This document shows, one piece after another, positions 1-42,291 of a stretch of 42,291 nucleotides of DNA (its first letter is position 1; every line of letters starts with the position of its first letter). Position numbers and translations under genes: made by a program. Under the pieces are notes generated by a model. It was not told where the DNA came from and searched no databases. It was given only the letters and a program-made list of their open reading frames with translations. The DNA comes from a virus, in the IMG/VR virus record IMGVR_UViG_3300033153_001990, positions 2,346-44,636 of that record; one strand, 5' to 3'.

Positions 1-3000
1 TCCTCTGTAGCTTCTGATTGTTTTTGCAATCCCTTGATATAATTTCTGGTAATGGCATCGGCTTGCTGTTGAGCTTTTATAGATTTAATAAGATTATTTC
101 TTGCTATAATCTCCTTTTCTTGAGCCTCAATTACTTGCTTCGTTATTTCTGACTGCTTATCAGCAGCCTCGACTGTATTTGCAAGTTCAGAATTAAGACC
201 CTTTGTTTCGAGATCCTGTAATTCAGTATTTAATGAATTAATAGTTTGTTGTATTGCTTTACTTTCGTCACTAAATACAGAAATACCAACCTGACTTGCT
301 TTTAATCTTTCTATTTCTGCTTTTTTTGATGCTATTATCGACTGTCTATAAACAGCTAAAGATCTCGCAACTTTGCTAGTCGGATCTTTAAGTTGCTCTC
401 CAAAATCTCCAGATTCAACAGCCTTTTGAGCAAAAAAATCAAAACTTTCTTTAGCCTTTTTCTCAAAACTTTTTAGTTCTTCTCCTGAAGCCTTTACATT
501 CCTAAGAGCCTGCTCGGTAGCGGCTCTAGCGCCAGGGGGCACTAATTCTCCAACAGACTCTTCTGAACTAGCGAGAAGTTTATTAAGACTGACCCCTGTT
601 GCTTCACTTACTTCTTTTAACTTATTAAAACCATCTTCGGAAGCCTTCGTTGCAAGATTAGGAACGCCTGAAGACTCTAATGTTTTCAACCTTCCTGTTT
701 GTTTTTCTTCTTCGGTAAGAAATTTATTTTCGTTTATTTTATCAAAAGTTTTCTTTAACTGAGCAGAACTGCTTGCTAAAGCTATAAAACTATCAACGGT
801 ATTTCCAATTTCTACAACTTTCGGTCCTAGTTGTGGAAAAACTTTTAAAAGACCATCAACAGCACTACCTACCAAACTAAAACCAGTAAATGCAAAAACT
901 ACAGCATCTATTAGTCCAAGCAATGGATTAGTAAGCGTAAACAATAAAGAAGCCCAACCTTTCAAAGACGTATTGGCAGATTCTATATTTTTTGCTTGCT
1001 GCTTTTCAAGACTTGCCCTTAATGTACCAGCAGATCCTAATTGCCCAAACTCTCTTAATTGCTTGGCGGCACTAGATGCAGATTTTCCAAACTCTTTTGC
1101 TTCTTCGGCAGACTTTTTCGCTGCGAATCTCCATATCTGGAAAGCAGCAACCGCGATAAGAATTACGGCGGCCAGCGCGATCATTGGTCCTGCCGCCGCC
1201 AAACTTGCCGCAGCTTCGGTCCCATCCGCAGCAGCAGATGCATTAGAAGCCGCAATTTGACGACCTTGAGCGATTGCCAGAAGTTTAGAATTTTGGGCTG
1301 CAAGCAGAGCTTGAGAACCAAGGTCTGCTAGTACACCACCTATACCAGCAATTGCGGCAGTTTCTGCAATAGTTTGATTGGCAGCCCTTTCAGTAGCCTC
1401 GTTGAGTCCAGCCATTTGAACTGCGGTTGTTCCAACTATGCTTGCAAAAAAAGCAACTTGTTGTAAAGACTGTCCAATCCCCTGTAGTCCAGCAGCAGCT
1501 CCACCTCGTCCGCCACCGCCACCGCCCTTTTGTCTCTCAGCAGCTTGTTTCTGTATAGTTTTTGTTAATGCTTTGTCAACCTTTTCTCTTGCTTTCGCAA
1601 CAGTTAAGCCTTTTTTAAGTTGATTATTAAAAGCTTTTGTGGCCTTTTCTACATTTTTTTGAGTATTACCTGCTGCTTTTAATCTGTCTTCATATTTTTT
1701 AGTTTCTGCTTCGATTGCTTTTAGACTTTGTAGAAGTCCAAGTCCAGCACTACTACCACCCGGAAGTCCAGTTGCTCCAGCACCCGCTGTACCATTTGCA
1801 TATCTTCTAAATCCAACCGTGCCGCCACTATTAAAACCCTGAACACCCTGTTTGTTCATTCGGTTCAAATTGCCATAACCAATACTTTGTGCGGCCTTTT
1901 TATTGAAAACAAATTCACCGGGAGTTAGCAGAGCAGGAACGGTGTCTTGACCAGAAACGCCACCACCTTTATTTCTTCTAACGACAAAATCACTATCACT
2001 TATTTGACCCGATCTAGTTGCGCTAAGTATTTTATTTGCAATAGAACTTTTACTGTTTTGAATACTTCCTCTGTCCAAGGTTCTTTTAGCGTCAATCAAC
2101 CTACCGGATATGGGATCTGGACCAAAAATATTAGCCAATCTTTTTCTGCCAAGATTACTAATATTGGGAAAATCAAAAGTAGCACCGGGGTCCGACAAAT
2201 TTAAACCAGACATAGCAGATATAAAAGCTTCAAATATAAAACCTTCAATAGAGGCTAAGTCAATTTTTTTTACCGCCCTTTTTGCAGCAGACTTTTCATC
2301 TATATCTAATGGTTTTATTTCCAAAGATCTCATAGTTTTTTCTGCGGCGGTGTTTATGCCTTGTTCTAAAGCTGGCGATAGAGACGATCTTACCGATTGA
2401 TTAGCTTTTTTATCTAAAACGCCAGTATAAATATTGCCTTCTATTTTTCTAGCAGATCTAAGTTTGCCGGGAAGCTCTACTCCCTTATCAACAGCCTTAC
2501 TAAAAGTTGCACTAGTAGGACCGGAAGATTGTAAAAACAAACCTCCTACCACACCATCTTTTAAGAATGCTGTAGGCAGTCCTCCTTTTTTATTTTTTTC
2601 AAGTCTCTTCGCTATAGCACTTCTAGAAGATGTATTTAGGTCTGGATTTTTTAAAAGATCTCTTAATTGAGACTCGGATGCCTGTTCAATATCTTGCTTG
2701 TTTACTTTTCCAGTTTTAGCAACTTTGATTTTACCACCGACATTAAACCCATTCTCATTCATCGCCGCAAGAGTGTCAGCGCCCAATTTTTTAACACTAC
2801 TTTTTTTGATAACAAATTCACCCGGAGTAAGCATCGCAGGCACAGTGTCCCGATTGCCCGTACCAGGAACACTTCCGCCCCTGGCAAACCGATGAACCTT
2901 ACCTCCAGTAGCAAATCTACTAGCCCTAACCCCACTAGGTGCGCCACCAAATCCCCTTAAAAGACTCAACCCAGAAGCAAGCCCCTGACCCGCTTTCAAA

Positions 3001-4310
3001 GCAAACAAAGTAGTCAAAAGAGGCAAAAGGGGTTCTAGACTATCTGCGACCTTGATAAATGCATCTGCCAACTTGATTGCAAACGTAGCAATACTTCTAA
3101 ATGTTTCGCTATTTGCAAATTTACGAATTAAAGCATCAAAACTTTCTCGTGTTTTAGCAAACTGATTTGCCAATGATTGTTGAGCTATAATTGCATCAGC
3201 AGTAATAGATCCATTTGCATCTAATGCTACACCAAGTGCATTTTGAGCAACAGAAAATTGTTGGATAAGGGGGATAACTTTACCGATCTGCCGGAATCCA
3301 CCAAGTTCCTCGGCAATAGCAGCAAATTGCCCACTGCGAGGATCTAATCCGGCCAACCCCTCTGAAAGTCTTTTTACGGCCTCAAAAGCTCCAACAAAAT
3401 TACCTTCTGCGTCCCGTAATTCTATGCCCAATTGTTTTAACTGATCAACCGTATCCTGTCGCTGAATTCTAGTAAAAATGGTTCTCAAACCAGTAGCAAT
3501 TGTTTCTGCACCTTCGCGGGTTGTAGCTCGCACACTGGTAAACAGGGCAATCAACTCTTCTACGCTGCCGCCAGCTGCACTAAACACACCACCAACACGA
3601 CGTACAACAGAAATAAGATCGCTAGATTCCACCGCGAACTTTTTAGACACCGCATTGATTGCATCAAGACTTTTTTCTAAAAACTCTGCCTCTTTTCCAT
3701 TCCTTCTCGCTGCCGCACCAAACTGATTCAAAAGAGCAATCGCACCCTCGGTTGTGTCTTGAATATTGTCAAATGTTGCAGCCAAAGTTGTTTTGGCCAA
3801 AATATTCAAAGATTTTCTAGCGGCCTCGGCACTAAAACCTGCCTGAGCTAAAATTCTAGAGGTATTAAGTAAAGATTGATTACTAACACCTAGAGACGTT
3901 GATAGTTTCGTCACCTCTTCAGAAAGTCCCGTCAATTGACTGGCGGTTTTACCTGTCACTTGAGATATTTTCAACAACTCAACTTCAAACTCAATAGCTC
4001 GTTTGGTGGCATTTTTAAATTCGTTTGCTATAGCAAGCAATGTTCCAGTAGCAAGAGTGATTACACTGAATCTTCGTGCAGACTCCCTCAAGGTAGTATT
4101 TAATTTACTAGCCGATTTATTGGTATTTTGAATAGATTTATTTGCTTGTTGATAAGCCTTATTCGCATTAATTATAGATTTAGTATTTTTGACTTGTACA
4201 TTAACAGCCCCAATTCCCTGGAGTTGTTTTCTAATTTGATTTGCAACTTGTTTTGTGTTTGCTGGGGCTTGTAACTGTAACTGCGCCGTTAAATTAAATC
4301 TTTCAGCCAT
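1..4310 (-). CDS. Tape measure protein, C-terminus cut by window edge
   Basis: The frame is open from ATG at 4310 to base 1, at least 1436 aa, so the true end is outside the window. I translated the N-terminus and the segments near 2880, 1970 and 1500-1 and found no stop in them. Residues 1-100 are Gln/Asn/Lys-rich and helical (MAERFNLTAQLQLQAPANTK). They are followed by a region typical of tape measure proteins: an FEVELLKISQVTGKTASQL helix and an alternating helix pattern. Two copies of the DTVPA(L/M)LTPGEFV motif occur near residues 485 and 785, each after a Gly-rich turn. A Gly run and a hydrophobic stretch (PMIALAAVILIAVAAF) follow near residues 935-1050, and Gln/Lys/Glu-rich coiled coil continues to the edge. 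The family sets tail length and can enter the host membrane. It lies after the tail tube and three tail genes, the usual order. Identification is strong. Confidence 0.92.
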   Translation of the reverse strand, partial: MAERFNLTAQLQLQAPANTKQVANQIRKQLQGIGAVNVQVKNTKSIINANKAYQQANKSIQNTNKSASKLNTTLRESARRFSVITLATGTLLAIANEFKNATKRAIEFEVELLKISQVTGKTASQLTGLSEEVTKLSTSLGVSNQSLLNTSRILAQAGFSAEAARKSLNILAKTTLAATFDNIQDTTEGAIALLNQFGAAARRNGKEAEFLEKSLDAINAVSKKFAVESSDLISVVRRVGGVFSAAGGSVEELIALFTSVRATTREGAETIATGLRTIFTRIQRQDTVDQLKQLGIELRDAEGNFVGAFEAVKRLSEGLAGLDPRSGQFAAIAEELGGFRQIGKVIPLIQQFSVAQNALGVALDANGSITADAIIAQQSLANQFAKTRESFDALIRKFANSETFRSIATFAIKLADAFIKVADSLEPLLPLLTTLFALKAGQGLASGLSLLRGFGGAPSGVRASRFATGGKVHRFARGGSVPGTGNRDTVPAMLTPGEFVIKKSSVKKLGADTLAAMNENGFNVGGKIKVAKTGKVNKQDIEQASESQLRDLLKNPDLNTSSRSAIAKRLEKNKKGGLPTAFLKDGVVGGLFLQSSGPTSATFSKAVDKGVELPGKLRSARKIEGNIYTGVLDKKANQSVRSSLSPALEQGINTAAEKTMRSLEIKPLDIDEKSAAKRAVKKIDLASIEGFIFEAFISAMSGLNLSDPGATFDFPNISNLGRKRLANIFGPDPISGRLIDAKRTLDRGSIQNSKSSIANKILSATRSGQISDSDFVVRRNKGGGVSGQDTVPALLTPGEFVFNKKAAQSIGYGNLNRMNKQGVQGFNSGGTVGFRRYANGTAGAGATGLPGGSSAGLGLLQSLKAIEAETKKYEDRLKAAGNTQKNVEKATKAFNNQLKKGLTVAKAREKVDKALTKTIQKQAAERQKGGGGGGRGGAAAGLQGIGQSLQQVAFFASIVGTTAVQMAGLNEATERAANQTIAETAAIAGIGGVLADLGSQALLAAQNSKLLAIAQGRQIAASNASAAADGTEAAASLAAAGPMIALAAVILIAVAAFQIWRFAAKKSAEEAKEFGKSASSAAKQLREFGQLGSAGTLRASLEKQQAKNIESANTSLKGWASLLFTLTNPLLGLIDAVVFAFTGFSLVGSAVDGLLKVFPQLGPKVVEIGNTVDSFIALASSSAQLKKTFDKINENKFLTEEEKQTGRLKTLESSGVPNLATKASEDGFNKLKEVSEATGVSLNKLLASSEESVGELVPPGARAATEQALRNVKASGEELKSFEKKAKESFDFFAQKAVESGDFGEQLKDPTSKVARSLAVYRQSIIASKKAEIERLKASQVGISVFSDESKAIQQTINSLNTELQDLETKGLNSELANTVEAADKQSEITKQVIEAQEKEIIARNNLIKSIKAQQQADAITRNYIKGLQKQSEATE

Positions 4311-4319
4311 TTTTATAAC

Positions 4320-4403
4320 CTATAACTCTTTGAAAATTAACATCAATTGCTGGAAAATAAACACAATAAACAAACCTGATAAAATATATCCAATAAATTC
4401 CAT
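4320..4403 (-). CDS. Possible 27-aa single-span membrane peptide
   Basis: The ORF starts MEFIGYILSGLF and ends IFKEL, with one continuous hydrophobic span from about residue 3 to 24. It stops ten bases before the tape measure ATG. Its start lies 68 bases from the late promoter-like motif at 4471, close to the 24-59 base leaders of the other late units, so it would be the first gene of this transcript. No good Shine-Dalgarno sequence precedes it (only GGG), which is the main argument against it. A tiny membrane peptide could aid lysis or DNA entry, but nothing in the sequence shows that. It may also be a chance ORF in AT-rich leader. Confidence 0.35.
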   Translation of the reverse strand: MEFIGYILSGLFIVFIFQQLMLIFKEL

Positions 4404-4432
4404 ATAAATACCCAAACTTTAAATACATTGTA

Positions 4433-4451
4433 AGGGGCCTTTAAGACCCCT
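4433..4451 (-). other. GC-rich hairpin in the leader upstream of tape measure
   Basis: On the minus strand AGGGGTCT and AGGCCCCT pair (one G-U) around a UAA loop. The hairpin lies 20 bases downstream of the promoter-like motif at 4471. No T-run follows on either strand, so a 5' mRNA stabilising or processing structure is more likely than an intrinsic terminator. Confidence 0.6.
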
Positions 4452-4470
4452 CCAATTATTCCCTATATTA

Positions 4471-4479
4471 TATTACACA
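4471..4479 (-). promoter_or_regulatory. Late promoter-like motif P9 (variant)
   Basis: The minus strand reads TTGTGTAATATAAT, the shared late motif with one extra A and a perfect TATAAT. It lies just after the stop of the 314-aa gene and upstream of the small peptide and tape measure. It is the most divergent of nine copies. Confidence 0.5.
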
Positions 4480-4489
4480 ATTATATGTA

Positions 4490-5434
4490 TTACACTTCTT
4501 TTTCTACCTTTTTAGTTCTAGATTTAGTTGTCTTTAGATCCTCTTCCTTCGTTTTAGCGCTTTTTGTAGCAGTAATAATGGGATTTCCATCATCATCCAA
4601 GAAGGGTTTTCGCTCTGCAAGAGATGCTACTACCCAATTCTCGTCACCATCCTCATCAGTTATTTTGATAACCTCCTCGCCATCTCGATTGCAGAGAAAC
4701 ATCTGCGATTTATCTTTATTCTTTTTTGCCTCCTCAGTACGATATCCAACAAACCGACCTTCTTCATTGATAAGTTTGCCATCTTCATCAACCAAGTGAC
4801 CATCTTCATCAACCAAATCCAAGTCATCATTTACAAAATTAAATTCTTTTAGGAATTTATTCTCTTGTAGTTTGTTATCATATTCTGGATCTAATCCATA
4901 AAGTATACTGGCAAGTTCTGCCGAGGCTTCTACCACCCAAGGTTGGGTAGCAGACTCATCATAATCATCCTGGGTTTGAAAGTATGGTTGCTTTGTATTT
5001 GGATTAAGCATACATAAACGAACCAATTCTGCGAATCTGGCATTATCCGCCTGACCTTCTGCACTATTTTGATCTAAAGAATTTTTCTCTGCAATCAAAG
5101 TTCTAAACTCTACTCTAAGTCGCCTCAATTCCAAGGCCTTATCTCTCGCTTCTGTAAGTTTAATACCACCCTTGAGTAAAATTTCCTCTAGTTGACCAAT
5201 TCTCTCTATATACTCATCATGCTTTCTCTGTTTGACATCATTCCAAATATCCTGTTCAACCATATAATCCGACAACTTCTGTCGTAATGGAGCACCAGAA
5301 TCCAATGCTTGTCTAAAACTTTTGTTATATTCTATTTGAGAATCTCTATAATCTTGAGATGTTGGGGTTTTAAGCATAACAGAAACTTCTTTTCCGTCAT
5401 TGTCAACACTTTTGATAACTTTGTTCTTTTCCAT
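4490..5434 (-). CDS. 314-aa acidic tail-module protein, unknown function
   Basis: I do not recognise this family. The protein is helical and charged in its first 180 residues (KQRKHDEYIERIGQLEEIL). Around residues 205-230 it has a tandem acidic octapeptide-like repeat (LVDEDGHL, VDEDGKL, INEEGRF), with further DEDGDENW and DDDGNP turns later that resemble Ca-binding loops. The C-terminus is very Lys-rich (TKEEDLKTTKSRTKKVEK). ATG at 5434 follows a good GGAGAATAATT site. It is the last gene of the tail tube transcript, immediately before the tape measure. In other phages this slot holds tail assembly chaperones, so a chaperone or tape-measure-wrapping role is an inference from position only. 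Confidence 0.8.
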   Translation of the reverse strand: MEKNKVIKSVDNDGKEVSVMLKTPTSQDYRDSQIEYNKSFRQALDSGAPLRQKLSDYMVEQDIWNDVKQRKHDEYIERIGQLEEILLKGGIKLTEARDKALELRRLRVEFRTLIAEKNSLDQNSAEGQADNARFAELVRLCMLNPNTKQPYFQTQDDYDESATQPWVVEASAELASILYGLDPEYDNKLQENKFLKEFNFVNDDLDLVDEDGHLVDEDGKLINEEGRFVGYRTEEAKKNKDKSQMFLCNRDGEEVIKITDEDGDENWVVASLAERKPFLDDDGNPIITATKSAKTKEEDLKTTKSRTKKVEKEV

Positions 5435-5436
5435 AA

Positions 5437-5823
5437 TTATTCTCCTTCTTTTTTAGTCTTAACTGACAAATGCACCTTTGCATTTTTGCCTTTAGAGTTT
5501 ATTTCATAAGATGTGAATTCAGCTTCCAATATTCTTATTTGAGTATTTCCATTATCTAATATCTTGTCACGAGTTTTCTCGTAACATTCTTTTAAATATT
5601 TCTGCTCATCACTTAATTCCTCTCCATATTGATTATGCCCCCATAAAAAACCTAAGTTTTTCTCTATAGCATCCAAAGATCCAATCATAGTAGTTTGCAT
5701 TGACTTTTTGCAACTTTTAAACAAAGAGTCTCTGCTTATTTCTTTTGTTTTCTCCTCTCTCATTTTTTCAAAATTTACTGTTTTTTGTAAAAAATCAGTA
5801 TATTGTTTGTCTTGATCTTTCAT
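5437..5823 (-). CDS. 128-aa tail-module protein, unknown function
   Basis: This is a small Lys/Glu-rich protein, mostly helical, beginning MKDQDKQYTDFLQKTVNFEK and ending in a strand-rich part plus a KTKKEGE tail. No motif identifies it. It starts three bases after the stop of the 349-aa gene (TAGGACATG, the stop region doubling as ribosome site) and ends two bases before the next ATG, so the three genes look translationally coupled. The slot between tail tube and tape measure suggests a tail assembly chaperone, by position only. I saw no obvious slippery site for the classical chaperone frameshift. Confidence 0.78.
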   Translation of the reverse strand: MKDQDKQYTDFLQKTVNFEKMREEKTKEISRDSLFKSCKKSMQTTMIGSLDAIEKNLGFLWGHNQYGEELSDEQKYLKECYEKTRDKILDNGNTQIRILEAEFTSYEINSKGKNAKVHLSVKTKKEGE

Positions 5824-5826
5824 GTC

Positions 5827-6876
5827 CTACCGTCCCTTGAGTGATTGTATACCAGCGTTGGTTGCACTAATGGCCCTTTCTTGCTCAACATCTGGCAAAT
5901 GTTTAAAATGTATATCTTTTTCTGTTTGAGCATTTAGAAACTCTTTCCTTTCTTGTATAATTCTTTTTGTTCCAGTTGAATTCATATCGTAAATATTTTT
6001 AGTTTCTTCGTCCGACCTAGACATTATATAAATTTCTTGAGAATTTGCTATTTTTTCGTTGGACAACAAATCTTCCGACTCTTTCTGCTTTCTGTCCTCT
6101 TCATATTTTCTTTTTTGCAGTACAAACCAACCATCTAAACAGTCATCATCTTCTATTATTTTATCTGCTGGACGATCTGTACTTTCATAAACATTGTCAT
6201 ACATTTGGGAATATGACACTAACGACAACTGATTTTTGTCTAAAAAACAAGAGGGCTTGTCAAAAACATCGGCACGCTTTTTTGAACTATTCCACATAGA
6301 CCTCCAAGAATCTATTCTCGCAACTTTTCTAAAATCTCCAGGGGTTATTTCTTTGTCTGAATAAAACTCTAACATTGACGATATGCTGTATTTTGTAAAA
6401 TGAAAGTCAGAGCCATCTAAATTTTTTGTTGTCTTAGATAATATCCAAGACTTTCTGGCAAAATTAGCAACACCGGCACAAGTGAGATGGTCAAACTGAA
6501 CTTTCTTCTGCCTCAACTTTACAATATTCCTTTCCATTCTTCTTATGGATGCTTTGATTGTTTTTAATTCTTTTGGTCTAAAAAACGCCTTGAAAGCTGC
6601 AACCTTGTGATCTTCTATTTGATCTTGAATTTCATCTGCCTCTCTGTCATCAAACGGAGTCCACAAATTGTTATTGACTAAAACTTCCTTTATTTCCCTG
6701 TCTATGTAAACACCATCAAAGTACGCTTTTTCATAAGCCTCTTCGTAAATATCAAAAGACTCTTCCAATATATCAGCACTGGGCTCATATATAAATAAAA
6801 CAAGATCGCCTAATTTTAATCTTAGACGACCCTGTATTATTCTATTTAAAATTCTTTCATAATATATATCGTCCAA
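5827..6876 (-). CDS. 349-aa tail-module protein with TTG start
   Basis: The family is not recognised. The start is TTG at 6876: the frame is closed by a TAG two codons upstream, no ATG lies nearby, and AAGGA sits nine bases before it. The N-terminal 60 residues are compact and hydrophobic (LKLGDLVLFIYEPSADILEE). A basic helix follows at about 100-130 (IKASIRRMERNIVKLRQKK), then a Cys/Phe/Trp-containing segment (HLTCAGVANFARKSWIL), and an acidic-basic helical C-terminus. It follows the tail tube gene after about 25 bases, in the same transcript. Likely a tail assembly protein by position. It is too long for a classical small chaperone. Confidence 0.8.
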   Translation of the reverse strand: MDDIYYERILNRIIQGRLRLKLGDLVLFIYEPSADILEESFDIYEEAYEKAYFDGVYIDREIKEVLVNNNLWTPFDDREADEIQDQIEDHKVAAFKAFFRPKELKTIKASIRRMERNIVKLRQKKVQFDHLTCAGVANFARKSWILSKTTKNLDGSDFHFTKYSISSMLEFYSDKEITPGDFRKVARIDSWRSMWNSSKKRADVFDKPSCFLDKNQLSLVSYSQMYDNVYESTDRPADKIIEDDDCLDGWFVLQKRKYEEDRKQKESEDLLSNEKIANSQEIYIMSRSDEETKNIYDMNSTGTKRIIQERKEFLNAQTEKDIHFKHLPDVEQERAISATNAGIQSLKGR

Positions 6877-6900
6877 TTCCTAAAGTCCTTATTATGATTC

Positions 6901-7923
6901 TTATGCTCCACCACCATCTAAAACTGTTAGAACGTTGAAGTTGGAGAAAGAATAAGTAACAGTAGCATTTCCACCACCGGTGTCACCACCAGAGTAGGAT
7001 ACCGAAGTAAGTTTATTCTTACCATTAGAAGCATCTCCCAAGTTAAGGACTGTTCCTGCGGTATCCTTGATAACGATATCATTATCTGTCAAGTTCTTAT
7101 TGACACCAGAAACGCTTTTAAGATCACCGGAAGTAGCAATAACTTCAAATTCCGATGTAACTTCAATCGGGAATGTAGCATACTTATGATAAGGTCCGAA
7201 TCTTCCCAATTCAAGGATGTTTTCCTGACCAAAGTCGGTACTAACACTAACGCTCTGAATATGATAACTACCGCCAAGTCCAGCAGGATCATCGCCCAAC
7301 TGTGATTTAACAATGGCCGGAAGTGTAGATCCTTCCATGTCAACATCAACACGACGAACGACGCCAGAAAGCGGAGTATCTGTACCATCTAATTCGTGAA
7401 CGGCAGCATCCACCCACTGAGCTGTAGCGTTGGTGGCAGTTTGGTTGACATCAGCATTCCAAAATCTATCATTACCAACCAAAGTAACAGATTCGGTAGC
7501 ATTTCCATCAACACTGTAACTATAAGATACTGAAGATGTATACATACCAGAATTCCAGCAAACATTTCTTGGCGTTTGACCCGAAACGTTGGATTGTGCA
7601 TCATCATAAATAGCTAGGTAAATGTCACATCTTTCTTTAGATGCGGCAACAAGGTCTGTTTTACACTGACCGTTTGTAGAAAGATTATAAATAGTTTTAT
7701 AGCCATCAATAACCTTTTCTAGCGTTACTTCGATGTCGGCAATATCTTCAACATTTTCGTAAATGTCCAATTGTCCAATTTCGAAGACTTGCTCTAGGGT
7801 GAATGTAGATGACATTCCCACACTTTGCAAACCGTGAACAACACCAGTTGCAGCAGGTGCTTCGCCTGTAGGCACGATAACCACGGCTTGACAAGCATAA
7901 AAGATTCTTTGATTTCTAGGCAT
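6901..7923 (-). CDS. Probable major tail tube protein
   Basis: The 340-aa protein is strand-rich and Ser/Thr/Gly-rich with few charged helices. It begins MPRNQRIFYACQAVVIVPTG and contains GVVHGLQSVGMSSTFTLEQVFEIGQLDIYE, split here only by reading order, which resembles the opening strands of tail tube and virion tube proteins. The C-terminal 80 residues form an additional beta segment ending in GDTGGGNATVTYSFSNF. It opens its own transcript behind late motif P8 with a strong AAGGAGA site, as expected for an abundant virion protein. It precedes three tail genes and the tape measure. Two short Cys positions are not metal-like. The call rests on size, composition and order, not on a diagnostic motif. 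Confidence 0.65.
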   Translation of the reverse strand: MPRNQRIFYACQAVVIVPTGEAPAATGVVHGLQSVGMSSTFTLEQVFEIGQLDIYENVEDIADIEVTLEKVIDGYKTIYNLSTNGQCKTDLVAASKERCDIYLAIYDDAQSNVSGQTPRNVCWNSGMYTSSVSYSYSVDGNATESVTLVGNDRFWNADVNQTATNATAQWVDAAVHELDGTDTPLSGVVRRVDVDMEGSTLPAIVKSQLGDDPAGLGGSYHIQSVSVSTDFGQENILELGRFGPYHKYATFPIEVTSEFEVIATSGDLKSVSGVNKNLTDNDIVIKDTAGTVLNLGDASNGKNKLTSVSYSGGDTGGGNATVTYSFSNFNVLTVLDGGGA

Positions 7924-7970
7924 TATAGATTCTCCTTTGATATTTTAATTTTTCGTAAGGAACACAATGA

Positions 7971-7978
7971 TATACACA
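7971..7978 (-). promoter_or_regulatory. Late promoter-like motif P8
   Basis: The minus strand reads TTTTTTGTGTATATCATT, 48 bases before the tail tube ATG and directly downstream of the previous gene's stop. It has no TTGACA-like box at -35. Confidence 0.65.
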
Positions 7979-7986
7979 AAAAATGA

Positions 7987-8967
7987 CTATAATGGACCTA
8001 TTTCAGTAGTGCATCTGGGTGTTCCGATATATAAATCTGCTGAAAGCTGAGAAATATCCCCACCACGAGAATTAAATATCCAACATTTTCTAAATGGATA
8101 ATCGCCCACTAAATTAGGATACAACCCGCTCGGTACAGCGTGACCTCTTAATTCCCTCTGTTTTCCATTTTCAAATGTAAATGGAGATGCTCCAGAAGCA
8201 GCCACATCTGTACTATCAAAAAGATTAATAGTTCTATCATTCTGTCCTACGATAGTGTCTATTAAATTAGCACATTCCCAGTAATTTTCAGAAATAACAT
8301 AAAATAACAAATCGCTATGTACCCATTGACCACCGCCCAAAGCATAAGGACGAGTATTTGAGGCAGGCACAACCTCAACGGCTATTGCGGGCAATTGAAC
8401 TCTGGTTTGCCCTAATCTAATCCAACCACCAGAAGATTGAACTTGAAAATTTTGTTCGGTTCTAAAGGAGTTTTGTTGTATTTGTCGAAACCAGGGCACT
8501 CCTTCAGCTGGTATAACCTGTACCCTTTTGTGACTATATTCTATCTGAACATCACTGGTTGTTGCTTCCGCAGAATCAAAAACAACTCTTCCGAGAGGAT
8601 AATCTATGTAAAATGGTTTTGTTACATTGCCGGTTGCATAAAATGTGCCATCTACATAAACACCAGAAATATCTATTGGTTGTTGAGTCACACCATCAAC
8701 ATTTCCACTACCTTCCCAAACCCAATTTTGCCTGTAACCTTCCCATACTTGACCATCTGTATAGTTGGGAGTGTCAACCAGTCTTAACTTATGTCTGTCT
8801 CCACCATATATACCAGATTGAGGTATGCTCATAGTATAAAAATTACCAGCATCCAAAAGTCCCCAATCATAAAAATTTACAAAATTATCCAATAAAATTT
8901 CAGAAACGGTAGAATCTGTGGATTTTTCTGAATTTAGATATAGTTTTGTTTCTGGGCCTCCAACCAT
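7987..8967 (-). CDS. Structural protein of the neck or tail, unknown family
   Basis: The 326-aa protein is strand-rich with many aromatic residues (NFYDWGLLDAGNFYTMS, RQNWVWEGSGNVDG, YPLGRVVFDSAEAT). A segment near residue 140, YIDYPLGRVVFDS, followed by a short IEYSHKRV strand, is common in phage virion proteins whose function is not settled. It overlaps the stop of the preceding gene by one base (TAATG), so translation is coupled. It is the last gene of the connector transcript, immediately before the tail tube promoter. It could be a tail terminator or completion-type protein or a neck decoration. No sheath signature is seen. Confidence 0.72.
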   Translation of the reverse strand: MVGGPETKLYLNSEKSTDSTVSEILLDNFVNFYDWGLLDAGNFYTMSIPQSGIYGGDRHKLRLVDTPNYTDGQVWEGYRQNWVWEGSGNVDGVTQQPIDISGVYVDGTFYATGNVTKPFYIDYPLGRVVFDSAEATTSDVQIEYSHKRVQVIPAEGVPWFRQIQQNSFRTEQNFQVQSSGGWIRLGQTRVQLPAIAVEVVPASNTRPYALGGGQWVHSDLLFYVISENYWECANLIDTIVGQNDRTINLFDSTDVAASGASPFTFENGKQRELRGHAVPSGLYPNLVGDYPFRKCWIFNSRGGDISQLSADLYIGTPRCTTEIGPL

Positions 8968-9569
8968 TAAAATGCTCCTTTAATTATACTTCTTATCTGG
9001 GGCGATACTCTGTCGATTGCCCTAGTTATAAAATTATTGTCAATAGTACCAGAATATGCACTATTAACTTTATAAGGACGAAAATCTTCAGACATAGTTG
9101 CACCTCCAGACCTTCCTGTTCCAGGCCCAAATTCCACACCAAAATTGGCTACAATAATAGAATCTCCTAAAGTTAATAACCACTTAAGCCAAGGTAGATT
9201 CACACCTTTTTCTGTTTTTTGTTGGGCAATAGAAAGGTTTACAAGATTGGCATAAGATGTTGGCTGCATATAAACATAAAACCCTCCTTTTAGGTTTTTA
9301 TCTACTTTCGATATTCTAACCTCCAAGGAAGAAACTATAGCATCAACAATCTGATTTGTAGGATCGCCATCTAGTCCAAACTCAAATTTTAATGTCCCAC
9401 TCTTTAAAGATTGTATCTCTGGACTTTCCAACAATGCAGATCTTACTACCTCTTTTATTTTGGGTTCTATTTTATTTGCCGCCTTGGGTAAAAGGGCATT
9501 AATAATTCTTGCCAATGCTTTATTGACACTCTTTTGTATTTGAGATAAAGACTCTTTTATTCTAACCAT
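8967..9569 (-). CDS. Probable neck or tail-completion protein
   Basis: This 200-aa protein has an amphipathic basic helical N-terminus (MVRIKESLSQIQKSVNKALA, then LLPKAANKIEPKIKEVVRSAL) and a C-terminal part that is mixed strand and helix. It resembles in size and layout the connector proteins that join the head-tail adaptor to the tail tube (HK97 gp10-like in position), but I see no decisive motif. The start ATG at 9569 overlaps the preceding stop by eight bases. It lies between a zinc-ribbon-like protein and the 326-aa structural protein. Confidence 0.62.
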   Translation of the reverse strand: MVRIKESLSQIQKSVNKALARIINALLPKAANKIEPKIKEVVRSALLESPEIQSLKSGTLKFEFGLDGDPTNQIVDAIVSSLEVRISKVDKNLKGGFYVYMQPTSYANLVNLSIAQQKTEKGVNLPWLKWLLTLGDSIIVANFGVEFGPGTGRSGGATMSEDFRPYKVNSAYSGTIDNNFITRAIDRVSPQIRSIIKGAF

Positions 9570-10077
9570 TTGCCCTGTTCCAAAAAGTTACAACATATTT
9601 TGTTGCATTTTGTTTAAATCCTTGAGGAAAAGAAATCCCAGCCTTTTCATATTTGGCATTTGTGTCATACTTTTCTATTCCATCATAAATTGGAATCATG
9701 TATTTACACTTTTCTATCTTGTCTAGATCAGTCATATATGCTATAGTTTGTATGCCGCCATCAGGAATATTTATCTCAGCCCCTGTTTTCACCCAGTTTT
9801 TTCTATCCCAATATATTCTGAGTGTAATTGTATCCGTCGCCTCAGTTGCTTTGTAACCTTTACCATTACAGTATGGACAGGGCATTCCACGGTCAAAAGG
9901 ATATGGACCTCCAGTTTGATAAATACTTATAGATCTATTGCTAACGCCCATTGTACTCATTATACAGTTGGGGCAATCTTCTTTTTTCTCTGGATATACT
10001 AATGTAGCAGTTCTAGTAAAAAGAAGAACTGCCTCATTGTATGTATCAAATACACTACTAGGAATATTTATCGCCAT
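9562..10077 (-). CDS. Head-tail connector-region protein with zinc ribbon
   Basis: The 171-aa protein carries two Cys pairs, C35-P-N-C38 and C67-P-Y-C70, the second followed by NGKGY as in DnaJ-type zinc knuckles. The pairs are separated by a 28-residue strand-rich loop and should bind one metal ion. The rest is strand-rich (TDTITLRIYWDRKNWVKTG, KYVVTFWNRANG). The ATG at 10077 has AGGAC upstream. It sits between the adaptor-like gene and the 200-aa neck gene, so a structural role at the head-tail joint is likely, with the metal site stabilising the fold. Exact function is not known to me. Confidence 0.72.
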   Translation of the reverse strand: MAINIPSSVFDTYNEAVLLFTRTATLVYPEKKEDCPNCIMSTMGVSNRSISIYQTGGPYPFDRGMPCPYCNGKGYKATEATDTITLRIYWDRKNWVKTGAEINIPDGGIQTIAYMTDLDKIEKCKYMIPIYDGIEKYDTNAKYEKAGISFPQGFKQNATKYVVTFWNRANG

Positions 10078-10086
10078 TTAAAAGTC

Positions 10087-10323
10087 CTATGCAATAGTAT
10101 CACCACTATAGTAACGAGGATCATCATATCTTTCATCTAAATTTCCATTTATTGTAGCAATGGGCTGATCAATAAAGGCTGGAGATAGTGGAACTGGGTC
10201 CAAAGTATGATTAGCATCCAGCAAACTAGATGAGTCTAAACCCCTTGCTCCTCCAACACCAGTAACAGCACGACCGCCATTTGGTTGAGCATTGCCACTA
10301 ATAATCTTTTGCACAACGGCCAT
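10087..10323 (-). CDS. 78-aa Gly/Asp-rich protein, unknown
   Basis: A small protein, MAVVQKIISGNAQPNGGRAV, with low complexity, several Gly-Gly and Asp-Pro turns and no predicted helix beyond the first ten residues. It has a strong AGGAGAAAATATA site before ATG 10323 and lies in the connector operon with short gaps on both sides, which argues that it is real. It may be a minor virion or linker protein. No homolog is recognised. Confidence 0.7.
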   Translation of the reverse strand: MAVVQKIISGNAQPNGGRAVTGVGGARGLDSSSLLDANHTLDPVPLSPAFIDQPIATINGNLDERYDDPRYYSGDTIA

Positions 10324-10349
10324 TATATTTTCTCCTAATATTTTTTATG

Positions 10350-10862
10350 TTAAAAATGTCTTCCGCCATCGAAATAGTTGTTTTGAGCAACGCCCCAACT
10401 ACCAGGACTATACGGCCCCAATACGGCAGTGCCAACAGGGGTGCCATCGCCGTTTCCAGATTCATATCTGTATTTATCTAGCATTTCTTCATATTTTGCA
10501 CAAATGTCTTTATACAAAGTAAGCAAACTTCCGCTAACACCTCTTAAGTCAATAGCAGATGGACCATCTTTAATTGAAATGGCATTTGCAGATTCTGTTT
10601 TAACTTCACTACCAATTAAGATACAGGCCGATTTATATACTGTTAAAATAGTAAAGTCTGAGTCTCCAGTATCCACCGGATCTGGAGTTAATGAAACCTG
10701 TCCAACGTTGACAGTATAGGTGTTTGGAAAATTAGCATCATTTTGAACATTGTATGCACCAACCATCAAGACTTGCTTTAGTCTTTCGTCTGTGTATTTT
10801 GTAGAGTCAAGATCTCCAATGATAGATCTTAACATTAAAATCATATCCATTTGCCACGGCAT
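10350..10862 (-). CDS. Probable head-tail adaptor (connector) protein
   Basis: The 170-aa protein opens with a helix pattern typical of phage adaptors: MILMLRSIIGDLDSTKYTDE followed by RLKQVLMVGAYNVQND, that is, a short DDxxxxYTDExLxxxL-like unit. A strand segment follows, then a long helical hairpin (SDFTILTVYKSACILIGSE ... LLTLYKDICAKYEEMLDKYR). This is the layout of gp6-like DNA packaging adaptors that dock under the portal. It has an AAGGTGAT site before ATG 10862. It is separated from the portal by about 20 kb of other virion genes, which is unusual. The family call is by pattern only. Confidence 0.65.
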   Translation of the reverse strand: MPWQMDMILMLRSIIGDLDSTKYTDERLKQVLMVGAYNVQNDANFPNTYTVNVGQVSLTPDPVDTGDSDFTILTVYKSACILIGSEVKTESANAISIKDGPSAIDLRGVSGSLLTLYKDICAKYEEMLDKYRYESGNGDGTPVGTAVLGPYSPGSWGVAQNNYFDGGRHF

Positions 10863-10871
10863 ATCATCACC

Positions 10872-11198
10872 TTATAGATTTTCGTAAACTTTAAAAGACC
10901 CAACATCAGATCTGTAAGTACCACCGCCTATGCCTATATTTGCCTGTATTCTCCACGTTCCAACTTCATTTAAATCGCCGTCAACTGTAGTATACTTAAT
11001 TTTTCCATCTGTACCATCTGTGTTGAGTGAGGCTGTTTTCGTAGTAGAAATACCCGAAGGAGATTTAAAAATAAGTTCTAAAGTAGTAGCAGAAGATACA
11101 TCTAAAACCGTCGCGGTGCCCGAAACGCAATCATTAATAGTAACCAAAAATACGGTTCCTATATCATTATAATGGACTTCTTCTTCTGAGCAAGACAT
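10872..11198 (-). CDS. Small beta-sandwich protein, BppU-N-like
   Basis: The 108-aa protein has a regular run of strands: TVFLVTINDCVSGTATVLDV, ATTLELIFKSPSG, KIKYTTVDGDLNEVGTWRIQ, SDVGSFKVYENL. This pattern, with a mid TxxL+FxxPsG strand and a GxWxxQ strand, is that of the N-terminal domain of receptor-binding or baseplate upper proteins in many phages. It lies between the fibre genes and the connector genes. A role in attaching a fibre is plausible. The similarity is a fold-level impression, not a checked match. Confidence 0.68.
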   Translation of the reverse strand: MSCSEEEVHYNDIGTVFLVTINDCVSGTATVLDVSSATTLELIFKSPSGISTTKTASLNTDGTDGKIKYTTVDGDLNEVGTWRIQANIGIGGGTYRSDVGSFKVYENL

Positions 11199-11201
11199 AT
11201 A

Positions 11202-11447
11202 CTATCTTTCTACTGTAAATTCTAATTGTCTGTTAATTTCTAGTGTTTGGTCTGCCTGTCTATTTATACTCAAAATTTCGTCAATTTGGGTCTGAACTTC
11301 TAAAACAAATGTTGTTTCAGTTTGTATATTTACTGAAAAATTAACAATATCTTGAAAGGGCGATGTCGGAGTTGTCTCCGTCTCACCAAAATAATCAGGT
11401 AAAAAATATCTTTCTGGAAAATATGTATCGGGGAAAAATGTAGTCAT
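11202..11447 (-). CDS. 81-aa protein with aromatic N-terminus and coiled coil
   Basis: The N-terminus repeats Phe/Tyr/Pro units (FFPDTYFPERYFLPDYFGE). The C-terminal half has a heptad-like pattern (VLEVQTQIDEILSINRQADQ) ending in a second short NRQ repeat. No family is recognised. It starts six bases after the stop of the 901-aa fibre gene and ends three bases before the next ATG, so it belongs to that operon. The aromatic Pro-rich start could anchor to another virion protein, with the coiled coil as oligomeriser (inference). Confidence 0.7.
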   Translation of the reverse strand: MTTFFPDTYFPERYFLPDYFGETETTPTSPFQDIVNFSVNIQTETTFVLEVQTQIDEILSINRQADQTLEINRQLEFTVER

Positions 11448-11453
11448 TTATAT

Positions 11454-14159
11454 TTATCCCGTAGTGTCTAGAGTGATTGCCGTCCTGTTCCCGTTTCCTG
11501 TTACCGTGGCAGTTATCCTATCCTTACTATCATCAGCAGCCCTAAATGTAATTGTTGCTGTTTCTGCTCCAGAGACTTTCCCCGCAAGGGCGGCCATGCA
11601 TATTTTTAAAGTTTCTTCTAAAGAATAACCATCAATATCTCCTGAAGCTAAAATATCAGCAGTAGAAGGCAGTGTTTCTATAGTTGCAGAATTATCATCT
11701 TTAACAATAGTAACCGCTCCACCAGAATTATCTGTAACTTTAAAGTTTCCGCGAAGTACAATCGTCCCACCAACGCAGGTTGCATCTATTGTCAAAGCTC
11801 CGTTACCCTCTAATGACATATTGTCAGTTCCGAGTTGCCCCATGTTTAGTATTCGGATTCCTCCAGAATAATGACGCATGTTTAAATTTATATCTCCTAC
11901 AGCAGCACCAAAGTCGATCACAGGAGAGCCTGTTCCCGCCACACCAGATACACAATGATCAAGACTGTAAGTTCCAGCACTTGATAAAGTAATCGTATCT
12001 GTTAAACGAGAACTTAATATCTCACAAGTCGGAAGTGTAACTGTACCAATTTGACAATTCTCAAAATGAGGCTCATTTGAACTTGTACAGGTTCCACTTA
12101 TAGTAGCATGAATAATAGTTGTTTTGTTTAGGTCTCGTCCACCAAGATTCAAAGTCCACTTTCCATCTCCGCTAAAATTAAAACCTGTATAATCAGAGGC
12201 CAGGGTAAAGCTAGAGTTTGGAGCAATTTTAAATCTAGTAATATTAACAGCATTAGCTAAAGTAGTAGCATCTGCAATATTATCAGAAGGTAAATCAACA
12301 GTACCATTCTCATAATTTGCCGTTCCAGCCGTACCATTGACAGTATCAATCCAGACTTGACCGCCTTCATAAACGCCAATATCTGCAACCTGACGCAACC
12401 TTTTTCCGGCAGAAGTTGCAATATTATGGGTAGCCCCAGTTAGTACTTCATCCCAAACTGCATCAGCAATATCACCAGAAGTTGGATCGTTTAACGAAGA
12501 GATTGCAGATTGTGTGGTGGTATGCTGTGTATCCTGAGCTGTATCTAAAGCATCAAGAGTTGTTATGGTTCCACTAATACTGTAACCCGCCTTATCATCG
12601 TTTGTTCCCACGGTAACTTTACCAGTAGTCGCAGTTATAGCAAGATCGCCAAAATTAGTGGGAGCAGATGCAGCAAGTAAAGCACTATCAGTACCACGCA
12701 TTGCAGCCCCATTTATTCCAGTCACATCTGCCGTAATATCCGTTAACGAGTGAGTATCTTTAACAAACGAAGTACCCTTTACATCAGTAAGATGATTGAT
12801 AATCGTAGTTTGATTGGCTGCGGTTGCATCTCCACCACCACTTCCAACATCATCCACGGTCTGCGTTGTGGCAGCATCAGCATTCTCAAAAAATGTATCG
12901 AAATTACCAGCAATTCTTCCGCCAGTAGTTTCCGTTAAAGTTCCCCCAAGAAATCCTCCAACTGTGACATATCCAGTTGATGACGAAATAGATAGGTCTC
13001 CAAAATTAGTTGGGGCAGAAGAGGCAAGTAGGGCACTGTCAGTACCTCTCATATCAGTATTTGTAGTACAGGTGTCTACTGTATCTACGTTTACTACTGC
13101 TCCAGAAAGAGTCGTAATTGCCCCGGCAGAAACAATGTCTGTTGCAGCAACATCATTTAAACTATCTATTTTATCTCTATTGGCCTGTAGACTGTCTGTA
13201 GTGTTTACATATGTATCCCAGTCCGCAGTCGCACTTGAACTAACCATCTTGGCAATGATAGAATTATCTGTGATATCTGTTCCTGTAACAGCAACGCTAA
13301 CCAAATGGTCAAGTCCAATATCCGAAAGTGCCGTGTCTACCTCAGTATTAACATCAGTAGTAGAAATGTCATTCAAAGCATCTAATGTTGTTTTACTTCC
13401 ACTGATAGAATATCCAGTTTTGTCATTGTTTGTACCAACTGTAACCTGTCCAGTAGTTACCGTTATAGCAAGATCGCTAAAATTAGTTGGGGCAGAAGCA
13501 GCTAAAAATGCGTTGTCAGTACCTCTCATGTCAGTGTTTGTGGTACAAGTATCTACCGTATCCACGTTGACAACAGCGCCAGATAGTGTAGTTATCGCTC
13601 CAGCAGAGACAATATCTGTTGCCGCAACATCGTTTAGTGCGTCTAATGTAGTTTTGGTTCCAGAAATACTATACCCCGTTTTATCATCGTTTGTACCAAC
13701 CGTCACCTTTCCAGTACTTGCTGTAATGGCAAGATCACCAAAGTTTGTAGGAGCAGAGGCTGCAAGCAAGGCACTGTCTGTTCCTCGCATATCTGTGTTG
13801 GAAACGCATGTGTTTACCTGAGTTAGATCTCCATCAGATTCAATTCCAAGATCATTAAAGTTAGCGGGAGTTGTCCAAACAGCCCCAGGAACGCCAATAA
13901 CATTTACATTAGCCGTTGCACTTTCTGGAGTTATAAGTAAGAGATCTCCATTAGATTCCACAGCAGTTATATCAAAAATATAATAACCATCCTCTAATTC
14001 AGTAGGATTTGTATCATCTACAGCATTAGCTACGCCACCATCAATTCTAATATTTGCCGTGATATTAGCAGCATCTCCTGTTACTGGCTGCCCCGGATTA
14101 GTTCCACTGTCGCTCTCAAAAGCAAAAACTACCCATTTTCCTGCTGTATTTTTTTGCAT
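11454..14159 (-). CDS. 901-aa repetitive tail fibre-like protein
   Basis: An N-terminal Ig-like segment of about 100 residues (AGKWVVFAFESDSGTNPG ... GYYIFDIT) is followed by at least four repeats. These carry MRGTDSALLAASAPTNFGDL and KVTVGTNDDKTGYSISGT, with imperfect copies encoded near 13780, 13518, 13039 and 12689. A linker DPTSGDIADAVWDEVLTG is common in environmental phage fibres. From about residue 598 a beta-helix-like module begins (GGQVWIDTVNG, NGTVDLPSDNIADATTLA) that also occurs three times in the 975-aa protein. The likely product is a trimeric fibre or adhesin. It opens the transcript behind motif P7 and is followed by the small beta-sandwich and connector genes. The repeats are nearly identical in protein but not in DNA. 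Confidence 0.82.
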   Translation of the reverse strand: MQKNTAGKWVVFAFESDSGTNPGQPVTGDAANITANIRIDGGVANAVDDTNPTELEDGYYIFDITAVESNGDLLLITPESATANVNVIGVPGAVWTTPANFNDLGIESDGDLTQVNTCVSNTDMRGTDSALLAASAPTNFGDLAITASTGKVTVGTNDDKTGYSISGTKTTLDALNDVAATDIVSAGAITTLSGAVVNVDTVDTCTTNTDMRGTDNAFLAASAPTNFSDLAITVTTGQVTVGTNNDKTGYSISGSKTTLDALNDISTTDVNTEVDTALSDIGLDHLVSVAVTGTDITDNSIIAKMVSSSATADWDTYVNTTDSLQANRDKIDSLNDVAATDIVSAGAITTLSGAVVNVDTVDTCTTNTDMRGTDSALLASSAPTNFGDLSISSSTGYVTVGGFLGGTLTETTGGRIAGNFDTFFENADAATTQTVDDVGSGGGDATAANQTTIINHLTDVKGTSFVKDTHSLTDITADVTGINGAAMRGTDSALLAASAPTNFGDLAITATTGKVTVGTNDDKAGYSISGTITTLDALDTAQDTQHTTTQSAISSLNDPTSGDIADAVWDEVLTGATHNIATSAGKRLRQVADIGVYEGGQVWIDTVNGTAGTANYENGTVDLPSDNIADATTLANAVNITRFKIAPNSSFTLASDYTGFNFSGDGKWTLNLGGRDLNKTTIIHATISGTCTSSNEPHFENCQIGTVTLPTCEILSSRLTDTITLSSAGTYSLDHCVSGVAGTGSPVIDFGAAVGDINLNMRHYSGGIRILNMGQLGTDNMSLEGNGALTIDATCVGGTIVLRGNFKVTDNSGGAVTIVKDDNSATIETLPSTADILASGDIDGYSLEETLKICMAALAGKVSGAETATITFRAADDSKDRITATVTGNGNRTAITLDTTG

Positions 14160-14214
14160 TTTAAAACCTTTTAAGTTTATCTGCTTAATAACAAATGTAA
14201 ATATTCAATAAGTA

Positions 14215-14222
14215 TATACACA
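14215..14222 (-). promoter_or_regulatory. Late promoter-like motif P7
   Basis: The minus strand reads TTGTGTGTATATACTT (here with an additional TG), 56 bases before the 901-aa fibre ATG. It also marks the left edge of the GC-rich cassette. Confidence 0.62.
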
Positions 14223-14229
14223 CAATTCT

Positions 14230-17200
14230 TTAAAATGATGAATATCCAGTATTAGAAAGTAATTGCCTATAGTAATTTTCGTATGTTCGGTATCCTCCTG
14301 TTGGGACGTATGAGGTGAACGCACTCGCGGTTATCTCAGCCTCGTCTGCACCACCGTCATTGGCTCCGCTAACTCTCGACCTGATGACATATCCGACAAG
14401 ATCGCCTGTCACTGTCAGCGTGCTGCCGGTCTCCCCAGCAATCTGCACTTCATCTTCTTCAGAACCCGTCAGCGACTTGTACCAACTGTACGTGTAACTA
14501 ACGGCACCGTTGTCCATGTTGTCCCAGACGCCGTTGTCTGTGGTGAGGACTTGACCGACTGCCGCTGTGCCCGTGACCGTTGGCTCGGTGATATTTACTG
14601 GCTCGGGGCCATTGTACGCTTCGGTGACCTCATCGTCCGAGAGAACCCGACTAAAGAATCTCACGCCCGCAAGGTCGCCATCCCACGCTTGGAGAAGACT
14701 GTTTATGTAGAGACCACCAATGCTGATCCGGTTGTTTGTGTCATTGCTAGTCCAGAGTACGTTGTTTGTGCCTACGGAACCCTTAACAGCATCCAATAGT
14801 CCGTAGCGTTCGAACTGCCCAACATCTAAGCCACCGATGAATTGCCATGTGTCGTAAGTGTATGTGATTGCTGGGGTGTACCGTCGAGTTCCGCCGTTCG
14901 CCCTGTACTGATAGCGGATGTCCCAGGTTGCATCGTGACGCATACCCTGCTCACCGCCGGTTGCAGTGCTGCTACGCCAGAAGATATTTCCTGGGTACGA
15001 AACATTCCCGCTACCATCATCTCTCGACCTTGACCACGCGAGGATAGTTAGCCTCCCCCTCTGCTCGGATGTAGAGGGTGCGTGTGCGTACCTGCCCGAC
15101 CTGGAAAAGCTAATAGCAGATGGTAGGTATGACGTTGGGCCAGTTGCCGTGGTCAGTGTTCCGACATGAGTGAGATCCGGCAGGTCACCAGTGTTGTTGG
15201 CGACTGTAGATCCACTGGTTTCCTGGCATCCATAGAACGCACGGAGTGTTGGGTCATGCGAATGCCTGCCACCTCCGTGGAGCTGATTATAGCTGTTGGA
15301 AGTTGCAACCCAATTGCTCTGCGTCCATGACGAAGGGTCATAACCAGAGTCATTACTGGCGACGACAACGCAACTTATCCGATACCCCTGATCCGCTGGC
15401 CGAAGGGTGTATGTACTGCTGTTGGCGTTCGGGATGAAGTTCTTGTCGCGAACCCACTGATATTGATATGTCAGGCTACCCGTGCCTGGGTTAGACCATG
15501 TCCCCGTACTGCAAGTCAGTGTACTTCCGACCGTAACTGTCCCGGTAACGGCAGGTGCCGCTGTGTTTTCTGGGTAGGGCAACGGATTGACTGTAGTTAG
15601 CCCATACGAGCAGTCCGCAGCAGAGCTAATGCTGCAACTCATGGTGGTTGACGTAGAGTCGGCGTATTTAATTGATGTCATTGACCGTGCCGAGTTGACA
15701 GCCCAATTCGCAATTTGGACTTGATCCGTTCCCGGTGTCAGCACCCTGCTCACTCGGATGTTAGCCATATCGATGGCTGCACCGTCAATAACTGTAGTGA
15801 CTGTATCGGACACGGAAGTCGCACTGGCGGTTTCCGTTGAAGTGAAGGTGGGAACTGCGTCTTGATCCACGTTAGCAATTGTGCACAGGGCCATGCCTTT
15901 TCTGGTATTGCCCGACGTGGTGATCTTAATGTCCTTCGCCTGACCAGAAACAATATCAGCTTCCTTCAGATACCAGAAGCTCATTTCGTATCCGTTCGGT
16001 TCAGTAACATTGTTCCGACCTATGAGCGTAAAGTTTGCTTCATCTGGGCCGCCTGGGTCATACACGAAGGTCTGAACGTCATAATTGTCGCGGGCAGATT
16101 TCGCTATCCCCAGGATTATCCGGTTCTCGCCATTCGCAGGCGTGTATGACTGCGTGAATTGCGTTCCCAGTCCTTCTGTCCATGCCACCTGATTACTGGA
16201 CATTGCAACAGGCTTAGGGGAGCTTTTTGCTGTGTAAACCGAATTGCTCTCAGTGATCTCTAGACTGTCATACCCACCGCTGTTGCTCGCCTTAACCCTG
16301 CAACTAATCCTTGTTCCGAGGTCGTCGATGGTCATGTTGTAGGTATTGGAGACTGCCCCGGTAATCGGGATTCCGTCTCGAAGCCACTGGAAGGAGAGCG
16401 TTACCGTTCCGTTGCCCTGGCTATCCCATGTCCCATCGGTGCAAGTTAGCGTGTCCGTGAGGGCAGTCGGGACATTGATCGAAGGTGCGGTTAAGTTTAG
16501 TGGCTCGGGGCCACTGTACACTTCCGAGATTTCAGCGGCAGTTAACTTGCGGGTGAAGTAAGCAGCACCCGCAAGGTAGCCCTCAAAGTAATCGACCGTA
16601 ACGTAACCAGCGCGAACATTGGCACCAATACCTAATCGAGTCTGTTCCGTTGCATTGGTGAGGTCGGAAGCCGAAGAGCTGGCTTGAGAGCCATCGGCGT
16701 AGACGGAAGTTCCAGACGAATCCACCGCAACCGCCCGATGATACCAGGACGTTGCTTGATTGTAGGTCGTTGGGTCGTTGACTTGGCTCCCGCTAGATAG
16801 CGTCCGTATGCTGTAGGTGATTCCGCCTGCACCACTACCCCTTGAGTAAATTAGGTCGTAGTTTGTGTTGCCGGTGGTCGCAGAGAATGCAACACCTTCG
16901 TCTCCATTGCCAAGTGCAGGGGTGGTCTGCTCCCAGATAGCGATTGTGTGATCTGTGTTAGTCAGGCTGACAGTCTGACTCCACGACCTGCTCGTGTAGG
17001 TGTTACCGCAGTTAATGCCTGAAGGGAGCCAGTTTGTCGGGCCAGTTACATCGAGACCAGTAACATCCGTACCGCCCATATCGTTGGAGTTGCCGGAGCT
17101 GTCAGCGAGAGTTGTCCCGCTGGTTTCCTGCATCTCCCAGTAACCATGCAGGCTTGCGTCGGAAGACTTATTGCCTTTCCCAAACAGCTTGTTGTAGCTC

Positions 17201-18183
17201 TTATCTTGCACAGCGTTGGAGGATGTCACCTCTGCGGAGTCACTGCCGCCGTCGTTACTCGCGGTAACTACGCAAGTGATGTCCGTCCCTGCGTCATTCG
17301 CAAGCGTCCAGGTATAGGTGGTGCCAGTCTCGCCGGAGATGTCTACGCCGTCTCGTTGCCACTGATATGTGTAGGTGATAACACCATTGCCTTGGGTGTC
17401 CCAGATACCTGGGCTAGTCAGGTAGATGACTTCACCGTCGTTTGGCAAGCCAGAGATTACGGGAGAAGAGATATTGATTGGCTCCGGCCCAAGGCGATGC
17501 TCATCAATCTCTGCGGATGTCAGCTCGCGATGGAAGAAAGCGACGTTCGATGTCTTACCGTTGAAGTTGCGGATTCGCTGGGTGCCACGACCAACCTCGA
17601 TGACCTGTGCGTTTTGCCTGCCGCCAGGGGTGGAGGCACCACCTGAAACGCCATCGACAAATATCTCGTTCTTGACACTGGGATCATAGACGGCACCTAT
17701 GTGATACCACTGCCCCGTGGCAGACCCGGACAAGGTTCCCGTCGAGTAGTTATTGGAACCTACACTATCGCGAATGTATTGGCGAGGCTGACCAGAACTG
17801 TTAATTTCTACCGAGTTGGTGAAGTTGCTTGTTCCGTCTCGGCTTACAATCCCGTCATTGAAAGCAGAGTAGGACGTTGCGTTGTACCAGAGCAGCCATG
17901 TAGTAGCACCAGTCGTTTCGAACTCAATCCGGTTGCGTGTCGCCTCGCGGCCACTCTGCCACTCAATCGACCGAGGTAAATACGGGACCGGGGAGTCGCT
18001 GCTTGTCAGCGTCCCGAAGTTACTGCTGTCCAGAAACAAGGAACCATCAGCGACATTAGCACCTGCTGAGGTGGTTAACGTCGTGTCGGCTGCACCGTTA
18101 TCCTGGCACTCCCACCAACCGATCAGGTCCGCGTCAAGAGAATGAGACCCCTTGCCGAACAGTTCGTTGTAACTGTTTGCCAC
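14230..18183 (-). CDS. 1317-aa LamG/Ig-repeat adhesin, GC-rich
   Basis: Three laminin-G/concanavalin-like modules start at about residues 3, 329 and 963, each opening with SYN(E/K/Q)L(F/H)GxGxxS and a GxW/Y-E-x-Q-(E/D) strand and ending with a GPEPxN motif. Four Ig-like modules (about 235-325, 562-650, 873-957, 1195-1290) show the pattern G-x-W-D-x-x-G-N-G, Y-x-Y-Q-W-x-R-D, D-x-G-x-x-I-x-C-x-V-x-A-S-N. A separate beta domain lies at about 660-860. Such modules bind glycans or proteins at cell surfaces. The start is GTG at 18183, three bases after the upstream stop, so coupling is likely. Base composition is clearly higher in G+C than the flanking genes (one sampled line 31 of 60, against 23 of 60 at 20.4 kb), a sign of transfer. 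A receptor-binding or virion-surface adhesin is likely. Confidence 0.85.
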   Translation of the reverse strand: MANSYNELFGKGSHSLDADLIGWWECQDNGAADTTLTTSAGANVADGSLFLDSSNFGTLTSSDSPVPYLPRSIEWQSGREATRNRIEFETTGATTWLLWYNATSYSAFNDGIVSRDGTSNFTNSVEINSSGQPRQYIRDSVGSNNYSTGTLSGSATGQWYHIGAVYDPSVKNEIFVDGVSGGASTPGGRQNAQVIEVGRGTQRIRNFNGKTSNVAFFHRELTSAEIDEHRLGPEPINISSPVISGLPNDGEVIYLTSPGIWDTQGNGVITYTYQWQRDGVDISGETGTTYTWTLANDAGTDITCVVTASNDGGSDSAEVTSSNAVQDKSYNKLFGKGNKSSDASLHGYWEMQETSGTTLADSSGNSNDMGGTDVTGLDVTGPTNWLPSGINCGNTYTSRSWSQTVSLTNTDHTIAIWEQTTPALGNGDEGVAFSATTGNTNYDLIYSRGSGAGGITYSIRTLSSGSQVNDPTTYNQATSWYHRAVAVDSSGTSVYADGSQASSSASDLTNATEQTRLGIGANVRAGYVTVDYFEGYLAGAAYFTRKLTAAEISEVYSGPEPLNLTAPSINVPTALTDTLTCTDGTWDSQGNGTVTLSFQWLRDGIPITGAVSNTYNMTIDDLGTRISCRVKASNSGGYDSLEITESNSVYTAKSSPKPVAMSSNQVAWTEGLGTQFTQSYTPANGENRIILGIAKSARDNYDVQTFVYDPGGPDEANFTLIGRNNVTEPNGYEMSFWYLKEADIVSGQAKDIKITTSGNTRKGMALCTIANVDQDAVPTFTSTETASATSVSDTVTTVIDGAAIDMANIRVSRVLTPGTDQVQIANWAVNSARSMTSIKYADSTSTTMSCSISSAADCSYGLTTVNPLPYPENTAAPAVTGTVTVGSTLTCSTGTWSNPGTGSLTYQYQWVRDKNFIPNANSSTYTLRPADQGYRISCVVVASNDSGYDPSSWTQSNWVATSNSYNQLHGGGRHSHDPTLRAFYGCQETSGSTVANNTGDLPDLTHVGTLTTATGPTSYLPSAISFSRSGRYAHAPSTSEQRGRLTILAWSRSRDDGSGNVSYPGNIFWRSSTATGGEQGMRHDATWDIRYQYRANGGTRRYTPAITYTYDTWQFIGGLDVGQFERYGLLDAVKGSVGTNNVLWTSNDTNNRISIGGLYINSLLQAWDGDLAGVRFFSRVLSDDEVTEAYNGPEPVNITEPTVTGTAAVGQVLTTDNGVWDNMDNGAVSYTYSWYKSLTGSEEDEVQIAGETGSTLTVTGDLVGYVIRSRVSGANDGGADEAEITASAFTSYVPTGGYRTYENYYRQLLSNTGYSSF

Positions 18184-18186
18184 TTC

Positions 18187-18513
18187 TTACACCGTCTTGA
18201 GTGAGTCCAGTAGGCTGTTTCGCGTGTGCGCATTTCCGGGATCGGCTGGGTTCGGGAGCATCGCAGCCACGACATCAAGTACTGCCTTGAGGTCTGCTTC
18301 GCTGGCTCCCCAGATAACCCCTGCGTGCGTCGAGACTTCGGCAAGCATTGTGTCGACCGTGGCCTGATCGCCGTTGTCAATGAGGATCTGCTTGAAGCCC
18401 GTCGCTCTTTCGACGTTCGACTTCAATCCTGCCAGGGAAGTGGCGATTGTCGGAAGTTGGTCATAAAGCTGAACGGCTGCCTGAGCAGCCTTGGTTTCTG
18501 CGATTGTCGTCAT
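18187..18513 (-). CDS. 108-aa Ala-rich helical protein of the GC-rich cassette
   Basis: The protein is almost wholly helical (MTTIAETKAAQAAVQLYDQL, VERATGFKQILIDNGDQ, LKAVLDVVAAMLPNP) and soluble. No known family. It has a strong GGGGAGAGACCA ribosome site and shares the high G+C of the downstream 1317-aa adhesin gene, so the two probably arrived together. It is the first gene behind late motif P6. It could be a chaperone or attachment protein for the adhesin, an inference from pairing alone. Confidence 0.75.
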   Translation of the reverse strand: MTTIAETKAAQAAVQLYDQLPTIATSLAGLKSNVERATGFKQILIDNGDQATVDTMLAEVSTHAGVIWGASEADLKAVLDVVAAMLPNPADPGNAHTRNSLLDSLKTV

Positions 18514-18571
18514 TGGTCTCTCCCCTTTATGATTGAAATATTAGACATAAAAAACTCCCTTGTTAAAAAAC

Positions 18572-18579
18572 TATACACA
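18572..18579 (-). promoter_or_regulatory. Late promoter-like motif P6
   Basis: The minus strand reads AAAATGTGTATAGTTTTT, 59 bases before ATG 18513. It lies just after the end of the 61-aa gene and marks the right edge of the GC-rich cassette. Confidence 0.65.
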
Positions 18580-18581
18580 TT

Positions 18582-18767
18582 TTAAAAATTAAGTTCTAAT
18601 TCCATTATTCTATTTAAATGAAGTAAAAATTGCACAATATCTGGGTTTGCAACAACATCATCTAAATCAAAATACCAACCAAAAGTTGATATTGGTGTTA
18701 ATGACTCTACTATAGATTGATCGTTAAACCAACCAAAAGTTGATACTGATGTTAGATTTACAGCCAT
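18582..18767 (-). CDS. 61-aa protein with duplicated STFGW motif
   Basis: The protein is MAVNLTSVSTFGWFNDQSIV followed by a second PISTFGWYFD unit and an amphipathic tail. The duplication is also visible in the DNA (27-base units at 18674 and 18728, 25 of 27 identical), in frame, 54 bases apart. The ATG overlaps the stop of the 975-aa gene by one base (TAATG), so it is translationally coupled. The family is not recognised. It might be an exposed peptide on the fibre, but nothing proves this. It is the last gene of the P5 transcript. Confidence 0.62.
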   Translation of the reverse strand: MAVNLTSVSTFGWFNDQSIVESLTPISTFGWYFDLDDVVANPDIVQFLLHLNRIMELELNF

Positions 18768-21694
18768 TAACTTCTGTTCCTTTCGTTTCCAGCCTTGGTC
18801 AAAATAAATCTTACGGTAGTGTTGTCTCTATCATAAAATGTAAATGTACCAGAAGGACTTTCAACAATTCTACCAGCAGCCATGCCCCACAAATCATTCA
18901 TAACATTTCCAGTAGAATTGGCAGTGTCAAACGATGCCACAGTTGCTTCCCAAACATCTTCCATTACATATTGAGGACTAACAAGTTCATCCCTATCCAC
19001 AACAGCACTTCCCCCAGAATTATCTATTAATTCACCAACACCAAATACACGAATGCTTCCGTTTGTTACTGTGCTGTCAAGTTCGACCCTTCCACCATTT
19101 AAAGCAATCGACATAGGTTCTGCACCAGTTTTATTAGTAATTTTAACCTCTCCAATAAATCCTCGAAAGGCAACATTCTGTCCAGCCCCATTACAATCTA
19201 TAATTGGAATATCTACACCAGGACCAGTAGATGAAACCGCAACACATTTATTAAACATGGCAATTCCAGAACCGGCAAGAGTAATAGTCCCCTCTCGAAT
19301 AACGCACTCTTGCACATGTCCAACTAAACCAGAAACCGACTTTAATGCACAATGCTTTATGTAAGTATCGCCGGTAAGATCGCCAGTTAATAGCAAATCT
19401 TCAAATTCGCAATCCGTTAATGTAACTCCCCCTCCAACAGTAAGGGTTGATGTTCTTGGGCTTCTGCCAAAAAAATGTATATCAGTGTGATCTACTGCAA
19501 GAGTAACATCGCTTTCTATTGTAACTTTCAAAATATTATTGGCTTGATAAATAGTTTTAGCATCAGCATCATTGTTAGCAGGAAGTCTAACTGTACCATG
19601 TGGAAAGAATGTTCCTGATGTGGGCTCGTTGGCATCAATATAAACAGAGCCATCAACAAACTCCGAGAACTGAACACCCTCTGGATTAATGAGTCTATTT
19701 TCGATAGTTGCACCACCAGTGTATTCTGGATTCAACCAGTCAGCCGTACCGTTTAAAATAATAGTACCTGCCGTACAAGAATTATCTATGGTTATTTTAC
19801 CAGACAAAAAGTTAATCTCAAAAATATCATTGACATTTGTCATGTTTGTTATAATAAAATCACCATGAGCATTTTCAAAATCAACTTCTGCCATCGTGAC
19901 AGCATCTTGAAAATCTACAGTAATATCGGTATTTGCTTCTAATGGGCTCACATTGTTAAGTTCTACATTACAATTATCTGCCACCCTAATTGTATTAGCC
20001 ATAGAAACTAAATTACCCTTTGCATTTAAACCAACAACATTACTTAAACCACAATGTTCAATAAATGGACGACCGCCATTTTGTGTTCCGGTCATTTCCA
20101 TTTTAATAAAATTTGTGTTACCAAGATTAAAATTATTGATAGTAAAAACTGGGAAATTTTCACCAGTGATAGTTAAATTTGTGATATTTCTGTCTAAAGT
20201 TACATCGCCCAATATTTCAAGATGGGTTAGATTTCTATCACTAATGGCCTGAATTGCGTCCGATAAGTTATTAAATGGAGACCCTTGATATCCATTACCG
20301 TTTGTCAAACTCGTGGCATCAAGAAATACACTTCTAATGACCTGTCCGTGCGTTTCATCAACACGAGTAAAAATGGTTTCATCAACGATTGTAGCCCCGC
20401 CAGAATAAGTAAATTTGTTGTTCCATTTTGCTACACCGCGCAAAGTAATCGTACCAGATGTAACATCATTATCAATCTCAATATCGCCACTAGCCATATC
20501 AAGAAATGCCGAATCAGCACCCGATTTGTTTTTAAGACCGATAGCACCATTAAAGTTGGTAATAATCAAACCACTACCGCCACCACCAAAGTTAATATAA
20601 GGTCTTGTTTGAGAACCTTCATAACAGTCTAAAAGTTGCAAAGTACTAGAGCCACTAAGGGCAATTTCTCCAATAATTCCACTTCTTCTAATAATACCAT
20701 CAACAAAGTTGAGACTCTGTGCAGCTCCATCCTCAATAACAGAACTTCCATCTAGAGTGCCTGTAACTGTAGCATTGGTAAATTCACTAGCGATCACGCT
20801 CGCACTAGCGTCGATAGTAATTGTTGTTCTAGATGTAGACTGCCCCTCAAAAATAAAGCCATCAAAATTTAAACCACTAGTAAGTGTGCAGTTGCCAATG
20901 ATAAAAAATTTGTCAAGACCACGAGTAGAAGCTATGGATAATGCATCTGAAAAATTATTAACAGGCTGTCTAGGTGTACCCGTTGGAAAAGTTGTTCCTG
21001 ATGTTCCAGACGCAATGTCAACACTAATACCGCCATTAAAACTGGCAAACTGAATATCTTGAGATTCTGAAAGTGTTGCAGATGAAGAGGCAGTTCTAAC
21101 AATTTGAGTAAATGCGGTCGGAACTACGGGCGAAATTTGAACATCATTTTCATCTTCTGCCACCAAATTACCACCACTAATATTACACTGAATAATATTA
21201 AAAACCTGATAACTATCGCCAATATCATAATCGTTGTCTGTACCATTAACAAGAGTTCTTGTTCTTAACGTATTAGCATCTACAACATCATAAACATCTG
21301 CAACACTCTGATCAGTAAAATTAATTACCAAAGAACCTCTTTCTATCCCAGCAGTTACGAAATCTGCCGAAGTATCAACAAAAGTTTGTAATCCATTTGT
21401 CGCGGGACCACTGCCGGTAGTAACGGTTCCGGTTTCGGCGGGAGTGGTACGGGCTTCAAATGACACTTGAGCATTTTGAAGATTGGCAGTAATACCAACC
21501 AAAACACCACCACCAAGATCCTCTTTACCAGCAGCATCAATTAATTTAGTAAAAGATAACCCTGAAAAGGCCTCTTCTTGAATACGAACCGTATCCACCA
21601 AATCTTGCACGGTCAGCTCTGTAGATGGAGCCTCTACCTCTATGACGCGCGGTGACGGAGTATAATCTGTATTGACATCTGTTCTTGTAGTCAT
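18767..21694 (-). CDS. 975-aa beta-helix fibre protein with three modules
   Basis: After a helical N-terminus (ELTVQDLVDTVRIQEEAFSG) and a strand-rich domain of about 200 residues, three modules of about 220 residues follow, starting near 222, 457 and 680. Each has an acidic ID/LD turn, a G-T-x-F/G-P-x-G-T-x-x-x-P-N-N segment, then short strands with N/D/C ladders, and ends with GTIxLxGxxxW/xDNSGG. The regular short strands suggest a right-handed beta-helix, as in pectate-lyase-like fibre domains. The same module ends the 901-aa protein. The likely product is a virion fibre or adhesin. It follows the coiled-coil gene with a seven-base gap. Confidence 0.82.
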   Translation of the reverse strand: MTTRTDVNTDYTPSPRVIEVEAPSTELTVQDLVDTVRIQEEAFSGLSFTKLIDAAGKEDLGGGVLVGITANLQNAQVSFEARTTPAETGTVTTGSGPATNGLQTFVDTSADFVTAGIERGSLVINFTDQSVADVYDVVDANTLRTRTLVNGTDNDYDIGDSYQVFNIIQCNISGGNLVAEDENDVQISPVVPTAFTQIVRTASSSATLSESQDIQFASFNGGISVDIASGTSGTTFPTGTPRQPVNNFSDALSIASTRGLDKFFIIGNCTLTSGLNFDGFIFEGQSTSRTTITIDASASVIASEFTNATVTGTLDGSSVIEDGAAQSLNFVDGIIRRSGIIGEIALSGSSTLQLLDCYEGSQTRPYINFGGGGSGLIITNFNGAIGLKNKSGADSAFLDMASGDIEIDNDVTSGTITLRGVAKWNNKFTYSGGATIVDETIFTRVDETHGQVIRSVFLDATSLTNGNGYQGSPFNNLSDAIQAISDRNLTHLEILGDVTLDRNITNLTITGENFPVFTINNFNLGNTNFIKMEMTGTQNGGRPFIEHCGLSNVVGLNAKGNLVSMANTIRVADNCNVELNNVSPLEANTDITVDFQDAVTMAEVDFENAHGDFIITNMTNVNDIFEINFLSGKITIDNSCTAGTIILNGTADWLNPEYTGGATIENRLINPEGVQFSEFVDGSVYIDANEPTSGTFFPHGTVRLPANNDADAKTIYQANNILKVTIESDVTLAVDHTDIHFFGRSPRTSTLTVGGGVTLTDCEFEDLLLTGDLTGDTYIKHCALKSVSGLVGHVQECVIREGTITLAGSGIAMFNKCVAVSSTGPGVDIPIIDCNGAGQNVAFRGFIGEVKITNKTGAEPMSIALNGGRVELDSTVTNGSIRVFGVGELIDNSGGSAVVDRDELVSPQYVMEDVWEATVASFDTANSTGNVMNDLWGMAAGRIVESPSGTFTFYDRDNTTVRFILTKAGNERNRS

Positions 21695-21700
21695 AAAATC

Positions 21701-22243
21701 CTACTTTATCATTTTTAGTTCACGATCTCTTTGTTCTACAAGAGCCAATACCCCCCTCATTTCAGAAATGCTATCATAGTCTTTTTCTATAACCTCATCA
21801 CAACGCTCTATTCCCTCTTCAAACTGACCTATTTGAGTTTGTAAAGCTTCAACATTATAAGGAGGAAATCTTTTGTTTAATTCTTTAATTTTAGGAACAT
21901 CTTCAGGATTATCTCTACTATACTTAGCAAGTTCATTTTCTCTTTTTTCAGAATCTTTGATAAGCTGACGATACGAACTAATCTTGTCTTTTAATTCTTT
22001 TTTGAAATTTTTTATTTTGATTATGTTTTGATCAGCCTCATTGATTCTGGATTTTAAATAATCTGCACTTTGAGTTGGGTATTTGGATCTTATGACTTTT
22101 TCTTTATTCTCCCTGTCCGTTTTAATAAAATCTACCAAGCCCTCCTTGGCCTTTTCTCCTTGACCGAGAGGTAGATTGTCTATTTTTGAACCGTTGATTC
22201 TTAACGAATCTAGTCCAGTTTTGCCTATATTGCTATCTTTCAT
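21701..22243 (-). CDS. 180-aa coiled-coil protein, unknown
   Basis: The protein is nearly all charged helix: IINEADQ-type heptads around residues 65-110 (KNFKKELKDKISSYRQLI) and again at 130-175 (IGQFEEGIERCDEVIEKD). The N-terminus is short and polar. It has a strong GGAAGGAGATAT site. It sits between two giant beta-rich proteins in the P5 transcript. A chaperone or scaffold for fibre folding, or an oligomerising minor virion protein, would fit the context. No family is recognised. Confidence 0.75.
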   Translation of the reverse strand: MKDSNIGKTGLDSLRINGSKIDNLPLGQGEKAKEGLVDFIKTDRENKEKVIRSKYPTQSADYLKSRINEADQNIIKIKNFKKELKDKISSYRQLIKDSEKRENELAKYSRDNPEDVPKIKELNKRFPPYNVEALQTQIGQFEEGIERCDEVIEKDYDSISEMRGVLALVEQRDRELKMIK

Positions 22244-22287
22244 AAAAATATCTCCTTCCTAAAAATCTTTTAACATAAACTCTAAAA

Positions 22288-25161
22288 TTATGTAGCAATG
22301 TTGTCAGGTTGACGCACCACCGTAACTGTAACATCTGCGTTAGTAACTGCCTGATTTACAGTAAACGGAAGAATAACTTTTCCTTGTCGAACATTAACAA
22401 CCACATCAAAGTTGGTACTTTGTGTGAAACTATTGGAAACACTTGTTCCCGATGCTTCAAGATCAAGTATCAAATCATAAACATCGTCAGAGGTTGCATA
22501 ATCCCCTGGAACCGTATGATCACCAATCAAAGCGTTAATGGTGAATGTATCATTAAGATCCCAATCCTGAGTAGCATCTAATGGACCATAAAGCGGTGTA
22601 ACGTCAAGAGTAGTACCACTAACAACATTAGTAACCTCCCAAACATGAGTAGTTTTACCAGCAGTTGTGTTTCTTACTAACATACCTACTTCAACTTGCG
22701 GCGAGTTAAAATTAGCAGAACTATCAATTAGTTGTGTCGATGATGCGGTTGTAATATCACCATCATCATCAACCGCTCTTAAAGTGAAAACACCATTTGC
22801 ACCAGTTGTTCGAGAATCATAAACATAGTTATGTTCTTCCCGTAAAGCGGTTTCAACCACTCGAACATAACCAGCTTGTGGCACTTCAAGATCTATACTG
22901 CCAGCCACTCTGATTTCCGAATCTGCTAAACCATTGTAAGTACTCGCCGGTGTATCTAGCCCGCCAAATTGATTTTTGTTGATAATACCGTCAACACCAG
23001 TATCTCTTGCAACCAACACCCTATCCAAAGCGGCGGTATTTGTTACAGTAAATGATATAGTATTAGGCGGGTTTCTCAATGTGCCATAATCATCAGTAAG
23101 AATATAAGCCTGCACATCAGCACTATCAAAGTTGATAAACGAAACACCTCGGGCACCAAAGATTTGAGTTCCCGTAAACGTTCCGAAAGGACTGGACTTT
23201 GGAGAGGTAAATGTAGAAAAACCAAGTGATCCAGCAGAATGAAGAGTAACATCATCCGTACCGAAGGCATCTTCTACAACGTCATTGTCAGCCAATGCGT
23301 CAATAGATGTTTGAGAATCTGTGGTTGTGATATATGTATCAGAACCCGGATTACCTTCACCAGTACCAGTAGTATTTTGATGCAATAATCTTGCAGTAAA
23401 AGTACTACCACCAGTGGTTGTAAAGATATTTTCACCTTCTCTCAAAGTGCCAGTACTAGCATCATACTCAAATTGACCATCTAAACCGCGATAAGTTTCA
23501 CCGGGAATATTTACAAACTTTGTTAATGTATGATTACCAGCACCACCATCAGTTAAGTTGATTTTATTGGTATCATGTATTGCATCAGCATAAGTGCTGT
23601 ATACATGAATTGTATCAGCCGCAACAGAAGTACCGGGACCAACAAAATATGTATTACCGTCTGTCAGTCCACCAATATCAGCACCACCACTGGCATTATC
23701 ATATAAAACCTTATCACCAGCAGCGTATTCGTGACCAGTTAGATCTATTTCTTCATTAACATCATCAACGCCAGTAACACCATCAAAAGCAGGACCGTAT
23801 TGTCCAGTAGTACCAAACAAGTCAGTTTCGTCAGCACCACGACGAGTAATATACTTGAGTCGTTCGTATACTTTTGCGATAGGCACATTACTTTTACAGT
23901 CTACCTGAACAGAATAATCCTCATTACCATTGGCACCAGTATGATCCACACTAAATCCACCCAGTGCTACGGTAACTGTTCCACCTTCGCCAGATGCTGT
24001 ATCAGTCGGCCCACCACTAACAACCGTTTCGTTGGAGTTTAATGTGAGAGTATCCGAACCATCTGTAATCACATTACCAGAACTAAAAGTAGCCAAATTA
24101 CCAACATGATAAAATTCGATAGTATAGTTAGGACCAGTTCCAGTTATAGCGGTGATAACACCCTTTTGAGCAGAATCGGTATTTAATTCAAACACATCTC
24201 CAACTGCCGCAGTGGTCCAGGTTCCAGCATTGGTGGTAATTTGTGCATAACCAGTAGTATTGTTAATATCTGCCGCAGAAGCCAAAGGCAGAGCGGAGAA
24301 TCCACCAGCTTGAACCCGCAGGCGGAAGTTATCATATAACGAGGTATATCGACGAGCAAAAACCTCCAAGTCACCATCAGCAATAAAGGTTCCACTGTCT
24401 TTTACTTGCATAAGAATAGAAACAATACCCAACGAAACATTAGGATCAGTGGCCCACCATTGGAAAGTACCGTCCCAACTTTGAACTTTTATTCTATTTT
24501 GCACCACATAAACCTCGGTAGCTGTTGGAACAGCACCGATTGCCTGAATAGCTGAGAAAATATGGTCTCCAGACACACCATCAGCAACTTGCGTAACAGA
24601 TCCAGTTCCCGAACTGGAAATCGTTGGCTTAGACGCTCCTTCATCAAAAATGTCACCAGTAGTAGGAGTAGAATCAACAGGTCGAATCCATGCCACTTTT
24701 GTTCCATCTTGATCAGTATCAAAATCAAGCAAAACACCAGTATCAGTACCTGTGTTTGTTGATGTAATTAGCGTGCCAATATCCCCCGAAACAAAATCTA
24801 CATCGCCGCTATCCAACATATATTTAACTTTTAGAACACCATTACCATTTGTATCGGGACTGGCCGTTAAACTATAGTCCGCAGTAATAGAACCCTCTTT
24901 CAAATATTGGGTAGAACTACGAGGAATAAAATATTGATTTTCCATCGTATATGCATTTGGCGTCGTAGGAAGCATAGGATTTCTAAAACCCATAGCTACA
25001 AAGTCGTCAGCAGCCTCAGCAACCGCGCTATAAAGTTGATTGGTAGTGTAAACAGTGTCCGACGCTCCACTAGTTCTACTGATTTTTCTTAAACCAGGAG
25101 AAACCCCCTCGTCTTCAAACTCAATCTGGAAATCTCCACTTAATATTGATATAGTAGTCAT
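22288..25161 (-). CDS. 957-aa beta-rich virion surface protein
   Basis: I chose ATG at 25161 (MTTISILSGDFQIEFED), which has a GCGGAGAAATTATAT site. The extra upstream residues of the open frame lack one. The protein is strand- and Thr/Gly/Asp-rich throughout with few helices. It contains linker-like domains such as DLTGHEYAAGDKVLYDN plus GLTDGNTYFVGPG, seen in many phage tail and baseplate-associated proteins. There is also a segment with two Gly/Thr-rich strands around residues 320-430. The C-terminal about 200 residues hold a LRAVDDDGDITTASSTQL unit. Likely a fibre or whisker protein, first in the P5 transcript. It has no catalytic motif that I can see. Confidence 0.78.
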   Translation of the reverse strand: MTTISILSGDFQIEFEDEGVSPGLRKISRTSGASDTVYTTNQLYSAVAEAADDFVAMGFRNPMLPTTPNAYTMENQYFIPRSSTQYLKEGSITADYSLTASPDTNGNGVLKVKYMLDSGDVDFVSGDIGTLITSTNTGTDTGVLLDFDTDQDGTKVAWIRPVDSTPTTGDIFDEGASKPTISSSGTGSVTQVADGVSGDHIFSAIQAIGAVPTATEVYVVQNRIKVQSWDGTFQWWATDPNVSLGIVSILMQVKDSGTFIADGDLEVFARRYTSLYDNFRLRVQAGGFSALPLASAADINNTTGYAQITTNAGTWTTAAVGDVFELNTDSAQKGVITAITGTGPNYTIEFYHVGNLATFSSGNVITDGSDTLTLNSNETVVSGGPTDTASGEGGTVTVALGGFSVDHTGANGNEDYSVQVDCKSNVPIAKVYERLKYITRRGADETDLFGTTGQYGPAFDGVTGVDDVNEEIDLTGHEYAAGDKVLYDNASGGADIGGLTDGNTYFVGPGTSVAADTIHVYSTYADAIHDTNKINLTDGGAGNHTLTKFVNIPGETYRGLDGQFEYDASTGTLREGENIFTTTGGSTFTARLLHQNTTGTGEGNPGSDTYITTTDSQTSIDALADNDVVEDAFGTDDVTLHSAGSLGFSTFTSPKSSPFGTFTGTQIFGARGVSFINFDSADVQAYILTDDYGTLRNPPNTISFTVTNTAALDRVLVARDTGVDGIINKNQFGGLDTPASTYNGLADSEIRVAGSIDLEVPQAGYVRVVETALREEHNYVYDSRTTGANGVFTLRAVDDDGDITTASSTQLIDSSANFNSPQVEVGMLVRNTTAGKTTHVWEVTNVVSGTTLDVTPLYGPLDATQDWDLNDTFTINALIGDHTVPGDYATSDDVYDLILDLEASGTSVSNSFTQSTNFDVVVNVRQGKVILPFTVNQAVTNADVTVTVVRQPDNIAT

Positions 25162-25213
25162 ATATAATTTCTCCGCTTTTTTTAAGAGGAAACGATTTGT
25201 AAAATCTAAATAA

Positions 25214-25221
25214 TATACACA
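25214..25221 (-). promoter_or_regulatory. Late promoter-like motif P5
   Basis: The minus strand reads TTTTTTGTGTATATTATTTA, 53 bases before ATG 25161, directly after the stop of the 950-aa gene. Confidence 0.65.
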
Positions 25222-25228
25222 AAAAATT

Positions 25229-28081
25229 CTAAAAACTGGAAATAGTATCTTCAACCCAGACGGCGACAACTGTCAAACCAGTGGATTCTATGGTATTATT
25301 TTGAGTAAATGGTAAATATCGCGTTACATCTAATTTACACTTCCTGCCCAATGGTTGAGTTGTTATACTGGTAAATGATGACAATCTAGCACGAACATAT
25401 CTGTACGGACCCTGAGAGTTTATCGTTGTATCAGCCCAATCTCCAGGTATAGTCCACGAAACTGTTCCACTAAAATGAAACGCCCTACCAATACTTTCCG
25501 TCCCATCTACCACGTCTGATAAAGCTGTCCATGAGGAGCCATTCCAATACTCCCATGTCACCGACCATAAACCAACTCCAGGTTGCGACAAATCTAGTCT
25601 TAACTGTCCAAATTCCTCATTGTGTCCAAAATAATAAGCATCGTTAACTACAGGACTAGCCGGTAATAATGTTATATCATCTACAGTTGTACTATTAGCG
25701 GCAGTGGTTTCATCTGTAAATACGCCACCATCATCAGCTATTGCCGCATTTGCAAATCCCTGATTTCGACAACGAACAACCACATCTAAACCAGCAGTAA
25801 ATCCAGCAAAGTTTAAACTAAAGGTAAAAACACCGCTTGAATTAGCTAATCCCTGTCCAACCACATCACCCTCGGTATAAACACCATCAGTTTCAGCAGC
25901 AATAACAGACACTGCCGTTCCTTCTGATAAACTGTTTACTTCTATATTAACGGCATTATTAACGTCATATGTGCCCTGATCTAGATCTTGACCAACCGTA
26001 TCAACATCATAATCATAAACATCTAACTCCAAAGATCTTCCGGTACTTCCAACATTGTCATCTTGTTGTGGAAATGAAGTAGTACGACCACTAAAAGAAC
26101 TAGTACCACCAGATCTATTTAGCACAATCGAAGATACTGCGGTATTAGCGGCCGTGCCATCTAAAGCAACAACAGAAACATAAACAAACCGATCAGCATC
26201 AACAGTTCCCTTTGTAGCATCGCTATTACCTGCGCCATAACTAAAAGTTATTGAACTTGCACCTTCTACAACCTGCCACGGTCTCATTTGAGGGTTGCCA
26301 TTTGTTGTTAAAGCATCCAAATTAACAACCGCAGTACCTCCAGCAGCAGCATCAACATGTACAATACCCTGCACACCCTCAGTTTCTGTTAAAGCATGAA
26401 CGGGAAAACCTGTACGAGTAGCAGCCGAAAAACTAACTTCATCCGCGCCCTGTCTAGCTACTAACCCGCCGCCAGTCGAAGGAATAGATACAACATTGCT
26501 ATCTTCGTATTGATCACTTGTACCAGTGTAAGTGATAGTATCAACACCTCCAGCAAGGTCGGATTTTGCTCCTGGTACAGCAGCAGCAATTGCAAATGTA
26601 TCGTCGTCAACCGCTAAAGATGCCGTTGTTTGAGTCACTAAAGGAGCGCCCTGAGCGCCAAGATCATTTGTTTCAGTTCCCAGAGCGTTTTTCCAAGTGC
26701 CAGCAGTTACGGCTAATACATCACAAGCACCAGTCATAGTTACTGTAATAGTTGCCCCATTTGTCACCTGTGGAGTATCGCCACCTTCTAAAACATTTAA
26801 TTGCACATCACCCGTTGTGTGAGACAAAAGAATATCTCTGTTAGTACCGTTACCAGCAAAAGACAACCCTCTTAAATCAAATGCTGTAGTAGCAGATGGA
26901 ACTTCAATAGCAAACCAGTTCATGTTTACGAAAGAATTAAAATCAAATTGTCCATCACTGGGAGTCACGCCACTTGTAAATACAACTTGAGCCTGTGGAC
27001 CTGGAGCAGACGAAAAGAAGTTCGACAATAAAGTAGGACCACTGGCACCCCCAGTCATTGTAATGGTATCACAGTCTGAAAATACACAAGAAATAATCTC
27101 TACTGCATTATCATCTATAGACCATGTGCTTGAACCACTAAAAGAACATCCATAAAAATTTGATGCTGTTTGATTGGAATCTTCCGAATCCACAAACCAC
27201 CTTGGACCACCAGTAATAACTGTCCATCCATTCACACCAACTGCCGTTTCACCCGATCCAACCTTAGTGCCAGCATTTATCTGTGTTGTATCGTTTGCAT
27301 TTGCATTAAGAGTAAAACCATAAAAGTCAGGTTCAATATATTCTTGATTTTCCCATGCAATAACAACACCCGTATCTTGAATATTTGTATCAAATCCGTT
27401 TGTAGGATGTCCAAACTCCAATGGTCCATTAACAATAAAAGCACCAGTAGAATCCTTTAATACAATTCCACGACCAGCATCACCTTCGATACCAGTAGCA
27501 ATATCGTCCCAATTTACTATAGCAGAACCGCCATCACCTTCAATTCTAAAAGCGTTTGTTCCAGTTGGTATTCTATGAATAGCACCAACAGCCAGATTGT
27601 CATTGTTACCAGACACATTAGCAGTGATATTAACTTTGATTCCTACTTTTTGAATGTTGCCAACTGTAGGAGGGGTGCCACCAGTATTATCTGGGTTTTC
27701 CAAAATTCTGTCTACAGAAACAACGGCAAAATTCCAACCAGATTTTCCAGTGTCATTACCGTCAACATAAACTTCTGCAAAATCACTGTTTGTAGCACCA
27801 GTAACAACAACTCGCACTCCACCAGCAGCTCTGGTAGAAAGAGATCCAAACAAAACATTATACCAAACAGCTATATGATCTCCTGCGGAAAAATTTCCAG
27901 TAGCACCCGTATCATAAATCAAACCGTCAATTTCATTGGAAACTTTATCACTTATAGATGTAGTAGCACCAGGAGGAAAAGTATCAGTATTTGCGGAAGC
28001 GGAACCACCGCTAAATGGAATCCAATTAGTAGTGGCTGTAGCATCGTCTACTATAGTCATCAGATTAGTGATGGTTGCCAT
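25229..28081 (-). CDS. 950-aa beta-rich virion protein
   Basis: ATG at 28081 (MATITNLMTIVDDATATTNW) is preceded by GAGGAATTTT. The longer frame begins with TTG and is less likely. The N-terminal 130 residues form a jelly-roll-like domain (SAGDHIAVWYNVLFGSLS). A ladder of short strands with N/D/C follows (FYGCSFSGSSTWSIDDNAVE), suggesting a beta-helix. Several Ig-like domains come next, and near the C-terminus there is a WEYWNGSSWTAL plus SWTIPGDWADT segment, a domain frequent in phage tail spikes and baseplates. It has a monocistronic transcript behind P4, immediately downstream of the capsid terminator. A fibre or capsid-associated adhesin is likely. Confidence 0.78.
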   Translation of the reverse strand: MATITNLMTIVDDATATTNWIPFSGGSASANTDTFPPGATTSISDKVSNEIDGLIYDTGATGNFSAGDHIAVWYNVLFGSLSTRAAGGVRVVVTGATNSDFAEVYVDGNDTGKSGWNFAVVSVDRILENPDNTGGTPPTVGNIQKVGIKVNITANVSGNNDNLAVGAIHRIPTGTNAFRIEGDGGSAIVNWDDIATGIEGDAGRGIVLKDSTGAFIVNGPLEFGHPTNGFDTNIQDTGVVIAWENQEYIEPDFYGFTLNANANDTTQINAGTKVGSGETAVGVNGWTVITGGPRWFVDSEDSNQTASNFYGCSFSGSSTWSIDDNAVEIISCVFSDCDTITMTGGASGPTLLSNFFSSAPGPQAQVVFTSGVTPSDGQFDFNSFVNMNWFAIEVPSATTAFDLRGLSFAGNGTNRDILLSHTTGDVQLNVLEGGDTPQVTNGATITVTMTGACDVLAVTAGTWKNALGTETNDLGAQGAPLVTQTTASLAVDDDTFAIAAAVPGAKSDLAGGVDTITYTGTSDQYEDSNVVSIPSTGGGLVARQGADEVSFSAATRTGFPVHALTETEGVQGIVHVDAAAGGTAVVNLDALTTNGNPQMRPWQVVEGASSITFSYGAGNSDATKGTVDADRFVYVSVVALDGTAANTAVSSIVLNRSGGTSSFSGRTTSFPQQDDNVGSTGRSLELDVYDYDVDTVGQDLDQGTYDVNNAVNIEVNSLSEGTAVSVIAAETDGVYTEGDVVGQGLANSSGVFTFSLNFAGFTAGLDVVVRCRNQGFANAAIADDGGVFTDETTAANSTTVDDITLLPASPVVNDAYYFGHNEEFGQLRLDLSQPGVGLWSVTWEYWNGSSWTALSDVVDGTESIGRAFHFSGTVSWTIPGDWADTTINSQGPYRYVRARLSSFTSITTQPLGRKCKLDVTRYLPFTQNNTIESTGLTVVAVWVEDTISSF

Positions 28082-28121
28082 AAAATTCCTCAATTTTGTC
28101 TACAAGGTATGCATAATTAAT

Positions 28122-28129
28122 TATACACA
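28122..28129 (-). promoter_or_regulatory. Late promoter-like motif P4
   Basis: The minus strand reads TTGTGTATAATTAATTAT with an exact TATAAT, 41 bases before ATG 28081 and directly behind the capsid terminator. Confidence 0.68.
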
Positions 28130-28135
28130 ATTACA

Positions 28136-28173
28136 ACAAAAAAGGTCGCCTCTTTTACAAGACGACCTTCTTT
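28136..28173 (-). terminator. Rho-independent terminator after the capsid gene
   Basis: On the minus strand AAGGTCG pairs with CGACCTT, and inside it TCTT pairs with AAGA around a GTAA loop, leaving a two-base GG bulge. A run of six T follows. It ends the protease-scaffold, decoration and capsid transcript 20-50 bases after the capsid stop. Confidence 0.88.
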
Positions 28174-28192
28174 TATGATTATAAAATCTTTC

Positions 28193-29194
28193 TTAGAAAG
28201 ATCCAGCAATAACTCTGCGGTTATCCAGAACACCAAAACCAAGTTCTGCCCAACCGTAGTAACCTTGACGTTGATGACGATGCAATGCTTCGTCCTCAAA
28301 GATTTCAACAGCCTTCTTGACAGGCATGACGAAACTGTCGTTAGCGGATTGGTCCAAACCAATCACCAATTCCACATCGCTGCCCTCAATCGAGCCACCG
28401 AGATCGCTGGTGAAGTAAGTTTGATACTCTTGACCATCGCCAAGCTCAAACAAGTCGTGCAGGTTAACACCAAACACACGACTCATAGGACCACCGTCGT
28501 CCGACGAGGTGTAGATCTCACGACGAGAAACTTCGTCAAGCTGATCAACACCCCAATTTCTCATGTCTTCGATAGCTTCGACCGATGTGTAAAGATCTGT
28601 CAAGCGACCAGGAGCGGTAGCGCTGTTACCACCGCCATTACGACGCATAACAGTCTTCATCAGACTGACAAGACGCTTGGTAAACTGTCCAGCACCAGCA
28701 TCGCCATCATAAACCAAGATATTACGATCAACAGCAGCAGCCAAAAGTGTGTGCCAACCGTCGTCGTTAATCTTCTTCACGAAGGACGATTCCAGAACTT
28801 GCATAGCACGACCGACAACATTCCAGTTAGCTTCACGAGCATAACGGAGCAGGAAGTCGATAGAACTTGTGATACCATAGCAATTGATCATGACGTAATC
28901 ACCTTCAACGTGACGCTCAGGAATGCGACCGTTACCAGGATTCGTAAATGCTACATGATCAATCTCTGTACCCGGAGCAAGAAGATCCAATGGAAATTCT
29001 GGAGATGCTCCTGGCTCAAGAGGCATAGCCTCATAAATACCACCAACGATATCGCCAAACAAAACACCCTTACGAAGAGGAGTTTCGAGAGCCTTGGCGA
29101 TCTCACGTTGAGCTTCAATTGCGATTGCTTTATCTGAATCGCCAGAACGTTTTAGCAATTCGATAAACTCAGGTGTAGGTCTTTCTTTGGACAT
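28193..29194 (-). CDS. Major capsid protein (HK97 fold likely)
   Basis: The 333-aa protein has a charged helical N-arm (MSKERPTPEFIELLKRSGDS and a 20-residue Ala/Lys helix), followed by PLRKGVLFGDIVGGIYEAMP and an extended E-loop-like region. A spine-helix-like segment lies near residues 125-170 (ITSSIDFLLRYAREANWNVV, FVKKINDDGWHTLLAAAVD) and a Gly-rich loop at about 190. The C-terminal beta strands are typical of the P-domain and A-domain of HK97-like capsids. It lies after the protease-scaffold and decoration genes and before a terminator, the place of a capsid gene. It has an AAGGAGA ribosome site. It forms the icosahedral shell and would be cut by the protease if the N-arm is removed. Confidence 0.88.
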   Translation of the reverse strand: MSKERPTPEFIELLKRSGDSDKAIAIEAQREIAKALETPLRKGVLFGDIVGGIYEAMPLEPGASPEFPLDLLAPGTEIDHVAFTNPGNGRIPERHVEGDYVMINCYGITSSIDFLLRYAREANWNVVGRAMQVLESSFVKKINDDGWHTLLAAAVDRNILVYDGDAGAGQFTKRLVSLMKTVMRRNGGGNSATAPGRLTDLYTSVEAIEDMRNWGVDQLDEVSRREIYTSSDDGGPMSRVFGVNLHDLFELGDGQEYQTYFTSDLGGSIEGSDVELVIGLDQSANDSFVMPVKKAVEIFEDEALHRHQRQGYYGWAELGFGVLDNRRVIAGSF

Positions 29195-29222
29195 TTATAT
29201 TCTCCTTTTATTCTATTTTAGA

Positions 29223-29714
29223 TTAAAGATTGTTGTTAGGCAGGTCGATGTAAACTTTAGCGTAACCATTTTGGTCCACATCACTCAAGAATCTTCCGCA
29301 AACTCTTGTGGAGCCATCAGCATCAGCGTCATCGTTAACGATGTTGCTTGTGGCCAAATTTCCACTGTGTCCCAGGTATGCCAAATCGCCCGCATTGGCA
29401 GCAGTGCCTTCCAAAGAATTTGTAACAACCCAACCCTTTGTCAAGAGGGTAACTTTGCCACCCTTTTGCACTTCATCTTTGTGTTGATTCAGGTGTTGAC
29501 GAGTAAGGTCAATATCAACCATATCGTTAACCAACAACCCCATAGGAACCACACCAGATGCGTCAGCTGCATATGTAACAACAGCATTACCATTGTCCAT
29601 AGATGCACCAGAACCAGCAGTGCTCAAGGAAACAACGCCACCACGAGTAGCAGCTTCATTCATGAAGAATGAAATGTCTGTTTGTAGAGTAGATCTGTCT
29701 TGTTTAAGAGCCAT
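29223..29714 (-). CDS. Probable capsid decoration protein
   Basis: The 163-aa protein is Gly/Ala/Asp-rich and mostly strand (GGVVSLSTAGSGASMDNGNA, KVTLLTKGWVVTNSLEG, YAKVYIDLPNN). Its size and position, between scaffold and capsid genes, are those of trimeric head stabilising proteins such as lambda gpD. It has a strong AAGGAGATTTAATA site and lies 29 bases before the capsid ATG. No direct sequence match is claimed, so the alternative is another capsid-associated protein. Confidence 0.65.
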   Translation of the reverse strand: MALKQDRSTLQTDISFFMNEAATRGGVVSLSTAGSGASMDNGNAVVTYAADASGVVPMGLLVNDMVDIDLTRQHLNQHKDEVQKGGKVTLLTKGWVVTNSLEGTAANAGDLAYLGHSGNLATSNIVNDDADADGSTRVCGRFLSDVDQNGYAKVYIDLPNNNL

Positions 29715-29752
29715 TATTAAATCTCCTTCATCTATTGATTATTATTTGAGAA

Positions 29753-30400
29753 CTAATCTTCTTTTGAATATTTAAGAACTGAACCAAGCCATTCACTTGC
29801 AACAGAGCGGAGATTTTCGACAGGATCTTCTTCTCCAACTGCTTCAGCAATAGCAACTTCAGAAGTTTCTTCCACAGATTCCAGCACTTCTTCGCTCGCT
29901 TCGGCAGAGTCAACCTCTTCTTCTTGCTCAGAAGCCTTTTCTTTCATCCCCTCTTCTTTTTCTTCCTTCTTACCCTTTTTACCATAAAGAGCAACAATCT
30001 TATCGAAAGTTTCATCATCGACACTTTCAAATTGCTCTAAAGCAGCAGCAGCTTCTTCGTCTTCCATGCCAGCATCAAGCAAGGATGCCTTTCTCTTCAG
30101 CATAGCTTCTTTCTTCTTCATATCTTTAAGTTCGTCATCCTTCTTCTTCATTTCTTCATCTTTACCAGCAAGAGCCTCTTCAGCCTGCTTCAAAGACTCA
30201 GAAAGAGTTTCACATGCAGAAGTTTGCTCATCGATTTTAGCAGACTGCTCTGCAATTGTTGCCTCCAGGTCTTGAATTTTTGTTTCAAATTCAGCCTGTT
30301 GCTCTGCAACAACCTTCTCTTTAAGAGCTTCATTGGCTGCCTTAGCTTCTGCCAATTCTGCCCGCAGATCTTCAATCTGCTTATCATGAGTATCAGACAT
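29753..30400 (-). CDS. Nested in-frame scaffold protein
   Basis: An ATG at 30400 (residue 276 of the protease-scaffold gene) is preceded by AAAAAGGAGATTAGA, the strongest ribosome-site form used in this phage and identical in core to those of the capsid and decoration genes. The predicted product starts MSDTHDKQIEDLRAELAEAK and is the 215-aa coiled-coil and acidic tail alone. The family precedent is lambda Nu3 within gene C and UL26.5 within UL26, where free scaffold is made in excess from an internal start. It supplies scaffold without the protease domain for shell assembly and is later removed. Confidence 0.75.
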   Translation of the reverse strand: MSDTHDKQIEDLRAELAEAKAANEALKEKVVAEQQAEFETKIQDLEATIAEQSAKIDEQTSACETLSESLKQAEEALAGKDEEMKKKDDELKDMKKKEAMLKRKASLLDAGMEDEEAAAALEQFESVDDETFDKIVALYGKKGKKEEKEEGMKEKASEQEEEVDSAEASEEVLESVEETSEVAIAEAVGEEDPVENLRSVASEWLGSVLKYSKED

Positions 30401-31225
30401 TCTAATCTCCTTTTTCTCATTAAAAGTAGTTAAAGTTTCAGCTTTAGATTCATCAAAGAAATCATTATTGTTTGTGTCTAAGATTATACTTCTGGGATTT
30501 GCAGGTTTACTTACTAATCCCTTACCAGAAAACGATAAATCCCTTAGTAACCTTCCGATTCTATAGTTTGAATACTTACCATCCCCACCATAAGATCTTA
30601 AATGTTTTGTTAAAAATGCTGTAGCCTCATCTCTTTTTAAAACTTTTAATTCTCCACTATTTTCGTCTGCTAGAGCATAATCAAAGTTTGGAAAAAGACA
30701 CTCCATGCTAACAAACCATTTATTTTCTTCGATCTCCTGCACGATATTTTGTATTCTAGCTTTACGATCTGGATCAGACCATTCAGTGTAAATCACAGCA
30801 GAGGTAAGTATATTGAATTGATTAGGCAAATTTTCAAAATCGTTGATAGTATTACCATCAAAGTCAACAACTTCATTGGCTGTTATATGTCCAATGATAT
30901 CTTCTTCTTTGTGCATAAAATTAAACGGTTTATCTTCCGGTGTATTTCTAGCATCCCACAATTCTTTTGGGTCAAAAACATCATCATTTTTATTCCAGCC
31001 AGTGCTAACCAAAATAGACTTCATATAATACAAATCAAATTGGTCTTTGTTCTCGGCCAAGGCAATCTCGCCATCTCCAGAACTACTTGCTAGTATTTTA
31101 TGCAGAGCATCAACCTGACTTTCTGTTGGCTGAAAGGGTTCTGCTAATGCGCAACAAGCAATGGTGTTATTATTGAGAATAACATCTTGCAAACCATCAC
31201 TTATTTCTGATTGATATATTTTCAT
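29753..31225 (-). CDS. Prohead protease fused to scaffold
   Basis: ATG at 31225 (MKIYQSEISDGLQDVILNNN) has an ACGGAGGTATTTC site. Residues 1-250 look like a prohead protease: an N-terminal domain, then FMHKEEDIIGHI with candidate catalytic His105, and WFVSMECLFPN with Ser173, the His/Ser order of herpesvirus assemblin and T4 gp21-like proteases. Residues about 276-440 are a long coiled coil (DKQIEDLRAELAEAKAANE), and the last 60 residues are very acidic with EEEVDSAEASEEV runs, as in scaffold proteins. This layout of protease then scaffold matches lambda C/Nu3 and herpes UL26. A second ribosome site lies inside the gene. Confidence 0.82.
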   Translation of the reverse strand: MKIYQSEISDGLQDVILNNNTIACCALAEPFQPTESQVDALHKILASSSGDGEIALAENKDQFDLYYMKSILVSTGWNKNDDVFDPKELWDARNTPEDKPFNFMHKEEDIIGHITANEVVDFDGNTINDFENLPNQFNILTSAVIYTEWSDPDRKARIQNIVQEIEENKWFVSMECLFPNFDYALADENSGELKVLKRDEATAFLTKHLRSYGGDGKYSNYRIGRLLRDLSFSGKGLVSKPANPRSIILDTNNNDFFDESKAETLTTFNEKKEIRMSDTHDKQIEDLRAELAEAKAANEALKEKVVAEQQAEFETKIQDLEATIAEQSAKIDEQTSACETLSESLKQAEEALAGKDEEMKKKDDELKDMKKKEAMLKRKASLLDAGMEDEEAAAALEQFESVDDETFDKIVALYGKKGKKEEKEEGMKEKASEQEEEVDSAEASEEVLESVEETSEVAIAEAVGEEDPVENLRSVASEWLGSVLKYSKED

Positions 31226-31248
31226 ACTGAAATACCTCCGTAAATCAT

Positions 31249-31256
31249 AATACACA
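31249..31256 (-). promoter_or_regulatory. Late promoter-like motif P3 (variant)
   Basis: The minus strand reads TTTTTTGTGTATTATGATT, with one change (TATTAT for TATAAT), 24 bases before ATG 31225. This is the shortest leader of the set. Confidence 0.6.
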
Positions 31257-31279
31257 AAAAACAAGCAACTAGGTTTATT

Positions 31280-33388
31280 TTATGAAAAACAGAACATTTC
31301 AGCAAAGGCAGAAGCATAGATATGCCTCAACTCAGAGGTATTTGGTTGCCTTCTTCTGACAGTATTAAAGGTGGTAGATTTATTATCAACCAATTTTTCA
31401 AAGGCTTTGCTAGGTTTGGTATTGGATTTTAGAATCTCTTGAATAATTTCTGGAGTAACCTCAATCATAGGTTCCATACCAGTAAATATACAAAGTTTTA
31501 AATACTCTAATTCTTGCATTTCAGACTTGCTAAGAGCCCTTGCGTTCTTTTTACCGAAATGCTTACAAACCATCGGAGTCATGATATCCGATATTTTTTC
31601 TTGTGCTTCAATGCCCCAAAGGGTGGCAGATGTAGGTTCTGAACTTCTTGGCAAAACCCTTCTCTGTTTTCTCGGACCTTGATCCTTAGATAATGGAGGT
31701 CTACCAGACTCTTGGACATTTTGATCGTCGTCTTTTATATTCCCTGGATTGTTGTCATTTTCTTTAATTTCCTCTTTTTCCTCGTAAGGAAGTCCAATCT
31801 TTTCAAAATACTCCTCAGTATCAAGAACATCTTTAGTAATGCCAAGTTTAGCCATATCCTCCTTATGATGAGGATTGTAGTATGGTCCAGCCTTCTTTGG
31901 AGAGTTTGCGTCATTATTTCTATCCCTTTCCTCTCTCCTCACTCTAACCCTTTCTATATTTGGAATTTCTCTAAACCTTTCCAGTATCGTCTCATCAGAA
32001 AGAATTCCACGATCAACAAGGTCTAACAGAAGTTTCTTTTGTGCTGCCTCATCAGACAAAACAATGGAGTCAAAATGAATTTGAGCAGGAAGACGGAAAC
32101 CCATAGTTTTTCTTACATATTCTATTTCCTGCATCCAGAACTGAGTTAATACCTGCCGTCCATACTCAAGTCTCTCAATAAGTGTTTTTAAAGAGACATA
32201 GTTATTTGTATAACCACCACTTGCTCCAGAGGCACCAGTAAGAGTGGGAGGAATTCCCAATCCCGCATAAATGCTAGTAAGAACGGGTTGATATTTTTCA
32301 GAACCCAAGAACTTATAGGCTTGAGAGTTGCTTTCTGTAAATTTAAGTTCTGGACCCCAAACCAAATCCATTGTCCCACCGCCAACATTGCTGGCCAGAA
32401 TATCTCTAATCTTTTCTAGACCTGCCTTGGTTGGAATAATCTTATTCTCAATGTCACCGACTGTCCAAAGTCTAACCTGACTAATCGTGCCATCCAAAGC
32501 TGCCAGATCTGCCAACTTCATTTTCTCCAACATCATGATATCGTCAAGAATAGCATAAATCATTGGATTTGCCCAAAGTAGCCAATCATCCTTTTTATAG
32601 TGATAAAAGAATGTTGTATCGTTTAGAGGTATTTTCCTGTCGCCACTTTTAATTCTTGTTTGAATGTCAGATGGAAGTGTTTTAAATATGTTTTCATTTT
32701 CTGTCGAGGTTTTCAACAGTGATTGATATGTGTATTTTGATATATTTAGATAAAACTTAGGCTTACCTACAACCATCATGCCAGGATCTACAACATCAAC
32801 AGCTACAGGATTTAGAAAATCATATATCCAAGGTATTTCTCTTCTCGGAGTTTTTGACTTCTCTATCTTGACATCGGCACCGGCAGCTCGCCTGAGTTCA
32901 GCCTCTTTGTTTTTGTCTATTTTAGCGGTTCTTCTTTGAACTACAACATTGCCACATCTATAAAGATAGTTTAAGAACCTTTCAGAACGATCAGCGCCAT
33001 TAATTTGAGAAAACCATTTTCTATAGAACTTTTCAATGGTTTTATTTGGATGGACTAGAACAAGTCCCTGACTGGCAAAATCACTCATCAAATCAATTAC
33101 ATTACGAATGATTCCAACTCTGTCATATGCGCTCATACACATAGACATAATCTTTTTTTGCTTGGAAGGAACTGTCTCGCCAGGACGGAATGATTCATAA
33201 TCACCGCGATAGAAAGGAGGGCGAACAGACCTATTAGGCTCGATATCTATATAGGTTTGCCGTCTATATGAAGAACTGTGAGCTTGGGACTTATAAACTG
33301 CCCCATTATACCCCTCAAGATCAGTATGATCGTAAACTTTTATTTTTTCAGAATCGCTGGCCCACGATTGATAAAGTGGCTCTGACAT
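31280..33388 (-). CDS. Portal protein
   Basis: The 702-aa protein sits between the large terminase and the protease-scaffold gene. It shows portal-like features: a helical clip or stem region after residue 60, the segment YDRVGIIRNVIDLMSDFASQ, and FYRKWFSQINGADRSERFLN. A basic central part is followed by GGGTMDLVWGPELKFTE and GASGASGGYTNNYVSLKTLI, typical of phage portal crown and wing regions. The C-terminus is long, charged and helical. It forms the dodecameric DNA entry channel and docks the terminase. It has its own promoter (P2) and a hairpin leader. Identification rests on position and characteristic segments. Confidence 0.85.
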   Translation of the reverse strand: MSEPLYQSWASDSEKIKVYDHTDLEGYNGAVYKSQAHSSSYRRQTYIDIEPNRSVRPPFYRGDYESFRPGETVPSKQKKIMSMCMSAYDRVGIIRNVIDLMSDFASQGLVLVHPNKTIEKFYRKWFSQINGADRSERFLNYLYRCGNVVVQRRTAKIDKNKEAELRRAAGADVKIEKSKTPRREIPWIYDFLNPVAVDVVDPGMMVVGKPKFYLNISKYTYQSLLKTSTENENIFKTLPSDIQTRIKSGDRKIPLNDTTFFYHYKKDDWLLWANPMIYAILDDIMMLEKMKLADLAALDGTISQVRLWTVGDIENKIIPTKAGLEKIRDILASNVGGGTMDLVWGPELKFTESNSQAYKFLGSEKYQPVLTSIYAGLGIPPTLTGASGASGGYTNNYVSLKTLIERLEYGRQVLTQFWMQEIEYVRKTMGFRLPAQIHFDSIVLSDEAAQKKLLLDLVDRGILSDETILERFREIPNIERVRVRREERDRNNDANSPKKAGPYYNPHHKEDMAKLGITKDVLDTEEYFEKIGLPYEEKEEIKENDNNPGNIKDDDQNVQESGRPPLSKDQGPRKQRRVLPRSSEPTSATLWGIEAQEKISDIMTPMVCKHFGKKNARALSKSEMQELEYLKLCIFTGMEPMIEVTPEIIQEILKSNTKPSKAFEKLVDNKSTTFNTVRRRQPNTSELRHIYASAFAEMFCFS

Positions 33389-33405
33389 TTAGACTGTTTT
33401 CCTTT

Positions 33406-33440
33406 CAATACAATTGTCAATACTATTAACAGTTGTATTG
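33406..33440 (-). other. 12-bp stem-loop in the portal mRNA leader
   Basis: CAATACAATTGT at 33406-33417 and ACAGTTGTATTG at 33429-33440 form a 12-pair stem (one G-U) around an 11-base loop. It starts one base after motif P2, so a transcript from P2 would begin with or within this stem, next to the ribosome site. It could protect the mRNA 5' end or affect portal translation (inference). Confidence 0.65.
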
Positions 33441-33441
33441 A

Positions 33442-33449
33442 TATACACA
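33442..33449 (-). promoter_or_regulatory. Late promoter-like motif P2
   Basis: The minus strand reads GATTGTGTATATCAAT, 54 bases before portal ATG 33388, just after the terminase stop. Confidence 0.65.
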
Positions 33450-33451
33450 AT

Positions 33452-35437
33452 CTAATACAGATTCTGAGTTTTTTCTACAAACCAGGATGGACCATTATAA
33501 AGTTTACCGCCACCAACACCAAAAGAAGGTTGACCATTAGCAAAACCGCCAAAAGCCCCGAATTCGAGAGTTGTTTTTTCGGTATTTAACTCTCTAGCAG
33601 ACATGTTGGCCATAATAAGAGATGAGTATCTATCTTTTCTTAATCTGCTTTTTCTTCCTGCTCCAGTCTTAACCTCTGGAGTATCCCATCTTTCTCGCCC
33701 CGTAGAAGTTTGAGTCATTACAATCATAGATAACTCATCCTTGAGTTCTTCTATCTCCATAACACAATCTTCTAATGTATCATATTTTCTTCCAACAGAT
33801 TTATCCACTTCTAGGGCTATACCCAAACTAGCAGAATCAAAATAAGGAAATAAAACAACCTTATCTTCAAAATCTTTTCTTAACCCATGATTTGCCTCTG
33901 CCAACCATTCATACTTTGCAAATTGACACATTCTCAAAATATGTAAACCTGGATAATCATCCGTATCCTTTGGTTTTTCTTCTACTATTGGCCAAATCGC
34001 AACTTCTCCCTCTGGAATTTTATCCTTATCTTTTAAAGCTTCCATAACCGCGATTCCACCACCCTGAGCATCCATAGCTATTTCAGCACATGGAAATACT
34101 TTCATTAACTGTCTAATCTTTTTTGCGCAGTAAGAATAAAAATCATCCTCATCCACCAACTTAGATTTAAGCATTTCTTTGTGTGACTTTCTAGTTGTTG
34201 TCCAGCAGTGAACAATTTTTCTATGATCACTATTCACCTCAAGCACAACAATGCTAAAGTTATCAACTTCCGATGCCGGATCAACCCCAAAAACATACTT
34301 TTTATTTGAGTCTCCTTTTAAAGAGGCTTCAAACCAAACTTCTCCAGACGGAAGATTCACAGGTTTATTAGGAGAAGTCGTACAACCCTCTATTAAACTT
34401 CTTTTGAAAAACCCCTGACTGTCAGTGGTAAAGACGGCACCATACTCCATATTATATATGCCAGAATGCACAGTCGCTTTTGCTCTAGATATTTGACCAG
34501 AATCCATAAATCCATCTGGCAATTTATCAACAGGAATTCTTATTACAGAATATTCAGTCCAATCAAAGTTGCCAGGAACAGAACCGCCAAAAACCTCCTC
34601 TAATTTTCTAACATCACCACCACTATTTACTATCTTGTGATATCTTTTCCAATATTCAGAAAAATGATTAAAATCATAATAAGCAGTTCCAGACAAGATG
34701 ATCTGGTTGGATTTATCTAAACTTTCATTTTTGTTTTTCTCTTTGCTTATCGGTATGCCAAGTTCTTGTGCCTTCTTTTCTTTTGCTGCCTGCTTTACCT
34801 TTTCAATAGGAGATGCTGCAACAGCAGCAAAACCAGCAACAACATTCTCAAAAATGTCACGAGGTATTGAGGCGAACTCATCCGCAATAATATCATTAGC
34901 ACGCTGACCACGAATCTTACTACCATCACCCAAAGGGAGACATGTAATAGTGCTTTGCCCAATATGCATAACACACCTATCAACATCCCTTCTAGGCCCA
35001 CTATTTGTAGCACACAAATCACGAAGGACAGGAGCATTTTTCCAAATTGTATCCATATATTCAAAAAGGACTTTAGATTGCCTAAATGCCGCACCGACTA
35101 TGATAACCTTTCTGCGTGGAATAAATAAAGCTCTGAGCAGAGGATAAACAGAAAGAATAAAAGATTTACCCATACCACGACTACCTACCAGCATGGGAAA
35201 CTTTCTATTCCACATTTCATAAAGAAGCAAAGACTGAAATGGAGATAATTCAATATTTAGTATATATTTACATGCAAAAGAAAAATACTCTGGCCGCATC
35301 ATTAACCATGCTAATCTTTTTAACAGAGCTTCATTGTCTTGATCCTGCATTACAAAATCCATAGGATTAAATAACGTAGATTCGTCAACGTTTATGCCTA
35401 ACCAAGCATCTTCTAATATCTTTTGATTATGTTTCAT
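33452..35437 (-). CDS. terL: Large terminase subunit
   Basis: The 661-aa protein has a Walker A GSRGMGKS at residues 85-92 and a Walker B IIADEF at 183-188. It also has the C-terminal nuclease pattern of terminases: an Asp in VFGVDPASEVDN, a second in IAMDAQGGGIAV, and later acidic residues near TGRERWDTPE. ATG at 35437 overlaps the ClpP-like stop as ATGA, so the two are translationally coupled. It is the motor and nuclease that packages genome into the prohead with the small subunit. It ends the P1 transcript. The length is normal to slightly long. Confidence 0.95.
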   Translation of the reverse strand: MKHNQKILEDAWLGINVDESTLFNPMDFVMQDQDNEALLKRLAWLMMRPEYFSFACKYILNIELSPFQSLLLYEMWNRKFPMLVGSRGMGKSFILSVYPLLRALFIPRRKVIIVGAAFRQSKVLFEYMDTIWKNAPVLRDLCATNSGPRRDVDRCVMHIGQSTITCLPLGDGSKIRGQRANDIIADEFASIPRDIFENVVAGFAAVAASPIEKVKQAAKEKKAQELGIPISKEKNKNESLDKSNQIILSGTAYYDFNHFSEYWKRYHKIVNSGGDVRKLEEVFGGSVPGNFDWTEYSVIRIPVDKLPDGFMDSGQISRAKATVHSGIYNMEYGAVFTTDSQGFFKRSLIEGCTTSPNKPVNLPSGEVWFEASLKGDSNKKYVFGVDPASEVDNFSIVVLEVNSDHRKIVHCWTTTRKSHKEMLKSKLVDEDDFYSYCAKKIRQLMKVFPCAEIAMDAQGGGIAVMEALKDKDKIPEGEVAIWPIVEEKPKDTDDYPGLHILRMCQFAKYEWLAEANHGLRKDFEDKVVLFPYFDSASLGIALEVDKSVGRKYDTLEDCVMEIEELKDELSMIVMTQTSTGRERWDTPEVKTGAGRKSRLRKDRYSSLIMANMSARELNTEKTTLEFGAFGGFANGQPSFGVGGGKLYNGPSWFVEKTQNLY

Positions 35438-36066
35438 ACTTTCAACGATCTAGAAAAAATATTATCTATGAATCCATACTCTAGTGCAGTTTGCGAATCC
35501 ATATACCAATCTCCATCCTTCATTTTTCTTTTTATATAAGATTTTACTTTTGACAGCGAATAGTCTCTATCTCTAAAGAACTCTCCTTTTATACATCTTT
35601 CAGCATAGATATTTATCATATTGTTCATATTGTTTTTATCTATAACAGCATAGTTTTGAGCATTTAGGTACTCGCCCGTTAAACTAGTAGAACCATAGTG
35701 ACACATAAAAACGCAGTTAGGCATAAGGATTCTTTTGTCAGCGGCTTGAATGATTATCGTGCCCATAGAACATAATTGACCATACCCTATCATATTTATT
35801 TTACATTTAGACATCTTTATCATGTCGTAAATGCCCATTCCAGAATCCCAACACCCTCCTTGCGTTTGTATATAAATTGTAATAGGGTTATCATTTTGGC
35901 ACTCTAGGATCTTTATATTTTTTACAAAATTTTGTAACATCCTATAATCCACACCGGGATTTTCCGAAACTTCCTCCTTTTCAGTTAAATATATAACCCT
36001 ATTACTAACGTCTAATCCATTAGTATGTATATCAGAAATCCAATCTGTCGTATCCCTTTTTGTCAT
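35434..36066 (-). CDS. ClpP-like serine protease
   Basis: I start at ATG 36066 (MTKRDTTDWISDIHTNG) because GAGGAATCTG precedes it. The open frame is longer but lacks a site. The 210-aa protein matches the ClpP fold: INIYIQTQGG-type strand, then GQLCSMGT with Ser100, PNCVFMCHYG with His123, and GDWYMDSQTALEYGFID with Asp186, the order and spacing of the catalytic triad. ClpP-family proteins serve as prohead proteases in many phages. Here, however, a separate protease-scaffold exists beyond the portal, and this gene lies before the large terminase. It may cut a packaging or host protein instead. Overlaps the large terminase by ATGA. Confidence 0.88.
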   Translation of the reverse strand: MTKRDTTDWISDIHTNGLDVSNRVIYLTEKEEVSENPGVDYRMLQNFVKNIKILECQNDNPITIYIQTQGGCWDSGMGIYDMIKMSKCKINMIGYGQLCSMGTIIIQAADKRILMPNCVFMCHYGSTSLTGEYLNAQNYAVIDKNNMNNMINIYAERCIKGEFFRDRDYSLSKVKSYIKRKMKDGDWYMDSQTALEYGFIDNIFSRSLKV

Positions 36067-36547
36067 CAGATTCCTCATTAAAAAGTTCTGCCAATCTTTT
36101 AAAGATGCTATTGCAAACAAGAAAAGCATTTTGCTTGTTGCCACAAAAAAGTATTTTTGTTTCATACCATATTTGAAATTCCATCAAACACTTTAACAAA
36201 TACTTTCCAGTAACTTTTACTTTACTCCTAGATTTGTTTGGAACCCTAGAGCCCTCTGGATACTTTAATAAATGCTCCATATCAAATTCCAAAATCAAAA
36301 ATGAAAAAGGAAAACTTTTCATTCTTTCCATTTCGTTTTGAAACGGTCCCTTTTTCCTTCCTAAATTCATTGCCAACTCAGAGACAGAGGCTTTTCTTTC
36401 TATACAAACAACCTCTTCGTACCCCTTGATTGTATAGTCACCAGTATTCATAGTGGCAACTTCCATGCCCTCACATCTGTCATAAGGACTAAAAAACCAC
36501 CCATCTTGTTCTCTGGTGTCTTGAATGACTGTATATTTATTCGTCAT
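36032..36547 (-). CDS. ERCC4/XPF-type nuclease domain protein
   Basis: I start at ATG 36547 (MTNKYTVIQDTREQDG). The frame continues upstream only into the previous gene. The 171-aa protein shows the ERCC4 nuclease motifs: DTREQ near residue 10, NTGDYTI about residue 36, and IERKASVSEL about 50, matching the GDxnERK active site. A basic middle segment (SRSKVKVTGKYLLKCL) follows. The family cuts branched or flapped DNA in archaea and eukaryotes and occurs in some phages. It may process DNA for packaging or recombination. It overlaps the preceding 104-aa gene by 11 bases and the ClpP-like gene by 35. Confidence 0.82.
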   Translation of the reverse strand: MTNKYTVIQDTREQDGWFFSPYDRCEGMEVATMNTGDYTIKGYEEVVCIERKASVSELAMNLGRKKGPFQNEMERMKSFPFSFLILEFDMEHLLKYPEGSRVPNKSRSKVKVTGKYLLKCLMEFQIWYETKILFCGNKQNAFLVCNSIFKRLAELFNEESDDKKGYDRLDF

Positions 36548-36851
36548 CGCCCCCTTCTTCTTGCTTATCAACAACATCTTCAGTTTCAGGCTTGCTCTTG
36601 AATTCAAACCAATCAGCTTTAATAGTTTTTTCTACAGGTTTAACTTTCGCGGGTTTGTTTGACTTTATAAAAATATTATTCTGATCTCTTGAAATAGTCA
36701 CATCAAGATTTCTTTTACAGTGAACATATGCCATGCTATATGCTTCGTGCCACTCCTTATCGGATTCATCAAAACCCTGAAGAACTGTACTTCCGCCATC
36801 CTCTAGACTTTTAGCCTTTTCTACAATTTGATCGCAATACTTATCTCTCAT
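36537..36851 (-). CDS. 104-aa charged protein, unknown
   Basis: The protein is MRDKYCDQIVEKAKSLEDGG and continues helical and charged, with a Lys/Pro-rich middle (SNKPAKVKPVEKTIKADWF) and an acidic end (EDVVDKQEEGGDDE). It has no recognised domain. Its ATG overlaps the HNH stop as ATGA, and its own stop overlaps the ERCC4 start, so it is tightly packed in the terminase operon. A small accessory protein to the nearby nucleases is possible, by context only. Confidence 0.72.
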   Translation of the reverse strand: MRDKYCDQIVEKAKSLEDGGSTVLQGFDESDKEWHEAYSMAYVHCKRNLDVTISRDQNNIFIKSNKPAKVKPVEKTIKADWFEFKSKPETEDVVDKQEEGGDDE

Positions 36852-37123
36852 TTTTTATTTCTCCTAACTTTCTCTGTCAAATATGTTATATAGTGAGATT
36901 CTTTTCCGGTTACTTCCTTGTGGCAGTCTCTACAAAGAGAAATTCCATTATCTACATCATATCGAAGACTACTAGCCGAACTCCATTTTATTATATGATG
37001 CACGTTCAACCAAATCCCCTTGCCTTTTCTATTACACATTTGACAGGTAAAATTATCACGTTTTAACACAGCATTTCGGAAGTTCTTGTAAACTGGACAC
37101 TCGTAGTTTCTTTTTCTTGACAT
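36848..37123 (-). CDS. HNH endonuclease
   Basis: The 91-aa protein has the HNH motif WLNVHHIIKWS plus GISLCRDCHKEVTGKESHY, and a zinc-binding set of Cys: the CQMC pair and the CRDC pair. Small HNH proteins next to terminase genes are a repeated feature of HK97-like phages, where they help the terminase nick cos DNA. The ATG at 37123 lies inside the gmd reading frame (a 68-base overlap), with GGTGGATT upstream. It is followed by the 104-aa gene with ATGA overlap. It could be a packaging nickase or a homing endonuclease. Confidence 0.88.
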   Translation of the reverse strand: MSRKRNYECPVYKNFRNAVLKRDNFTCQMCNRKGKGIWLNVHHIIKWSSASSLRYDVDNGISLCRDCHKEVTGKESHYITYLTEKVRRNKK

Positions 37124-38225
37124 CGTAATCCACCATTCTATTTACTAAAGCTTCAAAACTGACATCTCTTCTCCAACCCAACTTCTCCTCTGCTTTACGA
37201 GGAATTCCCAATAAATAATCTACTTCTGCGGGTCTATAAAATTCTGGATCAACCACAACATATTGTGTCCAATCATCAATTCCAATGCGATAAAACGCAA
37301 CATTTAGAAAATGACGAACACTATAAGTTTCGCCGGTGGCAACCACATAATCATCTGGTGTTTCTTGCTGTAACATAAGCCACATGACATTAACATAATC
37401 TTCTGCGTGACCCCAATCTCGTTTTGCATCTAGATTGCCTAAACGCAACTTAGGAAATTTAGATCCAAAAACCCAAGAATCGTTATCGCCATATGGTTTA
37501 TTGTCAGGATTCTTTCTAACATGACAAATCATATCATCGTCAAATTGAAGATCGACAGCTCCATTTTCTTGAGCCCAATTCTTAAACTCTCCAATCCACT
37601 TGGTAATCTTGCGTGTTACGAAATGCTCGCCACGACGCTCGCTTTCGTGATTAAACAAAATACCACAACTACCATGAATTCCATAACTATCTCTATAATT
37701 TCGCACCAAATGATGTGCCGCTAGTTTTGCGATAGCATATGGACTTTGGGGCATAAAAGCTGTATTTTCATCTTGGTACTTAAAGCCCCACACAAGATTC
37801 ATAGGATCATCATCCATTTCTGTAAAGTTTTTACCAAACATTTCACTACTGCTCGCTTGGTAAAATCGAATACTATCCTTTCTTGGAGAATATCGTATTG
37901 CCTCCAAGATATTCAAAACACCCCCAGCAGTCACATCCCATGTTAAACTTGGCTGCTTAAAACTCGTACCCACATGAGATTGTGCTGCTAAATTGTAAAC
38001 TTCGTCGGGTTCAAACTCTTCAATAATTTTACTGACATTAAATCCATCCGTAATATCACCCTCGACTATAGTGATTTCTGGCAGGATATGATCAATTCTT
38101 TCAAGAGTGCTGACGCTCACCCGACGAGTAACTCCAACTACTTTATAACCCTTTTTCAAAAGTAGTTCTGCTAAATAACTTCCGTCCTGTCCTGTTATGC
38201 CAAAAATGATGGCGGTTTTATTCAT
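37056..38225 (-). CDS. gmd: GDP-mannose 4,6-dehydratase
   Basis: The 389-aa protein is a short-chain dehydrogenase with NADP-binding GITGQDG at residues 9-15, the SSSEMFG active-site segment at 125-131 and Tyr163-x-x-x-Lys167 (YAIAK). It turns GDP-mannose into GDP-4-keto-6-deoxymannose, the step toward GDP-fucose, GDP-rhamnose or related sugars. The C-terminus after MVDYDV (about 25 residues) looks like an extension running into the HNH frame. It lies between the small terminase and HNH in a packaging operon, an unusual place for a sugar gene. It may serve virion or host-surface glycosylation (inference). Confidence 0.94.
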   Translation of the reverse strand: MNKTAIIFGITGQDGSYLAELLLKKGYKVVGVTRRVSVSTLERIDHILPEITIVEGDITDGFNVSKIIEEFEPDEVYNLAAQSHVGTSFKQPSLTWDVTAGGVLNILEAIRYSPRKDSIRFYQASSSEMFGKNFTEMDDDPMNLVWGFKYQDENTAFMPQSPYAIAKLAAHHLVRNYRDSYGIHGSCGILFNHESERRGEHFVTRKITKWIGEFKNWAQENGAVDLQFDDDMICHVRKNPDNKPYGDNDSWVFGSKFPKLRLGNLDAKRDWGHAEDYVNVMWLMLQQETPDDYVVATGETYSVRHFLNVAFYRIGIDDWTQYVVVDPEFYRPAEVDYLLGIPRKAEEKLGWRRDVSFEALVNRMVDYDVKKKKLRVSSLQELPKCCVKT

Positions 38226-39024
38226 CTATATCTTCCTGTTTTAAAGTTTCCGGTGTGAGAAATGGTTGATCCACCATTCCATCTTCATAAGTATAGTAGT
38301 CTGATAGACGTTCTTTCTCTTTCTCCGCTGCCAAACGCATTTTCTCCATGTCAAGTCCAATCTGAACTCGAAAGTCAGAATCGGTGGCAATTTGCTTGAC
38401 GAGTGAGGCAAAGGTTTGCTTGCTGTCCTCGATAGCCTTGATACGTTGTTCACGGGTGCCCTTTAGATCTTTCAGCATCGTAGCCTTCCTTGCCTGAAGA
38501 TCCTTGTAGTCCTTGCTCAATGTTTCCTGTGAGGCCCGCAAAACTGCTACCTGCCGCTCCAACTGCATAATATAATCTATGTCCCTTTGATCCTTGTCCA
38601 CCGCCTTTTCTGCCTGTACCATTCGCTCGCACGTTACAATCTGCATTTGATTTTCCTGCTGCGACTTCAAGATCCTATTCATTAATATTTCGAGTTTGAT
38701 GGTGTCAATGATTTGCATTTCCTCGGTGTGAAAAACATCATCTTTAAACTGACTCCACATCTTTTTAAAATGAAATTCAAAAAGCCCCAATTCTTCTTCT
38801 GTAAATTGATTTTTTAACTCTTTGTAATATGGTTTTGCCACAAGCTCATTTGCAACAGCCGCCTCTTTTTTCTGCTTCAAAGAGAATCCTATTCTTTTTC
38901 CAATCCATTCTTTGATGCTGAGGGGATCGCGGTCGAGATGGGAAGCTATATCGCCTGGAGAAAGAACCTCGGCATTCGCCTCGATAAATTCCATTTCCTC
39001 TTTGGAAAACCTTCCCTTTTTCAT
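38218..39024 (-). CDS. Probable small terminase subunit
   Basis: The 268-aa protein has an N-terminal helix-turn-helix-like region (SKEEMEFIEANAEVLSPGDI, then HLDRDPLSIKEWIGKRIGFS) and a long helical middle and C-terminal part (QMQIVTCERMVQAEKAVDK onward) likely to oligomerise. The helical oligomeriser plus DNA-binding start fits a small terminase, which recognises the packaging site and feeds the large subunit. It is first among the packaging genes after the sigma factor. It overlaps the gmd start by eight bases. The N-terminus resembles the 62-aa HTH protein encoded divergently at 39790. Confidence 0.7.
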   Translation of the reverse strand: MKKGRFSKEEMEFIEANAEVLSPGDIASHLDRDPLSIKEWIGKRIGFSLKQKKEAAVANELVAKPYYKELKNQFTEEELGLFEFHFKKMWSQFKDDVFHTEEMQIIDTIKLEILMNRILKSQQENQMQIVTCERMVQAEKAVDKDQRDIDYIMQLERQVAVLRASQETLSKDYKDLQARKATMLKDLKGTREQRIKAIEDSKQTFASLVKQIATDSDFRVQIGLDMEKMRLAAEKEKERLSDYYTYEDGMVDQPFLTPETLKQEDIDE

Positions 39025-39066
39025 AAGTCAAAACCTTTACATTTTCTGGGCAGGAAAGAAGGGGCT

Positions 39067-39582
39067 TTATTCGTCCATCTCTCCGTTGATTATTTTTTCT
39101 ATGGTTTGTATGATTGTTAGACGGCGGGGCTTTGATAGTGGGGCATTTGCTTGTAATTTAAGGTAGTCACCCCTCAGATGAGGGGGCAACTTGCGATCTA
39201 TAAGGTCTAACACCTCTTTTAAATATGCCTCATCCCCAATTTCATTTATTTTGTATATAGTATATATCGAGTCTAAAGAAACGGGCTCTAGAAGGGACTT
39301 TTTACGTTCTTGTATTTTTTGAGCATTTGTGCCATAATCCATTCTGTAGTAATTATCTCTTTTGAATGTTTTTAGGCGATTGTTTATGTGTGTGAACATA
39401 AAGTTTTCAAGGGGGCGAGATGGGTCATAATTCTTCAACCCTGCAATACCAATTAAAAATGCCTCCTGTTCAATGTCCTCAACCTCATATCCAGCAAAGA
39501 CAAATTTAGGGGCTAGTCGTTTAGATATTTTTGTTATGGTATCTACAACCTGTTGTTCATTCAGTCCCTTGGGAATCTCCAT
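39067..39582 (-). CDS. Phage sigma factor, sigma-70 region 2 type
   Basis: I start at ATG 39582 (MEIPKGLNEQQVVDTITKIS) because AAGGAGAACG precedes it. The 171-aa protein has a sigma-70 region 2 core at about residues 30-80: GYEVEDIEQEAFLIGIAGLK followed by NYDPSRPLENFMFTHINNRL and a basic KTFKRDNYYR. The C-terminal LPPHLRGDYLKLQAN and RRLTIIQTIEKII may be a reduced region 4. Size and content are like T4 gp55, the late sigma factor that reads a -10 only promoter. It is the second gene in the first late transcript and is the best candidate to recognise the TGTGTATA motif. Host RNA polymerase core would be its partner. Confidence 0.82.
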   Translation of the reverse strand: MEIPKGLNEQQVVDTITKISKRLAPKFVFAGYEVEDIEQEAFLIGIAGLKNYDPSRPLENFMFTHINNRLKTFKRDNYYRMDYGTNAQKIQERKKSLLEPVSLDSIYTIYKINEIGDEAYLKEVLDLIDRKLPPHLRGDYLKLQANAPLSKPRRLTIIQTIEKIINGEMDE

Positions 39583-39721
39583 CGTTCTCCTTTTCAAAAA
39601 GTTCGTCAAGAAAAATCAATGGGGGATCTTCTATTGTTAACTCGGCAGCAATTGCTTTTTGGAGCTCTTCGGCGGCTTTTGTTGACAAATTAGAATCTAT
39701 TGGTTGGATTTTCTTGCTCAT
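39557..39721 (-). CDS. 54-aa protein ahead of the sigma gene
   Basis: ATG at 39721 (MSKKIQPIDSNLSTKAAEEL) has a GGGAGAAACAATAAA site. The longer upstream frame has no ribosome site and would overlap the promoter. The protein is polar and helical with an acidic C-terminus (EKENDGDSQGTE). It has no domain I recognise. It overlaps the sigma factor start by 26 bases and is the first gene of the packaging and late transcript. It might modulate the sigma factor, since the two are coupled, but no sequence feature shows it. Confidence 0.68.
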   Translation of the reverse strand: MSKKIQPIDSNLSTKAAEELQKAIAAELTIEDPPLIFLDELFEKENDGDSQGTE

Positions 39722-39765
39722 TTTATTGTTTCTCCCTATTATTATTATAGATACTATAGTTAAAG

Positions 39766-39773
39766 TATACACA
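39766..39773 (-). promoter_or_regulatory. Late promoter-like motif P1
   Basis: The minus strand reads AAAATGTGTATACTTTAA, 45 bases before ATG 39721. It heads the transcript that contains the sigma factor itself, so it could be autoregulated. It lies in the 68-base divergent gap beside the HTH gene. Confidence 0.62.
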
Positions 39774-39789
39774 TTTTAGGAGAAAATTA

Positions 39790-39978
39790 ATGAATAAAAA
39801 GTGGACAGAGCGGGACAAGGAGTTTTTAAGGGATAATGCGGAATCAATGACCGATGGGGAAATAGCAAAACAACTGGGCAAATTTACTGCGGCTGCTGTT
39901 CGAAAAATGCGTCAGCGGCTTGGTATAAGAAAACAAAGGGGGCGAGGTAGGTGCGGACTGGAGCGAGAGGAACGATAA
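39790..39978 (+). CDS. 62-aa HTH DNA-binding protein, divergent
   Basis: The protein is MNKKWTERDKEFLRDNAESM then a helix pair (GEIAKQLGKFTAAAVRKMRQ) ending in a basic tail (GIRKQRGRGRCGLE). The WTERDxEFL...IAxxLG pattern is a common phage HTH fold. The same pattern starts the probable small terminase. It has an AGGAGAAAATTA site and reads away from late motif P1 across a gap of 68 bases. It may bind the divergent region and control the switch between early and late genes (inference). Confidence 0.75.
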   Translation: MNKKWTERDKEFLRDNAESMTDGEIAKQLGKFTAAAVRKMRQRLGIRKQRGRGRCGLEREER

Positions 39979-40089
39979 AAGTGGACATTTAAAATAAAAT
40001 ATTGTTGAATTGTGTTTGAACCACCCCGGCATTTTTCCAGTTTACCCACCTTACCTAAATTGAACATAAAATACCACCCCACTTTCTTT

Positions 40090-40108
40090 GGCGATTTACC
40101 GCCTTTTT
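40090..40108 (+). terminator. Weak possible terminator
   Basis: GGCG at 40090-40093 pairs with CGCC at 40100-40103 (loop of six) and is followed by TTTTT. The stem is only four pairs and 110 bases after the HTH stop, so confidence is low. Confidence 0.4.
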
Positions 40109-40147
40109 AATTGCTATGCTGTTAATCATGATTAGTTTCTGCGGTTA
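40109..40147 (+). promoter_or_regulatory. Duplicated regulatory block, copy A
   Basis: The 39-base block starting AATTGCTA and ending GCGGTTA is repeated at 41696-41734 with 31 of 39 bases the same. TTGCTA and TAGTTT are 16 bases apart in both copies, which could be a weak -35/-10 pair or an operator. It lies 38 bases before the ATG at 40186. Confidence 0.55.
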
Positions 40148-40185
40148 TGTGTGTAGGAAGCAAACACAACAACGCGAGCACAATC

Positions 40186-40323
40186 ATGACAGTTCAAGGC
40201 ACAATCACCGAACAACACACAAACGAAGTAGCAGAAGTATTCGGCAAGGAAATAGCAGAAAAATTACAGAATTGCGAAGCAAAAACTTTTCTCGAAATTT
40301 TAATGAATTCGGGTAAAATCTAG
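40186..40323 (+). CDS. 45-aa small early protein
   Basis: The protein is MTVQGTITEQHTNEVAEVFG followed by a helical Glu/Lys-rich second half ending EILMNSGKI. There is no clear Shine-Dalgarno sequence: the leader is A/C-rich (CAAACACAACAACGCGAGC). The stop overlaps the -35 region of the next promoter by one base. The family is unknown. It is the first of a string of small ORFs, all under 80 aa, typical of phage early regions. Confidence 0.55.
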   Translation: MTVQGTITEQHTNEVAEVFGKEIAEKLQNCEAKTFLEILMNSGKI

Positions 40324-40351
40324 TTGACATAGTTGCCGATAACTGTATAAT
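40324..40351 (+). promoter_or_regulatory. Sigma-70 early promoter, copy 1
   Basis: TTGACA at 40324-40329 and TATAAT at 40346-40351, separated by exactly 16 bases. The spacer shares GCCGATAACTG with the second copy at 40783. Both hexamers match the consensus fully. It would drive the 43-aa and 45-aa genes. Confidence 0.92.
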
Positions 40352-40393
40352 AGAAGCATAACAAACAACGAACAACAAACAAAGGAAAAACAA

Positions 40394-40525
40394 ATGGCAA
40401 GTTACGAAAAAGCAATCGAAGCAATCAAAGAAATGATCGAAACCGGGACAAGCTTGAAAGAAGCAATCAAAGAAGCTGCTGTGGAATTCGGTCAATATGA
40501 ATCTGAGCTGTGGGGAGAATTTTAA
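40394..40525 (+). CDS. 43-aa small early protein
   Basis: The protein is MASYEKAIEAIKEMIETGTS then LKEAIKEAAVEFGQYESELW, with an internal A-I-K-E repeat. It is helical and may form a small dimer. An AAAGGAAAAACAA site precedes ATG 40394. It is the first gene behind the strong promoter at 40324. The function is unknown. Short phage proteins of this kind often target host enzymes, but no evidence for that is seen here. Confidence 0.7.
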   Translation: MASYEKAIEAIKEMIETGTSLKEAIKEAAVEFGQYESELWGEF

Positions 40526-40526
40526 T

Positions 40527-40664
40527 ATGGATAGACTAGAAAAACTATTGGAAATGGACTACGAATCCCGAATGGGTATGCTATATCAATGGATTAAAAC
40601 GGGCGTTATCAGTAAATCTGAGTTTATGCGTTACATAGAAGTAATATTCGATAACGGATATTGA
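40527..40664 (+). CDS. 45-aa small early protein
   Basis: The protein is MDRLEKLLEMDYESRMGMLY followed by a WIKTGVISKSEFMRYIEV helix and an acidic-Gly end (FDNGY). It starts one base after the previous stop (TAATATG) with GGGGAG at nine bases, so it is co-translated with the 43-aa gene. No family is recognised. The WIKTGxISxxEF pattern resembles small EF-like or HTH phage proteins, weakly. Confidence 0.72.
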   Translation: MDRLEKLLEMDYESRMGMLYQWIKTGVISKSEFMRYIEVIFDNGY

Positions 40665-40685
40665 CCTAAACCCTTATGCTGTAAC

Positions 40686-40745
40686 GACTTACGCAAAAAC
40701 GAGCTGCCCCGCGAAGCGTAAGTCCTTTTATACCAACGACTTACG
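40686..40745. repeat. Overlapping inverted repeats, alternative hairpins
   Basis: Three arms occur: GACTTACGC at 40686, GCGTAAGTC at 40716 and GACTTACG at 40738. Arm 1 pairs with arm 2 over nine bases, and arm 2 (plus C) pairs with arm 3 over eight, so the two hairpins exclude each other. Arm 2 is followed by CTTTTAT on the plus strand, as in a terminator. Part of it (27 bases from 40719) recurs at 41507. The gap between the 45-aa gene and promoter 2 (40665-40835) holds nothing else I can identify. Confidence 0.65.
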
Positions 40746-40782
40746 ACAATTAAAAAAACTTCTTAAAAACATTGGATTTTGC

Positions 40783-40810
40783 TTGACATTCATGCCGATA
40801 ACTGTATAAT
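40783..40810 (+). promoter_or_regulatory. Sigma-70 early promoter, copy 2
   Basis: TTGACA at 40783-40788 and TATAAT at 40805-40810 with a 16-base spacer. The spacer end, TGCCGATAACTG, and the first bases after the -10 (AGAAGCA) are the same as in copy 1. It drives the 29-aa gene and the three downstream small genes. Confidence 0.92.
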
Positions 40811-40835
40811 AGAAGCAACAACGAAAGGAAACACA

Positions 40836-40925
40836 ATGAACAGTTTTGACGAAATTCAATGCGACGAATTTGACCCCAGCGAATACGAAACCCTTCAACA
40901 ATACCTCAACGGTGAAATGGAGTAG
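40836..40925 (+). CDS. 29-aa acidic peptide
   Basis: The peptide is MNSFDEIQCDEFDPSEYETL followed by QQYLNGEME. It has an AAAGGAAACACA site 26 bases after the promoter's -10. It is strongly acidic (8 D/E in the first 18). It might be a DNA-mimic type inhibitor, which is speculation. The stop overlaps no gene, and the next ATG is five bases on. Confidence 0.6.
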   Translation: MNSFDEIQCDEFDPSEYETLQQYLNGEME

Positions 40926-40929
40926 GATT

Positions 40930-41100
40930 ATGATTTACAAAGCAAGCGAAGCAATCTTAAAAGATCTTGAGTGGGTTTCCGAGTTGGACGATATCGATCA
41001 TGATATCTGCGGAACGGCTTTAGATGCGATACATGAACTAAAGCGACTAGAAAGCATTATTGAATTACAACAAAAACAACTAGAGAAATACATTTATTGA
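40930..41100 (+). CDS. 56-aa early protein
   Basis: ATG at 40930 (MIYKASEAILKDLEWVSELD) is preferred over the longer frame that begins with TTG inside the previous gene. The protein has a polar N-terminus and a long helix (LKRLESIIELQQKQLEKYIY) that could dimerise. An AGTAGGATT site precedes it. Third in the small early operon. The function is unknown. Confidence 0.72.
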   Translation: MIYKASEAILKDLEWVSELDDIDHDICGTALDAIHELKRLESIIELQQKQLEKYIY

Positions 41101-41110
41101 AAGCAAAAGA

Positions 41111-41350
41111 ATGAAAATTACAGATTTAAACCTGAATGAAAAGAACACAGTAGAAACTGACACCGATGCGTATCATGTTATCTCAAACGAATATCAACGT
41201 GATAGTTACATTGCCCTATACGGAAATGTAGAAATCGAATATGATGAGAAATACAAAGTGTATCGCTCCTTGTGCCCTGATATGGAAGACAAACGAGAGA
41301 AATTCCTAGAGGCTAAACTTTCCTACATTCGTCAATATGGATCTTGCTAA
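41111..41350 (+). CDS. 79-aa early protein
   Basis: The protein is MKITDLNLNEKNTVETDTDA then HVISNEYQRDSYIALYGNVE and a helical C-terminus with KFLEAKLSYIRQYGSC. It is hydrophilic, without motifs. The ATG comes 11 bases after the previous stop with a weak GAAAGCAAAAGA leader. It probably belongs to the same early transcript as the 56-aa gene. The family is not recognised. Confidence 0.7.
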   Translation: MKITDLNLNEKNTVETDTDAYHVISNEYQRDSYIALYGNVEIEYDEKYKVYRSLCPDMEDKREKFLEAKLSYIRQYGSC

Positions 41351-41359
41351 GGATTACCT

Positions 41360-41446
41360 ATGCTACTTACACTACTGCTTATGCCTGTATGCTTGGGCTT
41401 TGTTGTATTGGTTGCCCATGTTGTAGAGTTTAACATCGAGAGGTGA
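41360..41446 (+). CDS. 28-aa membrane peptide
   Basis: The peptide is MLLTLLLMPVCLGFVVLVAH followed by VVEFNIER, one hydrophobic span and a charged end. It has an AAGGATTACCT site and stops before a strong hairpin. It may act in the host membrane, for instance superinfection exclusion, but no evidence beyond hydrophobicity exists. Small size limits certainty. Confidence 0.55.
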   Translation: MLLTLLLMPVCLGFVVLVAHVVEFNIER

Positions 41447-41456
41447 ATCGCTCTAA

Positions 41457-41482
41457 GTCGTTGCCCCGCAAGGGGTTACGAC
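41457..41482. other. Hairpin with GCAA tetraloop
   Basis: GTCGT pairs with ACGAC (41457-41461 and 41478-41482). After a two-base mismatch, CCCC pairs with GGGG around a GCAA tetraloop (GNRA type). It lies just behind the membrane peptide stop. It is not followed by a T-run, so it is unlikely to be a simple terminator. AGCCCGGGCT, a perfect palindrome, comes directly after. Confidence 0.6.
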
Positions 41483-41506
41483 AAAGAAGCCCGGGCTAAA
41501 TCGTCA

Positions 41507-41533
41507 TAAGTCCTTTGATACCAACGGGTTACG
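41507..41533. repeat. Second copy of the TAAGTCC intergenic repeat
   Basis: Starts TAAGTCCTTT and ends GGTTACG. 24 of 27 bases match the copy at 40719-40745. Its two arms no longer pair well, so the sequence rather than the hairpin may be what is conserved. Confidence 0.7.
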
Positions 41534-41569
41534 CCATGTCTTTTCCAATATAACCATACCGCAAATAAC

Positions 41570-41637
41570 GTGCCAATAAGAAAAACAAAATAAAGTAGAA
41601 ATTGTGCCAATAAGAAAAACAAAATAAAGTAGAAATT
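41570..41637. repeat. 34-base perfect tandem repeat
   Basis: Two exact copies of a 34-base unit starting GTGCCAATAAGAAAAACAAA (41570-41603 and 41604-41637). It is very A-rich and noncoding. Could be a binding site array, an origin-like element or a recent slip duplication. Confidence 0.9.
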
Positions 41638-41695
41638 TTAACCTGTTGTGCCGTAAGCATTTAGGACGACAAAAAAGTTTTATTTTGTAAAAATG

Positions 41696-41734
41696 AATTG
41701 CTACCCTGTTAATTCCATTTAGTTTTTGCGGTTA
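41696..41734 (+). promoter_or_regulatory. Duplicated regulatory block, copy B
   Basis: The second copy of the block at 40109. It lies 28 bases before ATG 41762. TTGCTA and TAGTTT are again 16 bases apart, like the spacing of the strong early promoters. Confidence 0.55.
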
Positions 41735-41761
41735 GTATGGTAGAACACAAGGAATAAAATC

Positions 41762-42173
41762 ATGAAATTAACTTTTGACTCTGACATGTTAACCGGTTCT
41801 GATAAGCAAGCATGGCCCTGCCGGTTGTGGCAAAACAACGTTTGCAAATCAAACTACCAGCGGTTTTGTTACGTGTGCCGCAGACGTGAAAAAGGCAACT
41901 AGTTTCGTGGTAGTTAGCGGTGCTTCCAAAACAAAAAGTGGCGGAATGTCGCCAAAGTTTCAAGCAATCATCAAACGGGCAAATACTGTTCAACTGTTCA
42001 TCGTTCCAAACGCCGAGATTATCAAGCGACGTTTGAACCGCGTTGCTGTTGGTGCATTGGACAATCGTTCACAAAGACAACTAAAAGGATGTAGCCGAGC
42101 ACCTCTTAACCAATTTGATCTACTTGCCAAAATTCGCAAGTTAAACAAGAATACGACAGTTGTCGCATCTTAA
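41762..42173 (+). pseudogene. P-loop protein interrupted by a frameshift
   Basis: ATG at 41762 (MKLTFDSDMLTGSDKQ) has a good AAGGAATAAAATC site, but its frame ends at 41902 after 46 residues. In the +1 frame from about 41809 the sequence reads HGPAGCGKTTFANQTTSG, a clear Walker A motif, and continues without stop to 42173 (VSGASKTKSGGMSPKFQ ... KLNKNTTVVAS). Joining the frames by one skipped base between CAA and CAT gives about 136 aa with the P-loop in the normal place after an N-terminal strand. The alternatives are a 46-aa Cys-rich peptide and a separate 95-aa protein from GTG 41886. No Walker B is obvious. It may be an inactivated NTPase, a recoded gene or a sequencing error. Confidence 0.6.
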
Positions 42174-42202
42174 CTAGATTCCTATAGCAGCAAAGGATTG
42201 CC

Positions 42203-42291
42203 ATGTTTAACCATATTACCTACATTATCATAATGATTATTGTTCTAATGACAGGATGTAAGGGGGCTAATTGCCAGTTGGTTACTGGTAC
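42203..42291 (+). CDS. Small lipoprotein, C-terminus cut by window edge
   Basis: The N-terminus MFNHITYIIIMIIVLMTGC is a typical lipoprotein signal: a hydrophobic core of about 12 residues and a lipobox ending M-T-G-C, with Cys19 as the lipid site. The next residues, KGANCQLVTG, run off the window. The ATG has AAAGGATTGCC upstream. It follows the P-loop region by about 30 bases. Phage-encoded lipoproteins often block superinfection, but this is only a possibility here. Confidence 0.68.
   Translation, partial: MFNHITYIIIMIIVLMTGCKGANCQLVTG

Follow-up and report, generated by a model that had tools for sequence, protein, structure and literature searches.

A conserved TGTGTATA element as the probable late promoter, with a putative phage sigma factor, of an uncultured phage group

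The virion genes of the phage analysed here are preceded by a short element, TGTGTATA, which is very probably a single -10-type late promoter element read by the host RNA polymerase together with a small phage sigma factor, whose synthesis would be started up by host sigma70 and then sustained by a positive loop. The stretch of DNA under study (hereafter the window) is 42,291 bases long and comes from a virus record of 44,636 bases; its left 39.8 kb correspond to a virion block transcribed leftward. On the minus strand, this block encodes the terminase large subunit (33452..35437, phrog_2), the portal protein (31280..33388, phrog_2739), a major head protein (28193..29194) with a weak match to the major head protein of phage G and a probable ortholog in a relative which matches phrog_2522, and a tape-measure protein extending past the window edge (1..4310, phrog_28), as well as a ClpP-like protease and a 1317-aa Ig-like virion protein. 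No near relative was found by DNA, portal or sigma protein in a collection of 50,697 phage records, where distant terminase and head-protein similarities were the only matches for the window. IMG/VR yielded at least 599 relatives of the terminase and at least 84 of the sigma factor, and the group appears to be a large, uncultured, marine lineage. A genome scan with the terminase led to two MAG contigs (Gemmataceae and Flavobacteriales); since these are unlike each other, no host is claimed.

Seven exact copies of TGTGTATA are present in the window, all on the minus strand, at positions 7971, 14215, 18572, 25214, 28122, 33442 and 39766. This count by itself is only moderately unusual (1.7 expected from shuffles, with 1 of 100 shuffles also giving seven) and copies with one mismatch are at chance level (47 for 43 expected), so that only the near-exact form is informative and the evidence lies in the placement of the copies, not in their number. 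When genes were hand-trimmed to Shine-Dalgarno-supported starts, the gaps between them added up to 889 of the 39,779 bases of the late region (2.2%), and all seven exact copies lie within these gaps (p = 2.8e-12). Equal frequency of the motif inside genes, the finding that would have contradicted the initial annotation, is thereby clearly ruled out. The late region has nine gaps with a length of 50 nt or above, and each contains TGTGTATA or a close variant (TGTGTATT at 31249 and TGTGTAAT at 4472), and three shorter gaps (38–44 nt) of the late region are devoid of the motif. The nine minus-strand sites of the initial annotation were recovered, with seven exact copies and the variant it had recognised at 4471, to which 31249 has to be added as a second variant. 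Its statement that every copy follows a stop codon holds for eight sites, where the stop of the gene before lies 2–63 nt away; the remaining one (39766) is placed at the divergent early/late boundary. The distance from the end of the motif to the next Shine-Dalgarno/ATG is 23–58 nt, which replaces the 24–68 bases to the next start given earlier, and, as previously noted, no TTGACA box lies upstream of the motif sites of the window.

From right to left along the minus strand, the element of the sigma operon (39766..39773) is found at the same place in relatives and the one of the terminase/portal junction (33442..33449) is likewise conserved. The TGTGTATT variant (31249..31256) precedes a 490-aa gene (start 31225) and occurs as TTTTTTGTGTATTAT in most relatives. 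Exact copies lie ahead of a 950-aa gene (28122..28129, start 28081), where a terminator-like hairpin on the same strand (28138..28173) ends just 5' of the promoter, and ahead of a 957-aa gene (25214..25221, start 25161), for which two relatives have the motif or a one-base variant in the same position. Three others precede the 108-aa and 1317-aa genes (18572..18579), a 901-aa gene (14215..14222, start 14159) and a 340-aa gene (7971..7978, start 7923). The probable element of the tape-measure unit, GTGTAATA at 4471..4478 (equivalent to TGTGTAAT read from 4472), lies 42 nt upstream of a small ORF and about 160 nt upstream of the tape-measure gene. Both the 31249 and the 4471 variants recur in relatives, at orthologous or equivalent sites.

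In 103 relative loci, fetched via terminase or sigma and partly overlapping, TGTGTATA was counted 142 times in the direction of the genes and twice against it, the reversed control giving 16 and 15. When 8-mers of the window and of three relatives were compared, without a seed, between sequences upstream of genes and the inside of genes, TGTGTATA ranked first of all; this k-mer ranking, along with the alignment of orthologous leaders, replaced an unconstrained EM motif search which drifted to the Shine-Dalgarno sequence. Ahead of the same genes in relatives, TGTGTATA remains constant while its flanks drift. At the terminase-portal junction nearly all relatives retain it, including those in which it is shifted 24 nt from the stop, and the recurrent substitute before the portal gene is TGTGTAAT. 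A hairpin considered in the portal leader was rejected, as its folding was inconsistent between relatives and the signal corresponded to a 12-nt repeat. The next-to-portal gene is preceded in about 60 relatives by a TTTTTTGTGTATTAT-like element, equivalent to the 31249 variant, 23–50 nt before the start codon. Of seven close relatives compared ahead of the 340-aa gene, six carry the exact TGTGTATA and the seventh carries TGTGTATT.

Three long relatives, of 148 kb (G001), 139 kb (G002) and 95 kb (G003), are composed of a late arm and a counter-oriented arm, which in G001 encodes ribonucleotide reductase, helicase and polymerase. On the sense strand of late-arm gaps in four sequences, 23 TGTGTATA copies were found versus 8 sigma70-like sites, and in early-arm gaps 6 copies versus 67 such sites, indicating that the two types are segregated by arm (p = 3e-11). 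The few motif copies in early-arm gaps are a point against the late-promoter reading. Few sigma70-like sites are present in the early arm of G003. In the window, two perfect TTGACA-16-TATAAT promoters on the plus strand (40324..40351 and 40783..40810) face the early genes; they are the only sigma70 promoters matching at 12 of 12 positions within the scanned region (24,000–42,291) and they point away from the late block. Early-promoter spacers in these phages are mostly of 16 (142 cases) or 17 (56 cases) nucleotides.

The consensus of the motif is a T-rich run followed by TGTGTATA, with TGTGTATT and TGTGTAAT as variants. Sites for the logo and start-site analyses were chosen by motif, Shine-Dalgarno sequence and ATG, and kinship among loci was only partly removed; the columns of the core are fixed by this selection and the evidence therefore resides in the flanks. 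With the portal, next-gene and composite sigma classes set aside, 71 non-redundant sites display tracts rich in A and T, centred near -24, -12 and -2 relative to the motif, and a purine, without C, at offset +15. Among 118 non-redundant sites, 64 have a pyrimidine-purine step at +14/+15, versus about 28 in other columns (p = 8e-13). Neither set revealed a -35 box, TTGACA-like sequences numbering 12 versus 8 in the control. The position of this step predicts a transcript start 7–8 nt downstream of the motif; a start 8 nt beyond its final base would place the motif at -15 to -8.

The first late unit, led by the first motif copy (39766), includes an ORF on the minus strand (39067..39582, 171 aa from the ATG at 39582) which matches sigma70 region 2 (Pfam PF04542) above cut-off and is assigned here as a phage sigma factor. 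Each of the 15 sigma relatives examined has a match to phrog_1740, with E-values down to 5e-8 (3e-4 for the window protein); phiEco32 gp36 matches this family at 1.9e-45. None of the 15 matches phrog_234, in which T4 gp55 falls. The relationship to gp36 is at the PHROG level only. A pairwise hhalign comparison with gp36 itself gave no significant match (probability 1.2%, E 0.04 over 30 residues); against T4 gp55, a weak partial match was obtained in region 2 (41 residues, E 9e-4, probability 23%). An AlphaFold model built from the 15 relatives has a mean pLDDT of 76. Its residues 2–80 superpose on region 2 of several sigma factors, SigE, RpoS and sigma28 among them, with a best Z of 8.6 (73 residues); with Foldseek alone, no match below E 0.001 was obtained for this model. 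A separate three-helix domain is located at residues 118–165, and the C-terminal domain could still read upstream DNA, a point against the reading proposed here. Just before the sigma gene, and overlapping it, is a small gene of 54 aa (39557..39721, minus strand) without family match, whose relatives share TKSTAxLxxEIxxxLxxxIPDP. A gp55-tail-like, clamp-binding tail considered in this protein (FLDELF in the window) was dropped for want of conservation among relatives. The initial annotation included neither the sigma gene nor the early promoters nor the composite promoter described below.

In the leader of the sigma operon, a TATAAT of the host sigma70 -10 type (39744..39749, minus strand) lies 16 nt past the late element, a putative composite promoter. 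TATAAT is found exactly 24 nt from the start of the motif in 14 of the 25 sigma leaders with an exact motif, including that of the window, and is absent in its exact form at every other offset tested in sigma leaders. At +24, it occurs in one of 48 portal leaders, and no exact copy is seen there ahead of the next-to-portal gene or the 340-aa gene. Among 170 distinct motif sites, the spacer between motif and TATAAT is of 16 nt in 18 cases and scattered otherwise. A separate count gave 18 distinct sigma-linked cases, with loci from the collection scan included; the three other cases in relatives have sequences that fit portal leaders. A spacer of 16 is the early sigma70 spacing and thus puts the late element in the place of a -35 box. 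The composite promoter is apparently the start-up promoter of the sigma operon. That TGTGTATA-N16-TATAAT is dual-read, first by host sigma70 with the element as -35 and later by the phage sigma with the same element as -10, both holoenzymes competing for the same bases, is a proposal for which we see even chances; it would confine the early-to-late switch and the positive loop within a 30-bp sequence, as both enzymes would act on the same bases. An exact TGTGTATA is missing from about half of the sigma leaders, mainly those of the more distant relatives, so that control of the operon may differ among clades. Distant relatives are also without the composite arrangement, some having a separate sigma70-like promoter upstream. 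Use of TGTGTATA-N16-TATAAT alone as a diagnostic was abandoned, as most of the listed collection matches had no sigma gene nearby, as would be expected by chance.

Three other explanations of the motif were considered. The host sigma70 could read it as an extended -10 promoter, with no need for a phage sigma: TGTGTATAAT looks like a TG joined to TATAAT, in an AT-rich region. However, the spacing of the TG does not fit TGnTATAAT, and there is hardly any conservation at the bases following TGTGTATA, among them the one in the place of the key T at -7. Moreover, the same phages use near-perfect TTGACA-N16-TATAAT promoters for early genes, the two types being separated by arm, and the first late unit has a phage sigma gene at its head, all of which makes this explanation unlikely. 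The motif might instead bind an activator at the -35 place and work with sigma70, in the manner of a T4 MotA box. The sigma operon agrees with such a role, its motif standing exactly 16 nt before TATAAT in the 14 leaders mentioned above, at the early spacing, but the next-to-portal and 340-aa promoters have no TATAAT at that distance. The next-to-portal start codon is so close to the motif (23–50 nt) that there is no space for a -10 at 24 nt plus a leader, hence no room for the motif as a -35 site, and the pyrimidine-purine step at +14/15 sets the start too near for such a site; we consider an activator site somewhat less likely still. A signal unrelated to initiation, such as an RNA processing site or part of a terminator, might be suspected from the copy that follows a terminator-like hairpin and from the shortness of the gaps. 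It leaves unexplained the strand bias, the fixed distance to the pyrimidine-purine step and the sigma gene heading the set, and is the least probable of the three, being very improbable.

The late-promoter reading can be compared with known phage systems. The late promoter of phiEco32 gp36, tAATGTAtA, has no -35 element and directs starts 6–8 bp downstream (PMC8948821). The promoters described here resemble it by their single element, a common TGTATA, the lack of a -35 and a sigma factor in phrog_1740, and the pyrimidine-purine step stands at a place fitting a 6–8 bp start. They differ in that the consensus tAATGTAtA is not matched, the first two bases of the core being TG for AA, in that the phage group is unrelated and its sigma is of 171 aa versus 214 aa, and in the presence of a composite sigma70/late start-up promoter. 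The late promoter element of T4 has the sequence TATAAATA, in contrast to TGTGTATA here, and its gp55 is in another family, phrog_234. The T4 late promoter, which is activated by a sliding clamp, has its 8-bp element about one helical turn ahead of the start, with AT-rich DNA downstream (PMC2988020); the element here is likewise of 8 bp, at about the same distance from the predicted start and followed by AT-rich DNA. Queries for a gp45-type clamp, DnaN and gp33 found none in G001–G003, in which distant forms could escape and whose records may be incomplete; as a positive control, the clamp models and gp33 query of T4 were matched by T4 itself. The comparison with T4 drawn in the initial annotation was right in kind, the closer analogue being phiEco32 gp36 and the relatives lacking a detected T4-type clamp or gp33. 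A positive loop is also formed by the sigma gp47 of Salmonella phage 7-11, which acts on the late promoter that feeds its own synthesis, with early genes transcribed from sigma70, and its first molecules are thought to come from early-promoter read-through (PMC8948821). That phage differs by its bipartite promoter, GTAAtg-(16)-aCTA, and by relying on read-through and not on a dedicated composite promoter. The pair described here would thus work like the late promoters of phiEco32 and T4, yet outside the T4 system.

Taken together, the gap placement, the conservation at orthologous sites, the pyrimidine-purine step, the lack of a -35 box, the segregation by arm and the sigma gene support the phage-specific, -10-only late promoter put forward in the initial annotation. 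In the model we propose, host polymerase with sigma70 would first transcribe the divergent early arm from TTGACA-N16/17-TATAAT promoters. The first sigma molecules would probably arise from sigma70 reading the TATAAT that, in the sigma operon, is located 16 nt past the late element. Once equipped with the small phage sigma (39067–39582), host RNA polymerase would bind TGTGTATA as a single -10-type element and start RNA about 7–8 nt downstream, giving nine late units. Among their contents are the portal, major head and tape-measure genes as well as the gene for the sigma. By driving both its own operon and all late units, the sigma would establish a positive loop. That this sigma recognises the motif is suggested by their co-occurrence and by analogy; the start site, the order of timing and the function of the composite promoter are inferred from sequence features.

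These data are best read as a sigma and late promoter that form a new pair, similar in kind to those of phiEco32 and T4. Further phage sigma/promoter pairs have been predicted (PMC8948821), and the present pair is of that kind; in the open-access papers, to which the search was confined, no earlier report of the motif as a phage promoter was found. The composite promoter is a possible source of the first sigma, and the start-up problem of self-driven sigma genes becomes testable with one short sequence. TGTGTATA and its likely sigma would represent a late-promoter code for what appears to be a large marine phage lineage, a code which lets transcription units be read directly off metagenomic contigs.

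The sigma gene (39067-39582, minus strand), which encodes a phage sigma factor with sigma70 region 2, is immediately preceded by a small gene at 39557-39721, and a small gene of this kind, 45 to 105 amino acids long, was found in the same place in nearly all relatives checked. These small genes share the core TKSTAxLxxEIxxxLxxxIPDP, and their product is possibly a co-activator or an inhibitor of the sigma factor. The gene after sigma (38218-39024) weakly matches phrog_323, a D5-like transcriptional regulator (E 0.0045). The virion block also holds a GDP-mannose 4,6-dehydratase-type gene (37056-38225), adjoined by a small HNH gene (36848-37123).

Sigma leaders of the clade L014, L015, L019, L020 and L166 carry GGTGTATAATA with an upstream TGTGCATA in place of the composite promoter (late element followed 16 nt on by TATAAT), and the start-up design of the operon may have shifted in this clade.

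Two separate ORFs of a relative, L115:16754-18331 and L116:1362-2540, match different parts of phrog_405 (DNA polymerase family); the polymerase gene therefore looks split there.

A terminator-like hairpin (28138-28173) abuts the late promoter at 28122, forming a terminator-promoter pair, and similar GGGGCGGCTTTTTT runs lie immediately ahead of motif copies in relatives. The portal leader (33389-33441) contains, between the promoter and the ribosome site, three tandem 12-nt units (AATNNNATTNNC). This periodicity is kept despite base drift across 48 distinct relatives, with a lag-12 identity of 0.51 against 0.29 expected, uncorrected for kinship. The array could serve as an operator or in translation control.
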